From positions 1-64,000 of the forward strand of contig NZ_JARNTW010000027.1 of NCBI RefSeq assembly GCF_029433105.1: DNA of 64,000 nucleotides. The letters are read 5' to 3'. A model generated the notes under the pieces. The model ran no database searches and had not been told where the DNA came from. It worked only from the letters and a program-made list of their open reading frames with translations. Numbering within the stretch: position 1 is the stretch's first letter; every line of letters begins with the position of its first letter. Shown here piece after piece: positions 1 through 64,000 of the stretch. This DNA comes from Runella sp. MFBS21. GTDB taxonomy: Bacteria; Bacteroidota; Bacteroidia; Cytophagales; Spirosomataceae. A program made the position numbers and the translations under genes.

Positions 1-228
1 GTCAGTAAAAAAGCCCACAAGGGCATTAAAGCAACTCTGTCTAATTGTGTCATGTCGGCCATGAGATATAACGCTCATTTTAAGGCTTATTATGAACGAA
101 AACTCAAAGAAGGCAAAAACAAGTTTACTGTTTTCAATGCCATGAAGAACAAGTTAGTTAGGCTTATTTTTTCTTTAGCCAAGCAGGGTAAAAAATATGA
201 CGAAAATTATTCATACTCTCTTGTTTGA
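1..228 (+). CDS. IS110-family transposase, C-terminal part (cut by window edge)
   Basis: An open frame runs from base 1 to the TGA at 226-228 and gives 75 residues with no start in view. The sequence matches the C-terminal end of IS110/IS116/IS902 transposases: an SKKAHKGIKATLSN-like segment, then MRYNAHFKAYYERKLKEGK, then a helical NKLVRLIFSLAKQGKKYD tail. The catalytic DEDD part would lie to the left of the window. IS110 elements lack obvious terminal inverted repeats, so the element's right end cannot be placed; the roughly 100 bases before the next gene show no clear end. Whether the copy is intact is unknown. Confidence 0.8.
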   Translation, partial: VSKKAHKGIKATLSNCVMSAMRYNAHFKAYYERKLKEGKNKFTVFNAMKNKLVRLIFSLAKQGKKYDENYSYSLV

Positions 229-332
229 ATCATAGAAATCCCGTGCGGAGCATATTGCTAAATAATTACTGGAAATAATAAACAAAAACAGCGCTAGACA
301 GTGCAATAGAATCATGCAACTTTATTCATAAA

Positions 333-908
333 ATGGCTGATATTTTTAAATCACATTTAAAGAAATTTATCGAGATTGATGAAAATGAATTTAGAGAAAT
401 AATGGGCTTTGTGGAGATAATTAAAGTCAAAAAGAAACAAAACCTGCTGATAGAAGGGCAGCTCTGCAAATCTCACTTTTTTGTGCTAAAAGGATGTCTT
501 CGAAAATTTTTTATCAATGAAAAAGGTACAGAACAAACCACCGAATTTGCCATCGAAACTTGGTGGCTTACCGACCATTTAGCGTTTGAAAAGCAATTGC
601 CTTCCGAATTTTACATCCAAGCTGTAGAAAATTCGGAAGTATTGGTAATTCATCAACCTGATCAAGAAAAACTCCTAGAACAGTTTCCTAAACTCGAACG
701 CTACTTTAGATTTGTGTACCAACGCGCCTTTGCCGCTTCGCAGATGCGTATCAAGTATTTATATTCTTTTTCCAAAGAAGAGTTCTATCATCAACTCGTG
801 CGAAAGTATCCGGCCTTTGTGCAGCGGATTCCTCAGTACCTGATTGCTTCTTTTCTAGGTTTTACGCCCGAATATCTCAGCGAAATCAGGGCCAAAAAGC
901 TTTCTTAA
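333..908 (+). CDS. Crp/Fnr-family transcriptional regulator
   Basis: A 191-residue cytoplasmic regulator. Residues about 25-115 resemble a cyclic-nucleotide-binding beta-barrel (LIEGQLCKSHFFVLKG, then ENSEVLVIHQ), and the C-terminus (RIPQYLIASFLGFTPEYLSE) is a Crp-type helix-turn-helix. It is short for the family and ends right after the recognition helix, which is common for Bacteroidota members. The effector is unknown; no cysteine cluster for Fe-S binding is visible. It lies 71 bases upstream of an AhpD-like gene on the same strand, a pairing often seen in Bacteroidota, so it probably controls that gene. The ATG at 333 is the natural start. Confidence 0.85.
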   Translation: MADIFKSHLKKFIEIDENEFREIMGFVEIIKVKKKQNLLIEGQLCKSHFFVLKGCLRKFFINEKGTEQTTEFAIETWWLTDHLAFEKQLPSEFYIQAVENSEVLVIHQPDQEKLLEQFPKLERYFRFVYQRAFAASQMRIKYLYSFSKEEFYHQLVRKYPAFVQRIPQYLIASFLGFTPEYLSEIRAKKLS

Positions 909-940
909 ACTGGTTTAAGTTTTTTTCATTTCTTGGTCTC

Positions 941-948
941 TACCTTTG
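941..948 (+). promoter_or_regulatory. Candidate -7 promoter element of the AhpD-like gene
   Basis: TACCTTTG matches the Bacteroidota sigma-A -7 consensus TAnnTTTG exactly and lies 31 bases before the ATG at 980. No exact TTG is seen at the -33 spacing, so this rests on one element only. Confidence 0.5.
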
Positions 949-979
949 TTGCATCATTAAACACCAAACAATATTGACC

Positions 980-1417
980 ATGGAAAAGAGAATAAATATC
1001 CAGCACACAGAGCCACAAGCCTACAAAGCAATGCTGGGATTAGAAGGTTATTTAGCAACTATCCAACTCGCTAAAACTCATAAAGAACTTATCAAAATCC
1101 GAGCTTCTCAAATCAATGCTTGTGCTTTCTGTATTGATATGCACACCAAAGATGCCTTGAAGAATGGCGAAACACCCCAACGCATTTTTTTGCTCAATGC
1201 TTGGCGCGAAACCAGCCTATTTACGGAAGAAGAAAAAATCATTTTGGCCATGACCGAAGAAGTGACACTGATTCATCAAGGAGGTCTTTCAAACGAAACA
1301 TACGCTAAAGCCAAGGCGTTTTTTGATGAAAAAATCATCGCCCAAATCCTGATGGTTATTGTGACAATCAATGCTTGGAACCGGATTGCGGTAAGTACTC
1401 ATTTGGAAATAGCTTAA
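980..1417 (+). CDS. Carboxymuconolactone decarboxylase / AhpD-like protein
   Basis: A 145-residue all-helical AhpD-like protein. The CAFCIDMH segment supplies the CxxCxxxH redox motif typical of AhpD-family peroxidase or thiol-reductase proteins; such proteins often act in peroxide or alkylhydroperoxide defence, but the substrate here is unknown. A frame-extending TTG six bases upstream is ignored because the ATG gives the usual MEKRIN-type start and spacing from the promoter. It follows the Crp-like regulator and is closed by a strong hairpin terminator, so it can be transcribed alone from the TACCTTTG promoter. Confidence 0.85.
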   Translation: MEKRINIQHTEPQAYKAMLGLEGYLATIQLAKTHKELIKIRASQINACAFCIDMHTKDALKNGETPQRIFLLNAWRETSLFTEEEKIILAMTEEVTLIHQGGLSNETYAKAKAFFDEKIIAQILMVIVTINAWNRIAVSTHLEIA

Positions 1418-1452
1418 TACGACTCCTTAAAACGCAAAGAGCATTTATTTTG

Positions 1453-1494
1453 AAGCAGGCTTGCCATTCTGAGCAAGCCTGCTTTTTTGTTTTC
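1453..1494 (+). terminator. Rho-independent terminator after the AhpD-like gene
   Basis: A 12-bp perfect stem (AAGCAGGCTTGC at 1453-1464 against GCAAGCCTGCTT at 1473-1484) with an 8-base loop runs into a T-rich tail. It lies about 35 bases after the stop codon. Confidence 0.85.
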
Positions 1495-1522
1495 AACCCC
1501 TATGTAAAATTCTAACAATCAC

Positions 1523-1530
1523 TATATTTG
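1523..1530 (+). promoter_or_regulatory. Candidate -7 promoter element of the metalloprotease gene
   Basis: TATATTTG fits TAnnTTTG and lies 50 bases before the chosen ATG at 1580, just after the preceding terminator. No exact -33 TTG is found at the expected distance. Confidence 0.4.
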
Positions 1531-1579
1531 TTGTATTGAGCTATTTATAGCTACTGTGCTTCAAATTAGAGAATACGAT

Positions 1580-4132
1580 ATGAAAAAATCTTTACTTGTT
1601 TTAATAGCTTTTTTGATAAGCTATTTTTCTAGTGCCCAAAACTTCAGTTATGACAAAATCATTAAAAGCACTAGTACTTTGAATCCATCTGTGTCATCTC
1701 TCAACCAAAGCACTGGCTTTGTTGAGATAAATGGAGTTGACTCCAAAGCCCCTACTATTCCTTTCAAATTTGAATGGGGAGATGGTACCTCTTCCACCGG
1801 TTTTTTTCCAACAAGCCATACCTATGCCGACAAGACAAAGGACTATAGTTTAAAAGTCACTGCCACTTACAGCGATGGCAGTACTGATTTTGTCCTATTA
1901 AATGTTATATTCACATCGTCTATCTCGGTTACTCGTAATATCCAACTGCCCTCATCCCTTGCCGTAGAAATCCCGACCTCTGTTAATTTACAGAGTACTC
2001 GTCTTCCAAGTTATGGGATACCCAATATTTTATCCCCTTTCAAAGACGCTGATTTTAGTGGTACACCTAGGAATGTTATTCAGTATCTCATGGAAGTAAG
2101 TGCCGCCATTCAATACGATTTTGTCAATCAAGATGTACTAAAGATTAATAATCAATACAAGCAAGCTATCCTACTTGACCCTACCAAAAACGGCGGAGGG
2201 TATTCGCTTTGGTTTTCGGAACCAGTAGGCCTCATTATGGGTACCTTCAATAGTGAAATACCTTATTCATCTCTTTTTCATGAAATGGGGCACAATTTCA
2301 CTTTAAATACCCCATCCTCTTATATTTCAGGCGGGAAGATTGATGGTCTGGCCAATGCTATCTTTTCAGAATCATTAGCACAGATGTTTCAGCATGCTAC
2401 TGGCTACGAAATATTAAACAACGCTTCCTATTTTGGCATCACTCCTTTGGTAGCAGAAGCCATAAAAAAAGACGTTAATGGTTCCTTTTCATTCGCCAAA
2501 AGTCAATATCAAAAATATGTAGACGAGGGCAAAAAATATTCTTCTTGGAATGATCCTTCTACTCCGTCTGATGAAACATTTGGAACTTTTATGACCCTTG
2601 GTTATAAATTCTTGGAATATGGCAACACGCTCAAAACAGGTTATCGTATTCCTACTCAAAGGCTTATGAAATTTATTCAAAATGTATTTGACGCCGATAC
2701 TAGAAATAAATTTGCCCAAAATACCAACTCCGACATTGCTAGTAAATTTAGAGCTACCCTAATGGTAGCCGCTATTTCTGCCGCATATGGGAAAGATTTT
2801 AGGGAAGATTTTAAGAACCTCAACTTTCCTATCGATGATGAAATTTATCAGCAATTAACACAAAAGGCCAGTTTAATGGGGTGGGTTGGAATCAACAATA
2901 TCTCTTCTCTTAAACTTTGTCCCAGTACCACTGCAACTGTAGAAGTCCTAAATTTGGGTAGTGGCATTTCGGGTGTATATACCATTGAACTGTCTGATGT
3001 AAATGGTAATTTCAATTCTCCACTAAAAGTTGGGGAGATTGTGGGAGGAAATGTTTCGAGCACTATCACCATTCCTACCAACATACCTTCTGGAAATCGC
3101 TATCGGCTACGCGTGGTTTCGAGCGATAAAAGTTTTTCTAATGAATTTCCATTTGATGTGAATATCATACCGCCTGCCACTCCTTCTCTTAAAGCGGTAG
3201 CCTCGACCCTCATTTGTAAGGATGCTTCTATTACGTTGGAAGTGGTACCTCAAAATGAGGTAAGTTACCAATGGCAAAAAGATGGAGTAAATATTAACGG
3301 CGCCAATAATAGTAGCTATGTAGCTTCTCAAGCTGGTAATTATCGAGTAATTGCCACTACCAATGGCTGTAACTCAGCTTCTTCCGCAATCGTACTACAA
3401 GCTAGTCGCTTATCGGTCCAAATCAATACAACCCTAAATAGTATTTGTCCCAACGAACGTCTCACCCTAGAAGCATCGGTGTCTGGTACTTCCCCTAAGC
3501 TTCAATGGAAATTAAATGACCGAGAACTAACTGGAGAAAACAAACCCTCCTTAACCATATCCCAATCAGGAACTTATACCCTTACGGCTACTGAAGAAGC
3601 ATGTACCACCACTTCAAACGGATGGGTGGTAAGAAACAAGCAAACAAAGCCTTCTATTACGCAAGACGGTCTAAAGCTAACTGCTTCAACTAGTCAGAAA
3701 GGATATCAATGGTATATCGGTAATATCCCCATAACAGGAGCGACCTCTCAGGCATATACGCCCCAACAAAGTGGAAAATATTCAGTTTTGGCAAGTCCTG
3801 AAGGCTGCGAAAGTGCACTTTCAGAGGAGGTAACGATTGTAATTTTAGCAACCAACTTCACCGCTCCTTCTTCTAAAATTCAAGTAGAAAGTTTTCCAAA
3901 TCCAACGACCTATAAGGCCCAAATTAAGTTCAACCTTCCCAAAGCCTCTCCTATTAGTCTTTCTATGTACAATGAAAGTGGCGCTAAAATCAAATCCTTA
4001 TTAGAAGAATATTATCCAGAAGGAGAGCATAGCTATCTGCTAGATACTCACATGTTGGTAAATGGAAACTATATTGTTGTTTTAAAAACAGATGACGGAG
4101 CATACACCTGCAAAATGCAAATAATCAAATAA
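1580..4132 (+). CDS. Secreted HExxH metalloprotease-like protein with PKD, Ig-like repeats and T9SS sorting domain
   Basis: An 850-residue exported protein. The start is set at the ATG of MKKSLL, which gives a clean signal peptide ending at SSAQ; the GTG eight codons upstream does not. Domains in order: signal peptide 1-19, a PKD-like domain (FEWGDGTSS) in the first ~110 residues, a zincin-like domain with HEMGHN at about 234-239 and a possible third ligand in SESLAQ some 35 residues later, two or three Ig-like domains (QWQKDGVNI, LQWKLNDRE, YQWYIGNI), and a C-terminal T9SS type A domain starting FPNPTTYKAQI. The T9SS domain predicts export across the outer membrane and release or surface attachment. 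Substrate and exact peptidase family are not recognised; it stands alone between two promoters/terminators. Confidence 0.8.
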   Translation: MKKSLLVLIAFLISYFSSAQNFSYDKIIKSTSTLNPSVSSLNQSTGFVEINGVDSKAPTIPFKFEWGDGTSSTGFFPTSHTYADKTKDYSLKVTATYSDGSTDFVLLNVIFTSSISVTRNIQLPSSLAVEIPTSVNLQSTRLPSYGIPNILSPFKDADFSGTPRNVIQYLMEVSAAIQYDFVNQDVLKINNQYKQAILLDPTKNGGGYSLWFSEPVGLIMGTFNSEIPYSSLFHEMGHNFTLNTPSSYISGGKIDGLANAIFSESLAQMFQHATGYEILNNASYFGITPLVAEAIKKDVNGSFSFAKSQYQKYVDEGKKYSSWNDPSTPSDETFGTFMTLGYKFLEYGNTLKTGYRIPTQRLMKFIQNVFDADTRNKFAQNTNSDIASKFRATLMVAAISAAYGKDFREDFKNLNFPIDDEIYQQLTQKASLMGWVGINNISSLKLCPSTTATVEVLNLGSGISGVYTIELSDVNGNFNSPLKVGEIVGGNVSSTITIPTNIPSGNRYRLRVVSSDKSFSNEFPFDVNIIPPATPSLKAVASTLICKDASITLEVVPQNEVSYQWQKDGVNINGANNSSYVASQAGNYRVIATTNGCNSASSAIVLQASRLSVQINTTLNSICPNERLTLEASVSGTSPKLQWKLNDRELTGENKPSLTISQSGTYTLTATEEACTTTSNGWVVRNKQTKPSITQDGLKLTASTSQKGYQWYIGNIPITGATSQAYTPQQSGKYSVLASPEGCESALSEEVTIVILATNFTAPSSKIQVESFPNPTTYKAQIKFNLPKASPISLSMYNESGAKIKSLLEEYYPEGEHSYLLDTHMLVNGNYIVVLKTDDGAYTCKMQIIK

Positions 4133-4158
4133 TCTCCTCCTATTCAACCTCTTCATAG

Positions 4159-4449
4159 ATGAATACCAAAAATCATTATAACAACGGTCAGATAATGCAC
4201 GAGCAGCAAGGCGATACGCTGACCTACTATTTCAAAGACGGAACTGTCAAAGCCCAAGGCGCTGCTCTTCATGGCGTGATGCAAGGAGAATGGAAATTTT
4301 ATAGAGCTACAGGGCAGCTGTGGCAAATTGGCAATTTTTACCACGGTAAAAAACACGGTCATTGGATTCGATTCAACAAACTCGACGAAATGGAATACGA
4401 AGCGATTTTTGAAAATGGAAAAATTCAGAAAAAACCCACACCTTCGTAA
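4159..4449 (+). CDS. MORN-repeat (YwqK-like) protein
   Basis: A 96-residue protein without signal peptide. It carries two to three MORN-type units (GVMQGEWKFYRATGQLWQ, then FYHGKKHGHWIRF), as in proteins automatically named YwqK-family antitoxins. In Bacteroidota these repeats are very common and usually unrelated to a toxin; no toxin gene is adjacent. It begins 26 bases after the metalloprotease stop and is followed by a SnoaL-like gene, so the three may be co-transcribed. Function unknown. Confidence 0.7.
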   Translation: MNTKNHYNNGQIMHEQQGDTLTYYFKDGTVKAQGAALHGVMQGEWKFYRATGQLWQIGNFYHGKKHGHWIRFNKLDEMEYEAIFENGKIQKKPTPS

Positions 4450-4485
4450 TCTCACTGAACACCAAACCCTTAACTTCCAAAAATC

Positions 4486-4863
4486 ATGATTAATAGAGAA
4501 CAAATGATTCGTAACTATGTAGAAGGCTACAACGAATATGATATCGATAAAATGGTGGGTGATTTTGATAACAACATTGTATTTGAAAACATCTCTCACG
4601 GCAAAGTAAATATGACGCTAACAGGCCTAGCCGCTTTTAAAGAACAAGCCGAAGTTGCAAAAAGCTACTTTTCTAAACGGCGTCAGTTTATCAAATCTTT
4701 TCAGCATAAAGACGATACGACCGAAATAGAGATTGATTATTTTGCGATTTTAGAAATGGATTTCCCTAACGGCCTCAAGAAAGGTGATGAGCTGCGCCTG
4801 CATGGCAAATCTATCTTCCAATTTCTCAATCACAAAATCATCAAACTTACCGATATAAGTTGA
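4486..4863 (+). CDS. SnoaL-like / NTF2-fold protein
   Basis: A 125-residue cytoplasmic protein with the layout of SnoaL-like NTF2-fold proteins: an N-terminal helix (IRNYVEGYNEYDIDKMVGDF), a strand with NIVFENISHG, and a C-terminal sheet ending KSIFQFLNHKIIKLTDIS. Members range from polyketide cyclases to proteins of unknown role, and no catalytic residue can be assigned here. It lies 36 bases after the MORN gene and 32 bases before the repeat-protein gene on the same strand. Confidence 0.7.
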   Translation: MINREQMIRNYVEGYNEYDIDKMVGDFDNNIVFENISHGKVNMTLTGLAAFKEQAEVAKSYFSKRRQFIKSFQHKDDTTEIEIDYFAILEMDFPNGLKKGDELRLHGKSIFQFLNHKIIKLTDIS

Positions 4864-4895
4864 GCACTTATTTTCTCTAACTAAATCAGCCAAAT

Positions 4896-5459
4896 ATGAA
4901 AACCCTCATTCTTTCTTTCTGCTTACTTTTAGGGGTCGGTTTTTTATATGCGCAAAGCCCTTCGATTCAAGTTAATCCCGACGGAACGCATTCTGTCATT
5001 CACCATCACGGCAATGTATCTGTTCAGGTCAATCCAAACGGTACACATTCCGTGACTCACCACAATGGCAATGTATCTACTCAAGTCAATCCAGACGGCA
5101 CTCACTCTACAATCCATCAAAACGGCAATACTTCGGTGAAAGTAAATCCTAATGGTACTCACTCGGTGATATACCATAATGGCAATCACTCCGTACAAGT
5201 CAATCCCGACGGTACACATACTACCATGGTACGCACTGGAAATACCCTTACCAAAACAAACCCTGATGGCACTCATACAGTCATCATAAATAACGGCCCT
5301 ACTACAACTAAAATAAATTCGGACGGTACACATTCGGTCATCATACATCCCGAAAACAACCCTTCAAATAGCTCGCCAAATGATTTTTTTGAAGACGAAG
5401 AAACTTCTTCCCCTAAAGCCCCCAAGCGTGCTAAAATCAAAAAAAAGAATCCTAACTAA
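4896..5459 (+). CDS. Exported protein of seven 19-residue NPDGTHS repeats
   Basis: A 187-residue exported protein of unknown function. Residues 1-20 form a signal peptide ending LYAQ. Residues 24-156 are seven tandem 19-residue units with a VNPDGTHSVIxHxGNxS-like consensus; each unit keeps an NPDGTH, NPNGTH or NSDGTH core. Early copies are His-rich (IHHHGN, THHNGN); the last three have lost these histidines. A 31-residue tail follows, first acidic/Ser-rich (FFEDEETSS), then strongly basic (KRAKIKKKNPN). The regular Gly/Asn turns suggest a beta-solenoid or hairpin stack, which is inference. It sits last in a possible unit with the MORN and SnoaL-like genes. Confidence 0.75.
   Translation: MKTLILSFCLLLGVGFLYAQSPSIQVNPDGTHSVIHHHGNVSVQVNPNGTHSVTHHNGNVSTQVNPDGTHSTIHQNGNTSVKVNPNGTHSVIYHNGNHSVQVNPDGTHTTMVRTGNTLTKTNPDGTHTVIINNGPTTTKINSDGTHSVIIHPENNPSNSSPNDFFEDEETSSPKAPKRAKIKKKNPN
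4965..5363 (+). repeat. Seven in-frame 57-bp coding tandem repeats
   Basis: The DNA behind the NPDGTHS repeats consists of seven 57-base units. They are diverged mostly at third codon positions while the GACGGnACnCA core persists, which points to old repeats held by selection on the protein rather than a recent expansion. Confidence 0.75.
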
Positions 5460-5654
5460 TAAGCGTTTCGTATTAGGCAAAAAATTTTAGAATATAGGTG
5501 TGAGATTTGGGTACCTTCTGCGAATCATTGTGCAAAACAGAACTAAACATCAATGATTCGATTCTATGAAAAAACACCAAATCCCCGCTTCTAGCCTATC
5601 TTCAAGTATTGTTTGGAGAGATATCTTATCTGTTGTTTCTTAGGAAAATTACCT

Positions 5655-6161
5655 ATGCAAACTAAAAACCAAAAAATACTTTTTGAGCAACTCGTTCAGC
5701 AAAACAAAGGGCTTTTTTTCAAAGTAGCCAAAATGTATTGCCGCAACGAAGATGACCGCCAAGACCTCCTGCAAGAGATTTTGATTCAAGTTTGGCAGCA
5801 TTTTCCTAAATACAATCCACAGTTTGCGCTGTCTACGTGGCTCTACCGCATTGCCCTAAACGTAGCGATTTCGTTTCATCGCAAGAAGGTGGTTAGAGAA
5901 GGAAATCTCATTTCGCTCAACGAAGATTTTTACCAACTTCCCTCGCTTGAATCATCCGAAAAAGAGCAGCAATTGAGCCTGCTCGAAAAATTTATCGACG
6001 AGCTTAAAGAACTCGACAAAGCACTGATATTGCTCTATTTGGAAGACAAAAGTCAAAATGAAATAGCAGATATTTTGGGACTATCGGTCAGCAATGTTTC
6101 TACGAAAGTAGGTCGAATCAAAGAAAAATTAAGACAACGATTTTCTGAACAAAATTTTTAA
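5655..6161 (+). CDS. ECF-type RNA polymerase sigma-70 factor
   Basis: A 168-residue ECF sigma factor. Region 2 (DRQDLLQEILIQVWQHFPKYNP ending in the STWLYRIALN helix) and region 4 (LYLEDKSQNEIADILGLSVSNVSTKVGRIKEKL) are both complete. The start is the ATG of MQTKNQKI, preceded by AGGAAA; an upstream TTG would add 14 unlikely residues. A membrane-protein gene follows four bases after the stop and is probably its partner. The target promoters are unknown. No zinc-type anti-sigma gene is adjacent. Confidence 0.9.
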   Translation: MQTKNQKILFEQLVQQNKGLFFKVAKMYCRNEDDRQDLLQEILIQVWQHFPKYNPQFALSTWLYRIALNVAISFHRKKVVREGNLISLNEDFYQLPSLESSEKEQQLSLLEKFIDELKELDKALILLYLEDKSQNEIADILGLSVSNVSTKVGRIKEKLRQRFSEQNF

Positions 6162-6165
6162 AACA

Positions 6166-6810
6166 ATGGAAGAATTAGCACTTAAAGAACTATGGCAATC
6201 TTATAACAATCGTTTAGAGGAAAGCCTTTTAATTAACAAAAAAAATACTGAAAGCATCACAAAAATGCAAGCCGTCAGTTTGCTAAACACTATAAAACCT
6301 ATTAAAATATTTGCAATTTTGGTAGGTATTGGGTGGGTATTTTTGATAGATACTCTTCTTTGGCAGTTATTCGAAGTAGCAAGTTTATTTTTTTTAATTT
6401 CGGCAGGCATTCAAGTCATTTTGACCAAATTAGCTCTTTTTATTTATCTATATCAGTTGATTGTCATTTATCAAATCGACATCAGCGAACCAGTAGTAGC
6501 TACCCAAGAAAAGCTCTCATCTCTAAGTTCTTCTTCTCTTTGGGTGGCACGGATCCTTTTTTTGCAGCTTCCCGTTTGGAGCACCTTTTATCTACGGAAG
6601 GAAATGTTTGGTGTCACCAACCAGTCCTATATTATTGTAAACATGGCAATTACACTTTTATTTGCATTGGTTTCGCTTTGGCTATTTTTCAATATCAAAT
6701 ATAGCAATAAAGACAAAAAGTGGTTCAGGATGATATTTGGAGGCAAAGAATGGGACAATGTATTGAAGTCAATCGCGCTTTATAACGACATTCAGGATTT
6801 TAAAAAATGA
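6166..6810 (+). CDS. Four-helix membrane protein linked to the sigma factor
   Basis: A 214-residue integral membrane protein with an N-terminal cytoplasmic arm of about 45 residues (MEELALKELWQSYNNRLEES) and four predicted membrane segments (near IFAILVGIGWVFLIDTLLW, VILTKLALFIYLYQLIVIY, VARILFLQLPVWSTFYL and IIVNMAITLLFALVSLWLFF). It starts four bases after the ECF sigma stop, so the two are almost surely co-translated. The N-terminal arm could hold the sigma factor at the membrane, as anti-sigma factors do, but it lacks the HxxxCxxC zinc motif. That role is inference from position. No enzyme motif is seen. Confidence 0.75.
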   Translation: MEELALKELWQSYNNRLEESLLINKKNTESITKMQAVSLLNTIKPIKIFAILVGIGWVFLIDTLLWQLFEVASLFFLISAGIQVILTKLALFIYLYQLIVIYQIDISEPVVATQEKLSSLSSSSLWVARILFLQLPVWSTFYLRKEMFGVTNQSYIIVNMAITLLFALVSLWLFFNIKYSNKDKKWFRMIFGGKEWDNVLKSIALYNDIQDFKK

Positions 6811-6823
6811 CAACTGTCTTTCT

Positions 6824-7096
6824 TTAAATACCTTCTACCTTTCCATCTACCATCTTCCAAGTAATCGAATCTATGGGTTCTCCTACAATAATATTTTTAG
6901 TATCTTTTACTGTACCATCGGCTAAAAAAATCATTTCTCCACTATCTTTCACTTTATTGTCTTCTATTATACTTGCTTTCCAAGTGTTGACGATATTTTT
7001 TCCAATAGAAGGGGCAATACAGGCTTCATCTTTATCAGATTTACAAGCCATAAATGATACAAATAGAAACAAAAATAGTACACTTTTTTTGAACAT
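6824..7096 (-). CDS. Small lipocalin-like lipoprotein
   Basis: A 90-residue lipoprotein with a lipobox ending FMAC and a mature part beginning KSDKDEAC. NTWKASIIEDNK, GEMIFLADGTVKD and SITWKMVDGKVEG resemble the first strands of small lipocalin-like domains common in Bacteroidota, where the full domain is usually about 110-130 residues. The frame stops shortly after the third strand, so it may be a short form or a 3'-truncated copy. It is convergent with the sigma-linked membrane gene; the stops are 13 bases apart. Confidence 0.6.
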   Translation of the reverse strand: MFKKSVLFLFLFVSFMACKSDKDEACIAPSIGKNIVNTWKASIIEDNKVKDSGEMIFLADGTVKDTKNIIVGEPIDSITWKMVDGKVEGI

Positions 7097-7249
7097 GTGG
7101 AATTGATATTTAAGTGAAAAATTAGATTTAATACGCCAGTGCTCCTTATTTGGGAGTACAAATTTCTTTGCAGAAGAAATATTTTTCGTACAACTGTTTG
7201 GAAGAAAAAATAGGTACGTTCATGGTGAGGATTATTTTCGATGCAAATA

Positions 7250-7297
7250 TAAAAAAATAAAAATAGGCTGCATTTAAAGAAAATGCAACCTATTTTT
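7250..7297 (-). terminator. Terminator after the aspartic-protease gene (minus strand)
   Basis: A 17-bp stem (7259-7275 with 7281-7297, one position forming a G-U wobble on the minus-strand RNA) with a 5-base loop lies 26 bases past the minus-strand stop. In that direction it runs into a T-rich tract. The wobble favours function on the minus strand. Confidence 0.75.
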
Positions 7298-7322
7298 ATC
7301 AAACAACCTTAAAATCAGTTAC

Positions 7323-7751
7323 TTACTTTACATTTTTTAATTTCATTTGTGCAAAATAAGGATGTTCTGGATTAACAATCAATTCTTGGCGTAAAGGATG
7401 AATCAAAACATCCATGTCTTCGAGCGGAATAGCTCCGATAAGCACTTCACTATCTCCGGGCAAAATCATGGCATTACAAATGGTGCGGCGGTTCTTAAAA
7501 CGTAGCTCTACTTGACTCACTACGTCACATTCAATACGCTCCCCATTGGCCATTTGCCCAATACGCTTTTCCATAACCGGAAATTGCATCTGCGCCTGAA
7601 TCGACTCATTGATACACAACATATAGCTGCCCGTATCTACCAGGCCCGTTACCCTCATCCGTTTTATTTCGTCTTCTCCAATATAAAATTTTCTAAACAA
7701 CGCTAAATCTTCCGCATTGATTAGCTCTATTTCAGCATATACTAAACCCAT
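7323..7751 (-). CDS. Retropepsin-like (clan AA) aspartic protease
   Basis: A 142-residue protein without signal peptide. GLVDTGSYMLCI carries the single DTG active-site motif of retroviral-type pepsins, and EVLIGAIPLEDMDVLIHP matches the later hydrophobic-Gly flap partner. One DTG per chain implies a homodimer, as in other retropepsin-like families. Free-standing bacterial proteins of this type are usually of unknown substrate. It lies 57 bases downstream of the DUF2461 gene on the same strand and ends in a strong terminator. Confidence 0.7.
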   Translation of the reverse strand: MGLVYAEIELINAEDLALFRKFYIGEDEIKRMRVTGLVDTGSYMLCINESIQAQMQFPVMEKRIGQMANGERIECDVVSQVELRFKNRRTICNAMILPGDSEVLIGAIPLEDMDVLIHPLRQELIVNPEHPYFAQMKLKNVK

Positions 7752-7808
7752 TACAAATCGTAAATTAAAAGTTAGAATTAAAGATACAGAAAATTTTAAT
7801 GAAAGTCC

Positions 7809-8489
7809 TTACAGTTCAAAGGTCTCTTCTGTTTCCTCAAAAAACAAATAGTTTAATAAATCACAATAAGGCTTAATCAAACGACTTCCTTTGATGACTT
7901 CTGCCACAAACCCTGCCGACGTCACTTCTTTATCGGTGTATTTGTGCATAAAAAACAATTGTTTACGTTTCAGCAGCTCCACGTCGGGATGGTCTTCGGT
8001 ATAACCCTTAGGCGGACGTTGGAGGGTTTCACCCCATATTTCGGGAAAATAATCCCTGAATTCTGGCGTTTCAATGATTGATTTGAGCGCTTGTGGATTA
8101 AAATCAATTTCTTGCCGAAACTTGGCCAACTGCTTGGGCGTAGGATTCCACATCCCTGCCCCTAAAAATGACTCTCCAGCTTGAATATGTACATAGAAAT
8201 CAATACGCCCCGAGTGCCTTCCTCCTGGTCCAATAGCCGCACTAAACCATTGTTTATAAGGAGATTTATCTTTTGAAAAACGAATATCACGATTGATACG
8301 GAAGATACAATCTTTGGCAGTAGTATTGGGTAAGGCTTCAAATTCGCTTACACCTTTCAATAAGGCTTCTACAAATTTTTCAAACTCTTTTTTGGCGATT
8401 TCGTAGCGAGGACGATTTTCGGCAAACCACTCTCGGTTATTGTTTTCGGCTAAATCCTTCAGGAATTGAAAAGTAGGCTGTGTCAACAT
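7809..8489 (-). CDS. DUF2461 family protein
   Basis: A 226-residue cytoplasmic protein of the DUF2461 (TIGR02453) family, recognised by the opening FLKDLAENNNREWFAENR, the central RINRDIRFSKDKSPYK and the GGRHSGRIDFYVHIQ segment. The length is normal for the family. No biochemical role is established. It is divergent from trpS; the two ATGs are 96 bases apart and share a promoter region. Confidence 0.85.
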   Translation of the reverse strand: MLTQPTFQFLKDLAENNNREWFAENRPRYEIAKKEFEKFVEALLKGVSEFEALPNTTAKDCIFRINRDIRFSKDKSPYKQWFSAAIGPGGRHSGRIDFYVHIQAGESFLGAGMWNPTPKQLAKFRQEIDFNPQALKSIIETPEFRDYFPEIWGETLQRPPKGYTEDHPDVELLKRKQLFFMHKYTDKEVTSAGFVAEVIKGSRLIKPYCDLLNYLFFEETEETFEL

Positions 8490-8584
8490 CAGATTTCATA
8501 TTTTGGCCTAAAAATAGCAATTTTGTCTCGCTTTACAGAGCCTATTGGGGCATTTGTAAGTTTCTCAACTCTAATCTGCGTACA

Positions 8585-9562
8585 ATGTCACGAATCTTAA
8601 CTGGTATTCAAAGCAGCGGCAAGCCACACCTAGGCAATATTTTGGGTGCGATTTTGCCCGCTATCCAACTATCTCAACAAGCAGGAAATGAATCTTTCCT
8701 TTTCATTGCCGATTTGCATTCGCTTACTACTATCAAAGACGGCCAACTCCTCAAAGACAATACCCGTGCAGTAGCCGCCGCTTGGCTTGCCTGTGGCCTT
8801 GATACCGAAAAAGTGTTTTTTTATCGTCAATCACGCGTGGCAGCTTACCATACCGAACTCACTTGGTATTTATCTTGCTTGGCACCCTACCCTATGTTGG
8901 CCAATGCCCATTCTTTCAAAGACAAGTCCGACCGCCTAGCAGATGTTAACGCGGGTCTTTTTGTATATCCTGTATTGATGGCCGCCGACATTATTTTGTA
9001 TGATGTCAATTACGTACCCGTCGGAAAAGACCAAAAACAGCATTTAGAAATCACGCGCGATTTGGCCGAGACGTTTAATCGTACTTACGGCGAAACCTTC
9101 GTAATTCCTGAAGGTAAAATTGACGAACGTTTGATGACGATTCCAGGGGTAGACGGTCAAAAAATGAGCAAATCTTACGGCAACTACATTGATATTTTCT
9201 TGCCTGAAAAAGAACTCCAAAAAGTAACAAAAAAGATACTATCAGACTCTACTCCTTTGGAAGAGCCTAAAAATCCCGATACAGATATTACATTTAAGCT
9301 GTTTTCGCTCATAGCCAACGAAACCGACACCGAAACCATGCGCCAAAACTACCTCAAAGGTGGCTACGGCTATGGTCATGCCAAACAAGCCTTGTTTGAG
9401 CTTATGAAAACACGTTTTGCCAAAGAGAGGGAATTATTCCAATATTATTATACCGAAAATCCCGCTGCCCTTGAGCAAAAACTACAAGAAGGCGAAGAAA
9501 AAGCCCGTGATATAGCCGCAAAAAAGATAGCCGATGTACGAGAGAAAATGGGATTAAACTAA
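8585..9562 (+). CDS. trpS: Tryptophan--tRNA ligase
   Basis: Charges tRNA-Trp with tryptophan in the cytoplasm. The 325-residue protein is a class I synthetase with the HIGH-type motif as GKPHLGN near residue 10 and QKMSKSYGN near residue 200. The start is the ATG of MSRILTGIQ, the usual TrpS N-terminus; the frame is open for 35 further codons upstream, but those residues do not resemble any TrpS. A PAP2 phosphatase gene follows 14 bases after the stop. Confidence 0.95.
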   Translation: MSRILTGIQSSGKPHLGNILGAILPAIQLSQQAGNESFLFIADLHSLTTIKDGQLLKDNTRAVAAAWLACGLDTEKVFFYRQSRVAAYHTELTWYLSCLAPYPMLANAHSFKDKSDRLADVNAGLFVYPVLMAADIILYDVNYVPVGKDQKQHLEITRDLAETFNRTYGETFVIPEGKIDERLMTIPGVDGQKMSKSYGNYIDIFLPEKELQKVTKKILSDSTPLEEPKNPDTDITFKLFSLIANETDTETMRQNYLKGGYGYGHAKQALFELMKTRFAKERELFQYYYTENPAALEQKLQEGEEKARDIAAKKIADVREKMGLN

Positions 9563-9576
9563 AATATTTTTCTCCA

Positions 9577-10161
9577 ATGCTCCACCAAATCCAAGAATTA
9601 GACACACGCATTTTCCTTACCCTCAATGGTGCTCACGCTCCTTGGGCCGACACCTTGATGTATTGGGTTACGCAGCGTAACACTTGGATTCCACTTTACG
9701 CCCTGCTTATCATTTGGCTGATTTGGCAATACAAGCAAGCAGCGGCGGGCATGATTGGCGCATTGATTCTCACTATTTTGTTTGCCGACCAAGCGGCCTC
9801 AGGCTTACTCAAACCTTGGGTCGAGCGTCTGCGCCCTTGTTATGTAAGTTATTTGTCCACCAAAATTCATCTTGTAGTGGAAGGCTGCGGAGGCACCTAC
9901 GGTTTTGCATCTTCCCACGCAGCCAATAGTTTCGGGTTAGCAATGGCGCTGTGGCTGCTTGTAGGGCGTCGTTTTGCGTGGTTGGGCTGGTTTTTTTTTC
10001 CTTGGGCGGCTATTGTTTCTTACAGCCGCATTTATGTAGGCGTGCATTATCCTTTTGATGTATTAGTGGGGAGTGGGATTGGCATCGGAGCGGCCTATGC
10101 CGCCGTTGGGATAGTGCGATATGGTCTTTCCAAAAGCAAACGTTCAAAACTGATTTCCTAA
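9577..10161 (+). CDS. PAP2-family membrane phosphatase
   Basis: A 194-residue membrane protein with about five membrane segments and the three PAP2 phosphatase motifs: KPWVERLRP (KxxxxxxRP), SSHAANSFG (a PSGH variant) and SRIYVGVHYPFD (SRxxxxxHxxxD). Members dephosphorylate undecaprenyl pyrophosphate, phosphatidylglycerol phosphate or lipid A; the substrate here cannot be told. It follows trpS closely and is probably co-transcribed. The motif set is complete, so it should be active. Confidence 0.85.
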   Translation: MLHQIQELDTRIFLTLNGAHAPWADTLMYWVTQRNTWIPLYALLIIWLIWQYKQAAAGMIGALILTILFADQAASGLLKPWVERLRPCYVSYLSTKIHLVVEGCGGTYGFASSHAANSFGLAMALWLLVGRRFAWLGWFFFPWAAIVSYSRIYVGVHYPFDVLVGSGIGIGAAYAAVGIVRYGLSKSKRSKLIS

Positions 10162-10199
10162 AATTTTCATCAAACTTCGCATTTAAGAAAGGTTTTCCG

Positions 10200-10207
10200 T
10201 ACCTTTG
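10200..10207 (+). promoter_or_regulatory. Candidate -7 promoter element of prs
   Basis: TACCTTTG, an exact TAnnTTTG match, lies 18 bases before the prs ATG, implying a very short leader. A TTC rather than TTG is found at about the -33 spacing. Confidence 0.5.
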
Positions 10208-10225
10208 CGGAAATTTTCTCAGAGC

Positions 10226-11170
10226 ATGGCCTCTTTCAATCCGATTAAAATATTTTCTGGTTCGCACTCTAATTATCTGGCCGAAAAAATCGCCCGGCAT
10301 TATGGTAGAGACTTAGGAGGATATAACCTCCGCAAATTTAGTGATGGAGAGCTGTCGCCAAGTTTTGAAGAATCTCTTCGCGGTTGTGATGTTTTTTTGG
10401 TCCAATCTACCTTTGGCTCATCTGACAATTTCATGGAGCTATTGCTCATGATTGATGCTGCCAAACGTGCCTCAGCCCACGAAATTACGGCCGTTATTCC
10501 CTACTTTGGGTATGCCCGCCAAGACCGCAAAGACAAACCCCGCGTTCCGATTGCGGCCAAGTTAGTTGCCAACCTTCTTACCGCCGCTGGAGCCGAGCAA
10601 ATCATGACTCTCGACCTTCATGCTGGTGCTATTCAAGGTTTTTTTGATATTCCGGTAGTGCATCTCGAAGGTACAAGCGTATTTGTCCCTTATATCAAAA
10701 GCCTACAATTAGAAAACCTAGTAGTCGCTTCGCCCGACGTGGGAGGTGCCGCTAGAGCTCGTAATTTTGCAAAATTCTTCAATGCCGACATCATTCTTTG
10801 TGACAAGTACCGCAAACGCGCCAACGAAGTAGCATCAATGCAGGTAATTGGGGATGTAAAAGATGCTAATGTAGTGTTTATTGACGATTTGATTGACACA
10901 GGAGGCACTATTTGTAAAGCAGCCGAGCTTGTCATGAGCAAAGGAGCCAAATCGGTTAGAGCTATTTGTACGCACCCTGTGATGTCAGGGCCAGCTCATG
11001 AGCGCATCCGTGGCTCAGTATTGGAGGAGCTTATCGTAACCGATACTATTCCTCTACGCGAAGAAAATGCCAAAATCAAGGTATTGTCGGTGTCGGAGCT
11101 ATTTGCCAAAGCAATCGGTCGTATCCGTGATCACGAATCTATTAGCTCATTGTTTATAAATCCAACGTAG
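10226..11170 (+). CDS. prs: Ribose-phosphate pyrophosphokinase
   Basis: Makes PRPP from ribose 5-phosphate and ATP for nucleotide, histidine and tryptophan synthesis. The 314-residue protein keeps the ATP-binding region (FSDGELSP), the RQDRKDKPR loop, the catalytic DLHAGAIQGFFD stretch and the PRPP-binding motif VFIDDLIDTGGT. The start is MASFNPIKIF rather than an in-frame TTG seven codons earlier, which overlaps the promoter element. rplY follows after a 94-base gap. Confidence 0.95.
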   Translation: MASFNPIKIFSGSHSNYLAEKIARHYGRDLGGYNLRKFSDGELSPSFEESLRGCDVFLVQSTFGSSDNFMELLLMIDAAKRASAHEITAVIPYFGYARQDRKDKPRVPIAAKLVANLLTAAGAEQIMTLDLHAGAIQGFFDIPVVHLEGTSVFVPYIKSLQLENLVVASPDVGGAARARNFAKFFNADIILCDKYRKRANEVASMQVIGDVKDANVVFIDDLIDTGGTICKAAELVMSKGAKSVRAICTHPVMSGPAHERIRGSVLEELIVTDTIPLREENAKIKVLSVSELFAKAIGRIRDHESISSLFINPT

Positions 11171-11208
11171 ATATAATCTGCGTCGTTATCAACTACATAC
11201 CTTTTTAT

Positions 11209-11247
11209 ACCCCAAGGTATGATTCACTCAAAACTTCCCTTTGGGGT
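11209..11247 (+). promoter_or_regulatory. Hairpin in the prs-rplY gap
   Basis: ACCCCAA (11209-11215) pairs with TTGGGGT (11241-11247), with possible extension inward. It lies 18 bases before the rplY start and lacks a T-tract. It may be an rplY leader structure; function unproven. Confidence 0.4.
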
Positions 11248-11264
11248 AGGGGACAAAAATAATT

Positions 11265-11831
11265 ATGAAAAGTACAGAGATTGTAGGGTTTAAAAGAGCG
11301 AATCTCGGCAAAAAAGAAGCACGTGAGTTGCGTCTAGAGGCATTGGTACCATGCGTATTATATGGTGGAGCAGAGCAAATCCATTTTGCAGCTCCCATGT
11401 ATCTATTCCGTGAACTTCTTTTCACTCCTGATGTATACAAAGTAACTTTGAATATTGAAGGCGATATTCATTATGCTATTTTGCAAGATGTTCAGTATCA
11501 CCCAGTAAGTGATATTATCTTGCATGCTGATTTCTTGGCAGTAAGCGATGAAAAAGAAATCAAGGTAGAAGTACCAGTTCGTTTTGTAGGGACTGCTGTA
11601 GGAGTAACCAAAGGTGGTAAACTCGTACAAAAACTTCTTAAAATCAAAGTTCAAGGCTTGGCTGATAACATCCCTGACTATGTGGATGTACCTGTAACTG
11701 AACTTGATTTAGGCAAATCCGTAAAAGTTGGGCATTTGAAAGTGGAAGGTTTCAAAATCCTTAACAACGCTTCGTTGCCAATCGCCGGAGTTGAAATCCC
11801 ACGTGCTTTGCGTGGTCAGTTGAAAGGCTAA
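11265..11831 (+). CDS. rplY: 50S ribosomal protein L25 (CTC/TL5 form)
   Basis: A 188-residue 5S-rRNA-binding ribosomal protein of the long CTC/TL5 type. The N-terminal L25 domain (TEIVGFKRANLGKKEAREL, then VPCVLYGG) is followed by the C-terminal beta domain (LHADFLAVSDEKEIKVEVPVRF, in two overlapping halves). It lies downstream of prs on the same strand, a frequent neighbourhood in Bacteroidota, and ends at a GC-rich terminator. Confidence 0.93.
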   Translation: MKSTEIVGFKRANLGKKEARELRLEALVPCVLYGGAEQIHFAAPMYLFRELLFTPDVYKVTLNIEGDIHYAILQDVQYHPVSDIILHADFLAVSDEKEIKVEVPVRFVGTAVGVTKGGKLVQKLLKIKVQGLADNIPDYVDVPVTELDLGKSVKVGHLKVEGFKILNNASLPIAGVEIPRALRGQLKG

Positions 11832-11863
11832 TCTTTCATTTCCAAATTGCTAATAGATACAAA

Positions 11864-11892
11864 AAGCCCCGCATCGGCGGGGCTTTCTTTTT
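11864..11892 (+). terminator. Terminator between rplY and trxA
   Basis: AAAGCCC (11864-11870) pairs with GGGCTTT (11880-11886), extended by an inner GC/GC pair with one bulged C, followed by CTTTTT. It sits between convergent genes; the T-tract favours the plus strand. Confidence 0.75.
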
Positions 11893-11922
11893 ATAGCTTT
11901 AAAGCAATAGATTCTCAATCAT

Positions 11923-12258
11923 TTATGCTTCTACCGCAATCTGCGCTTTAAGTTTATCTTCCAGTGTTACTTGTGGCACAGCTCCTACTACACGGTCAAC
12001 AAGTTGTCCATTTTTGAAGAATAACAACGTAGGAATACTACGAATGCCAAATTTCATGGCTGTCTCAGGATTCATATCCACATCTACTTTACCTACTACT
12101 GCTTGACCTTCGTAAGCTTCTGCGATTTTTTCTACTACCGGGCCTACCATACGGCAAGGGCCACACCACTCTGCCCAAAAATCCACTAATACTGGCTTGT
12201 CAGAATTTTCGACTACCTCTGCAAAGTTTGCGTCTGTAATTTCAAGAGCCTTTCCCAT
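11923..12258 (-). CDS. trxA: Thioredoxin
   Basis: A 111-residue cytoplasmic thioredoxin with the WAEWCGPCRM active site, the cis-proline segment RSIPTLLFF and the GAVPQ loop. It reduces protein disulfides with electrons from thioredoxin reductase, which is not in the window. It is monocistronic here and convergent with rplY. Confidence 0.95.
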   Translation of the reverse strand: MGKALEITDANFAEVVENSDKPVLVDFWAEWCGPCRMVGPVVEKIAEAYEGQAVVGKVDVDMNPETAMKFGIRSIPTLLFFKNGQLVDRVVGAVPQVTLEDKLKAQIAVEA

Positions 12259-12558
12259 TTTCTTATGTTAACCGGTCCGCCGGTCCGAATTGATATATGA
12301 TATTGTATGTTTAGTGAAGAAACCATTTTGCCCCTCCCAAAAGTTCCATGAAAGGATATAGCGTTTTTAGAATTATTTTAAAAGAGACTAAATCTCTAGG
12401 ATTCTCTTTATGAGCCATTACTTCATAGTGGCTTCTATTATACTTGTACATTTTGAGTAGTTCAGATTCAAAAGCCTAGACCTCCCTAAATCATTCTCGC
12501 TAAAACTTGTTTCTCATTTTTTTGGTTGTTTACTTTGAATGACAAGGTGCCTTTTCTT
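12259..12558. other. 300-base intergenic region between trxA and moaA
   Basis: No gene is seen. The region separates divergent trxA (minus) and moaA (plus) and must hold both promoters. Near trxA there is a short tandem CCGGTCCG doublet. Near moaA, TTTACTTTG (ending about 12537) is promoter-like, but its spacing differs by one from TAnnTTTG. Confidence 0.6.
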
Positions 12559-13551
12559 ATGAACTATCTCTTAGACAATCACGGACGTCCTATTAGCTAT
12601 CTTCGGCTTGCTGTCACTGACCGCTGCAATCTGCGCTGCTTTTACTGTATGCCAGAAGAGGGCATCAACTACGTCCCCAAGCCCCATTTACTGACATGGG
12701 AAGAAATGGAACGTGTGGTACGGCTGTTGGTGCAGATGGGCATCGACAAAGTGCGTATCACGGGCGGAGAGCCTTTTGTAAGAAGAGGGATTTTGGAGTT
12801 TTTGGAAAGAATAAACACGATCGACGGGCTACGCCAAATCAACATCACTACCAATGGCGTACTTACCGCACCTTTAGTGCCAGATTTTGGACGCCTTGGG
12901 ATTAAGTCAGTCAACTTGAGTCTGGATACGCTCGACCGTCAGCGTTTTTTTGACATCACCCGCCGCGATGAGTTTGGGCGTGTTTGGGAAACTTTTGAAG
13001 CGCTTCAGGCCCACAATATCAAAACCAAACTCAACGCTGTAGTGATGTCGGGAAAGAATATTGAGGATATCATTCCTATGGCCGAACTCACCCGCATCCA
13101 CAACGTAAGTGTAAGGTTTATTGAAGAAATGCCCTTCAATGGTGATGGTGCCCACGAATATCAGGAGTTTTGGAACTATCGCAAGATATTGGACGAACTC
13201 AAAAAGCATTATCCTGGCATCTACAAACTCCCCGACCCTGCCGCTTCTACGGCTTATCATTATCAAATTCCTGGTCACAAAGGAACGATTGGTATCATTG
13301 CAGCTTTTAGCCGTACTTTTTGTGGCACTTGCAACCGTCTTCGTATTACCCCTCAAGGGCAGTTCAAGACCTGTCTATATGACGACGGGGTATTTAATAT
13401 CAAAGATTTACTACGCCAAGGTCTGAGCGATGAGGTCGTTCAAAGCCGAGTTTTTGAAGCTTTGCAACATAGGGCAAAAGACGGTTTTGAAGCCGAAGGG
13501 CAACGAAAAGCAGGTTTAGTTTCGGAATCAATGTCAACTATTGGAGGCTAA
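12559..13551 (+). CDS. moaA: GTP 3',8-cyclase MoaA
   Basis: A radical-SAM enzyme that makes 3',8-cyclo-GTP, the first step of molybdenum cofactor synthesis. The 330-residue protein has the N-terminal CNLRCFYC cluster motif (Cys 23, 27, 30), the GGEPF motif, a C-terminal second cluster (CGTCNRLRITPQGQFKTC) and the family's terminal Gly-Gly. The ATG of MNYLLDNHG is chosen; an in-frame TTG lies 11 codons upstream inside the probable promoter. No other moa, moe or mob gene is within the window. Confidence 0.95.
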   Translation: MNYLLDNHGRPISYLRLAVTDRCNLRCFYCMPEEGINYVPKPHLLTWEEMERVVRLLVQMGIDKVRITGGEPFVRRGILEFLERINTIDGLRQINITTNGVLTAPLVPDFGRLGIKSVNLSLDTLDRQRFFDITRRDEFGRVWETFEALQAHNIKTKLNAVVMSGKNIEDIIPMAELTRIHNVSVRFIEEMPFNGDGAHEYQEFWNYRKILDELKKHYPGIYKLPDPAASTAYHYQIPGHKGTIGIIAAFSRTFCGTCNRLRITPQGQFKTCLYDDGVFNIKDLLRQGLSDEVVQSRVFEALQHRAKDGFEAEGQRKAGLVSESMSTIGG

Positions 13552-13590
13552 AGTTGTCCTCCCCATCAGGTTTCTCTCGGTATGGGTGGG

Positions 13591-14160
13591 CTATTCGTCG
13601 TCTACGGTGACGTGTTTCCAGTTTTCACCTGAACGAATCCGATTGAGTTGCGTGTGCGTGATTCCAAATTGCTTAGCAATCATCTTCAAGCGACTTTTTT
13701 CACTTTTAAGCATCTTCTTAATCATCCTGACTTTCATTTCGGTCAGTTTGTAGTTGCGTGTACGCGTAGGAATTTTGCGATTAATGACGGCTGGATTTTT
13801 ACGGTTGTGCTCAATCATCTGCTCTTTAGTGACCCATTTCAGATTATCGGCACGATTGTTTTGCTTATCAAAATCAAGATGAATCACAAATTTATGGCTT
13901 TCACTTTCCCGCTTCACAAAAATATCAGCCACAAGTTTATGGACATATCGGTTGATGGTTTTGCCTCCTGGAATACGAATATTGAGCGAACGATACCCTT
14001 GTATTACCGAACCTTTGATGATAGTGCCTTCTTTTTCACCATTTTGGTAACTACACAATCTGCCATAATTTGATACTTCATAGCGGGGTGGGTTCTCAAC
14101 TTCAAACTCAATGGGCACCCATTTTTCATTCCAGTATTTCACAATTTTAGTCTCGCTCAT
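13591..14160 (-). CDS. NUMOD4 / HNH-endonuclease-like protein with C-terminal HTH
   Basis: A 189-residue protein. The N-terminus (WVPIEF, then PPRYEVSNYGRLCSY) is a NUMOD4 DNA-binding motif. The middle is HNH-like (YVHKLVADIF, then HLDFDKQNNRADNLKWVT), with a His and Asn pair in the expected places. The C-terminus (LKMIAKQFGITHTQLNRIRSG) is a helix-turn-helix. This layout is that of free-standing homing-type or phage HNH nucleases. No intron, intein or phage gene is near, so it may be a domesticated or selfish single gene. It converges on moaA, with 39 bases between stops. Confidence 0.75.
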   Translation of the reverse strand: MSETKIVKYWNEKWVPIEFEVENPPRYEVSNYGRLCSYQNGEKEGTIIKGSVIQGYRSLNIRIPGGKTINRYVHKLVADIFVKRESESHKFVIHLDFDKQNNRADNLKWVTKEQMIEHNRKNPAVINRKIPTRTRNYKLTEMKVRMIKKMLKSEKSRLKMIAKQFGITHTQLNRIRSGENWKHVTVDDE

Positions 14161-14276
14161 AGTTCAAGTAGTTGTAATTCTCAAAGTAGCAACTGTTTTG
14201 CCGTATTCTTTGTTAGTGTATTGGTAAAACAAGTTGCGAGGGTTTTTGTTTGAAATATATAGATATAAATCTAAAA

Positions 14277-14636
14277 ATGAAAAAAACACTTATTATTGGT
14301 GCTTCTACTAATCCTGAACGTTATTCTTTCATAGCAGCCCAACGTTTAACAAGCCATGGGCACCCTATTATCATGTTAGGTTTGAAGGAAGGTACAGTTG
14401 CCAACAATCCTATTTTAACTGGTAAACCTACCTTCAGTGATATAGATACAATAACCCTGTACATTGGACCCCAAAACCAACACGAATGGTATGATTATGT
14501 GGTGGCTATAAAACCTAAACGCGTCATCTTCAATCCTGGTACTGAAAACGTTGAATTTGAAACATTATTAGAAAAAAACGGCATTGAAGCCCAAGAAGCG
14601 TGTACTCTAGTACTGCTTTCTATTGGAGCTTACTAA
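14277..14636 (+). CDS. CoA-binding domain protein
   Basis: A 119-residue protein formed by one Rossmann-type CoA-binding domain: KKTLIIGASTNPERYSFIAAQRL at the N-terminus and the later KRVIFNPGTENVEFE segment. It resembles YccU-type proteins of unknown role. The ATG of MKKTLII is used instead of a TTG nine codons upstream. Its stop is three bases from the end of the convergent mtaB. Confidence 0.8.
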   Translation: MKKTLIIGASTNPERYSFIAAQRLTSHGHPIIMLGLKEGTVANNPILTGKPTFSDIDTITLYIGPQNQHEWYDYVVAIKPKRVIFNPGTENVEFETLLEKNGIEAQEACTLVLLSIGAY

Positions 14637-14639
14637 TGT

Positions 14640-15968
14640 TTAATGAATCAAACCCTCAACGGCTACTTCTTCTACTTCTACTAGCCCATCAGCGTTGATT
14701 TGAGTCAAGCGTAGAGTCTTGAGTTCATTGATAAGAAGAGGGTCATATTGAGCGGTGACACGGACATAGTTTTCGGTAAAACCTTGCATGTATCCATTGA
14801 CTACTTCGTCTTCAAACAATACAGTCCGCACAGTTCCTAGTTGGCTTTCATAGAAAGCTCGTCGTTTTTTATCCGATAGAATGTGGAGCATTTTAGAACG
14901 CTCAGCTCTCTGAGACTGTGGCACTATAGGCTTGATGTCGAGAGCGGCGGTATTGGGTCTTTCCGAATAAGTAAAAACATGGAGGTACGAAATATCCAAC
15001 TCATTCAGAAATTGATATGTTTCCATAAATGCCTCTTGGGTTTCGCCGGGGTGTCCTACAATCACATCGACACCAATACAGCAATTGGGCATCAATTCTT
15101 TGATTTTAGCTACTCTTTCGACGTACAATTCACGACGATAACGACGACGCATCAGCCCCAATATTTTATTGGATCCAGATTGTAAAGGAATATGAAAATG
15201 AGGCACAAACCGTTTAGACTGCGCCACAAACGCGATAATTTCGTCAGTCAGTAAATTAGGCTCTATGGAAGAAATCCTAAATCGCTCTATACCTTCTACT
15301 TCATCAAGAGCTTGGATAAGCTGCAAGAAAGTTTCATTACGGTGCCCGTCTTGTAAGCCAAAATCACCGATATTTACGCCTGTAAGAACGATTTCTTTCA
15401 CCCCCCTAGCCGCAATCTCATAAGCGGCCTTGAGCACATTTTGGATAGTATCGGAGCGGCTCTTGCCCCTTGCCAAAGGAATAGTACAATAGGCACAAGG
15501 ATAATCACATCCATCTTGTACTTTTAAGAAAGTGCGAGTGCGGTCGTTGAGCGAGTAGGACACGTGATATTCGACGGCCTCTTCTATCGGTGAAGCATAT
15601 ACTTTGCCTTTGTCTTGGGTGGGTTCTTTCACAAATCCGTCTAACAAATCAATCAAGCGGAATTTTTCGGCAGCTCCTAGTACTGCATCTACTCCCGGAA
15701 TCTCCGAAATTTCTTGGGGTTTGAGCTGAGCATAGCATCCAATAATCGCTACGTATCCGTCAGGGTTGATGGCCTGCGCTTCTCGTACAATCTTACGGCA
15801 TTTTTTATCGGCGTTGTCAGTCACAGAGCAAGTATTCACAATAAAAATATCGGGCGTATCATTGAAGGCTACTTTTTGATAACCTCGCTGCTCAAACATC
15901 CGAGAAATACTCGACGTTTCGGAATAATTGAGCTTACATCCCAATGTATAAAACGCTACTTTTTTCAT
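14640..15968 (-). CDS. mtaB: tRNA (t6A37) methylthiotransferase MtaB
   Basis: A radical-SAM methylthiotransferase converting t6A37 to ms2t6A37 in ANN-decoding tRNAs. The 442-residue protein has the N-terminal UPF0004 domain with conserved cysteines (YTLGCKLNYSE, VNTCSVTDNADKKC, IGCYAQ), the radical-SAM motif CDYPCAYCTIP and a C-terminal TRAM-like part. CAAAAGTA at 15973-15980 reads TACTTTTG on the minus strand, a TAnnTTTG match only five bases before the ATG, so the transcript may be leaderless or nearly so. Confidence 0.93.
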   Translation of the reverse strand: MKKVAFYTLGCKLNYSETSSISRMFEQRGYQKVAFNDTPDIFIVNTCSVTDNADKKCRKIVREAQAINPDGYVAIIGCYAQLKPQEISEIPGVDAVLGAAEKFRLIDLLDGFVKEPTQDKGKVYASPIEEAVEYHVSYSLNDRTRTFLKVQDGCDYPCAYCTIPLARGKSRSDTIQNVLKAAYEIAARGVKEIVLTGVNIGDFGLQDGHRNETFLQLIQALDEVEGIERFRISSIEPNLLTDEIIAFVAQSKRFVPHFHIPLQSGSNKILGLMRRRYRRELYVERVAKIKELMPNCCIGVDVIVGHPGETQEAFMETYQFLNELDISYLHVFTYSERPNTAALDIKPIVPQSQRAERSKMLHILSDKKRRAFYESQLGTVRTVLFEDEVVNGYMQGFTENYVRVTAQYDPLLINELKTLRLTQINADGLVEVEEVAVEGLIH

Positions 15969-16136
15969 ACTGCAAAAGTAATGATAATCAGGGTGATTGG
16001 TGCCATATTTTTAAAATTTCTGCAAAATCCCCCGCTACAAAAACAGATACTTTTGAAAATATTGGATTTTATACATTTTCTCAAAGTAATTTTCAAATCT
16101 TTCTTGTCTTTCTGATTTCGACAGGATTTATACAAA

Positions 16137-16144
16137 TAACTTTG
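16137..16144 (+). promoter_or_regulatory. Candidate -7 promoter element of the glutamine synthetase gene
   Basis: TAACTTTG, an exact TAnnTTTG match, lies 78 bases before the ATG. A TTG is seen at 16104-16106, but the spacing is longer than usual. Confidence 0.45.
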
Positions 16145-16221
16145 TCTGTCAAACAAAAAAAATTTATGTTTGGTGCGTGTTCCAGAAATAGTCCTTTCAT
16201 TTAAAACCCTAAAAAACCAAT

Positions 16222-18411
16222 ATGGCAAATATGCGATTTAAGGCCATCGAAACGGCCTACAACCGTACCCCAATAAGTGTTTCTCCTCCTAGCGACAAAG
16301 TAGCGGACTATTACGGCTCTTATACCTTCAATGATGATATCATGAAAGCCTTGCTCACGCCAGAGGCTTATTATAAAGTTTCGAATGCTATCAAATCAGG
16401 CTCTCGAATCGACCGAGAAATCGCCGATGAAGTAGCCGCTGCCATGAAATCATGGGCTACCTCCAAAGGTGCTACCCATTATACGCATTGGTTTCAACCT
16501 CTGACGGGAGGTACCGCCGAAAAGCACGATGCTTTTTTTGATGTTACTTCCCAAGGCAAAGCCATCGAAAAATTCAAAGGCAGCGCTTTAGTTCAGCAAG
16601 AACCTGACGCCTCTTCATTTCCAAGTGGAGGTCTACGAGCGACTTTTGAAGCTAGAGGCTATACAGGCTGGGATCCAAGCTCTCCAGCATTTCTAATGGA
16701 CAATGGCGCTGGTGGAAAAACCCTCTGTATTCCTTCGGTTTTTATTTCATACACGGGTGAAGCTCTGGATTATAAAACGCCGATTTTACGAGCATTACAT
16801 GTACTTGATAAAGCGGCTACGGCTGTGATGTATTATTTTGACCGTAATGTAGAAAAAGTAACAGCTACGCTAGGTCCCGAGCAAGAATACTTTTTGGTAG
16901 ATAAGGCCCTCTACTACGCCCGTCCCGATTTGGTGATGGCAGGCCGCACAGTATTTGGGCATTCGCCGGCCAAAGGGCAGCAGCTAGAAGACCATTATTT
17001 TGGTTCTATTCCGCCGAGAGTCAATGCCTTTATGGTCGAATTTGAATACGAGGCTTGGAAATTGGGGATTCCAGTACGTACCCGTCACAACGAAGTAGCT
17101 CCTGGGCAATTTGAATGCGCTCCTACTTTTGAAGAGCTCAATCTCGCCATTGATCACAATGCACTGTTGATGGACTTGATGCATAAAATTGCAGAAAAGC
17201 ACCACTTCAAAGTTCTTTTCCACGAAAAACCTTTTTCGGGTATCAATGGAAGCGGCAAACACAACAACTGGTCGATGATGACCGACACAGGTGTCAACCT
17301 ACTAGCCCCTAGTAGTAAACCCAAAGAAACCCTTCGCTTCCTTACGTTTTTGATGAATACTGTCAAAGCCGTACATGACCATGCTGATTTGCTACGGGCA
17401 TCAATTGCCTCAGCTGGCAACGAATACCGCTTAGGTGCCAACGAAGCTCCACCAGCTATTGTTTCTATTTTTCTAGGGGATGAGCTTATCCGTTTGCTCG
17501 AAACCCTCGAAAATCGAGGCGAGATACAACTTGAAAAAGGAGATAATGTATTTTATAAGTTAGGGATTACGCGCACTCCTCCTCTTATGCGCGACAATAC
17601 TGACCGTAATCGTACTTCGCCTTTTGCCTTTACGGGTAATAAGTTTGAGTACCGTGCTGTGGGTGGCAGTGCCAACAGTGCGTCTCCGATGATTGTGCTA
17701 AACACTATTGTGGCTAATCAGTTACAAGATTTCCGTAAAGAACTTGAAGCTCGCCTCGAAACTGGGGAGAAAAAAGAACTAGCGATTGTGGATATTTTAA
17801 AAGAATACTATCGCCAGACCAAACGTATCTTATTCCAAGGAAATGGATATTCTGATGATTGGGTACAAGAAGCTGCCCAACGTGGCCTTTCCAACATTGC
17901 CTCAGCTCCTAAAGCCCTTGGCAAATACATAGCTCCTTCGGCTGTTCAGGTATTCGAGAAAATGGGTGTTTTGACTGAAAGAGAGGTTCATGCACGCTAC
18001 GAAATTGAGTTGGAAAACTACATCAAGAAAGTACAGATTGAGTCAAGAGTAATAGGTGACTTGGCTCTTAATCACGTGGTATCAACGGCGGTCAAGTACC
18101 AGCATCAATTGGCTCAAACAGCCAAGTCATTGGTAGAACTTGATCTAATCGAAGAAGCTCAGCCTCTAAAAGAACTTATTAAAGAGATTTCGAAGCGAGT
18201 GTCTATCATCAAAAATGCCGTAGAAGACATGACTGAAGCTCGTAAAAAAGCCAATAACACGGACTCTATCTCCGAACGAGCCATTTTGTATGGTTCTGAA
18301 GTGAAAGATTTCTTTGAAAAAATACGCTATGAGGTAGACAAGCTCGAACTTCTGATTGATGACGAAGACTGGCCTTTGGTAAAATACCGTGAAATGCTAT
18401 TTGTCAAATAG
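16222..18411 (+). CDS. glnN: Glutamine synthetase type III
   Basis: ATP-dependent glutamate-to-glutamine synthetase that assimilates ammonium in the cytoplasm. At 729 residues it has the length of type III enzymes (GlnN), about 250 longer than GlnA. Recognisable parts are the N-terminal THYTHWFQPLTGGTAEKHD, GPEQEYFLVD, GINGSGKHNNWSM and RTSPFAFTGNKFEYRAVGG. Type III enzymes are typical of Bacteroidota. It is monocistronic, closed by a perfect 11-bp terminator. Confidence 0.95.
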   Translation: MANMRFKAIETAYNRTPISVSPPSDKVADYYGSYTFNDDIMKALLTPEAYYKVSNAIKSGSRIDREIADEVAAAMKSWATSKGATHYTHWFQPLTGGTAEKHDAFFDVTSQGKAIEKFKGSALVQQEPDASSFPSGGLRATFEARGYTGWDPSSPAFLMDNGAGGKTLCIPSVFISYTGEALDYKTPILRALHVLDKAATAVMYYFDRNVEKVTATLGPEQEYFLVDKALYYARPDLVMAGRTVFGHSPAKGQQLEDHYFGSIPPRVNAFMVEFEYEAWKLGIPVRTRHNEVAPGQFECAPTFEELNLAIDHNALLMDLMHKIAEKHHFKVLFHEKPFSGINGSGKHNNWSMMTDTGVNLLAPSSKPKETLRFLTFLMNTVKAVHDHADLLRASIASAGNEYRLGANEAPPAIVSIFLGDELIRLLETLENRGEIQLEKGDNVFYKLGITRTPPLMRDNTDRNRTSPFAFTGNKFEYRAVGGSANSASPMIVLNTIVANQLQDFRKELEARLETGEKKELAIVDILKEYYRQTKRILFQGNGYSDDWVQEAAQRGLSNIASAPKALGKYIAPSAVQVFEKMGVLTEREVHARYEIELENYIKKVQIESRVIGDLALNHVVSTAVKYQHQLAQTAKSLVELDLIEEAQPLKELIKEISKRVSIIKNAVEDMTEARKKANNTDSISERAILYGSEVKDFFEKIRYEVDKLELLIDDEDWPLVKYREMLFVK

Positions 18412-18432
18412 TGTATTTCCATTTCTTACTCC

Positions 18433-18461
18433 AAAAGACTGGCTCACGCCAGTCTTTTTTT
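18433..18461 (+). terminator. Terminator after glutamine synthetase
   Basis: AAAAGACTGGC (18433-18443) and GCCAGTCTTTT (18448-18458) form a perfect 11-bp stem with loop TCAC, followed by more T. Confidence 0.9.
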
Positions 18462-18538
18462 GGGCTTCTCCAAGAATTCTATCCTTCGATTAGTATCTTT
18501 ACCCCATCAACCCCCCCGCTACAATACTACTGCTTGAT

Positions 18539-19012
18539 ATGCTATCAGAATTTGGCACTATTTTTTTGTTTATCCTCACCGCTATTGTCCTCATTATCTC
18601 GATGTTGGGTATTGCTAAGTTACTGCGGCCAACTCGCCCTAATGAGGAAAAACTTAGTACTTACGAATCAGGAGAAGACCCACTCGGCAATGCCAACATT
18701 CCTTTCAATATTCGTTTTTATGTGGTAGCGTTGGTGTTTTTATTGTTTGAAGTAGAATTGATATTCTTATTTCCTTGGGCGGTAGTATTTGGTCAAGCAA
18801 ATCTCATCGAGCAAACCGACGGCTTATGGGGGTGGTTTTCACTGACCGAAATGCTGATTTTTGTGGGGATTTTGGCGCTTGGATTAGCGTATGCTTGGGC
18901 CAAAGGATACTTGGATTGGATACGCCCTCAGCCTAAGGTACCAGAAGTAGAATCGAAAGTTCCGATGAGTTTGTACCAACAAATCAACGAAAAATATAGC
19001 CATAAAAAATAA
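18539..19012 (+). CDS. nuoA: NADH-quinone oxidoreductase subunit A
   Basis: A 157-residue membrane subunit of respiratory complex I with three membrane segments and the conserved YESGEDPLGNANIPFNIRFY ... LLFEVELIFLFPWA stretch. The C-terminal tail of about 35 hydrophilic residues (KVPEVESKV...) is longer than in Escherichia coli NuoA. No nuoB-N gene follows; the next gene is on the other strand. The remaining subunits must lie elsewhere. Confidence 0.9.
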   Translation: MLSEFGTIFLFILTAIVLIISMLGIAKLLRPTRPNEEKLSTYESGEDPLGNANIPFNIRFYVVALVFLLFEVELIFLFPWAVVFGQANLIEQTDGLWGWFSLTEMLIFVGILALGLAYAWAKGYLDWIRPQPKVPEVESKVPMSLYQQINEKYSHKK

Positions 19013-19103
19013 CCTTCTTCCCATTGCTTTATGATTGAAAAGCTAGGAAAGAAGGCTTTATTGAATCGAGATTTTCCAAAAGAAAATCAAAAATATAAGC
19101 TGA

Positions 19104-19535
19104 TTAGCTTACTCCTACTAATTCAATCTCAAAGATTAAATCTTGACCCGCCAAAGGGTGATTAGCATCCACTACGACCTGCACATCCGTCACTTGAACT
19201 ACAGTTACAGGAATAGGCTGAGGGTTGCCATCTTGGTGCATATTGAGCTGCATGCCTACTTCAAATGGAATATCAGCAGGCATTTCGTTGCGGTTAAAAG
19301 GAATAACCAATTCTTCTTGAGAAGGACCATATGCCTCATCAACCGGAATATGTACCGTCTTCTTCTCTCCTATCGCCATTCCTTGAATACCGTTGTCAAA
19401 TCCCGGAATCACCATTCCTGAACCCAACTGAAACTCTAGGGGTTGACGTCCTTCTGATGAATCAAAGACCGTTCCGTCGGTCAATGTTCCTTTGTAGTGT
19501 ACCTGAACGGTATTACCTGATTTTGCTACGCTCAT
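19104..19535 (-). CDS. FKBP-type (SlyD-like) peptidyl-prolyl isomerase
   Basis: A 143-residue proline isomerase and probable chaperone. The FKBP half (VQVHYKGTLTDGTVFDSSEGR) flanks an inserted IF domain (AYGPSQEELVIPFNRNEMP), the SlyD-like arrangement. The His-rich metal-binding tail of E. coli SlyD is absent. No signal peptide, so cytoplasmic. Confidence 0.88.
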   Translation of the reverse strand: MSVAKSGNTVQVHYKGTLTDGTVFDSSEGRQPLEFQLGSGMVIPGFDNGIQGMAIGEKKTVHIPVDEAYGPSQEELVIPFNRNEMPADIPFEVGMQLNMHQDGNPQPIPVTVVQVTDVQVVVDANHPLAGQDLIFEIELVGVS

Positions 19536-19696
19536 TTTTTATTGTTATTGGATGATTGATTGTATTGATTTTTGGGCTTTTAAGTTGTCTTTGCTGAATC
19601 AATCTATCAACATCCAATCAACCTAAAACTTTTAATTCTTATTTTTTTGCTCAATAGCCTTGTTTGGTATTACAAATTATGACTACTTGACATTAA

Positions 19697-21175
19697 TTAA
19701 TACGCTCTTGCAAAAAGGACTCGCTGACTTGAGGGCTTGCCGGTCAAAATACATTTTCCTTCTTCGTGTGGTGCATCAAATGGAATACAGCGAATGGTGG
19801 CTTTTGTTTCTTCTTTGATTTTTTCTTCTGTTTCGGAGGTGCCATCCCAATGCGCTAAGATAAAGCCACCTTTTGCGTCCAGCATTCTTTTAAACTCCTC
19901 ATAGTCATCCACTTTATAAGTATTTGACTCACGAAACGCAAGAGCTCTTTTGTAGATATTTTGTTGAATTTCAGTAAGTAATTCTTCTATATATGCTACA
20001 ATTCCTTCCAATGCTACTGTATTTTTTTCTTTGGTATCACGGCGAGCCACTTCCACAGTGCCGTTTTCGAGGTCTCGTGCTCCCATTGCTAAACGCACAG
20101 GCACACCTCGTAGTTCATATTCGGCAAACTTCCACCCAGGTTTGTTGGCATCCGAATCGTCAAATTTGACACTTATCCCTTTTTTACGAAGCTCGCTCAT
20201 TATCTCTTTCACTTTGTCAGAGATTTGGGCTAATTGCTCGTCGCTACGATATATGGGTACAATCACCACCTGAATAGGCGCTAACTTAGGCGGCAATATC
20301 AAGCCCGCATCATCAGAATGAGCCATCACCAATGCACCCATTAGACGGGTACTTACCCCCCAAGAAGTTCCCCATACATACTCAAGCACCCCCGCTTTAC
20401 TTTGGAATTTCACATCAAAAGCTTTGGCAAAATTTTGCCCCAAAAAGTGCGACGTACCTGCTTGTAAAGCTTTTCCGTCTTGCATCATTGCCTCGATACA
20501 GAGGGTTTCTTCTGCTCCTGCAAAACGCTCATTGGGAGTTTTATAACCCTTAATCACGGGTACCCCCATCCACTCTTCGGCAAAGCGAGCATATACTTCC
20601 AACATTTGGCGAGTTTCGGCCATTGCTTCATCGGACGTAGCATGCGCCGTATGACCTTCCTGCCACAAAAACTCCGCCGTACGAAGAAACAAGCGAGTAC
20701 GCATTTCCCAACGCACCACGTTGGCCCATTGATTGATTAAAATAGGCAGATTCCGATACGATTGAATCCAGTTTTTGTAAGTATTCCAAATTACGGCTTC
20801 GCTTGTAGGACGCACGATGAGTTCCTCTTCCAATTTTGAATCAGGGTCGGCGATGAGCTTACCCGGTTTGTTGGGATCAGCCTTGAGACGATAATGAGTT
20901 ACGACGGCGCATTCTTTGGCAAAGCCTTCGGCATTTTTTTCTTCGGCTTCAAATAAGCTTTTCGGCACAAACAACGGGAAGTAAGCATTGGTATGCCCTG
21001 TTTCTTTGAACATATCATCGAGGGCTCGTTGCATTTTTTCCCAAATAGAATACCCATAAGGCTTGATGACCATACACCCTCTTACGGCAGAGTTTTCTGC
21101 TAAATCAGCTCTTTTTACAATTTCATTGTACCATTCTGAATAATTCTCACTACGGCTCGGAATCGCGTTTGCCAT
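19697..21175 (-). CDS. proS: Proline--tRNA ligase (type 3)
   Basis: Charges tRNA-Pro. The 492-residue class II synthetase lacks the editing insertion of long bacterial ProS and is of the archaeal/eukaryotic-like type 3, as in most Bacteroidota. Motif 2 regions [16 protein letters not shown] and [20 protein letters not shown] are clear, and a C-terminal extension with [18 protein letters not shown] ends in the family's usual Tyr. It is divergent from the Trp/Gly-rich lipoprotein gene across a 414-base gap. Confidence 0.95.
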
Positions 21176-21589
21176 TACTTTACTTTTTAGGGTTTATCCT
21201 TTAAAATTATGTGTTTGATTTTCGAAATTTTGCTCGTTTTCTTGTCTCTCAGGCACTTTATAAAGATTAGAATTTCATTAGAAATTTGGCGGCCTTTCAT
21301 TGCATTGAAAATCAAAAACTTAAACGTCTATTTTACACTTTTTCAAACATCTTACTCAAAATCAGCTGATTGTATGATTAAGTGTAGGTATGACATTCTT
21401 AATTCTTTGATTTTCAGGGATTTTAAAGACAAAAATGACCCTGATTTTTCCAAAAAAACTCTTGCAAAGATACTTTTTTATCCTAAATTTGTGACAAAAC
21501 TGAATCAATATCAGCTAAAATAGCGTTTATAGTATAGTTACACACCTTTTTCCTTTTATAACTGACAGACTTAAAATATCTAAATAACC
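21176..21589. other. 414-base intergenic region between proS and the lipoprotein gene
   Basis: AT-rich, no convincing gene; a short frame here has no recognisable features. It holds the promoters for both divergent genes, including the well-spaced plus-strand promoter listed separately. Confidence 0.6.
21462..21491 (+). promoter_or_regulatory. Bacteroidota-type promoter of the lipoprotein gene
   Basis: TTG (21462-21464), a 19-base spacer, and TAAATTTG (21484-21491) match the -33/-7 consensus with correct spacing. It lies about 100 bases before the ATG at 21590, implying a long leader. Confidence 0.6.
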
Positions 21590-22927
21590 ATGAAAACCTT
21601 CCGTTCACTTACTCTTTTATCGGCAATAGGCTTGGTGGGGTTGTGGGGCTGTAGCTCAAAACAGTACGCCACACGAGACGATGCTGAGTATGACGACCTC
21701 TACGGCAACTCTTCTAGTGTAGCTGTAGCAGCGGCTGGCCGTTCGGATGAAGAAAAACTGGATTATCGTAATCTTAATCCTGACTATCGTTCGGGCAGAC
21801 AACTTCCCAACACCAATAACAACAATATAAACGAGAACGACTACTATGACGAGTCTTATCTAAGCTCACGTGGTATTGCTCGTAATATCGGCCCCGATGC
21901 TGGTTACAGTGCAGGCTTTTCTGAGGGTTATCGTGCTGGGCGCGATGCTGCTTGGGATCTCAACTGGGGCGGCTTCTGGAATAACCCCTATCGCTACGGT
22001 GGATTAGGCTGGAATAGTTGGAACTCCAACACTTCTTTCATGATGGGCTTCAATTATGGCATGAGTACCTATTTTGGAAATCGTTATGGATTTGGAATGT
22101 ATAACCCTTGGAACAGCTGGAATTCTTGGGGATGGAACAATCCTTGGAACAGCTGGGGATGGGGGTCTATGGGTTCTATGTATGCTTGGAATGATCCCTT
22201 CTTTTCGCCTTGGGGATATTCAAGCTTCGGATGGGGCTACCCTTACTCGAGCTGGGGCTATGGCGGATTTGACAGATGGGGCTATGGTAATGGATTTTAT
22301 GGCAACGGCTTCTATGGTGGTGGCTTCGGCAACCCTTGGTACAATGGCCCTTCTAATAACATTCAAATCGTAGATGGTCGGCGTCGTACTGGTACCGATT
22401 ACTACAATCGGGTGGGTCGTTCGAGCAATTCATACAACAGTAATTCCAATAACAGTGCTCGCTATACAGAACCACGTCGTCAAGGATATGACCCCACTGA
22501 CCGTAGTGGCAATAGTACTAGTACTTCAAGTAGTGATGCTTATTACTCACGCCCAAGAGGTGGAGCCAATCGTAGCTATGATAGCTATTCCGGCAATTCG
22601 GGTGGTAGAAGTAGCTATAGCAATAGCCAACAAAGCAGCGGTTATTCGTCAGGAACTCGCGGAGGTGCTACTCGTAGCTATGGGGAATCAAGCGGGTCTT
22701 ACAATTCGCAACGCTCAAGTAGCAACAACAGCTGGAACTCCAACTCATCGCAAGGAAGCAGCCGTAGAAGCAGCTGGGATAGTGGTAGCAGCAACAACAA
22801 TAGCTGGAACAACAACAGCAGTAGCGGGCGTAGTAGCTGGAGTGGTAGCAGCAGTAGTGGTGGCGGCAGCAGCAGCGGTGGCTCAAGCTCAGGAAGCAGT
22901 GGCTCGTCGCGTGGTCCTCGTAACTAA
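21590..22927 (+). CDS. Low-complexity Trp/Gly/Asn/Ser-rich lipoprotein
   Basis: A 445-residue lipoprotein (lipobox ending GLWGC, Cys 21) with three zones: an acidic Tyr/Asp/Asn-rich N-terminal part; a Gly/Tyr/Trp/Asn-rich centre at about 120-260 with many NSWGW, WGYG and GNGFYG runs; and a Ser/Asn/Gly-rich tail of about 170 residues. No enzyme domain is seen. Cell-surface or periplasmic matrix use is inference. It has its own promoter and terminator. The frame is confirmed by the signal peptide and the stop-to-terminator spacing. Confidence 0.7.
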   Translation: MKTFRSLTLLSAIGLVGLWGCSSKQYATRDDAEYDDLYGNSSSVAVAAAGRSDEEKLDYRNLNPDYRSGRQLPNTNNNNINENDYYDESYLSSRGIARNIGPDAGYSAGFSEGYRAGRDAAWDLNWGGFWNNPYRYGGLGWNSWNSNTSFMMGFNYGMSTYFGNRYGFGMYNPWNSWNSWGWNNPWNSWGWGSMGSMYAWNDPFFSPWGYSSFGWGYPYSSWGYGGFDRWGYGNGFYGNGFYGGGFGNPWYNGPSNNIQIVDGRRRTGTDYYNRVGRSSNSYNSNSNNSARYTEPRRQGYDPTDRSGNSTSTSSSDAYYSRPRGGANRSYDSYSGNSGGRSSYSNSQQSSGYSSGTRGGATRSYGESSGSYNSQRSSSNNSWNSNSSQGSSRRSSWDSGSSNNNSWNNNSSSGRSSWSGSSSSGGGSSSGGSSSGSSGSSRGPRN

Positions 22928-22988
22928 TATCATAAGCGACTACTCTGTGAATCAAACAGAAAAATGACCAATAGTATGTTAAATAGAG

Positions 22989-23022
22989 AACCTCGCTGTT
23001 ATGGAATAGCGAGGTTTTTTAT
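22989..23022 (+). terminator. Terminator after the low-complexity lipoprotein gene
   Basis: AACCTCGCT (22989-22997) pairs with AGCGAGGTT (23008-23016), followed by TTTTATT. Confidence 0.85.
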
Positions 23023-23035
23023 TCGTCCATAAATG

Positions 23036-23043
23036 TAAATTTG
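23036..23043 (+). promoter_or_regulatory. Candidate -7 promoter element of the OmpP1-like gene
   Basis: TAAATTTG fits TAnnTTTG and lies 40 bases before the ATG at 23084, directly after the preceding terminator. No exact -33 TTG is seen. Confidence 0.45.
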
Positions 23044-23083
23044 ACAATCAATTAGACGCTTCATAATCATTCACAAATCTGCC

Positions 23084-24661
23084 ATGAGAACACAAAATCA
23101 CCTTTTATTAGTCGCTGCCTTAGGAATATTTACGGGGCAAGCATACGCCCAAAGTCGATTATATTCCAATACCGCCCTTCAGTTTTCGGACATTACTCAG
23201 AGTGGAAGTGCACGCTTTCAAGGAGTAGGCGGCAACCACGCTTCTCTTGGAGGAGATGCTAGCAATATAGCCGGCAACCCCGCAGGATTAGGTTTTTTTA
23301 ATAAGTCCGAAATTAGCCTTAGTCCCACCTTATATAGTATTTCTAATAAGTCGTCTTACATTGGTAGTAGCAATACAGACCAAAAGCTCAATCCCAATCT
23401 TTCACAGTTTTCGCTGATTTTGGCCGGAAACCCGCAAAGTTACAATCGTGAATGGCGGCGTACGTCTTTTGGTATTAACTACTCACGGCAAGTAAACCTC
23501 AACAATATGGTTACTTACGGCGGCACCAACAACCGTAGTAGTATGATTGATGACATTGTAGAGGTGGCTGGCACCACTCCCGTCAATACCTTAGAAAATG
23601 ACTACAACAATGGAAGCCCGTATTCGATTGAGTCTGCGTTTTATAATTTATATCTGATAGATGCTCTTTCCTCCAATGGCCCCTATCGTAGGCCTATTCC
23701 GCTTTCAAGATCTTCGTTTCAACAGACAGGCAACCTTGAAACTTCGGGAGCCTCTTCTCAGTGGACATTTGCGTACGCTGGCAATTACGCCGACAAACTT
23801 TATCTAGGAATTTCTGGTGGTTTTTCACGCCATAGCTACATACGTCGGCACAATTACCAAGAGCAATTCGTCAACAGTGGCCCATTCCGTAGTCTTGATT
23901 ATCGAGAGGATATCAATATCAATGGTAGTGGGATTTTCCTGTCGGCGGGAGTTATTTATCGCGCCAACCCTTTCCTCCAACTTGGGGCATCGATTCATAG
24001 CCCCACTTGGAGCAGTATGCGTATGACTTATGAGGAAGAATTAGGGGTAAATGTGACCAACAACAGCGTACCAGTGTATGATTCCAACGGAAACCCTGTT
24101 ACTAATTCACAAGGTCAGCAAGCCTATGATCAGCTTCCTACTTCGCGAGTCAATATTCTCCCATTTGATTTTGAATACAGCATGCGCACCCCACTCAGAG
24201 CCGATGGAGGAGCTACTTTTTTCTTTGGTAAAAAAGGCTTCTTAACCGCAAGTGCCGAATATGTAGGCTATAAAGGAATGAGCGTTAGGACTGGCGACGA
24301 TAATCAGTTTAAAACCAATAATCGCCGCTTAATCCAATCTTCTTTCAACAATGTAGTCAATTTACGCGTAGGTGGAGAAGCCCGTATCGATTTTTTTAGA
24401 GTACGAGCTGGGGTAGCTTTTTTACCTAATCCCTATAGTCAGAATTATAACGTAGAAGGGAAATTGGATCGCTCAAAATTCCAATTTTCGGGAGGGGCAG
24501 GCTATCGTAACGACCGTTTTTATATAGACTTAGCGGGTACTTATCTCCAAACCAAAGATGCATTTGTACCTTACCAACTCAATGACCCTAGTAATTACTT
24601 TTCGGCCAAGTTGAATGTGAGCCAAGTAAATGTAACTGGAACAGTAGGATTATTTTTCTAA
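23084..24661 (+). CDS. OmpP1/FadL-like outer-membrane transport protein
   Basis: A 525-residue outer-membrane beta-barrel with signal peptide ending QAYAQ. The N-terminal ALQFSDITQSGSARFQGVGG then SLGGDASNIAGNPAGLGFF is the hallmark of Bacteroidota OmpP1/FadL-type proteins, and the chain ends in a barrel strand VTGTVGLFF with C-terminal Phe. FadL-type proteins carry hydrophobic molecules across the outer membrane; the cargo here is unknown. The gene is bounded by its own promoter and a 19-bp terminator. Confidence 0.88.
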   Translation: MRTQNHLLLVAALGIFTGQAYAQSRLYSNTALQFSDITQSGSARFQGVGGNHASLGGDASNIAGNPAGLGFFNKSEISLSPTLYSISNKSSYIGSSNTDQKLNPNLSQFSLILAGNPQSYNREWRRTSFGINYSRQVNLNNMVTYGGTNNRSSMIDDIVEVAGTTPVNTLENDYNNGSPYSIESAFYNLYLIDALSSNGPYRRPIPLSRSSFQQTGNLETSGASSQWTFAYAGNYADKLYLGISGGFSRHSYIRRHNYQEQFVNSGPFRSLDYREDININGSGIFLSAGVIYRANPFLQLGASIHSPTWSSMRMTYEEELGVNVTNNSVPVYDSNGNPVTNSQGQQAYDQLPTSRVNILPFDFEYSMRTPLRADGGATFFFGKKGFLTASAEYVGYKGMSVRTGDDNQFKTNNRRLIQSSFNNVVNLRVGGEARIDFFRVRAGVAFLPNPYSQNYNVEGKLDRSKFQFSGGAGYRNDRFYIDLAGTYLQTKDAFVPYQLNDPSNYFSAKLNVSQVNVTGTVGLFF

Positions 24662-24674
24662 TATAATTTTATTT

Positions 24675-24720
24675 CTAAACAAGAAAACCACGGCGATTGT
24701 ACCGTGGTTTTCTTGTTTAG
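24675..24720. terminator. Bidirectional terminator between the OmpP1-like and DUF4198 genes
   Basis: A perfect 19-bp stem (24675-24693 with 24702-24720) with an 8-base loop and A/T-rich ends on both sides lies between two convergent genes, 14 bases from one stop and 8 from the other. Confidence 0.88.
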
Positions 24721-24727
24721 AAAGTCA

Positions 24728-25456
24728 CTATTCAACGACCAGCGTCATATCACACCGATGCCTTACTGACTCATAATCTTTTCCTTTGAAAGTCCCGGGG
24801 GTTTTGTCAATCCATTCGAGTTCTACTAAATAGAGTCCTTTTGCAGCAGGAATAAAGGCTACCTTTCCTTTCTCATTGGTAATTCTATTTTTTTCCCAGC
24901 CATCAGGATTAATGACCTTAAGCTGCATTTTTGAAAACGCTTGCTTATCCTTGTACACTTCCAACAAAATCTGATTGCCTAGTTTTTGGGCAGTTATATC
25001 CAAATAATTTTGCGGAACCAGCGGCGTTTTAGAAGGATTTCCTACCACATAAGTAGTCCGTAAATACTGTACAGGACGCGTTATACCCAAATTGTGTTTC
25101 GTCCAATCTTGTACTTCGCGCGTTTCGTTGATACCCAAAATCTGATAAATACCTTCTATTTTAGGAACAAAGCTTCCTTGCCAATGCGTATCAGTCTGTT
25201 GCATCTGCACTTCCGTTTTGGTACCCTGAGCATCAATTACCGAAATCTTGATTTCAGACATTTTATCCAAGCGAGCACCTTTTTCTCTTACATGTTCGCT
25301 GTATTCACCATAAAACAGTTGAATTTGGGCGAGTTCACCTACTTTTCCAGAACCCTTCACCTCTAGCCAATATCCATGCGCCCAAGTCAGTGTAGGAAGT
25401 GAGACCACTAATCCTATTATATATATTATAGACAGAGGGTTAATCCATTTTTTCAT
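24728..25456 (-). CDS. DUF4198 family periplasmic protein
   Basis: A 242-residue exported protein: signal peptide (MKKWINPLSIIYIIGLVVSL) ending TWAHG, then DUF4198 features (HGYWLEVKGSG, QIQLFYGEYSEH, GWEKNRITNEKGKVAFIP). The family resembles periplasmic metal-uptake accessory proteins. The ATG at 25456 is chosen because it begins the signal peptide; 17 codons of upstream frame overlap the previous gene. It is the last gene of the minus-strand iron-uptake unit, 10 bases after the DUF4374 stop. Confidence 0.8.
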   Translation of the reverse strand: MKKWINPLSIIYIIGLVVSLPTLTWAHGYWLEVKGSGKVGELAQIQLFYGEYSEHVREKGARLDKMSEIKISVIDAQGTKTEVQMQQTDTHWQGSFVPKIEGIYQILGINETREVQDWTKHNLGITRPVQYLRTTYVVGNPSKTPLVPQNYLDITAQKLGNQILLEVYKDKQAFSKMQLKVINPDGWEKNRITNEKGKVAFIPAAKGLYLVELEWIDKTPGTFKGKDYESVRHRCDMTLVVE

Positions 25457-25466
25457 AACCGTATAT

Positions 25467-26777
25467 TTATTTACTAAGTTTAATAAAATCTGACACAATA
25501 CCCCCATTCGTAATGCTCACGGCTTTAGTGGCTTTGCCTGTAGAGGGTGTATATTCATAATAGCCCGTTGTCTTGTCATCCGGAGTATTGTATTGGAAAT
25601 AAAACTTACCATCGTATTTGTAAGCATTAGGATAGCCAAACCCTGCTGTAAGCGGAATATCAGTAATGGGAGTTACGGTTTTAGCGTTCAAATCAAGTTT
25701 TACCCAACGCTGATTAGGAGAATAAAAAATAGAATTTCTCAACTCCAAAAATTCTGCTTCGGTAATCTTTCCCTGCGCATATTTAGTTACCAATTCTAAA
25801 ATACGAGCAGATTCAGACTGCGCAGAAATACAAGAATAAGCAATGCCATTAGCATCATAGATAGCACCAAGCATAAGCTGCACCAACAAGTTTTGTTGTC
25901 CAATCACATCTACGGGATTAAAACTATACGAGGGATCGAAATCGGTACTATTGGCTGGAATTTTAAGAATCTGAGGACGTGAGTATTTTGCAGCACGAGG
26001 CCCCATCTGCCCATCCAATCCATACGAGCCTTGGGTGAAAATATAGATATTTCCATTTTCATCTATCATTGGATGCTCATTTCCGCGTGTTATGGGATAT
26101 GTAGCATTTGGGAAAGAGATTGTTTTTTCCCACTGTTTGGTAGTCACATTGACCACTTCTACATACACGTCGGTAGCGTCATAATACTGAGAAGTCTTGG
26201 TATTGTCGGTCAACAAAGTCAAAAACAATCGATTATCCTGAGGACGATAAATGATCGTGCTGTAATAATTACGTTCATTGGCCGCGAATTTTTTGCCTTT
26301 TGACATATCAATATCCCCTAAATTTTCCATCGTCGTCGGATTGAAGAGGACCACCTTTCCATCGCTTCCCCATATGGTGTAGATACCTAAATTATCATTA
26401 ATAATTTGGACATTGTTGAGCCAATCTAACAATGGGATACTGGCAACTTCAGTCAACTTGCCATCCTTACCTACGGCTATTTTGGTGAGCGTTTTTTCGC
26501 CTTTAAGATTACTACCAAACATGAAGTTTTTCCACGTCGTTCGAGTATAGAAATAATTATAGGTAGATTTTGTCGTCATATCGACCACAGTATTTGCTGG
26601 TAATGTCTCAAAAAAACCAGCATAGTAAGTATAGCCGCCCGTTGATTCATTGACTGAAGCTACTACGTAGCCACTTTCTTTATAAAGTGATTCTTCGTCT
26701 TTGTCAATGTCTTTTTTATCACAAGAAGCCAATAACATTGATACTGCCGTCAAACTAAAAAGTATGTTTTTTTTCAT
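25467..26777 (-). CDS. DUF4374 surface lipoprotein of an iron/siderophore locus
   Basis: A 436-residue lipoprotein (lipobox ending LLASC). The repeated blade-like segments (NLGDIDMSKGKKF, QILKIPANSTDFD, RWVKLDLNAKTV) suggest a beta-propeller. The DUF4374 assignment is from family memory. The gene starts 2 bases after the TonB receptor stop, so they act together. In Bacteroides the XusABC xenosiderophore system pairs a TonB receptor with such a lipoprotein and a PepSY protein; by analogy this protein would capture siderophore at the surface. Confidence 0.75.
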   Translation of the reverse strand: MKKNILFSLTAVSMLLASCDKKDIDKDEESLYKESGYVVASVNESTGGYTYYAGFFETLPANTVVDMTTKSTYNYFYTRTTWKNFMFGSNLKGEKTLTKIAVGKDGKLTEVASIPLLDWLNNVQIINDNLGIYTIWGSDGKVVLFNPTTMENLGDIDMSKGKKFAANERNYYSTIIYRPQDNRLFLTLLTDNTKTSQYYDATDVYVEVVNVTTKQWEKTISFPNATYPITRGNEHPMIDENGNIYIFTQGSYGLDGQMGPRAAKYSRPQILKIPANSTDFDPSYSFNPVDVIGQQNLLVQLMLGAIYDANGIAYSCISAQSESARILELVTKYAQGKITEAEFLELRNSIFYSPNQRWVKLDLNAKTVTPITDIPLTAGFGYPNAYKYDGKFYFQYNTPDDKTTGYYEYTPSTGKATKAVSITNGGIVSDFIKLSK

Positions 26778-26779
26778 TG

Positions 26780-29098
26780 CTAGAATTTATTGATTTCAAA
26801 AATTAGTTTCAGATTGTAATTGATACCTGCTCTTGGCACCAGAAAATTGTCAAACAATTGGGCATTCAAGACATTGTTTACATTAAAAGCAGCGGTAAGA
26901 GATTGCTTGGCCAATTTGTAAGAAGCACCCACATCTACCCTATGCTGAGTAGGAACAAACGAATCAGGAGAATTTTGATAAGTATCGTCCTGTCCAATTA
27001 AAATATGATTGAAGGGGGCTACATATTGATAAAAAACATAAGCCCTAAAGCGGTCAGCATTCCGAAAAAGGCTTGATTTTTGCCACTCAAGCTCTGTATT
27101 TCCAAAAAAAGTAGGGTTGTTAGGAAAGGTAGTCCCCTCTAAAAACGCATTGCGGGGATCCTTCAGGCTTGAAAACCGTTTGCGAAGTGCCGTAAGATTG
27201 CTTTTCCAAGTCCATGCTTTTTTATAATTCAAAATCAAATCGCCTTCTACCCCAAGCGTATTTACTTGATCAGCATTATCATAACGTTTCGTGATACTAC
27301 TGCCTAAGAAAATAATATCATACTGCTCGCGCCAAAAACCATTGATATTGGTATGTAATCTGAGGTCGTCAGATAGATGGGCATTGTTATAGCTCATTCC
27401 CAAATTTAGATTATCGCTACTTTCAGGCCGCAACTCGGTATTTCGAACAATATCGGCACCATTTCCCACAAATTGCTGGAATAATGGTATCAAAAAACCC
27501 CGCTCATAGGATGTTCTTACAAAAAGATTGTCGGAGAAATTATACTTTACGCCCACGTTCCAACTCGAAAAATTATCCTGTTTTTTTACCAATAAAAAAG
27601 TATTGTTTTCTGCACCATTTACCACATAATCAAATCTTTTGAGCGCACCCGAAAACGTTATATTCCGCCCTAGGATAGCCTCATATTGTAAGCCTGCGAT
27701 ATTTTTGGTCATGTATTGTGGAATCTCCAAATAATCTCGCTCGTTTTCTTCAAGTAGATAATTTTTGCCCGTGAGACGCTGGCTGGCATATAGATTAGAA
27801 AAAAGGATTTTGTGTTTGGACGTCAATGCATACGTAAGCGTGGTACGATTTATCCAGTTGTCATAATTAGTAGTATTATATGACTTACTAACGTACTCTC
27901 CTGGGATAGATCTCCCAACTATTTTTCCACTCCAACTATACTCATTGGCAGTAGTATCTACATAATCAAGGGTCTGATAACTATAACTTGCGATATTGCT
28001 AAGCTGTAATCGCTCCTTCAAAAAAGACTTATTGTATTTAAGAGAAGCAGAATAATTTTCTGCGGTATATTTGGCTTCTCCGATAGCGGTCGTCGTAATT
28101 CGAGCTCCATTTTGTAGTTCTTTAAAACCCGTAGAATAGTTGGCTGTGAAGCGAACCTCATCAGCCCATTTTTTACTATGCACCCCAAAACTCAATCCTC
28201 CAAACCACATGCCGTACGCATCATGAAACCGCCGTACTGTTTCGACACGATTTTTTTCAAATACCAATGCCTTCATCGTATAGCTATTGTCTGAATAGTT
28301 ATAGCTTGCATTGGCATTGACAAAAAAGTTGTTTTTATTGGCTAACCCGACTTCTACATCAGCCAAATGAGTATTAAACGATCCTACACTATACGACGCT
28401 CTTAGGTGAGAATGTGCCTTCTGTTCGGTAATGATGTTGATAGCACCTCCCATCGCATCGGTACCCACATCCACCGGTAACACGCCTTTAAAAACATCCA
28501 CCCGTTTGATATTGCTAAGGGGCAGGGTGGATATATCAAAATTGGGATACAAAAATTCCATAGGCAAGCCATCGATGTATACTCTTACGGCATTGCCTCT
28601 CATGCCATTGATCGAGATGTCAGACTTTTCGCCCAAGCTGCTAGAGCGCCTTATTCTCACTCCTGAGATTCGATCTGCAACGTCTGTCAAGAGACTATTT
28701 TGAGTAATTACCTCCTTTATATCAATACTTTTAACAGAAATGGCTTTTTGCTGTTGGAGGTTGGATTGTTTTTCAGCAGCTACCACCACTTCACTTAATT
28801 CATGGATAGCCTCTACCAATTTGACGTTTTCGGTAATGCTCGGCTGCTTAATGGAAATCGTTTTAGTTTGGCTTTGGAATCCAACAAAACTAAACTCAAC
28901 TTCATATTCCCCATACGGAATATCTTTCATTTGATAATTTCCCTGTTGATCCGAAGCAGTTGCAAATTTTGTATTTTTCAAAGTTACCGTCACAAAAGGC
29001 AATGCCTCAGCATGGCTACTTTGTATTACGCCTTTTAGGGTAGCACGTTGTGCTATCACTAATAAAGGACATATCCAAAACAATAAACAGTATTTCAT
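26780..29098 (-). CDS. TonB-dependent receptor (iron/siderophore type)
   Basis: A 772-residue outer-membrane receptor. Signal peptide to about residue 16, then a carboxypeptidase-regulatory-like beta domain (LKGVIQSSHAEALPFVTVTL; NYQMKDIPYGEYEVEFSFVGF), the plug (ISGVRIRRSSSLGEKSDISINGMRG; VDVGTDAMGGAINIIT), and a 22-strand-type barrel ending INYNLKLIFEINKF. It is first in the minus-strand unit, facing a candidate operator and the divergent membrane genes. Siderophore uptake is inferred from the neighbours. Confidence 0.88.
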   Translation of the reverse strand: MKYCLLFWICPLLVIAQRATLKGVIQSSHAEALPFVTVTLKNTKFATASDQQGNYQMKDIPYGEYEVEFSFVGFQSQTKTISIKQPSITENVKLVEAIHELSEVVVAAEKQSNLQQQKAISVKSIDIKEVITQNSLLTDVADRISGVRIRRSSSLGEKSDISINGMRGNAVRVYIDGLPMEFLYPNFDISTLPLSNIKRVDVFKGVLPVDVGTDAMGGAINIITEQKAHSHLRASYSVGSFNTHLADVEVGLANKNNFFVNANASYNYSDNSYTMKALVFEKNRVETVRRFHDAYGMWFGGLSFGVHSKKWADEVRFTANYSTGFKELQNGARITTTAIGEAKYTAENYSASLKYNKSFLKERLQLSNIASYSYQTLDYVDTTANEYSWSGKIVGRSIPGEYVSKSYNTTNYDNWINRTTLTYALTSKHKILFSNLYASQRLTGKNYLLEENERDYLEIPQYMTKNIAGLQYEAILGRNITFSGALKRFDYVVNGAENNTFLLVKKQDNFSSWNVGVKYNFSDNLFVRTSYERGFLIPLFQQFVGNGADIVRNTELRPESSDNLNLGMSYNNAHLSDDLRLHTNINGFWREQYDIIFLGSSITKRYDNADQVNTLGVEGDLILNYKKAWTWKSNLTALRKRFSSLKDPRNAFLEGTTFPNNPTFFGNTELEWQKSSLFRNADRFRAYVFYQYVAPFNHILIGQDDTYQNSPDSFVPTQHRVDVGASYKLAKQSLTAAFNVNNVLNAQLFDNFLVPRAGINYNLKLIFEINKF

Positions 29099-29157
29099 AT
29101 AGAAGGCATTTTGTGCTGCAATGGCATCTTTTTTGATTTTGCGTCAAAATTATTTAT

Positions 29158-29180
29158 TTATTTGGACTTTGTCTAAATAA
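29158..29180. promoter_or_regulatory. Candidate iron-regulator operator (23-bp dyad) in the divergent promoter region
   Basis: TTATTTGGAC (29158-29167) and GTCTAAATAA (29171-29180) are inverted halves with 9 of 10 positions matching across a TTT centre. The site lies midway between the TonB receptor and the first membrane gene and has the A/T-flanked GAC...GTC shape of Fur/DtxR-type boxes. CAAAATTA at 29145-29152 (minus-strand TAATTTTG) just beside it could be the receptor's -7 element. Regulator identity is inference. Confidence 0.6.
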
Positions 29181-29206
29181 AATTAATATTTGTAAAAATT
29201 TTTCTC

Positions 29207-29506
29207 ATGATTGCTCTATATCTATCTTTTATTGGCACTTTATTGTACTATACCAAGTCAAAATATTCGACAGCTAGCATACGTTCGTATTTCCCGGCTT
29301 TTCCTACTTGGGTGGGTGGTGCCATTTTATTAATAGCAGTAGGACTAAATTACCGACAATGGGGCGCTCCCAACGGGCTCCTTATCTCATCAGTCATGCT
29401 TCCCTTTGTTTGTAGTATTGTACCCTTAGTAGCTCATTTACCGAGGCGCATCTCCATTGCCCTTATTATATTATTTCACGTTTGTTTCATCATATCTCTA
29501 TTTTGA
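29207..29506 (+). CDS. Small membrane protein of the iron locus (DUF3325-like)
   Basis: A 99-residue membrane protein with three hydrophobic segments (MIALYLSFIGTLLYY, VGGAILLIAVGLNY, RISIALIILFHVCFIISLF). In many bacteria PepSY iron permeases are accompanied by small DUF3325 and DUF3649 membrane proteins; size and place fit DUF3325, but similarity was judged by eye only. The next ATG is two bases after its stop. Confidence 0.6.
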   Translation: MIALYLSFIGTLLYYTKSKYSTASIRSYFPAFPTWVGGAILLIAVGLNYRQWGAPNGLLISSVMLPFVCSIVPLVAHLPRRISIALIILFHVCFIISLF

Positions 29507-29507
29507 T

Positions 29508-29789
29508 ATGCCTGCAAAAAAAGAGTACTTATCATCCTCACCCCAAAAAGCATTAAAAGTATCAGCTGCTATTTTGGGCGGCTATTTCGTTTCAGCGAGT
29601 TTTCATTTGATGCTTGCTTCTATCACAGGGCATAAAGAAATCATTATGCTTACTTCCACCTTTAGTTTGTTCTTGATGTGGGGAATTGTGATGATTGCTA
29701 CCTTTTTAGCTCACAATGGATGGAAAATATGGGGGCTATATCTAGGGCTAACGTTTTTGTTCCTTCTCCTCACTTATCTTACCAAATAA
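29508..29789 (+). CDS. Small membrane protein of the iron locus (DUF3649-like)
   Basis: A 93-residue membrane protein with three hydrophobic segments (ALKVSAAILGGYFVSASFHL, TFSLFLMWGIVMIATFLAH, LYLGLTFLFLLLTYL), matching the DUF3649 iron-uptake protein outline. The frame is open further upstream, but the ATG at 29508 directly after the previous stop is chosen. One base separates it from the PepSY gene, so the three are co-translated. Confidence 0.65.
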   Translation: MPAKKEYLSSSPQKALKVSAAILGGYFVSASFHLMLASITGHKEIIMLTSTFSLFLMWGIVMIATFLAHNGWKIWGLYLGLTFLFLLLTYLTK

Positions 29790-29790
29790 T

Positions 29791-31386
29791 ATGAAACTTA
29801 AAGGTCTAGGCACGCGTGCCTACAACATCCTATTTCATACTCATACAGTTTCTGGAATAGTAATTAGCGTAGCGCTATACATTATTTTTTTTGCGGGAGC
29901 CTTTACCCTTTTTAGAGATGAGTTTTATCAGTGGGAAAATCCGCAAGCACGGATAAAAGCCCCCGAAAACATCAATCTTGAGAAAACATTAGAAATACTC
30001 GGCAAAAAGATTCCTAATATAGACTGGAACGACGATTTGAGATTGACAATGCCTTCGTCAGAGGCTCCTCATATCAACGTATTTGGACACCTACAACACA
30101 AAAAAGGAGAAGCCGAACAGCATTTTGAAGCACGTATTCATCCCTTCAATTTTGAGGTTCAAGAAGGAGAAATAAGTACCATAGGCGAGACCCTTTATCG
30201 GCTTCATTTTTTGGATCAAATCCCTTTACTTGGAAGATACATTGCCGGATTTGTGTCTTTATTTTTTTTGTTTGCTAGTCTTACTGGAATACTCATTCAT
30301 TGGCGCAATATCTTGACTAAATTTTGGGGAATATCCTTCAAAAACAGCCTAAAACAAATATGGACTAATTCGCATACGGTTTTAGGATTGCTAGGTTTAC
30401 CTTTTCAAATGATGTATGCCGTCACGGGAGCGTTTTATATGCTTTTGATCCTGATTCTTTTACCAGCCGTAATGGTATTTTATAAGGGCGATACCCAAAA
30501 AGTATATGCCTTGGTACAGCCAGGTCTTGATGTTAAATATGATGAAAAATCTCCTATCAGTGATAATACTCAAGCTGTGCTGAAGCTATATAAAAAAGCC
30601 AAAGAAACCTACCCAGACTTATCAGTATGGTATATTAGTTTTAAAAACCTCCAAAAAGCCGACGGTACCCTTACTATTTACTTCAAACACAAATCCCCCA
30701 ATCAGTTTGATCTTTATGGCGCAGTTGGGTACCGACTCGCAAGCGGAGAACAATTGTACGAGATGATTCCGGGTAAAAACAAAAATTATGTGCAACAAGT
30801 AATCGGTGGCATAGGTCAACTGCACTTTGCCACTTTTGGAGGTATATTGGTCAAAGTTATTTATTTTTTTATGGCACTTTTGACGTGCTTTGTCATTATT
30901 AGTGGCGTATTACTTTGGAAAGAAGCACGAAAGAATAAAAATTATACCCTCCAACAGCAGCGTTTTCATCACAGAGTAACTTTGATTTATCTAGCTATTT
31001 GTCTAAGCTTATTTCCGGCTACTCCGGTGCTTTTTATGGCCGAACTCCTCATTCCTCAAAGCTCCACCCACGTTTTTTGGGTCAATACTACTTTTTTCGG
31101 CGTTTGGCTTGCGCTCTTCGGAATGGGTCTAGTAAGCCAATTAGAAAGTAAAATGACCCGCTTTTATTTATTAATAGGAGGCATACTTTCGTTGGGCATC
31201 CCCCTGACCAACGGCCTAATAACGGGAGATTGGGTATGGGTTTCCTTTTCTCAAAAACAATACTATGTATTTGCGACCGACATAGTATGGCTCATGATAG
31301 GTGTATTTGCTTGTTTTATTGGGGTTTCTATTTCCTCTAAAAAGCAACACCATCCCTCAAAAACAAAATCCTTGCAAACTACCTGA
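29791..31386 (+). CDS. PepSY-domain membrane permease/reductase of the iron locus
   Basis: A 531-residue inner-membrane protein of the PepSY_TM family (PiuB/XusC-like). N-terminal helix with the HTVSGIVISVALYIIFF motif, a large periplasmic stretch, GILIHWRNI, LGLLGLPFQMMYAVTGAFYML, and three to four more C-terminal helices; the many membrane His residues suggest haem or ferric-siderophore handling. It closes the plus-strand unit and is followed by an 11-bp bidirectional terminator. Confidence 0.85.
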   Translation: MKLKGLGTRAYNILFHTHTVSGIVISVALYIIFFAGAFTLFRDEFYQWENPQARIKAPENINLEKTLEILGKKIPNIDWNDDLRLTMPSSEAPHINVFGHLQHKKGEAEQHFEARIHPFNFEVQEGEISTIGETLYRLHFLDQIPLLGRYIAGFVSLFFLFASLTGILIHWRNILTKFWGISFKNSLKQIWTNSHTVLGLLGLPFQMMYAVTGAFYMLLILILLPAVMVFYKGDTQKVYALVQPGLDVKYDEKSPISDNTQAVLKLYKKAKETYPDLSVWYISFKNLQKADGTLTIYFKHKSPNQFDLYGAVGYRLASGEQLYEMIPGKNKNYVQQVIGGIGQLHFATFGGILVKVIYFFMALLTCFVIISGVLLWKEARKNKNYTLQQQRFHHRVTLIYLAICLSLFPATPVLFMAELLIPQSSTHVFWVNTTFFGVWLALFGMGLVSQLESKMTRFYLLIGGILSLGIPLTNGLITGDWVWVSFSQKQYYVFATDIVWLMIGVFACFIGVSISSKKQHHPSKTKSLQTT

Positions 31387-31413
31387 TGGGTTTGTTTGTT
31401 GTATTTTATAACA

Positions 31414-31450
31414 CTACAAAGGCCAGGCATAGATTGCCCGGCCTTTGTAG
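31414..31450. terminator. Bidirectional terminator between the iron locus and the PUL
   Basis: CTACAAAGGCC (31414-31424) and GGCCTTTGTAG (31440-31450) form a perfect 11-bp stem with inner GGC/GCC pairing. It separates the convergent PepSY gene and the last PUL gene. Confidence 0.8.
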
Positions 31451-31505
31451 CGTATTTGTGTACGATATATTTATCAAATGCTTCTAACCATAGAGCGCCC
31501 TATTC

Positions 31506-33044
31506 TCATTTTATCACTTTCAATACCACCACCGAATAGGCAGGAATTGTCAACTTTAGCACACCTTTTTCGAGTTTTGCGCCCGAAAAGTCTTTGATAC
31601 TTACTTTATTGGGTTGTTCAAAAGTATTGTGATCACTGATTTTGGAAGAAGCCAAAATTTGCCCCGATACTTTTGAAAAGTCTTCGCCCCGTAAATTGAT
31701 AGTCACCTCGTGCACTTTGGTATAGTCGATATTGGTCAACGAAATATTTACCGCATTTTGGGCGTCTTTGGAAGCCGATACCGAAACCGCAGTTAGTTTT
31801 TTACCATTAAATTCATAGGAAGGGGCTTCGATGTCAATCGGAATCAACTTTGCGTCTTGATGTACATTGTACATTTTCATGACATGGTAGGTGGGAGTCA
31901 AAAGCATTTTTTCTTCATTGGTCAGAATCACCGCTTGCAGTACATTCACAATCTGTGCAAGATTGGCACCTTTTACTCTATCCGCATGATTGTTGAAAAT
32001 ATTGAGGGTAAGACCTGCTATCATAGCATCGCGCATGGTATTTTGCTGGTACAAAAACCCTGGATTGGTTCCTTCTTCCACATTGTACCACCCCCCCCAC
32101 TCATCTACAATCAAGGCTACTTTTTTGGCAGGGTCATACTTATCCATGATTGTACTGTGACCTTTGATAAACTCGTCCATTTTCCAAGCTTCGTCCATGG
32201 TCTTGAAATATTGAGCTTCACTAAAACCTACTGAGGGTCCTTTATCGCCCCAACTCAACACCGAATAATGGTGCAGCGCCACTCCCTGCATCATGTTATG
32301 AGGAATGTTTTTCATCAACGTTTCGGTCCAGTCATATTGGCCGTCGCTCGCACCCGAAGCTATTTTGTAAAGTTTGGCATCTTTATGATCTGACATAAAC
32401 GTAGCATATTGACGGTAGATATTTGAATAGTATTCAGCGGTCATATTGCCTCCACAGCCCCAAGCTTCATTGCCCACACCCCACAATTTCACATTCCAAG
32501 GCGTTTCGCGTCCATTTTTTTTCCTCAATTCTGACATAGGACTACCCGCAGGGTGATTGACATAGGTCACCCAATCGGCCAAATCTTTCACAGTACCGCT
32601 TCCTACATTACCTGCCAAATAAGGCTCTGCTCCTATCCGCTCGCACATATCCAAAAAATCATGGGTTCCAAAACTATTATCTTCTGTCACGCCTCCCCAC
32701 CAGATATTGACCATCTTGGGGCGATTAGCTTTGGGGCCGATACCATCTTTCCATTGATAGGCATCAGCAAAACAACCTCCAGGCCAACGTAAATTAGGGA
32801 CTTTCAGGTCTCTAAGCGCCTGAATTACATCGTTACGAACACCCGCAGTATTGGGAATCTTGGTATTTCCTTCGCCTACGTACATCCCACCATAAATACA
32901 TTTTCCCAAATGCTCCGCAAAGTGTCCATAAATATGCTTATTGATTTGAGTTTTAGCCAAATCAGTATTTAGCGTAACTTTTGTCTGAGCCAAAACTGCC
33001 AAGGCTCCACAAACGAGCATAATTGATAAAAATCCTTTTTTCAC
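31506..33044 (-). CDS. GH51 alpha-L-arabinofuranosidase (short form)
   Basis: A 512-residue exported retaining arabinofuranosidase that removes arabinose from arabinoxylan. Signal peptide ends VLAQ. The TIM barrel shows HIYGHFAEHLG, the acid/base Glu193 in WGVGNEAWG and the nucleophile Glu315 in LIVDEWGGWY, followed by the C-terminal beta domain. The start codon is GTG, in a good MKKGFL-type context. It is the last gene of the PUL and is separated from GH10 by a probable terminator. A second, longer GH51 lies 20 kb upstream. Confidence 0.9.
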   Translation of the reverse strand: MKKGFLSIMLVCGALAVLAQTKVTLNTDLAKTQINKHIYGHFAEHLGKCIYGGMYVGEGNTKIPNTAGVRNDVIQALRDLKVPNLRWPGGCFADAYQWKDGIGPKANRPKMVNIWWGGVTEDNSFGTHDFLDMCERIGAEPYLAGNVGSGTVKDLADWVTYVNHPAGSPMSELRKKNGRETPWNVKLWGVGNEAWGCGGNMTAEYYSNIYRQYATFMSDHKDAKLYKIASGASDGQYDWTETLMKNIPHNMMQGVALHHYSVLSWGDKGPSVGFSEAQYFKTMDEAWKMDEFIKGHSTIMDKYDPAKKVALIVDEWGGWYNVEEGTNPGFLYQQNTMRDAMIAGLTLNIFNNHADRVKGANLAQIVNVLQAVILTNEEKMLLTPTYHVMKMYNVHQDAKLIPIDIEAPSYEFNGKKLTAVSVSASKDAQNAVNISLTNIDYTKVHEVTINLRGEDFSKVSGQILASSKISDHNTFEQPNKVSIKDFSGAKLEKGVLKLTIPAYSVVVLKVIK

Positions 33045-33109
33045 TGAATCAATGAGTTAGTTTAACAAAATCATTTCAAAAACTTCGTGTCAAAACGACA
33101 CATTTCGTA

Positions 33110-33141
33110 CTAAAAAAAGAGGAGCGCCATACGCTCACTCC
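33110..33141 (-). terminator. Probable terminator after the GH10 gene (minus strand)
   Basis: On the minus strand GAGCG-TATGG-CGCTC forms a short hairpin followed by CTCTTTTTTT, 60 bases past the GH10 stop. The stem is short, so read-through into GH51 is possible. Confidence 0.55.
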
Positions 33142-33200
33142 AAAAATAACTTATCTATCTATTAATCCAATAAAATATCAGTAAAATTACAAATCCTTCC

Positions 33201-34301
33201 TCACTTTTTCAATCCTATTACCTTATAAAAAGCGGGTTTGGGCTGGTTGTTGCGGTCAAAAAGCAAGGGGTAATTCGTCCGTCCGCGAACGGGCCAGCCA
33301 TTGAGCCAGCTATTCCCGTCATTGACACCCCAAAATGTAACGCGTGTAACTTTGTCTTTATGTTTCAAAAACAATTTAAAAAGAGCTTCATAATCGGCAG
33401 CTAATTGCTGCTGTACTTCATCAGGCAATCCTGCTGTGTAAGGATTTAAAGTGGGATCACTACCCATCCGTTGATTGACGTCGGCACCTTGAAAATTGCG
33501 CGGCAACACTTCAATGTCAAGCTCAGTAAACATTACCTTTAATCCCAGCGCAGCATATTGCATAATACTTTCTTCAATGTCTTTAAAAGGCACTTTGCCC
33601 ACGTGCCAATGTCCCTGAATCCCCACGCCGTCGATGCGGGCACCAGAAGCCTGTACTTTTTTGATAAGTTCAATACAGCCGGCGCGCTTGGCAGGTTGCT
33701 CGTTGTTATAATCGTTGTAGTACAGTTCCACGTTGGGGGCAGCTTGTTGCGTGAGTCGGAAGGCTTCGGCGATGTACCCTTCACCGAGATAATCCAGAAA
33801 AACGGTTTTGCGCAACGTACCATCTTCATTCAAGGCTTCATTGACCACATCCCACGAAAAGATATTGTCCTTGTAGCGGCTTGCTACGGTTTTGATGTGG
33901 TCATTGAAAAATGTTTGAATCGAATCTTTGCTGCGAATGCCCCGAATGAACGACGGCAATTGACTATGCCAAATGAGCGTGTGACCGTTGATTTTGATGT
34001 TGTGTTTTTTACCAAACTCAACAAGTTTATCGGGTACAACAAAATCATAGGTATCCCATTTGGGATGAATCAGCGCCGATTTCATGACGTTTTCGGGCGT
34101 TGCCATGTTAAACTGACTCACAATAAACGCAGTCATGGCAGGATCGCGCTCCTCAATTTGGCTATTGTTCAGTGCCGTCCCGATGCCAAAATCATTTTTA
34201 AAAGCATCTTTCAAGGACGGAATAGATTGGGAAAACCCAGAGATTGCTCCCATTATCAGGATGGCCGTACTTACAGCCCTAATATTTCTCTTTGAAATCA
34301 T
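33201..34301 (-). CDS. GH10 endo-1,4-beta-xylanase
   Basis: A 366-residue exported xylanase that cuts the beta-1,4-xylan backbone, the key enzyme pointing to a xylan target. Signal peptide (to about FSQS) and a single GH10 barrel of normal length: ATPENVMKS, GHTLIWHSQLPSF, acid/base Glu155 in WDVVNEALN, nucleophile Glu260 in MFTELDIEVL, and the closing TFWGVNDGNSWL. No carbohydrate-binding module is attached. It sits between a hairpin and a terminator near the 3' end of the locus. Confidence 0.95.
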   Translation of the reverse strand: MISKRNIRAVSTAILIMGAISGFSQSIPSLKDAFKNDFGIGTALNNSQIEERDPAMTAFIVSQFNMATPENVMKSALIHPKWDTYDFVVPDKLVEFGKKHNIKINGHTLIWHSQLPSFIRGIRSKDSIQTFFNDHIKTVASRYKDNIFSWDVVNEALNEDGTLRKTVFLDYLGEGYIAEAFRLTQQAAPNVELYYNDYNNEQPAKRAGCIELIKKVQASGARIDGVGIQGHWHVGKVPFKDIEESIMQYAALGLKVMFTELDIEVLPRNFQGADVNQRMGSDPTLNPYTAGLPDEVQQQLAADYEALFKLFLKHKDKVTRVTFWGVNDGNSWLNGWPVRGRTNYPLLFDRNNQPKPAFYKVIGLKK

Positions 34302-34331
34302 TGGATTATTAGGTTAGTTATGAATAAAGAA

Positions 34332-34371
34332 GTACCATTTAATCACGGAAAAACAGGAAATTAAATGGTAC
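34332..34371. other. 12-bp stem-loop between the small beta-rich gene and GH10
   Basis: GTACCATTTAAT (34332-34343) and ATTAAATGGTAC (34360-34371) pair perfectly across a 16-base loop. It lacks a strong T-tract on the minus strand. It may be an mRNA-processing or attenuation structure. Confidence 0.55.
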
Positions 34372-34378
34372 CCTTTCT

Positions 34379-34714
34379 TTACTGCTTGGCAAGCTTCATC
34401 TCGCCGCGTTCGCTTTTTACTACCAGTTCTTTTTCAGAAACCAGTTCGCCAGTGTAGCTCATTTTACGGTCGTTGAATGAGATAGAGTACGAAATCTTTT
34501 TACCCTCTACTTTGCCTTCTTCAATTTGGGCTTCGCCAAATTGCGTTTTCCACGTGCCAGTCAATTTGTCGCCTTCTACTTTGAAGGTATAATTGACCTC
34601 AAACGTACCGTTAGGCGTTTCGCGACTGCCTTTCCAGTTGCCGTCAATAGGGTTTTGAGCCATAGCGACGAAGCTGGCAATCGATAAAATCAGAGAAAAG
34701 AATAAGGTTTTCAT
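34379..34714 (-). CDS. Small exported beta-rich protein of the PUL
   Basis: A 111-residue exported protein (signal peptide ending AMAQ). The mature part alternates short strands and turns (GNWKGSRETPNGTFEVNY, DKLTGTWKTQFGEAQIEEG, YSISFNDRKMSYTGEL), resembling the small domain often fused or adjacent to glycan-degrading enzymes in Bacteroidota. No catalytic residues are evident. The ATG of MKTLFFS is used; the 27 codons upstream are not signal-like. It lies between GH43 and GH10 in the same direction. Confidence 0.7.
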   Translation of the reverse strand: MKTLFFSLILSIASFVAMAQNPIDGNWKGSRETPNGTFEVNYTFKVEGDKLTGTWKTQFGEAQIEEGKVEGKKISYSISFNDRKMSYTGELVSEKELVVKSERGEMKLAKQ

Positions 34715-34795
34715 TGTAAAAAATTGGGGGTTTTTGAGTGAAACATTTATTAAAAAAACAGTTATAAATTTGCTTATCAGCTCTATAAAGCACAA

Positions 34796-36226
34796 TTAAT
34801 GCGCCCTGAAATTCCATTTAGAATTATCACTATCAAAGTCAAATTCGGCAAGCATCGGTGTGCTATCTCCTGATGATACCAACGCCAGTTTTTTGCCCGA
34901 ATTTGGCACGACCTTGGGCATTATTCTGTAGGTACCATCCGTTAGCTGGTCTATTCGCCATAATTGTTCTGGACTACCTGTAAAGACGGGGACAGTTATT
35001 ACCTGAGCATCTGCGGTTGCGGATAATGCTCGTTCGGTACCTGCTAATACAATTTTGTAATATGGACCGCCTAAATAACCAGTAGAGTCAGGTGCATCGG
35101 TAATGGTCCATTTTTGGTGAGGGCGATACATGTAATCACCTATGCGCACATTAATGTTACCTGTTGGCCAATTTTTAATCACATCAGCTAATTCCTGAGC
35201 AGGCACTGGTTTAATAGGCTCAGTATTGGCTTGGCTAAAGCCTCGCTGGGCAACAGCCATTCTGCTAAAATCTACGGCGAGTTCTAAACCATATCCTCTT
35301 CTAACCGATTCTATTTCAAACGTTCCCTCTTTAAATTTTTCACCAGCTACTGGCCAGCCATCTTTCCAGACAATGGGAAGGATACCCAATACACTGCGAC
35401 CACCCTGATCCAAATCTGCCTCGTAATGAATTGACATTTTTTCAACACCTTTTTCAAGAATTATTCGTCCAAAATGCCCAGGGCCTATGAGTCGCCCACG
35501 CGTAGCCACCACCATTTTGCCACCACCTTCCATCATGCTTCTACCTACATTATCAAAGTAAGGCCCGGTTACTTTTTTAGAACGGCCCACTACTACATTA
35601 TACGTTGAGTTGGCACCATCGCAACAGCTCCCGTGGGTAGCAAGCAAATAATACCAGCCATCTCGATATATCAAATCAGCAGCCTCACAAACTATGGCTA
35701 CATCTACAGGTTTATTTCCATCTTTGAGTTTCCCTGTTTTTGGATCTAGCTCAATAATGCGAGTGAATCCATAATAGGTACCGTAGGCTAACCAGAGTCG
35801 GCCTGTGGTAGGGTCTAACATGATACCAGGGTCTATGGCATCGTTTTCTTCGTAACCATCTGAGGTAGCTACTATTACGGGTTCAGAATACTTAAAGTCG
35901 GGCGATTTTGGATCAAGTGTCTTATTCCACATTGTATAGATAATACCTTTGTGCGAAGGGCTACCACCAGTTGCCCCATAAACCACCAGATAGCGATTAC
36001 CAATTTTGATAGCATCGGGAGCAGCGCCCCCACCTGGCCTGACACCGCCTCCAAACCACGTCCAACCATCTTCTGATATTAACCCTCCGCCACCTGTTCC
36101 AAAGGTGTAGAATTTTCCGTCACATTCTACAATCGTTGAAGGGTCATGGATAAAAGGTTTGCCTACCTGAGCTAATACAGTAGTTGAAAGTAGTACTGAT
36201 AAAAAAATAATTAGTTTACATTTCAT
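34796..36226 (-). CDS. GH43 arabinanase/arabinofuranosidase with beta-trefoil-like tail
   Basis: A 476-residue exported five-bladed propeller enzyme acting on arabinan or arabinosyl side chains. Signal peptide ends VLAQ. The catalytic triad is visible: base Asp28 (IHDPSTI), Asp132 (AIDPGIM) and acid Glu181 (IVCEAADLIYRDGWYY). CDGANSTYNVVVGRS and GPYFDN support an endo-arabinanase-like GH43 subfamily. Residues after about 340 (PHQKWTITDAPD, EQLWRIDQLTDGTYRI, GKKLALVSSGD) look like a ricin-type beta-trefoil. Exact specificity cannot be read. Confidence 0.88.
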   Translation of the reverse strand: MKCKLIIFLSVLLSTTVLAQVGKPFIHDPSTIVECDGKFYTFGTGGGGLISEDGWTWFGGGVRPGGGAAPDAIKIGNRYLVVYGATGGSPSHKGIIYTMWNKTLDPKSPDFKYSEPVIVATSDGYEENDAIDPGIMLDPTTGRLWLAYGTYYGFTRIIELDPKTGKLKDGNKPVDVAIVCEAADLIYRDGWYYLLATHGSCCDGANSTYNVVVGRSKKVTGPYFDNVGRSMMEGGGKMVVATRGRLIGPGHFGRIILEKGVEKMSIHYEADLDQGGRSVLGILPIVWKDGWPVAGEKFKEGTFEIESVRRGYGLELAVDFSRMAVAQRGFSQANTEPIKPVPAQELADVIKNWPTGNINVRIGDYMYRPHQKWTITDAPDSTGYLGGPYYKIVLAGTERALSATADAQVITVPVFTGSPEQLWRIDQLTDGTYRIMPKVVPNSGKKLALVSSGDSTPMLAEFDFDSDNSKWNFRAH

Positions 36227-36252
36227 TTCTGTGTTAATATTTTGATTAGATT

Positions 36253-37008
36253 TTAATCTTTGCTAATACTGATATTTTTGACAGGGTGGTCCCTTTGGTC
36301 AATAAAACGAAGGCAAAAATTAGCCATCCCTGGGCCATTAATTACTGCTCCCCGAATAATATTTCTCCCCTTTTTTAAGGTTAATAATGGTGAAGCCACA
36401 TTGTCAACTATCATATCTCTGTCACCTGAAAGCATCAGTATTTCTTGACCATTGAGCCAAAACATCCCTCCCGAATTACATCCAGCAGTCATCCTTACAT
36501 TCGGTATTTCCTCTGAACAGTCAATGACGGTAACCAACCAAAAAAGTAAGCCATACTTCGGTTTGTTGATGTCATAGGAAAAATTGAACAAATTAAAATT
36601 AAAGGTTTTACTATCCAGAGCATACCAGTTGAGAGCCTGATTACCAACCTTTACCATTTCACCAGCCTTGGGTATCATTAAATAATCTTCCGAAAAATTA
36701 TTGTTTTTGAACTCACTGCGTAAGTAATTGTCTGTGAAGATATTATTTCTTGCTATGTCTTTTTTGATTGGTTCTAACACCAACCACCTATGAATAAAAC
36801 CATTAGCATAGGGAGCTATTTTAGTATTGGTAGCCAATTTAAAGTGCCTTGTTAATGTATGTGTAGTGTCACCTTTTATAGGTATTGGTGGCAGCGGTGC
36901 TCTTTGCTGACCAGGGGGCTGCGCTGTGGCTTGGTATATAAGAGTTTGTCCAGTAAGCAAAATGCCCAATGACAAAAGTGGAAATAATAATTTTTGTATT
37001 CTTTTCAT
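36253..37008 (-). CDS. Exported protein of unknown function in the PUL
   Basis: A 251-residue exported protein (signal peptide ending QATAQ; then a Pro-rich PPGQQRAPLPPIP linker). The rest is beta-rich with a conserved-looking core (LNWYALDSKTFNFNLFNFSY, FWLVTVIDCSEEIPNVRM, GMFWLNGQEILML) that resembles the ligand-binding sandwich appended to some secreted esterases; no catalytic motif is seen. I do not recognise the family. It starts 26 bases before GH43 in transcription order, is strongly A/T-rich relative to the esterase block, and is probably co-transcribed with the GH43. Confidence 0.65.
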   Translation of the reverse strand: MKRIQKLLFPLLSLGILLTGQTLIYQATAQPPGQQRAPLPPIPIKGDTTHTLTRHFKLATNTKIAPYANGFIHRWLVLEPIKKDIARNNIFTDNYLRSEFKNNNFSEDYLMIPKAGEMVKVGNQALNWYALDSKTFNFNLFNFSYDINKPKYGLLFWLVTVIDCSEEIPNVRMTAGCNSGGMFWLNGQEILMLSGDRDMIVDNVASPLLTLKKGRNIIRGAVINGPGMANFCLRFIDQRDHPVKNISISKD

Positions 37009-37125
37009 CGTTTGAGTTCTTTAAAAACAATCCGATCTTCACTTGTAATTATGTTTTGAAAATTCTTTCACTATTCATGATTTTGGACTAAATACTTTAA
37101 CTCTTGAAATAGTTAGCCTATCTGG

Positions 37126-37181
37126 CTTCGACTTCGCACAGATACCAACAACCGAAAGTTGTTTCCTGCGCGAAGCCGAAG
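37126..37181. repeat. Imperfect inverted repeat in the esterase-unknown gap
   Basis: CTTCGACTTCGC (37126-37137) and GCGAAGCCGAAG (37170-37181) match as inverted halves at 11 of 12 positions, around an inner AACAAC/GTTGTT hairpin. It looks like a dispersed REP/MITE-type element, filling part of a 206-base gap. Confidence 0.6.
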
Positions 37182-37214
37182 GGAACTTCTGCTCTAAATT
37201 CTTTAAACCCTATT

Positions 37215-41363
<4,149 letters not shown>

Positions 41364-41368
41364 TTAAT

Positions 41369-42298
41369 TCAATTACTTGGATATTCGCTTTCTGGTTTTA
41401 GGCTAATAGTGTCTTTAGTGGGAAAATCATTTGGTACTCGATAACTGACTTTTTTTGTCGCTAACCACTCCGCAGCCCTTATCATGGTTGTTTGAAAACC
41501 TACACACCGATAGGCAGGAGGATATTTTTCTCCACGCCAAAGATGTCCCATGCTTGAGTTATAAACTCGTCCTTTTCCATAGTTAACGACCCATTCTACC
41601 GGCCACATTTTTTGAGTACCTGTGCTGTCATAGGCATAGGAAAGTACAGTCAGATTTTCGGCAGATCCTCTCGGATAGTGATATACTTCCGTATTGGCTG
41701 TTTGCCATTGTTTCGGAAAATTTTTATTGATAGGATGTCTGTTTAGAACCGTAATCAAGGCATTAAATCTATCCCCATGCCCCGTACCTGCGCCTTCATT
41801 AGGGGGAATTCTGTTAATATTTTCATTAATCTCTACCATTAAAGCATACCCAAAACTTTTGGGACGCCACCCCATTCCAATCATTTTGTCGTATTCTTCC
41901 CAATGAGAAAAAGCATTGTTTCCCGAATGCAGAATATATAGTCCACCTCCATTTTTTACGTATTTTTCTAAACCTAATTCGGCACTTTTTGACCATCTCA
42001 ATTTCTGATTCCAAATGTTGTTGGTATTCTGAATCACGACCGCATATTTTTCAAAATTTGGGTTCCAACTTTCTAAGCTGAGACTGTCAGCAGGAACGGT
42101 GGACACATCAATTACAAATTTGCCGCTTTGCTCAAGTATCCATTTGGTCACAGCAGTAGTTTGTTTCCAATCATGGTTACTAAAGCCATCTACAATTAAG
42201 ACCTTGATTTTTGAGCGTTTTTGAGCCAATATGCTTTCAGGAATACTTCCCAAAAAAGCAAGCCCAGCCAATATTCGAATCCATTGGATTGCTTTCAT
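41369..42298 (-). CDS. Exported ThuA-fold protein
   Basis: A 309-residue exported protein (signal peptide ending SILAQ) of the ThuA family: KVLIVDGFSNHDWKQT, NNIWNQKLRWSKSAELGLEKYV, GGGLYILHSGNNAFSHW, VEWVVNYGKGRVYNSSMGH. The fold resembles class I glutamine amidotransferases but the function is unknown; exported members often occur in carbohydrate loci. It lies between two similar esterase genes, with 15-17-base gaps, and its bases are visibly more A/T-rich than both. Confidence 0.85.
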   Translation of the reverse strand: MKAIQWIRILAGLAFLGSIPESILAQKRSKIKVLIVDGFSNHDWKQTTAVTKWILEQSGKFVIDVSTVPADSLSLESWNPNFEKYAVVIQNTNNIWNQKLRWSKSAELGLEKYVKNGGGLYILHSGNNAFSHWEEYDKMIGMGWRPKSFGYALMVEINENINRIPPNEGAGTGHGDRFNALITVLNRHPINKNFPKQWQTANTEVYHYPRGSAENLTVLSYAYDSTGTQKMWPVEWVVNYGKGRVYNSSMGHLWRGEKYPPAYRCVGFQTTMIRAAEWLATKKVSYRVPNDFPTKDTISLKPESEYPSN

Positions 42299-42313
42299 CT
42301 CGATAGAAATGCT

Positions 42314-43477
42314 TTACTTGAACAAAACAGGTAAGGTCTCATTAAGATATTTCTTCACGTTCATCCACGTGTGGCCGCCGTCTGTGACGTAACTTTTGTA
42401 ATTTATCTTCTTGGTTTTCAGGTATTCTTCAAACTCGACGGTGCCTTTGTACAGAAAATCATCGGTACCAATGCCAGACCAGAGCAGCTTAAAATCCTTG
42501 TTGGTTTTGGCAGGATTTGAGGTAATGTTGGTAAAGCTTTTGTCCATCTCGGCAGGTGCAATGTAGGACGCATAGCTGCACACGTACGCAAACTTATCGA
42601 CGTTATTGAAGGCCGTGCGCAGCGTCTGTCCGCCCCCGCGCGAGAAGCCGCCAATGGCGCGGTTGTCGCGGTTGTTGATTGTTCGGTAATTTTTTTCGAT
42701 GTACGGAATGACGTGAGACACAAGGTCAGTTTCAAACAGTTTCATTCGGCGCAGGGCATCGTCGCCGTCGCGGCTCATCACATCGGCAGGTTTGTCTTTG
42801 CCCGTTTGTTCGGCAATTTTCGCCAGCGGATTCCCGTAAGGCATCACCACAATCATGGGCTTGGCCGTGCCCGCCGCAATCATGTTGTCGAGCATCAGGT
42901 TTACCTTACCCACTTTCCAGAAGGTTTCTTCGGTATCGGTCGTGCCGCTGATGAGGTAATAGACAGGGTATTTTTTGGCGGTTTCTTTGGTATAACCCGC
43001 TGGTGTATAGACAACAACCGTCCCCGTTGAACCTTCGACCGACGGATAATATTCGTAGGTAATGGAGCCGTGTGGTACGTTTTTCAACGCGTAAATGGCA
43101 GGTTCATCCGACGGAATTTCGACCAGACTGGCCTTGAATCGCTCGTTGGGAAAGAAGGCGACGTTGGCAGGATCCATCACCGTAACGCCATCCACTTTAA
43201 AACTGTATGGGTAAATATCGGGCTTAACTGGGCCAACGGTGACCGACCAGACGCCCTCCGCGTTTTTGGTCAACGGCACATCGACCTGCCCGAATTGACT
43301 CCCGCCCAACAGCACCGTTTTGGCGTTTGGCGCTAAGTACGAAAACGTCACGGTTTTGTCGGAATTGACTTTGGGCGAAATCACAAACGGCCCGCGCGGT
43401 GGCTGGGCCAACCCTGCAAATGGAACAAGAATCAGCAAAAGAAAGCCGATTTGTTTGAAGAATGTAAGGGTTTTCAT
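42314..43477 (-). CDS. CE1-type esterase (paralogue B)
   Basis: A 387-residue exported esterase like paralogue A: signal peptide ending GLAQ, Ig-like domain (KPDIYPYSFKVDGV), then a CE1 hydrolase with Ser279 in GGFSRGGGQT and His369 in DGGHTWMN. Unusual: the oxyanion-loop motif that reads LHGG in relatives is YYLISGTTDTEE here, so the usual His is Ser. An insertion with KDKPADVMSRDGDD sits before the catalytic serine. Activity is probable but not certain given the loop change. Confidence 0.85.
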   Translation of the reverse strand: MKTLTFFKQIGFLLLILVPFAGLAQPPRGPFVISPKVNSDKTVTFSYLAPNAKTVLLGGSQFGQVDVPLTKNAEGVWSVTVGPVKPDIYPYSFKVDGVTVMDPANVAFFPNERFKASLVEIPSDEPAIYALKNVPHGSITYEYYPSVEGSTGTVVVYTPAGYTKETAKKYPVYYLISGTTDTEETFWKVGKVNLMLDNMIAAGTAKPMIVVMPYGNPLAKIAEQTGKDKPADVMSRDGDDALRRMKLFETDLVSHVIPYIEKNYRTINNRDNRAIGGFSRGGGQTLRTAFNNVDKFAYVCSYASYIAPAEMDKSFTNITSNPAKTNKDFKLLWSGIGTDDFLYKGTVEFEEYLKTKKINYKSYVTDGGHTWMNVKKYLNETLPVLFK

Positions 43478-43517
43478 TGGTTTACTGATTGGTTAAGGGT
43501 GTTTTGGTTTCAAGAAG

Positions 43518-45602
43518 TTAATTAGCCGTAATTACATCCAGTTCGGCATACCCTGAGGCTGTTTTTCCCTGTGTGTTTTTCAACGCTCGAAACCTAATGT
43601 AACGCGCCGAAACGGGAGAAAAGGTTTTGATTTGCCAAAATGGGCTGTTTTTAATGTTGGAAAATTCGCCCTCACTGACGGTTTTCCAGTCCGTATTATC
43701 CTGCGACACTTCAAATTGATAATGGGTAATGATGCTTCCTTCTTCCCACCAGTTTTGGGCAGGTAAGTAGCGGAAACCTTCAAGACGTTCTACCTTTCCC
43801 AAGTCGATGACCAATTCTGCCGGCATCGGTTGGTTTCTTTTTTGATGCCACGACGTACCCGGATTGCCATCAAGCAGCTTGTTGGCATTTGCATCTTCGG
43901 TACTCAGGATTTTCCAGTTTTTGCGGGAAATATCAAACTTCTCTTCACTCGCAATGCTGGCCTGATTGGTAAACGGATTAAACGTAATGGCCTTGATGTC
44001 TGCTTTGCCCTCATCCGTTTTGACAAGGGACGTGTATTTGGCCGACGAAGAGGTAGGCGTGCTGCCATCGGTTGTATAATAAATCACCGACTCTTTATCT
44101 CCCGACACAAACTGAACCAGCCCTTCTTTATCCCTAAGAATGGTAGGGGGAGTCAGAACGATGGGGGCTTTATACACTTCAATGTTTGAAATGAGCGGAC
44201 AGCCTTTGGCGTCTAACACATTGAGCCGCAATTTGGTAGCCTCGACGGTCGGGAATCTCAGAATACGCTTATAGCCAATGGTGGTTTCTTTGGCGATTGG
44301 CACCCATTTTCCGTCCACAAATGCTTCCACACTAAACGATTTCACCCGTTGCCCCAATCGGATGGGTTCCTGCACCAGAAAGCGGTTGAAAGTGGTGGGT
44401 TTTCTAAAATCCAGCGTAATCGAGCCTGAGGTTGAGTTATCGTCGGTAGCCCAATAAGAATCAACATCGCCGTCAATCGCCTTATTGGCTCCATAGCGAG
44501 CGTTTTTGCCGCGTACCTGCTCCGAAGAAGCGACCGCGTTTTTGGCCAGATTTTGGGCAAAGGTTTCTTTGATTGTTTTGGTCAATTCCTGAATTGCTTT
44601 TTCGTCTTTTTCGTGAATCAGGCCGTTGGGCATAATCGGAAAATTGAGCAAAAGCGTACTGTTCCGCCCAATCGAGTGATAATAAATATCCAGCAACTGA
44701 GGCAACGTTTTTACTTTTCTGTCTTCGCGTTCATGGTAAAACCACTCTGGCCGAATGGAGGTATTCACTTCTCCGGGTACCCACGCATTGCCATTTTCAA
44801 CGCCGTGACGCAGCATTTGCTCGGGTACATCGCCCGTGGCATTCAATAAACTCCAGTTGGTTTCGCCCACGTAGCCCGATTCGGTACCCACCCAGCGCAA
44901 GTCGGCGCGGTCGCCGCCGTCGTTCCAAATCACCATCTTAGGCTGCAACTTGCGGACAAGCTGGTAGGTAGTTGACCAGTCGTAGTAGGTTTTTGCGTCA
45001 ATTTTACGGGTTTCATTCGCCCCACCATAGTAGCCCGAACCCCCGTTGGCGCCGTCGAACCATACCTCGAAAACTTCGCCGTAGTTGGTGAGTAATTCCG
45101 TAAGCTGATTTCTGAAATAAGTGATGTATTCGGGTTTGCCATAATCGGGGTGATTTCGGTCCCAGGGCGACAAATACACCCCGAATTTTAACCCGAATTC
45201 TTTACAGGCATCGGCCATTTCACGAACCATATCCCCTTTACCGTTTTTCCATGGCGAATTTTTGACGGAGTATTCAGTGTATTTCGACGGCCACAGGCAA
45301 AAACCGCTATGGTGTTTGGCCGTAATAATAATTCCCTTCATGCCTGCTTCCTTGCAGATTCTGGCCCATTGTCGGCAATCCAGTTTTTCGGGGTTAAAAA
45401 TCTTCGGGTCTTCGTTCCCAAATCCCCACGCCATATCCGTGTAGGTATTCACGGAAAAATGCACAAAGGCATAGTATTCCATTTTTTGCCACCGCAACTG
45501 ATTCTGCGAAGGAAGCGGACCAACTGGTTTGGGTTCATTCTGCGTATAACCCGTGTAGAATGAAAGCCCCAAAAAGAATAGTATAAAAAGTCTTTTTTTC
45601 AT
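43518..45602 (-). CDS. GH29 alpha-L-fucosidase with C-terminal sugar-binding domains
   Basis: A 694-residue exported retaining glycosidase. Signal peptide ends YTQN. The GH29 barrel spans about 25-355: FVHFSVNTYTDMAWG, IITAKHHSGFCLW, and the nucleophile Asp183 in EVWFDGANGGSG. An F5/8-type C domain follows (YGANKAIDGDVDSYWA), then a chitobiase-C-like segment (YYTTDGSTPTSS), then a second F5/8-type domain (KLLDGNPGTSWH). The acid/base residue was not assigned. It would remove terminal L-fucose or related sugars; with GH95 and GH97 it suggests capped side chains on the target glycan. Confidence 0.92.
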   Translation of the reverse strand: MKKRLFILFFLGLSFYTGYTQNEPKPVGPLPSQNQLRWQKMEYYAFVHFSVNTYTDMAWGFGNEDPKIFNPEKLDCRQWARICKEAGMKGIIITAKHHSGFCLWPSKYTEYSVKNSPWKNGKGDMVREMADACKEFGLKFGVYLSPWDRNHPDYGKPEYITYFRNQLTELLTNYGEVFEVWFDGANGGSGYYGGANETRKIDAKTYYDWSTTYQLVRKLQPKMVIWNDGGDRADLRWVGTESGYVGETNWSLLNATGDVPEQMLRHGVENGNAWVPGEVNTSIRPEWFYHEREDRKVKTLPQLLDIYYHSIGRNSTLLLNFPIMPNGLIHEKDEKAIQELTKTIKETFAQNLAKNAVASSEQVRGKNARYGANKAIDGDVDSYWATDDNSTSGSITLDFRKPTTFNRFLVQEPIRLGQRVKSFSVEAFVDGKWVPIAKETTIGYKRILRFPTVEATKLRLNVLDAKGCPLISNIEVYKAPIVLTPPTILRDKEGLVQFVSGDKESVIYYTTDGSTPTSSSAKYTSLVKTDEGKADIKAITFNPFTNQASIASEEKFDISRKNWKILSTEDANANKLLDGNPGTSWHQKRNQPMPAELVIDLGKVERLEGFRYLPAQNWWEEGSIITHYQFEVSQDNTDWKTVSEGEFSNIKNSPFWQIKTFSPVSARYIRFRALKNTQGKTASGYAELDVITAN

Positions 45603-45625
45603 CGTTTACTCCGTAATCTGATTCG

Positions 45626-47995
45626 CTATTTAGCCCATTCTTTTCCTTCGGGCGTTCTTCTCCATTCAAAATATTTATCGAGTACTTTCATGGCTTCTTC
45701 ACTCGGAACAGACCCCATAAACGCCTTTTGCTGAAAATACATGACCGCAGGTTTTTTGGCAGAAAATGCCTCCCATTGGGGCACATTTCCACCATTTGGA
45801 TTGCCGTTTTTGGCGAAATTTGTCCAGTAGGTCATAAGGGTTTCAGACAATGCTTCGTCCGTTGGCGTACGGTTTTGGTCGGCGGGATTGAGATTTCCAA
45901 ACACAAAAGCAACGTCCTGCCCGTGGGGTGAGCCGTAGCCAAACTTGGCCGAACCCGCAGGGTGTTCAGGATGCTGGTCAAAATAGTAGTAATAAACCTT
46001 GTCCTTGGATTTTTGGGACTGGAGGTTGGCCCACGCCCACGTCTGCCAGCCAAAGGCCGCATCACGCGCCAAATCCCGGGCCGTTTTGGGAACGCTGTTT
46101 TCGTCCACGGGATAGGCTTTGATTAGTTTTTCGGCAAAAGGCCCGTAGCGTTTGGTGGTGCTTTCGATGTAATCTTTCGGCGTTTTTGGCGGCATAAAAC
46201 TCGCGCCTTCGTCGGAGTTGTAGCCAATCAGCACAGGCGTATGGTTAAACTTGCCCTTTTGGTATAAAACATGTTGGTCGTCGGGAATGACGTAGCCATC
46301 CACGATAGGCCAGCCTCCGGGGTTGCCAAAACCTGATGGGAGCTTGTCGGCGGGCAAGGCGCGAAGTTCGGCCAATGACGTAGCCCCTGCTTTCTGCATA
46401 AATTCAAGGCCCTGTTTTTCGGCCAACGCCAACAGCTTCATGTTTTCGCCCGGAAAGGTGGTGAGTCGGTGAGGGCCAAACGAGCCACCGCTTTGCGAAA
46501 TCGCGCCGTGAAAAAGCCCTTTAGCCAATGGCGATGCGCACAACATACTGACGGCAATTCCTCCCGCCGATTCCCCGAAAATGGTTACTTTATCGGGGTT
46601 GCCACCAAAGGCTTTGATGTTTTTCTGCACCCATTGCAAGCCCGCAATCATGTCGAGCAAGCCATAGTTCCCCGACGTTTTTTGGGGTGTTTCGGCACTC
46701 AGTTCAGGATGCGCCAAAAAGCCCATTTGATTGACCCGATAGGCGATACTGACGAGGATTACGCCTTTTTTTGCCAGTTTTTCGCCGTTCGTTACGGGTT
46801 CAGAAGTAGCCCCAAAGCTAAATCCGCCGCCGTAAATCCAGACCATCACGGGCAGGTTTTCATTGGCCGTTTTGGCAGGCGACCAGATGTTCAGGTACAA
46901 ACAATCTTCACTCTTGCCTGATGGCGGATTTCCTCCCTGATAGGGAGCGGGAGCAAATTGGGTCGCTTGTTTAACGCCTTCCCACTTGGCGGCGGGTTGC
47001 GGTGCTTTCCAGCGAAGAGCTCCCACAGGCGGGGCGGCAAACGGAACACCTTTATAAACCGACAAACCATTTTCATTACTTCCTTGGAGCAAACCCTCTT
47101 GTACTTTTACGGGAGCGGGCGGTGCAATGCTGCTTTCGTCGATGTCAATTTTTTTGCCTTGTGAGGTTAACAAAGCCGCCGCGTAGCGCTTGCCAAAAAT
47201 GCGGATGCCTTCGCTGCTGAAATGGAGTTTATCGGGAACAGCGGGCAAGCCTTTAGATGAAACGACGATGGCTTGGGGAATCACTTGTGGCAAGGTCGCG
47301 ATGATGGGGTTCATGCTCGCACATTTGCCACCCTGATCGGCATTGACCAACTCTCCCGCCAGCAACGGCAATGAGTTGGCGGGTAAGTTCAGGTCGGTCA
47401 ACAAATCATCGTAGATTTTTTTGACCTTCATCGGCCAACCTTTATCGCCCGTGTTGGATTCACCCTGATGCAGCAAAATGCCTTTGATAACCCCCGATTT
47501 TTGCGCCAAACGCGCCATTTCGATCAATCGTTCGTACGGATTTCCGCCGTATTGATTGGCCATATTAATCATCCACGGCCTTTCTTTGGCCGAGGTGTCG
47601 AGGTACATTTTATAGTCTTTTTTGTCAAAAATCTCAATTTTACTCCCCGCCACAGCCACATGAACAAAGCCTACTTTGACGTTTTGAGGCAAGTTCTCCA
47701 CCAACGTTCTGCCAAAATAATCAGCGGGCGAAAGGCGGGTATTGCAACGACAAAGCGGTGGTTTGGCCGTGTACCAGTTGCCTTTTGTCCGCCCCAATTC
47801 AGGACAGTCCACGGATGCCAGCAACCGAAGTCGGTTGTCAACGGTCGTATCCTGCGGCTCAATGCGAGCAGGCCCTTCCATGTTCGACTGCCCGATGCAG
47901 AGGTAAATGTGGAAGTTGGGGTCCTGAGCGTGGGCGCTATATCCTAAAAGCAAAAGCGTCAGCGCTAAAAACAGGGTTGATTGAAATTTTTTCAT
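45626..47995 (-). CDS. Two-domain esterase: CE6/SGNH domain fused to carboxylesterase B
   Basis: A 789-residue exported fusion of two unrelated esterases. Signal peptide ends AHAQ. Domain 1 (about 25-282) is SGNH/CE6-like: Ser37 in CIGQSNMEG, LHQGESNTG, and Asp255/His258 in VPDKLHFS; often named sialate O-acetylesterase, but acetylxylan esterase fits the locus better. Domain 2 (about 296-780) is a type B carboxylesterase: EDCLYLNIW, YGGGFSFG, Ser476 in FGESAGGIA and a His in GSPHGQDV. The start at MKKFQST drops 13 non-signal residues overlapping GH97. The sugar ester of domain 2 is unknown. Confidence 0.88.
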   Translation of the reverse strand: MKKFQSTLFLALTLLLLGYSAHAQDPNFHIYLCIGQSNMEGPARIEPQDTTVDNRLRLLASVDCPELGRTKGNWYTAKPPLCRCNTRLSPADYFGRTLVENLPQNVKVGFVHVAVAGSKIEIFDKKDYKMYLDTSAKERPWMINMANQYGGNPYERLIEMARLAQKSGVIKGILLHQGESNTGDKGWPMKVKKIYDDLLTDLNLPANSLPLLAGELVNADQGGKCASMNPIIATLPQVIPQAIVVSSKGLPAVPDKLHFSSEGIRIFGKRYAAALLTSQGKKIDIDESSIAPPAPVKVQEGLLQGSNENGLSVYKGVPFAAPPVGALRWKAPQPAAKWEGVKQATQFAPAPYQGGNPPSGKSEDCLYLNIWSPAKTANENLPVMVWIYGGGFSFGATSEPVTNGEKLAKKGVILVSIAYRVNQMGFLAHPELSAETPQKTSGNYGLLDMIAGLQWVQKNIKAFGGNPDKVTIFGESAGGIAVSMLCASPLAKGLFHGAISQSGGSFGPHRLTTFPGENMKLLALAEKQGLEFMQKAGATSLAELRALPADKLPSGFGNPGGWPIVDGYVIPDDQHVLYQKGKFNHTPVLIGYNSDEGASFMPPKTPKDYIESTTKRYGPFAEKLIKAYPVDENSVPKTARDLARDAAFGWQTWAWANLQSQKSKDKVYYYYFDQHPEHPAGSAKFGYGSPHGQDVAFVFGNLNPADQNRTPTDEALSETLMTYWTNFAKNGNPNGGNVPQWEAFSAKKPAVMYFQQKAFMGSVPSEEAMKVLDKYFEWRRTPEGKEWAK

Positions 47996-48020
47996 GATTT
48001 TGGTTAAGGGTTTTTCCTTG

Positions 48021-49973
48021 TTATTGCTGCACAATCAGTACGCCGCCATTCGTCGGAATCGTCAGGTCAACTTCCTGATTCTTCGGCAGTTTTGAGGTAC
48101 TGACTCTGCCGTTCAGTTGTTCGTCGTCAGTATATTGCCGCAAGTCTGCCCCCGCCGCAATCATGGGCAGTTTGACGGTTAGTTTCAGGGTTTCTTTTTG
48201 CGCGTTTATACCTGTTACATACCAGTTGTTGCCATGACAACGGGCCAGTACCACATACTTCCCAGGGTAACCGTCAATATAGCGAACCTCCTCCCAAGTG
48301 GTTGGGACCGTTTTCATAAAACTGATGGCCCAATCTGGTGCGTCTGTTAAATTGTTGGGAGCCAGTGCAAAATGCTGCACGGCACTCTGAAACAATACCG
48401 CCGTTGCCAGCGCATATACATCCGACGTTACCCGCTTTGAGCCACGGTTAGGTGTATTATTGGCATTGTAAAATTTGTTCAGGGCACTCCCGCCAAAATC
48501 CATGCTGCCGACGGTGTTGCGGATGAAGGGATGCAACGTGGCGTTAAAAGCCTCATAATCACAGCTCCGCTGCGAAAAGGCGAGGTTTTCGCTGGCCAGA
48601 ACGGCCTCACTTGCCGCATAGTTTGGATACATCCTTTCCCAGCCACGCGGCAGGGTACAGCCGTGAAAAATGCACAGGATGCCGTAGTCGTTGGCGTCGT
48701 AGAGGATGTCTTCATAGACCTTCATCGTTTCCTGTTTATCGCCGCCGAAGAAGTCCACTTTAATGCCTTTCACGCCAATACTTTTCATCCACGCCATCTC
48801 TTTCCGACGGGCAATGGTGTTGTCCATAATCCCTCTCGGGCCTTGCGGGGCGTCATTCCAGTAGCCGTTGGAGTTGTACCATAAATACAAACTAACCCCT
48901 TTACCCGCGCCGTATTTTGCTAATTCAGCTATTTTCTCCCGTCCAATCTGCGTGTCCCAGAGAGCATCCACCAAAACGGTTTCGTAGCCCATCGCCGCGC
49001 TGAAATCAATGTATCGTTTCTGTTCGTCATAGACTGTTTTTCCGTCCATGCCGATAATCCAGCTCCATGAGCCTTTGGTATATTTATAGGACTGCGAAGC
49101 CGCATAACGGGGTTCTACTACGTCGAATGGTACGGTTGTTTCGATAATCGGTGCCAATGTTTCGCCTACGGTAATGGTGCGCCACGGCGTTTCGCCGGGT
49201 AGCGGGAGCCCCGGCGCGGAAGTGCCGTTGCCGTTGTTTTCGTCGGGCATTGGAAACCCGATGGTATATAACCCTTCTGAATGACCAATCAGTCGGCTGC
49301 CACAGTATCGGCTGTCCACGCCCGTTTCAGAAATTAACACCCAGCCGTTGGTATTGACCTTGAATAAACACGGGAAGGTGTATCCGTTGCCTCTGCCGTT
49401 TTTCCCCAACGTATCATCGACTGTATAGGTAATTTCGTAGCTTGGCATGGTTCGGGCAAAACCGACCATGGCTTTACTTTGGGCCGACAAAAACGTGGTG
49501 GTTCCTTTCGGAAAGGCAAAACCCGATGCTTCTTCGTTGACAACACAGCTACGGGATTGTTTTTGGGGATACACCTTGTAGCGAAACGCCACATCGTTGT
49601 TACTCACCCTGAATGTCACCTGAAAAGCATCTACGTTGTTTTTTGAGAACACAAATCCCCCTTCATTGGCCACATAATGTACCTTTCGTTGCTTTATGTT
49701 GGGCAATTCATAGGTATTGTCAATTTTCTGAACACTGGTTTTAGCATCTACCAGTACTAAATTCTCCGAAAAATCACCCACGTTGGTTTTCAGTCCGAGC
49801 GGAGATTTAGTCAGGAACGTCTTGCCATTTAAAGAAATACTATACGAGGGCTTTCCGTTGTCTAGGGTAAGATTAACCACCAGTTTGCCATTAGGACTGC
49901 TGATGGTAGTTGGGTTGTTTTGGGCTGTTGCCCAAAAAGTACTTAGCAGAAAAAGACAAAAGATGTATTTCAT
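48021..49973 (-). CDS. GH97 glycosidase, retaining type (probable alpha-galactosidase)
   Basis: A 650-residue exported GH97 enzyme: N-terminal beta-sandwich (about 20-285), barrel (GSWSWIIGMDGKTVYDEQKRYIDFSA at 301-326), C-terminal sheet. Asp407 in GIKVDFFGGDKQ sits where retaining GH97 alpha-galactosidases carry their nucleophile, while inverting alpha-glucosidases (SusB type) use Glu elsewhere; alpha-galactosidase is therefore favoured. The ATG of MKYIFC is used because the upstream ATG at 50000 lies inside a repeat element. It would remove galactose caps. Confidence 0.87.
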   Translation of the reverse strand: MKYIFCLFLLSTFWATAQNNPTTISSPNGKLVVNLTLDNGKPSYSISLNGKTFLTKSPLGLKTNVGDFSENLVLVDAKTSVQKIDNTYELPNIKQRKVHYVANEGGFVFSKNNVDAFQVTFRVSNNDVAFRYKVYPQKQSRSCVVNEEASGFAFPKGTTTFLSAQSKAMVGFARTMPSYEITYTVDDTLGKNGRGNGYTFPCLFKVNTNGWVLISETGVDSRYCGSRLIGHSEGLYTIGFPMPDENNGNGTSAPGLPLPGETPWRTITVGETLAPIIETTVPFDVVEPRYAASQSYKYTKGSWSWIIGMDGKTVYDEQKRYIDFSAAMGYETVLVDALWDTQIGREKIAELAKYGAGKGVSLYLWYNSNGYWNDAPQGPRGIMDNTIARRKEMAWMKSIGVKGIKVDFFGGDKQETMKVYEDILYDANDYGILCIFHGCTLPRGWERMYPNYAASEAVLASENLAFSQRSCDYEAFNATLHPFIRNTVGSMDFGGSALNKFYNANNTPNRGSKRVTSDVYALATAVLFQSAVQHFALAPNNLTDAPDWAISFMKTVPTTWEEVRYIDGYPGKYVVLARCHGNNWYVTGINAQKETLKLTVKLPMIAAGADLRQYTDDEQLNGRVSTSKLPKNQEVDLTIPTNGGVLIVQQ

Positions 49974-49992
49974 AGACGGTTTATGTTGAATG

Positions 49993-50100
49993 TTTGTCAT
50001 TCCGAGGCACGAGGAATCTTCAGTGGTTGGCCATTTTATCGCATTGGCGATCTGGCAAAGATCCCTCCTTCCGCCTCAGCGTACCGGTCGGGATGACAAA
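49993..50100. repeat. Imperfect inverted-repeat element between the GH43 and GH97 genes
   Basis: Left end TTTGTCATTCCGA (49993-50005) and right end TCGGGATGACAAA (50088-50100) are inverted with one mismatch, and inner GAATCTT/AAGATCC parts also pair. The about 108-bp element has the shape of widespread Bacteroidota REP/MITE-like repeats and fills most of a 167-base gap. Confidence 0.65.
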
Positions 50101-50140
50101 GGGTTGTTTAAACAGGTTTTATCGTAAAAAAGAACAACTA

Positions 50141-51706
50141 TTACTTCTCTGAAATCTTGTCATCAATTCGGAAATAATCAAAGTCGGCAAAGCCGCCCGT
50201 GGTTTGGGTGGCGTAGTTGAACAACCCAAAACGGTAGCCCATAAAATGCGGAATGGTGTAAGGCATTTTCAGCGGCTCACCGATTTTTGCCCAGACCTTG
50301 CCGTCGAGGCTGTAAAAGAATTGGGCGATGTCGGCGCGTTTGTTGAAATTACATTCTGCCTTGACGTACAGCGTATTTTGGGTAAGCGGGATGTTCTCAA
50401 TCTCAACGGGTTTGCCCGTATTGGCACTAACCATGACGATTGATTTCTGCCCTTTACCGACCTTTACCCCTACCAAACCAAAATTCTTTTGTAACAAACC
50501 CAGCCCCGCGAAGTCGCCTTCTTTCATGTTTGAGGCATCCAACAAGGTCGAACCCGTCGATTCGGGGCCGATGGTGCGCTGGGTGAGGGTGTTGCGGGCG
50601 AGTACAAACGAGCTATCGATTCGTCCCGTTTTTAAGCGTAAAAATCCTTTTCGTTCGGATACTGACCAGAGCGAATTATCGGGGTTGTGGTTCCATTGCC
50701 ACACCAACGGCAAGGCCGCGTCACTCTTTTTGCGGGCAAATTCGTCCGAGGCTACAATGTTGGGAATGAGCGATTTATTGGCTGGCAAATCCAACGTTTC
50801 GGGGACTTTGCCGTTAACGCCCAACACAGGCCAGCCGTTTTCCCACGTCACAGGCACCAAATACGGAATGCGTCCAACCCCGCCAAAATCGCGGAACAGA
50901 TAGGCAAACCAGCGTCCGTCTGGCGTGTCAATCAAGCCGCCCTGCGCCACACCTAAGTCCTGCAACCCTACGCGACCTTCCCACGGCCCCGTGATTTTGT
51001 CGGCGCGGTGGATAACCACCGTCCGCATGCCGCCACGCGGCCAACAGATATTGAAGAGGTAATACTTACCATTGTGTTTGAAAAGTTGAGAGCCTTCGGC
51101 ACCCAGCATGATGTTGCTTCCAGCTGGCAAACTTGCGTTTTCGATGACTACCGTTTCGGTTGTCCCTTTGCGGACACCCGTGAGGTCATCGTTTAGTTCA
51201 ACCAATTTGAGTTTTCCTGCACCGTAGATTAGATAAGCCTTGTCGTTTTCATCAAAAAACAGCGTGTGGTCGTGGTAGGCAGGTTTGAACGTGGCTACTT
51301 TCCACGGCCCTTTTTCGATGTTTTTGGTAGACCAGATGTACGTTTTCCCCGTAGTTTGGGCAAAAGTCGTTACGTAGTACGTGCCCTTATGAAAGCGCAA
51401 ACTGCTCGCCCACGAACCTCGACCGTACGTCCCTTTTCCGTCGGTAAGGTTCAGCGAAGGCACATTGGCCAGCGTGTCATAGACATAACCCACCATTTGC
51501 CAATTGACCAAATCGCTTGATTTCATGATGGGCAAGCCCGGACTCATGTGCATGGTGGTGCTGCTCATGTAGTACGTATTTCCCACCCGAATCATGGCCA
51601 AATCGGGCACGTCGGCAAAGATAATGGGGTTGTGCGCTTTGTTTCCCTGCGCAAATAAGCCAATAGGAATGGCCAGCAACAGACTGAAAAAGAAATGCTT
51701 TAGCAT
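50141..51706 (-). CDS. GH43 beta-xylosidase/arabinofuranosidase (subfamily 12-like)
   Basis: A 521-residue exported GH43 enzyme with propeller and C-terminal beta-sandwich. Signal peptide ends FAQ. Catalytic residues: Asp35 (FADVPDLAMIRVG), Asp146 (YHDHTLFF) and Glu204 (MLGAEGSQLF). YYMSSTTMHMSPGLPIMKSSDLVNW is characteristic of GH43_12-type xylan enzymes. The C-terminal part (FAGLGLLQKNFGLVGVKVG) is the concanavalin-like GH43_C2 domain. Specificity between beta-xylosidase and arabinofuranosidase is not decidable by eye. Four bases separate it from the GH51 upstream. Confidence 0.88.
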   Translation of the reverse strand: MLKHFFFSLLLAIPIGLFAQGNKAHNPIIFADVPDLAMIRVGNTYYMSSTTMHMSPGLPIMKSSDLVNWQMVGYVYDTLANVPSLNLTDGKGTYGRGSWASSLRFHKGTYYVTTFAQTTGKTYIWSTKNIEKGPWKVATFKPAYHDHTLFFDENDKAYLIYGAGKLKLVELNDDLTGVRKGTTETVVIENASLPAGSNIMLGAEGSQLFKHNGKYYLFNICWPRGGMRTVVIHRADKITGPWEGRVGLQDLGVAQGGLIDTPDGRWFAYLFRDFGGVGRIPYLVPVTWENGWPVLGVNGKVPETLDLPANKSLIPNIVASDEFARKKSDAALPLVWQWNHNPDNSLWSVSERKGFLRLKTGRIDSSFVLARNTLTQRTIGPESTGSTLLDASNMKEGDFAGLGLLQKNFGLVGVKVGKGQKSIVMVSANTGKPVEIENIPLTQNTLYVKAECNFNKRADIAQFFYSLDGKVWAKIGEPLKMPYTIPHFMGYRFGLFNYATQTTGGFADFDYFRIDDKISEK

Positions 51707-51710
51707 CGTT

Positions 51711-53735
51711 TTAGATTTTCTTGGCTTGGGTTTTAATACGGATTACGGTCAGCGACATAGGCGGGGCAACATACTCAAATCCCTTGGTCACCTTAATGGC
51801 TGAGCTGGCGGGTGTAATGTTGGTTGGCTTTTCTAAAGTGTTTTCAGTGTTTTCTTCACCCAAAAGAATCGTTTGTGCTGCGTCAGGCAAGAAGTTTTTA
51901 AAAGCTGCCAGATTGACTTTCATGGTCTTGGCAATTTTGCCTGTATTGACCATTTTCAAGATAACATCGCCCGTTTGGGTGTCTTTCACGCACGAAGCGG
52001 CAAGGGTTGTATCTTTCGAGTCTTTAGAAATAATCTGCTCAAAATATTCGTCGCCCTGATTGGTGGTAAACATTTTTTGAACATGATAATTGGGTGTCAG
52101 ACTGACCCGCTTGTTGTCGAAAAAAATCATGTCAGTTTTCCATTGCGTATGGTCTTTTTTTGCCAAAAGGGGAGCGTAGGACGCCATTTTAACCACATCG
52201 CCATTGCGTTCCAGGCCTATCATGTAGGCGGCTTCGGCAATGGCATTACCCAATTTATTGCCCCATGAAGCATATTCGCCTAAATACACCCCTGCTTTGG
52301 TGCGGTCGTATCTATCGTAGCGATTCAGGTTGGAGAGAAACCATTTTGGCTCTTTATAGTAGTGTTCGTCAACAATCGAAACCGCGAGATCATTTGAAAT
52401 TTTCCAGCCTTTTTCAAAGTCTTCGCCCTCAGAAAATGGCCCCGAAGTACCAATCAGCGTGATTTGAGGGTATTTTGCTTTAACCGCCTGTGTGATCATC
52501 TTAAATCGTGCTTCAAATTCGGGCGAGATTTTATCCTCGTTTCCGATGCCGATATATTCCAGATTGAACGGCTCAGGATGCCCCGCAGCCGCCCGTTTGG
52601 CTCCCCAGACAGACGTGGCAGGGCCATTGGCCCACTCAATTAAATCCAGAACTTCCTGAACATATTCGTCCATTTCTTCCATGGGCAGAGCTTGCTGACC
52701 TGTTCCGCCCACTCGCCACGTTCCGCCCGAATTTTGGCAACTGACGGCAGCAGGCAATACGGGCAATGGCTTAGCTCCGATGTCTTCGCAAAATTGGAAA
52801 TATTCAAAATAGCCTAAACCTGCGGTTTGGTGATAGCCCCACAAGTTTCGTTGCTCTACACGCTGCTCCACAGGCCCAATGGTATTTTGCCAGCGATACA
52901 TATTGCCCACACCGTCGCCGTGAGCCAAACAGCCGCCAGGAAAGCGAATGAAGGCGGGCTTCATGTCGGCGAGCAATTGTGCCAGATCAGCCCGTAAGCC
53001 ATTTGGACGGGTTTTGAAGGTTTTTTCGGGAAAAAGCGATACTACATCCAACGCCAGTTGGCCTTCGGTGGTGGCCAGAACGACCAGCGAGGTCGAATCG
53101 TTGCTTTCTGACGGGGCTAAGGTTGCGGTATAGTTACGCCAATTTTTGGCATCGACGGTCAGTTCGGTTTCGGCCAGTACTCTTCCTTTGGGCGCCTGAA
53201 GGCTCACTTTTACGGAAATTGGTGTGGTTGAAAGTAGTCGCGAAAACATCGAAAAATTATATTTTTCGCCTTGCTTTACCACGATGTAATCAAAGCCTGT
53301 GTTTTTAATTCCTACCCCTGGCGTACCCTTGTTTTCCGGTATATCAGTGCGGGGGCCAAAGGCGTGAACGCCCACACGGTTTATCGTCAATACGGCATAG
53401 TGGGGGTTGTTGGGGTGAACGGGTTCTTTGGTTTCGATACTTAGATTGCCGTAGGAAAAAACGGGCGTAATGTATTCCCAAAACGAAAGGTGATGCCAGT
53501 TGCGTTGCTCAGCAGGATTGTACTCAAACGAGCGATTTTGAATTTGTTCGGCATACAGCCCACCGTCGGCAGCATAGTTGATGTCTTCAAAAAATAACCC
53601 GAACAGGTACGGGCTGATTTTTTTGCTTTTGGGGTAATTATTTTTCGAGGTCTGGGCAAAACCATTGTCATGCAGTCCTAACCCAATCAGTAAGCCTATC
53701 AGTATTAATCTGACCCAATTATTTTTAGTATTCAT
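51711..53735 (-). CDS. GH51 alpha-L-arabinofuranosidase (long form with CBM4-like insert)
   Basis: A 674-residue exported arabinofuranosidase. Signal peptide ends GFAQ. After YLFGLFFEDINYAADGG, residues about 80-235 form a galactose-binding-like insert typical of long GH51 enzymes. The barrel contains FIRFPGGCLAHG, acid/base Glu400 in YIGIGNEDKI and nucleophile Glu487 in VYLGEYASWG. It differs from the short GH51 at the locus end. The ATG of MNTKNNWV is preceded directly by one copy of the 45-bp repeat, which therefore forms the leader. Confidence 0.92.
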   Translation of the reverse strand: MNTKNNWVRLILIGLLIGLGLHDNGFAQTSKNNYPKSKKISPYLFGLFFEDINYAADGGLYAEQIQNRSFEYNPAEQRNWHHLSFWEYITPVFSYGNLSIETKEPVHPNNPHYAVLTINRVGVHAFGPRTDIPENKGTPGVGIKNTGFDYIVVKQGEKYNFSMFSRLLSTTPISVKVSLQAPKGRVLAETELTVDAKNWRNYTATLAPSESNDSTSLVVLATTEGQLALDVVSLFPEKTFKTRPNGLRADLAQLLADMKPAFIRFPGGCLAHGDGVGNMYRWQNTIGPVEQRVEQRNLWGYHQTAGLGYFEYFQFCEDIGAKPLPVLPAAVSCQNSGGTWRVGGTGQQALPMEEMDEYVQEVLDLIEWANGPATSVWGAKRAAAGHPEPFNLEYIGIGNEDKISPEFEARFKMITQAVKAKYPQITLIGTSGPFSEGEDFEKGWKISNDLAVSIVDEHYYKEPKWFLSNLNRYDRYDRTKAGVYLGEYASWGNKLGNAIAEAAYMIGLERNGDVVKMASYAPLLAKKDHTQWKTDMIFFDNKRVSLTPNYHVQKMFTTNQGDEYFEQIISKDSKDTTLAASCVKDTQTGDVILKMVNTGKIAKTMKVNLAAFKNFLPDAAQTILLGEENTENTLEKPTNITPASSAIKVTKGFEYVAPPMSLTVIRIKTQAKKI

Positions 53736-53741
53736 CTTTTT

Positions 53742-53852
53742 CTTTTTATTGTAGATGCAGGTCAGACTGTCGTCAGACCGTTTGAACATCTCTTTAATTT
53801 CTTCTAACTTTTTATTGTAGATGCAGGTCAGACTGTCGTCAGACCGTTTGAA
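53742..53852 (-). repeat. Duplicated 45-bp element with phased GTCAGAC half-sites
   Basis: Two identical 45-base copies (53742-53786, 53808-53852) lie 66 bases apart, directly upstream of the GH51 ATG. Each copy carries GTCAGAC twice, 11 bases apart (53761, 53772, 53827, 53838), so all four half-sites fall on one helical face. This has the look of an operator or iteron array. No further copy was noticed in the window. Confidence 0.75.
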
Positions 53853-53853
53853 T

Positions 53854-53882
53854 CCTTGTAAAGGTTTAAAACCTTTACAAGG
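53854..53882. repeat. Perfect 29-bp palindrome overlapping the GH127 stop codon
   Basis: CCTTGTAAAGGTTT and AAACCTTTACAAGG (14-base arms, one central base) form a perfect palindrome. The GH127 stop codon (53875-53877) lies within the right arm. It could end or stabilise the GH127 transcript. Confidence 0.7.
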
Positions 53883-56184
53883 TTACTATTCTGATTTGAT
53901 GAAATCGTGGCGTCGGTCTTCCGTTTTCGGATACGATTTTGAGGTGAACGACCTCTTTATCATCGGCTTTGAGGACAATCACTTTATCTTTTACCGCGAT
54001 AACTTCTGCTGCTCGGTCATTGATAAAAATACCGACCTCTTCTGTTTTCAGATTTCCTGAAAAATGGATTTCCAACGTCTTCCCCGCCGAGTCTTTATTT
54101 TGCAACTGATACGAAATATAAGAGCGTGTATTTCGCCAGAACCGACCGTCATCATCGTAGCCCGAATCGCTTTTTTCGCCTTTGTACGAATGATTTACTT
54201 CGGGTTGCTGTTCACCACAATTCACCTTATCAACTGTTCGGGCTTCCAGTGCCAATGCCTCGACCTCCTGCTGCCGTTGGGTTGCTTTTTGGGCTTCAAA
54301 GTCCGCCTGCGTAAACGTCTGGAAATACATCTGATAACGGGCGTCGTGGATTTCATAGAAAGGTTGCAGCGTCAGCGAATCGAGGCTAAAGGTCAGATTA
54401 CCACCTAATTTTAGTTTAGAAAGGTACGAGTCCGTGTTGCCAATCAGCGCATAGGCTTTGTCAATAGGGTACAGTTTCCCTTTCGTTTCGTGCCCCATGC
54501 GGCTATCATCGGCGAAAAGGCCGACTAAATCAGAGGTAGAAGTCTTGGCTGCCAACACAATAGGCCCGTACACAAACGCTGTCCAATTGGAGTTGTCGGG
54601 CAGGTATTCCAGTTTGGTAGAAGTCGTAAACTGCACCGTTACTTTATCGCCCGATTTCCATTTTTTCTGAATACCGATGTAATGCGAGGGTTGGGCGTTG
54701 GTGGGGTACGTTTTCCCATTGACCAACACCTCGACGTTTTCTGCCCATTTCGGGTAACGAATATTCAGCGTAAACGCCTGCGATTTGGCCAGTTTTAGTA
54801 CCAGTTCCGTCTGGTTTTTGTACGGAAACGTTGTGCTTTGGGTTAGCTGAATATTGTTTTCTTTCCAGTTCAACAAAGACGGAATAAACAAATTGACAAA
54901 CAGATCGTTGGCGGAATGGCTATAAATCAGTTCGCCGTACTTCGTATGGTTTTCAATGCCCGAACCCACACAACACCACATGCTGGTTTCGGGTTGCGAA
55001 TAGACCCGATAATGGTTGGGGCGAATGGGTGTAAAGTACACAAAGCCCCCTTTTTGCGGATGTTGACTCGACAAAATGTGATTATATAGCGTCCGTTCGT
55101 AAAAATCCAGATAGCTCGGATCGTTCTTATCCAGAAACAATGCTTTACTCAACCGAAGCATATTGAACGAATTGCAGGTTTCAGGGCCTTGATTTGACTT
55201 CAACATGCCACTGAAATCGGTCGTTGGGTTGAAATGCTCCCGCACGCTATTTCCTCCAAACGCCACCGTGCGAGCCTGGGAAACGTTCTGCCAGAAAAAG
55301 CGAGCCGCTTCCGACCAATCGGTTTTGCCCGTAAGCATGGCAATTTTCTCATACCCAATCACTTTCGGAATCTGCGTATTAGCGTGAAGCCCCGTCAGTT
55401 TATCCTGTTTGGCGAGCAAAGGCGTCAATAGAGCCTGATGCGACAGTTTCAGGGCAGCATCCAGGTACTTTTTATTCTTGGTTAGGATGTATAAATCGGC
55501 AAACGTTTCGTTGATGCCGCCGTGTTCAGTACGTAGAATCTGTTGCGTCTGGGCATCGGAGAGCGGTTGGATGAGTTCGATAAACCAATCGCCCAGTCCA
55601 ATCAAGACCTGTTTGGCTTGCTGATTACCCGCAAATTCGTAGGCATCCCGCAAGCCTGCAAACAACTTATGAATGTTATAGAGCGGCACCCACGTGTTGT
55701 TCAACCCAAAGCTGCTGCCGTCGATGTCGCCTTTGTGAATCCGTTCCCAAAAGACCTTTCCCTGCGGAATACCGCCCACGTAGCCGTTACCGTTTTTAGC
55801 CTGACACTGAGCCAGTTGATCCACCATGTAGTCGAGCCGCTTTTTCAGTTCGGTATTGACCGTCGAGGCGTACATCATGGCCAGTGCCGACAGGTAATGC
55901 CCGCCGATGTGGCCGTCCAGCCCCGAGCTTTCCCAGTTGCCATAGCGTTCGGCTTTCAGGGGTAACCCCGCGTCGATGAGGTACGGCGCCAGCAGCTTAT
56001 CAGGGTTCAGCGACAGGATGTACCGCATGTCAACGTCCTGCGCGTTCTTGAAAGCACCATTCGTCACCTTCACCTCCTGAAGGGTAAACGGTTGCATCTG
56101 CCCGAATGCCGAAGAGCTGAGCAAGAAGGCGGTTATGGTATGTAAAAAAAGGAGTTTCAAAATATATTTTTTTAGGTGCTTCAT
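53875..56184 (-). CDS. GH127 beta-L-arabinofuranosidase
   Basis: A 769-residue exported GH127 enzyme (DUF1680 family). Signal peptide ends AFGQ. The catalytic metal-thiolate site of the family is intact: Glu335 and Cys337 in GPETCNSFNML, and Cys404-Cys405 in SMWCCVGSGIENH, where the first Cys of the pair is the nucleophile in characterised enzymes. GHIGGHYLSALAMMY marks the barrel. It releases beta-L-arabinofuranose. The ATG of MKHLKK is used; the earlier ATG lies beside a repeat. A C-terminal sugar-binding-like domain (VGIFINDRAAEVI) ends the protein. Confidence 0.9.
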   Translation of the reverse strand: MKHLKKYILKLLFLHTITAFLLSSSAFGQMQPFTLQEVKVTNGAFKNAQDVDMRYILSLNPDKLLAPYLIDAGLPLKAERYGNWESSGLDGHIGGHYLSALAMMYASTVNTELKKRLDYMVDQLAQCQAKNGNGYVGGIPQGKVFWERIHKGDIDGSSFGLNNTWVPLYNIHKLFAGLRDAYEFAGNQQAKQVLIGLGDWFIELIQPLSDAQTQQILRTEHGGINETFADLYILTKNKKYLDAALKLSHQALLTPLLAKQDKLTGLHANTQIPKVIGYEKIAMLTGKTDWSEAARFFWQNVSQARTVAFGGNSVREHFNPTTDFSGMLKSNQGPETCNSFNMLRLSKALFLDKNDPSYLDFYERTLYNHILSSQHPQKGGFVYFTPIRPNHYRVYSQPETSMWCCVGSGIENHTKYGELIYSHSANDLFVNLFIPSLLNWKENNIQLTQSTTFPYKNQTELVLKLAKSQAFTLNIRYPKWAENVEVLVNGKTYPTNAQPSHYIGIQKKWKSGDKVTVQFTTSTKLEYLPDNSNWTAFVYGPIVLAAKTSTSDLVGLFADDSRMGHETKGKLYPIDKAYALIGNTDSYLSKLKLGGNLTFSLDSLTLQPFYEIHDARYQMYFQTFTQADFEAQKATQRQQEVEALALEARTVDKVNCGEQQPEVNHSYKGEKSDSGYDDDGRFWRNTRSYISYQLQNKDSAGKTLEIHFSGNLKTEEVGIFINDRAAEVIAVKDKVIVLKADDKEVVHLKIVSENGRPTPRFHQIRIVTL

Positions 56185-56194
56185 GAAGTAATTC

Positions 56195-56273
56195 AACCTC
56201 ATCCCTAACCCTTCTCCTTTCTGGAGAAGGGGATTTAAAGCCCTCTCCAGAAAGGAGAGGGTGGGGTGAGGTT
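56195..56273. repeat. 79-bp inverted repeat between the GH43 and GH127 genes
   Basis: Ends AACCTCATCCC (56195-56205) and GGGTGAGGTT-like (to 56273) are inverted, and each arm holds its own hairpin (CCTTCTCCTTTCTGGAGAAGG type; CCCTCTCC/GGAGAGGG type). It resembles common dispersed intergenic repeats and fills most of a 98-base gap. Confidence 0.65.
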
Positions 56274-56282
56274 AAATTTTTT

Positions 56283-57956
56283 TTATTTCAAGACAGCATC
56301 ATTACCGCTGTATTTCAGGAATTTAAACGTAGCGGAGTTGTCTGATTTTTCACCATTTGAAGTAGCATACATAGCATACACATTGCCAATAAATCCACCT
56401 GATACTTTGGTAGATAAGTGCTTCCCATCTAAGTTTTCGGCAACGATTTTGTAAGTTTTACCGTTTTCAGAAATCTCAAAATCAACTTTATCGGCTTTTG
56501 AAGTTATTTTTAAATTCAATTTGCCATTTCCTACGGGTAGCGTATTTATCAATTCTACGTCTTTTTTGCGATGCACACTTTTGTATAATTCCACTTGTGT
56601 TTTACCATCTTTGATAGATTTTGCCAAAAAGTAAAAATGGCTTTCGTCTTGATAAATCACTAAACCCGCCTTTTCTTTTTCAGTTTTTGGCGTAAAATTC
56701 AACTCTGTTTCAGCTACTGAATACATGTGTTGCTGGCGTTTGGCCACAAAAGATGGATTGCCCAACTCTGAGATAGTTTCAGGCTTGAGTTTAAGCGTTA
56801 GACCATTTTTAGAAGTTTTAAATGAACTGCTATCAACCGTTCGCAAGTGCATTAGCGAAAGGTCGAGTCCTTTGTCGAAGGTCATGGTATAAGCAAAATT
56901 GCCGTTTTGCGGCAAAGCCCCTTTCTGTTTTACCTCCTTGATGTTGGTTTGGTATTTGTACTCGATGGCTTTTTCGCCGTGCTCAATCATTGGCCAATCG
57001 TTTACCCATGTGAGCGGAGCAATGAACATTTCACGACCAGTATTATAATAATCACCTTCGTAAGGGCGAACAGCCAAGAAAATTGAATACCAATTGCCGT
57101 CAGGGCCTTCAATAAACTGGGCGTGTCCTGCCGACGTAATCGGGTTGGGGCGGTCGGCGGGTAAGCCTCTTTGGGTCAAGACTGGATTACCTTCAAACGG
57201 CACATACGGCCCCCAAATATCTTTGCTGCGCAAGGCCACCTGCGAGTGATTCACGGACGTTCCGCCTTCGGCACAATAAAGAATATACCAATCGTTGCGT
57301 TTCAAAATGTGTGGACCTTCAATCCAAACTGGTTTTTTAGTAATATCCACCCCACCGTTTATCAATTGCTTTTTTTCTCCGATAGTTTTTAAGTTTTTGT
57401 AATCAAACTCATACATCTGAACGGTGCGATGACCCGGGTAAAGTGGTTTATTATCAGGAGCATCGCTATTATAAACGATGTATGCTTTATCGGTAGCTTC
57501 GTCAAAATAAATGGATGGGTCGATGCCCCTGACTTGTGGAAGTTTTACAGGGTTGCTGTAAGGGCCAGCAGGGTTGGTGGCAGTAACCACAAAGTTCCCA
57601 TCATGGTCAATATCAGTGCAGGTTACGTAGTATATGCCTTTGTAATAAGTAATGGCAGGAGCAAAAAGCCCACGACTCATCCGCTCGCCCATAAAATCCA
57701 TTTGTGACGGACGGCTGATGACGTTGCCAATTTGCTTCCAGTTTTTCAGGTCGCGGCTGTGCATGATGGGCAGCCCTGGAAAGTACGAAAAGGTAGAATG
57801 TACACTGTAATAATCAGGCCCCACTTTGACAATACTCGGGTCAGGATAAAAACCCGTCAGAATCGGATTGTTTAAGGTAACTTTCTGGGCTTGCGCAAGT
57901 GGACTCAATGCCATTAAGCAAGCAAGACAAAAGGTGGTGAATGCAGTTTTCAACAT
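56283..57956 (-). CDS. GH43 beta-xylosidase/arabinofuranosidase (XynB-like)
   Basis: A 557-residue exported GH43 enzyme. Signal peptide ends AQAQ. Catalytic residues: Asp39 (GFYPDPSIVKVG), Asp146 (RGIDPSIYFD) and Glu213 (WIEGPHILKRN). HSTFSYFPGLPIMHSRDLKNW is typical of large xylosidase-like GH43 subfamilies, and the C-terminal half (TELNFTPKTEKEKAGLVIYQ) is a DUF1349-like sandwich. The in-frame GH95-overlapping upstream codons are ignored in favour of the ATG of MLKTAF. It follows GH95 by 31 bases and is probably co-transcribed with it. Confidence 0.88.
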   Translation of the reverse strand: MLKTAFTTFCLACLMALSPLAQAQKVTLNNPILTGFYPDPSIVKVGPDYYSVHSTFSYFPGLPIMHSRDLKNWKQIGNVISRPSQMDFMGERMSRGLFAPAITYYKGIYYVTCTDIDHDGNFVVTATNPAGPYSNPVKLPQVRGIDPSIYFDEATDKAYIVYNSDAPDNKPLYPGHRTVQMYEFDYKNLKTIGEKKQLINGGVDITKKPVWIEGPHILKRNDWYILYCAEGGTSVNHSQVALRSKDIWGPYVPFEGNPVLTQRGLPADRPNPITSAGHAQFIEGPDGNWYSIFLAVRPYEGDYYNTGREMFIAPLTWVNDWPMIEHGEKAIEYKYQTNIKEVKQKGALPQNGNFAYTMTFDKGLDLSLMHLRTVDSSSFKTSKNGLTLKLKPETISELGNPSFVAKRQQHMYSVAETELNFTPKTEKEKAGLVIYQDESHFYFLAKSIKDGKTQVELYKSVHRKKDVELINTLPVGNGKLNLKITSKADKVDFEISENGKTYKIVAENLDGKHLSTKVSGGFIGNVYAMYATSNGEKSDNSATFKFLKYSGNDAVLK

Positions 57957-57987
57957 GGTTATTCGTAAAGTATTCAATTTCTTTAAT

Positions 57988-60462
57988 TTATTGATTAACA
58001 AAGACATACGACTTCCCTGCCTGCGTTGGCACATCGTATAGCACCGTTTCTTTCAACGAAAGAGGCACGACATTAGCTTTGGCCGAAATGACAGGCGTTG
58101 CGGTTTTCTGGGTGACATAAAACGCGTTCGGATTCTCGCCCGTTGCAGGCTTCAAACTACCGCCACTGGTAAGTTTGAGGGCATTCGGCGTACGCACCCT
58201 CAGGTTGCCTCCTAAGGTTGATTTTACGGTTAGTTTGATCAATTTGCCGTCTTTCCACTGCATGTCTGTCACCTCAAAACCGCCGATGGCGCGTAGGCCG
58301 CCTACGTTGCCAGTGGGCCACACATCGGGCAGTGCGGGCAGCAGGTGTACAGCACCGTCAGCACTTTGCATCAGCATTTCGGTAATCCCCGACGTACAGC
58401 CAAAATTGCCATCAATCTGGAACGGTGGGTGTGCATCAAACAGGTTGTTATAGGTTCCGCCGCCTTCCTTGATGACACCAAGTGGCGTTAACTGATTCTG
58501 AATCAAGGCATAGGCGTGGTTACCATCCTGCAACTTGGCCCACCAGTTTACTTTCCAGCCCATGCTCCAGCCCGTCGAAACGTCGCCACGGTGGATGAGG
58601 GTAGTCCGTGAGGCATTGAATAATTCGGGGGTGCGGTAAGGAGAAATCTGGTTAGATGGAAACAGGCCGTACAGATGCGACACGTGGCGGTGGTGGTCGT
58701 TGGGGTCGTCCACGTCGTCGAGCCATTCCTGCAACTGACCGTACTGACCTACGTGCATCGGAGCTAGTTTATTTCGTAGTTGTTTGAGCGTATCGGCAAA
58801 AGAGACGTCTTTTTTGAGGATTTCCGTCGCCCGAATCACCGTACTGAAGGCATCAAACACAATCTGGTTGTCCATCGTAGTGCCTGCGTCCAGCGACGAA
58901 CCGTCGTGGGCTTGCGGGGCGTTTTCGGGGGAGCTTCCGGGGTTGATCACCAGCCATTTGTATTTTGGGTGTTCTATTAAAAAGTCGGCATAGAAAAGAG
59001 CCGCACCTTTCAGAATGGGGTAAATTTTTGTCAGATAAGCTTTGTCGCCGCTGTACAGATAATGCTCCCACAAGTGTTGGGCAGTCCAGCCGCCGCCGCC
59101 GAGCCACATACCCCAAAATGCCCCGTCAATGGCTCCCGTTGCCCGCCAGATGTCGGTATTATGGTGCGCCATCCAGCCACGGGTGTGGTACATTTCACGC
59201 GCCGTTTGCTGACCTGTTTCAGACAACTCCGTTACCATTTTCAAAAACGGTTCGTGCAGTTCCGACAGGTTGGTTTTTTCGGCAGGCCAGTAGTTCATCT
59301 GGGCATTGATGTTGATGGTATATTTGCTGTCCCACGGCGGTTTCATACGGTGGTTCCAGATACCTTGCAAGTTGGCAGGTTGCCCCGATTCTATTTTATT
59401 GCTTGGCTGCGAAGACGAAATCAGCAGGTAGCGGCCGTATTGGTAATAGAGCGTAACCAACTGAGGGTCATTGACCGAGCGGAAATTTTTAAGCCGTTCA
59501 TCGGTGGGGAGTTGTGCAGCATTGGTTGTTCCAAGGTCTAGTTTTACACGATTAAAAAACCTTTGGTATGCAGTGATATGAGTGGGTAAAATGGTAGCAT
59601 ATTGTTTGGCATAAGCTTTGTTCAAATAGGCCAATGCCCTGGCATTTTCATCGCCGCTGAGGTCTTTATAACTGTTAAAATTAGTAGCGATAGAAATGTA
59701 AATAGTAGCAGAGGTTGCTCCTTTGACAATCAACGCGGTATCATTGGCGGTGATACTTCCGCCTTGGGTTTTGATACGGGCAATACTTTTGAACTTCACC
59801 ATGCCTTTCACGCCCTCATGATCGGAGGTAATACCTGATAAAGTCAATTCATTTGAAGAAACCGTCTTGATTTCTTTTTGGGCATGAGGTGTGGCATAAG
59901 AAGCTGCAAAAGACAAACTTCCCGATTTATCGGCTGTCAATTGTATCACAATCACTCGGTCGGGCAAAGAGGCAAGCACCTCACGTGTATATTTTACTCC
60001 ATTGACTGTATAGGTCGTTTTGGCCACTGCCCGTTCAATGTCCAATTCACGATAATAATCTGTATAATTTTCATGTCCGTCAAACGTAAGCTGCAAGCTC
60101 CCGACGGGCTGGAACATCTGCCCGTGCGATTTTTTGGTGATAATGGTTTTATTGGCCAGTTTTTCAGCATCTTTTTGTTTTCCGTCAAAAATCAGCTGGC
60201 GCATTTGGGGCAACGAGGCCCACGCGTCGAGGTTATCATTACGGTTGGGGCTACCTGACCAAACCGTGTGTTCATTCAACTGAATCGTTTCTTTGCCGAC
60301 ATTGCCATAAATCATGCCGCCCAATCGCCCGTTACCAATCGGCAAAGCATTTTCCCATACGGTTCCCGCAGGTTTGTTGTACCAAAGTTTGAGGTTTTTA
60401 GCTTCTTGAGAAAAACCTAGAGATGATAAAATCAGTAAACAAAGCAAAAAAAACTGTTTCAT
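57988..60462 (-). CDS. GH95 alpha-L-fucosidase/galactosidase
   Basis: An 824-residue exported inverting GH95 enzyme, first gene after the susCD terminator. Signal peptide ends GFSQ. N-terminal sandwich ([36 protein letters not shown]) then a helical barrel with [13 protein letters not shown] (the paired Asn of the family), NPGSSPENA (acid Glu) and QIDGNFG (the Asp). GH95 members remove alpha-1,2-L-fucose or, in some xylan loci, terminal L-galactose. A promoter in the 350-base gap upstream likely drives it and the following genes. Confidence 0.9.
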
Positions 60463-60658
60463 TAATAATAAGTTTACGACCTAATAAGGATAGAATTGGC
60501 TTTTTTTAAACTAAATTCTTCAAGAAAAGATAGAATGTGTAATTATGACACATTTCTATTCATAAAAAAAACAATAAGGGTAGCACTACCGTTTCTGTTT
60601 ATCCAGACAAGGATAAATAGTAAAATTGTATTTTTATTTAATGGATTATTGTCGTAGC

Positions 60659-60690
60659 CAAAGATAATTATAAACGACCCAACAAAGATA
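60659..60690 (-). promoter_or_regulatory. Candidate promoter elements of the GH95 unit
   Basis: CAAAGATA at 60659-60666 and at 60683-60690 each read TATCTTTG on the minus strand, exact TAnnTTTG matches. The upstream copy also supplies a TTTG about 16 bases before the downstream one, near -33 spacing. Which one is used is unclear. Confidence 0.5.
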
Positions 60691-60732
60691 AAAAAGTTAT
60701 ATTTATTTTATAAAATATACAAAATATTAGTT

Positions 60733-60773
60733 AAAAACCACAAAAGATGTAAGTGGCAACTGCCACTTACATC
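60733..60773 (-). terminator. Terminator after SusD (minus strand)
   Basis: GATGTAAGTGGCA (60746-60758) and TGCCACTTACATC (60761-60773) form a perfect 13-bp stem. On the minus strand it is followed by CTTTTGTGGTTTTT. It lies 40 bases after the susD stop and would separate susCD from the enzyme genes. Confidence 0.8.
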
Positions 60774-60812
60774 CCATTCATGCGATTTATCTTCTACTGA
60801 CTCACTTCCATT

Positions 60813-62624
60813 TTAATAACCAGGGTTTTGCGTAAAAGCAGGCCCCTCCACTGTACGATCTATTTGCGACTGAGGAATCGGTCTTAATATATGAAAATCT
60901 TTTACATAAGGTCCAGCCTCACTATTCCAGGCTTTTATGCGTCGTACCAAAGTTTTAGTACGTACCAAATCGTGGTATCTCATCCACTCACCAAAAAATT
61001 CACGACTTCTTTCATCCAAGATAAAATCAACGGTTACTTCATCGGCAGTAATCGTCATGGCAGCGGCAGCGGCGGCATTTTGTGCTGCGGTGTTCGTCTT
61101 TCGATAAGCAGCTCTTTGACGAACTACATTGAGCAATTCGGCAGCTTTTGCTTTGTTTCCTGATTGAAGATAGGCTTCTGCACCTACTAAGTAAACTTCC
61201 GAAAAACGTGTAATCACTACCGGACGCGTGGAAGGGTCATTGAAATTACTGCCACGGCTTGGATCCATGTGCTTCTTGATAGCAGGGTATAAATTGGCAT
61301 TCCACATGCTTGGAGTCGCGACGATCCCCTTAAAAGGTCTCGTGCCAACGAACTGAGGAGCACCTACCACTTCATAATCTGTGATCCATACGGCGGTATC
61401 AACACCGACCTGCGTTGTATATCCAATACCTCGCTTGTTATTTGCCGCCGTTGGGGTATTCGTTACCGAAGTATTAGAGATATATACCGTATAAAATGTA
61501 TTGTTAAATCTTGAATCTACATCCCTTTTTACAAACGCCTGATCCAGAAAGTAATTTTTGCCAGTAGCCTCTCCGGAAGTTTGTTTGACGCTGTTGGGGC
61601 GAATGCGGGCATACGGACGGCCATAGTATGAGTCACGAATCATCCCTGAAGTGCCAGAGTTTACCAATACACCTGATGCATTGACAAAGGAATTCATACC
61701 ACTGTTGTTCGGGTAGTTCCAGTTGGTAAACCAGGGCGTCAGGTTTTGAGCGTCACCGCCACTGGATCCCCCTCCTACGGTATAATATCCAAACTTAGCA
61801 TCATTTGAGTGATCACTAACAAACATAGTTTCTTTACCATAGTCATTGGCAGGCACAAAAGCGTCGCCAAAATCCTGCCACAACTCTAACCCATAGGTTC
61901 CTTTATTAGCAATAATATCACTCGAAATTTTAGCAGCCTCCGCAAAATCTGCTTGTGAATTTGTCAGCCAACCACGGGTCAAATAGGCTTTTGCCAGAAA
62001 AAATAAAGCCACAGGTTTGGTCGCAGCCTTTCCTAAGAAGGGAGCGGTTGGTTTATCGGGCAAAGCAGCGGCGGCTTCGGTCAAGTCCTGAATAATCAAC
62101 TTATATACTTCTGTTGCGGGGTCTCTTTTGGCACTTTGTGAGGGAACCGTAATAAACTCAGTACTCAATGGAACATCTCCCCATGTTTGCACCAAATAAA
62201 AATACCAGAAAGCTCTCAAAAACTTGGCCTGGGCTAAATATTGTTTTTTGGTTGCTTCAGGTAGGTCAATACTCTGACCATATTTCAACACACCGTTGAT
62301 GGTATTGATTGCCACAAAAGACGTTCCCCAAGCCGAGCCGAAATTGGAACTATTAAGACCATTAAATGTATGTACCGGGCCGCCGCCACTGCTGGCTCCC
62401 TGAATGAATTCGTCGGTACCGGCCTGCATCTCTGTCGAAAACCCTTCGGTACCCCATTGGTTTCGGATTAGATTATATACGCCCGCAATCCCGCCTAATA
62501 CCCCGGCAGAACTGTTAAAGTAAGAAGGTACAATCTGCGATTGGGGATGCTCTTCTAGTATTTTTCCGCAACTCAGGCAAAACAATAACGTGAAGACAAG
62601 AATGGAGCTATGTATTTTTTTCAT
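60813..62624 (-). CDS. SusD/RagB-family nutrient-binding lipoprotein
   Basis: A 603-residue outer-membrane surface lipoprotein (lipobox ending CLSC, Cys 19). SusD features: the TPR-rich N-terminal half (KQYLAQAKFLRAFWYFYLVQTWGDVPL), AYLTRGWLTNS, and the C-terminal ITRFSEVYLVGAEAYLQSGN then DFILDERSREFFGEWMRYHDLVRT. It binds oligosaccharides and lids the SusC barrel. It begins 6 bases after susC and ends before a terminator. Confidence 0.95.
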   Translation of the reverse strand: MKKIHSSILVFTLLFCLSCGKILEEHPQSQIVPSYFNSSAGVLGGIAGVYNLIRNQWGTEGFSTEMQAGTDEFIQGASSGGGPVHTFNGLNSSNFGSAWGTSFVAINTINGVLKYGQSIDLPEATKKQYLAQAKFLRAFWYFYLVQTWGDVPLSTEFITVPSQSAKRDPATEVYKLIIQDLTEAAAALPDKPTAPFLGKAATKPVALFFLAKAYLTRGWLTNSQADFAEAAKISSDIIANKGTYGLELWQDFGDAFVPANDYGKETMFVSDHSNDAKFGYYTVGGGSSGGDAQNLTPWFTNWNYPNNSGMNSFVNASGVLVNSGTSGMIRDSYYGRPYARIRPNSVKQTSGEATGKNYFLDQAFVKRDVDSRFNNTFYTVYISNTSVTNTPTAANNKRGIGYTTQVGVDTAVWITDYEVVGAPQFVGTRPFKGIVATPSMWNANLYPAIKKHMDPSRGSNFNDPSTRPVVITRFSEVYLVGAEAYLQSGNKAKAAELLNVVRQRAAYRKTNTAAQNAAAAAAMTITADEVTVDFILDERSREFFGEWMRYHDLVRTKTLVRRIKAWNSEAGPYVKDFHILRPIPQSQIDRTVEGPAFTQNPGY

Positions 62625-62630
62625 CTTGAA

Positions 62631-64000
62631 TTAAAATTTAAGATTTAAACCTAAGGTATATTGACGCACTGGAGGGTTGTTGAGGTTGACCGTCACAAAA
62701 CGGTTAAAATTACCCCCTTGAATGGTATTACCGTAGCCGTTTCCTTCAGGATCAACCGCAAGCTTCGCTTTTACCAGCGGTGAATAAATAATGAAAGGAT
62801 TGGTCGCATTTAGGTAAATGCGGGCCGAAGAAATACCAAGTCTGTTAAGTGCTTTTGCATTGACCGTATAGCCTAAATTGATACTTCTCATTTTAATGAA
62901 AGAACCATCCTGGTAAGAAGTAGTGGAAGTAAAGTTTCGCACGCCGCCGCCGGCGTCAGGTTTGGGGAACGCATTTGTGGGGTTTTCCGGTGTCCAATAA
63001 TCCATTACCAATTGGTTGGAACGTCCTTGGTTCAAGAAACCAAAACCCGAACCACCGCCTGAAGTACCCGACAAATACGGAACAACTACTTTCATTCCCA
63101 TACGAGCGAATGTAACGATGGATAGGTCAAATCCTTTGTAGCTGATTCTGTTGGTTAAACCACCCTCCCACTTGGGTTGGAAGTTACCGATGATCTTGCG
63201 GTCATTGGCATCAATAATACCGTTGTTATCTACGTCTTCCACTCTGATCTCACCCGGAACCTGTACCGGCGATGTTTGTTTTTTCAGCGTGCCGTTATCC
63301 AAATCCGATTGTTGCCAGATACCGATTTTGTTGTAGTCATAAATAACCGTCAACGGCTGACCCACAAACCAGAAGTTTCCTTTGTTATCTAACTCGGTCG
63401 GTGTAGTAAGCTGCGTGATTTTTTCACGGTTAAAGAAATAGGTCACATCGGCGCTCCAATTAAAACCACCCTTATTTCTGAAAATATCAAACGTTAACGA
63501 AGATTCAAACCCTTTTCCTTCGGTTCTTCCTAAGTTTTTCAGGGTAGAGTTGGCACCGTTACTTTCCGGAAGGTTGACCGAAAGCAAAATGTCTTTCGTT
63601 TTTTGGAAATACACATCAAAGGTACCCATGATACGGTTGTTGAACAAACCGATCTCTAAACCGATATCGGTCTGAGCCGTTGACTGCCAACCCAGATTGG
63701 CCGCCGGAAGACTGGTAACGGTGTAGGCAAGTACCTGACCCGCAGCCGTTGTTCCAAAGTTGTAATAACCCGTTGAAAGCGCGCCTAAGGTGGCATACGC
63801 TCCTACGTTACGGTTACCTGAAATCCCCCAACCGCCTCTCAATTTTAAATTAGAGAAAACAGGTAACTCTTTCATAAATGACTCATCAATAATATTCCAA
63901 CTCAAACCAATGGCCGGATAGTTAAAGTATTGATTAGCGGGGGATAAGGTAGACGAACCATCTCTGCGGAACGTTGCTGTCAAGATATATTTATCATTGA
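62631..64000 (-). CDS. SusC/RagA-type TonB-dependent transporter, C-terminal part (cut by window edge)
   Basis: About 456 residues of the barrel of a SusC-type outer-membrane transporter; the plug and signal lie beyond base 64000. The frame is open through the edge (NDKYILTATFRRDGSS), and ELPVFSNLKLRGGWGISGNRNVG, LGRTEGKGFESSLTFDI, the barrel strand near YLNATNPFIIYSPL and the terminal LGLNLKF are typical. It would import the oligosaccharides prepared by the PUL enzymes and is the first gene of the susCD pair. Confidence 0.93.
   Translation of the reverse strand, partial: NDKYILTATFRRDGSSTLSPANQYFNYPAIGLSWNIIDESFMKELPVFSNLKLRGGWGISGNRNVGAYATLGALSTGYYNFGTTAAGQVLAYTVTSLPAANLGWQSTAQTDIGLEIGLFNNRIMGTFDVYFQKTKDILLSVNLPESNGANSTLKNLGRTEGKGFESSLTFDIFRNKGGFNWSADVTYFFNREKITQLTTPTELDNKGNFWFVGQPLTVIYDYNKIGIWQQSDLDNGTLKKQTSPVQVPGEIRVEDVDNNGIIDANDRKIIGNFQPKWEGGLTNRISYKGFDLSIVTFARMGMKVVVPYLSGTSGGGSGFGFLNQGRSNQLVMDYWTPENPTNAFPKPDAGGGVRNFTSTTSYQDGSFIKMRSINLGYTVNAKALNRLGISSARIYLNATNPFIIYSPLVKAKLAVDPEGNGYGNTIQGGNFNRFVTVNLNNPPVRQYTLGLNLKF

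Follow-up and report, generated by a model that had tools for sequence, protein, structure and literature searches.

The minus-strand gene block at 31506–64000 of a 64,000-nucleotide stretch of DNA from Runella sp. MFBS21 (contig NZ_JARNTW010000027.1; hereafter the window) is best read, with a probability of roughly 65%, as a PUL for complex acylated arabinoxylan in which a 251-residue protein, h251, serves as a free-standing PA14-like CBM, rather than as an esterase, and has a fixed GH43-CBM13-like partner.

Gene content and extent of the locus

The 19 minus-strand genes between 31506 and the SusD gene, the latter included, were searched with Pfam, and 29 genes were scanned in all, with the following assignments.

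31506..33044, minus: GH51 arabinofuranosidase (PF06964, 184 bits)
33201..34301, minus: GH10 endo-xylanase (PF00331, 326 bits)
34379..34795, minus: h138, 138 aa, no assigned family (no Pfam match >14 bits)
34796..36226, minus: GH43 with RicinB (CBM13-like) domain, partner of h251 (Pfam)
36253..37008, minus: h251, secreted, 251 aa, PA14-like predicted fold; pairs with the preceding entry
37215..39137, minus: CE1-(CBM48)-CE1 double esterase, DmCE1B-like (two GLSMG motifs)
39147..40256, minus: CE1, feruloyl-esterase-like (NF041944, 601 bits across its esterase half)
40269..41351, minus: CBM48-CE1 esterase (Pfam; GFSVG)
41369..42298, minus: ThuA-like protein (PF06283, 76 bits)
42314..43477, minus: CE1 esterase, weak CBM48 (PF00756; GFSRG)
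43518..45602, minus: GH29 with F5/8 type C domains (Pfam; 5K9H, 698 bits)
45626..48034, minus: CE6-like SASA esterase fused to type-B carboxylesterase (PF03629, PF00135; GQSN, GESAG)
48021..50000, minus: GH97, likely alpha-galactosidase/beta-L-arabinopyranosidase (5XFM, 804 bits)
50141..51706, minus: GH43, homologue of the arabinofuranosidase (GH43) half of BeGH43/FAE (6MLY, 832 bits)
51711..53789, minus: GH51 arabinofuranosidase (PF22848, PF06964)
53875..56202, minus: GH146-like (PF07944) beta-L-arabinofuranosidase (5OPJ, 749 bits, vs. 68 bits for 4QJY, GH127)
56283..58034, minus: GH43 with GH43_C2, GH43_12-like arabinofuranosidase (7ERL, 366 bits; 7JVH, GH43_12, 359 bits)
57988..60462, minus: GH95, likely alpha-L-galactosidase (4UFC, 862 bits)
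60813..62624, minus: SusD-like surface glycan-binding lipoprotein (PF07980, 109 bits)
62631..64000, minus: SusC-like TonB-dependent transporter, C-terminal part (TIGR04056, 820 bits)
window-equivalent 66308-67384, same strand as SusC: FecR anti-sigma
window-equivalent 67458-68066, same strand as SusC: ECF sigma factor

The PUL is continuous from 31506 to 64000 and, judged by Pfam and the flanking genes, extends to window-equivalent position 68066. Its left end is the GH51 gene at 31506..33044, next to which lies a PepSY protein gene on the plus strand, and to the right of 64000 it is completed by the remainder of SusC, which ends past the window edge at window-equivalent 66143, and by the FecR and ECF sigma genes. 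The SusC/SusD pair, linked CAZymes and regulator by which a Bacteroidota PUL is recognized are all present, and the locus is a variant of the kind known from gut Bacteroides. The ECF sigma/FecR pair would control it, while SusC/SusD would import oligosaccharides.

A sequence-only reading of the window had described a block of SusC/D, GH95, three GH43, two GH51, GH97, GH29 and GH10 genes together with seven esterase domains. Pfam and, for SusC, TIGR04056 recover them all, and each esterase domain (five CE1 in four genes, plus SASA and carboxylesterase in one, hence five esterase genes) carries a nucleophile motif, GxSxG, GQSN or GESAG. The GH127 call of that reading is better replaced by a GH146-like one, as the protein is far closer to 5OPJ, which we take to be the GH146 enzyme BT0349, than to the GH127 structure. 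It had also seen no sensor regulator and supposed that one might lie beyond 64000, which is just where the FecR and ECF sigma genes are found. GH67, GH115 and GH3, which it had looked for and not seen, are likewise absent from the 29 genes scanned at the locus, but the genome has a single GH67 and a single GH115 at other sites. The ThuA-like protein and the two proteins without a family match, h138 and h251, had gone unmentioned.

Pairing of h251 with a GH43 protein

h251 lies directly upstream of a GH43-CBM13-like gene in 80 of 82 plus-strand ORFs (79 loci), at gaps of -46 to 308 bases, and the two ORFs without a GH43 neighbour (L135 and L147) are both at contig ends. By locus, the pairing is seen in 77 of 79, these being the best 79 of 443 related stretches in a scan of named genomes. 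Other surveys, which overlap partly (L172 and G1019, for example, are one place), gave 30/30 with the window included, 34/34 and 22/22; at most the best 30 loci were examined in each of the two surveys with 101 and 81 positive genomes, so that the check for a GH43 neighbour covers the longer, less diverged matches and not, for example, those of genus g246.

Linkage of this kind could also mean that the two genes are co-inherited as a mobile unit, with no mutual action of their products. Consistent with this, the pair is found alone outside PULs too, and the pairwise identities of h251 and of GH43 correlate (r = 0.84 over 80 pairs), as co-transfer alone would lead one to expect. Nor are h251 and its GH43 constant PUL members, which counts against the main reading: they lie within the locus in 8/19 related genomes, and in several of the related genomes without the pair at the locus it stands alone elsewhere. 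Against co-inheritance alone, among 396 Bacteroidia genomes h251 and the GH43 partner both occur in the same 10, and among 200 family genomes each occurs in 46, of which 45 are common to both, with the two singles amounting to a weak h251 match (G183; E 7.7e-10, 30% identity, 884-aa frame) and a 310-aa piece of GH43 (G133). Fusion of h251 to another enzyme does not alter this, the GH43 gene following there too. In 16/34 further loci h251 is the C-terminal part of a larger protein, a GH43 in 14 and a GH8 in 2, and the partner gene is still found behind it; in some Bacteroidaceae-type genomes the module makes up the C-terminus of a GH43-CBM6 or a GH8 protein whose gene lies immediately upstream of the partner GH43 (here and below, Bacteroides-type and Bacteroidaceae-type are labels inferred from gene order and named relatives). 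We consider co-inheritance without functional coupling unlikely.

h251 as a proposed binding module

No Pfam or NCBIfam family matches h251, and PF07691, the PA14 family, is not hit even at E values as high as 5. An AlphaFold model built on alignment A2, whose 57 more divergent rows cover residues 43-251 of h251 as encoded in the window, reached a pLDDT of 92.9, while the model from the 29 close rows of alignment A1 scored poorly (pLDDT 56.9) and was set aside. PA14-type domains head the PDB list for the A2 model (Foldseek E 1.7e-5 to 8.7e-4, probability 1.00), with TM of 0.35-0.49 and identity of 10-15% over the 15 best hits, so that the likeness to PA14 is one of fold only; the top BFVD match is an F5/8 type C protein, and a PDB profile search with A2 returned one match, at E 0.58. 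In its predicted fold h251 thus resembles the PA14/GLEYA sugar-binding domains (Cea1A, 5A3L; Marinomonas PA14), from which it differs in that low identity and in matching no Pfam model. The CAZy module name X448, considered as a candidate for h251, pointed to a paper on CE20 and was abandoned.

A matching 12-gene order in a Bacteroides-type EGE locus, where the orthologue of the GH43 partner adjoins h251, makes h251 the orthologue of BACINT_01034, which excerpts of PMC7815789 label a 'putative esterase' and describe as a protein whose production failed. That label, the location of BACINT_01034, flanked by a CE1 gene and a GH43, and conserved Asp, Glu and Ser columns would fit an enzyme, such as an esterase. 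However, the Ser-His-acid set of a serine esterase is not conserved in the 57 rows, where no column is invariantly His (the best is His in 40/57), and the lack of a conserved histidine makes an esterase role unlikely. The predicted fold is, moreover, PA14-like rather than alpha/beta-hydrolase or SGNH, and the module occurs as an appendage on complete GH43 and GH8 proteins. An enzymatic h251 is therefore quite improbable in our judgement. Attachment C-terminal to GH43 or GH8 in 16/34 loci is what is expected of a CBM, a non-catalytic module on carbohydrate-active enzymes, and h251, a separate protein in the window, would be such a module in free-standing form, tied to the GH43-CBM13-like enzyme as its fixed partner.

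Searches for BACINT_01034, BACCELL_02153, Bi1034 and HMPREF9447_02531 found PMC7815789 only, besides an antibody paper containing 'Bi1034', and further searches gave no publication naming such a module in its title or the opening of its abstract; as far as these searches go, h251 has no published function. More tentatively, and with somewhat less than even odds, the BACINT_01034 family may found a new group of PA14-like xylan-binding modules, mostly separate polypeptides, that form an obligate two-protein enzyme with GH43-CBM13 across Bacteroidota, in which case assays of the GH43 to date have lacked its natural partner. The 443 related stretches mark a candidate binding-module family, the 'putative esterase' label is put in question, and a concrete role is offered for what excerpts of PMC7815789 present as the sole EGE PUL protein that could not be produced.

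Target polysaccharide

The GH10, the CE6-like domain, five CE1 domains and the 6MLY-like GH43, GH43_12-like GH43 and 4UFC-like GH95 support, by homology, a complex xylan target that is feruloylated, acetylated, arabinosylated and galactosylated. 4UFC is an alpha-L-galactosidase active on corn xylan, and Thr382 and Glu513 of the Runella GH95 align with its Thr370 and Glu501; by this alignment, the enzyme keeps the L-galactose residue (Thr) and not the fucose one. As caps, L-galactose together with D-galactose (or beta-L-arabinopyranose) is more probable than fucose; the sequence-only proposal of an acylated, capped arabinoxylan is otherwise supported by homology. The CE1, CE6-like and carboxylesterase domains would strip feruloyl and acetyl groups. 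Galactose- or arabinose-type caps would fall to GH95, GH97 and GH146, alpha-L-arabinofuranose to GH43 and GH51, and the backbone to GH10 with the GH43-CBM13-like enzyme; an adjoining MFS transporter and a GH43 without visible signal peptide would complete breakdown in the cytoplasm. The best structure match of the SASA-carboxylesterase is a fumonisin esterase (8S6D), and the double CE1 matches 1JJF in its N-terminal half (258 bits) and 7B5V in its C-terminal half (359 bits).

GH51, GH97 and GH146 types serve arabinan or arabinogalactan too, which speaks against a pure xylan reading. The locus could be aimed at pectic arabinan or arabinogalactan, with GH10 and the esterases as accessories for mixed cell walls, and two GH51, the GH146-like protein, the 5XFM-like GH97 and a GH43 (34796..36226) whose sequence is nearest endo-arabinanases (~130 bits) would suit such a target; sugar-beet pectin, according to excerpts of PMC7815789, carries feruloyl groups as well. 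Yet GH10, the CE6-like domain, the BeGH43/FAE-like and GH43_12-like GH43 and the corn-xylan-type GH95 are xylan tools, and no pectin or galactan backbone enzyme is among the 29 scanned genes. Conservation points the same way: the double CE1 (37215) and the 39147 CE1 are present in 19/19 related loci and GH10 in 13/19. We regard an arabinan or arabinogalactan target as very unlikely. Fucosylated xyloglucan was rejected, given the L-galactose residue of GH95 and the lack of GH31 among the 29 scanned genes.

Large parts of the gene arrangement reappear in the related genomes examined, so that chance does not account for it. At 55% identity, GH97 recurs in 4/19 related loci, the ThuA-like protein in 1/19 and GH51 (51711) in 0/19; the compared stretches are unequal in length, and absence of GH51, SusC, SusD, FecR or ECF from these counts is weak evidence.

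Comparison with known systems

The complex-arabinoxylan PUL proposed here is close in plan to the EGE PUL of B. intestinalis which, in excerpts of PMC7815789, is defined by >2 esterase genes, with HTCS not required; the Runella locus has five such genes with seven domains. Another mark of EGE PULs is induction by complex arabinoxylan and scarcely by the simple kind. The two loci share CE1 and CE6-like domains, SusC/SusD and several GH43, among them one carrying a CBM13-type domain; in both, a CE1 gene is immediately followed by the h251 - GH43-CBM13 pair. On the same excerpts, the Runella locus differs in having ECF sigma/FecR in place of the HTCS regulator of B. intestinalis, in that no GH3 was found, and in the addition of GH10, GH51, GH95, GH97, GH29, GH146-like and ThuA; its CE6-like domain is fused to a type-B carboxylesterase and not to CE1.

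Excerpts of Rogowski et al. 2015 (PMC4491172) describe PUL-XylL of Bacteroides ovatus as a complex glucuronoarabinoxylan locus, which shares with the Runella locus GH10, GH43, GH97 and a GH95 that carries the L-galactose Thr (Thr382 in Runella). In contrast, the Runella locus has many esterases, a GH97 closest to the BT3661-type chain 5XFM, and no GH31, GH98, GH67 or GH115 among the 29 scanned genes. The esterase-rich, decorated-xylan strategy of gut Bacteroides would be common to environmental Cytophagales, joined there with galactose-cap removal.

PUL 17 of Dysgonomonas mossii, as far as excerpts of PMC8040265 describe it, shares GH10, GH43, GH51, GH146, CE6 and a CE1-CBM48-CE1 enzyme; unlike the Runella locus, it has GH8, GH67, GH115 and HTCS regulators, while GH95 and GH97, both features of the Runella locus, go unmentioned in those excerpts.

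The polysaccharide utilization locus and its surroundings

The stretch from 31506 through SusD carries 19 genes, all on the minus strand of the 83205-base contig (the window being its first 64000 bases), and the Pfam calls on them agree with the gene reading made earlier from the sequence only. That reading had also proposed that a regulator might lie past 64000, and there the remainder of SusC is indeed followed, on the same strand, by a FecR anti-sigma factor and an ECF sigma factor. Beyond the latter, the plus strand encodes an MFS sugar transporter together with a GH43 protein lacking a visible signal peptide, and the minus strand a NUDIX/AraR-type regulator. GH67 and GH115 were absent from the genes scanned; one of each is encoded elsewhere in the 7.88 Mb genome, which has 66 SusD matches. 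The PUL contains five esterase genes, and the features discussed below are as follows.

Left neighbour of the PUL, plus strand: PepSY membrane protein, from the gene scan
34379-34795, minus strand: h138, 138-aa protein
34796-36226, minus strand: GH43 with a RicinB (CBM13-like) domain
36253-37008, minus strand: h251, secreted protein of 251 aa
45626-48034, minus strand: fusion of a CE6-like esterase domain (SASA) and a carboxylesterase
60744-60775, between SusD and GH95: terminator-like hairpin with a 14-pair stem

The hairpin may separate the expression of SusC/SusD from that of the enzyme genes. Outside the PUL, a 436-aa ORF (25467-26777) with no Pfam match adjoins a TonB-dependent receptor gene.

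Enzymes and their conservation

The best solved structures were 5XFM (BT3661) for GH97 (804 bits), 5OPJ for the gene read as GH127 and here called GH146-like (749 bits), 5K9H for GH29 (698 bits), BeGH43/FAE 6MLY for GH43 at 50141 (832 bits), and both 7ERL and the GH43_12 structure 7JVH for GH43 at 56283. For GH95 it was 4UFC (862 bits), a B. ovatus alpha-L-galactosidase active on corn xylan. Thr382 and Glu513 of GH95 align with Thr370 and Glu501 of 4UFC, whose roles are taken from PMC4491172. Judged by alignment, this Thr excludes the AfcA type without proving specificity for L-galactose, since other aligned GH95 chains (7KMQ, 2RDY) also keep it. The N-terminal half of the double CE1 matches the XynZ feruloyl esterase and the C-terminal half 7B5V, a domain order shared with DmCE1B as described in PMC8040265.

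Presence at no less than 55% identity in related loci of 19 same-family genomes, 7 of them same-genus (stretches unequal in length)
19/19: double CE1; CE1 at 39147
18/19: SASA or carboxylesterase part
17/19: GH43 at 56283; GH43 at 50141
16/19: CE1 at 42314
15/19: CE1 at 40269
14/19: GH95
13/19: GH10
11/19: GH146-like
8/19: h251; its GH43; GH29
4/19: GH97
3/19: GH51 at 31506
1/19: ThuA
0/19: GH51 at 51711

The ThuA-like gene (41369-42298) is flanked by two CE1 genes, and its single match at 55% identity is in the R. zeae genome. The h138 gene accompanies GH10, and often the h251 pair too, in variable order (window and loci L136, L142 and L148). The SASA-carboxylesterase fusion aligned end to end in seven other same-genus genomes, one match having an internal stop, and in genome G187 it occupies a single frame. 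In genomes G047, G084 and G093 (L011, L016, L012) they share one frame of 1117-1138 aa, with ~340-360 residues separating them.

h251 and its GH43 partner

The pairing of h251 with GH43 is constant wherever the neighbour is visible. Neither Pfam (E up to 5) nor NCBIfam has a model that matches h251; its top named relatives, among the best 79 of 443, come from Runella defluvii and R. zeae, both at 93%, which suggests Runella as the most likely genus of the source organism. In 77 of these 79 loci the next gene downstream, in the same orientation, is GH43; counted by plus-strand ORFs, it follows h251 in 80 of 82 (gaps of -46 to 308 bases), the other two (L135, L147) being contig ends. Further, partly overlapping sets gave 30/30, 34/34 and 22/22. 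Within a family sample of 200 genomes, h251 and GH43 each occurred in 46 and together in 45, while among 396 Bacteroidia genomes the two genes occurred in one identical set of 10, including four members of the window's family. Seven 20-kb stretches (L095-L101), from other same-family genomes or, for G050, from a different place in the genome, carry the pair apart from the remainder of the PUL. Pairwise identities for h251 are correlated with those for GH43 (r = 0.84, 80 pairs), as joint inheritance predicts.

In 16 of 34 loci h251 forms the C-terminal portion of a longer frame (634-699 aa), joined to GH43 in 14 and to GH8 in two (both matching PF01270), and the GH43-CBM13-like gene is still downstream. 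All nine GH43 fusions searched with Pfam matched CBM6 at E <0.01, five of them above the curated cut-off. The AlphaFold model of residues 43-251 (57 rows) reached a mean pLDDT of 92.9 and a pTM of 0.90. Sugar-binding PA14-type domains lead the Foldseek search of the PDB (E of 1.7e-5 for 5A3L and of ~5e-4 for Marinomonas PA14 in complex with galactose or arabinose), and the GH31 alpha-xylosidase 2XVK is among 15 hits with E up to 0.001. Against BFVD, an F5/8 type C protein ranks first, and PA14 or GLEYA proteins account for most of the remaining named hits. Because TM-scores are modest, the kinship to PA14 is at the level of fold. No His column is conserved across the 57 rows (best, 40/57). h251 is a protein without an esterase triad, PA14-like by prediction and in some loci fused to GH43 or GH8.

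Relation to known loci and proposed role

The 6.9 Mb genome G910, which appears to be Bacteroides-type, has the order CE1, h251 (232 aa), GH43-RicinB (69% identity with the window protein), SusC, SusD, SASA/CE1, CE1, BD-FAE, GH43, GH3, GH43-CBM6, HTCS (Pfam identified 10 of the 12 genes; SusC and one CE1 were recognized with BLAST). PMC7815789 gives this same order for BACINT_01033-01044, so that h251 is assigned, by gene order, as orthologue of BACINT_01034. There, BACINT_01034 is labelled hypothetical h1 or putative esterase and is the sole protein not produced; its neighbour Bi1035-GH43, described as endo-acting, had the top arabinoxylan activity among four GHs tested. The GH3 of the Bacteroides-type EGE locus (L258:14749-17334) holds a PA14 domain (PF07691, 47 bits), which raises the possibility that this system uses two PA14-like modules.

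We propose that h251 would bind xylan or arabinoxylan as a separate binding subunit serving GH43. Arabinan is a possible substrate of the pair, because its GH43 is nearest to endo-arabinanases by sequence. The h251/GH43 pair is the part of the locus that deserves bench work.

The PUL was correctly recognized from sequence, and as a PUL it is a variant of an already known type. Compared with the esterase-rich EGE PUL of Bacteroides intestinalis (Pereira et al. 2021), it differs in its regulator and is set apart by its GH95/GH97/GH29/GH146-like set, in which it resembles PUL-XylL, the complex-xylan PUL of B. ovatus.
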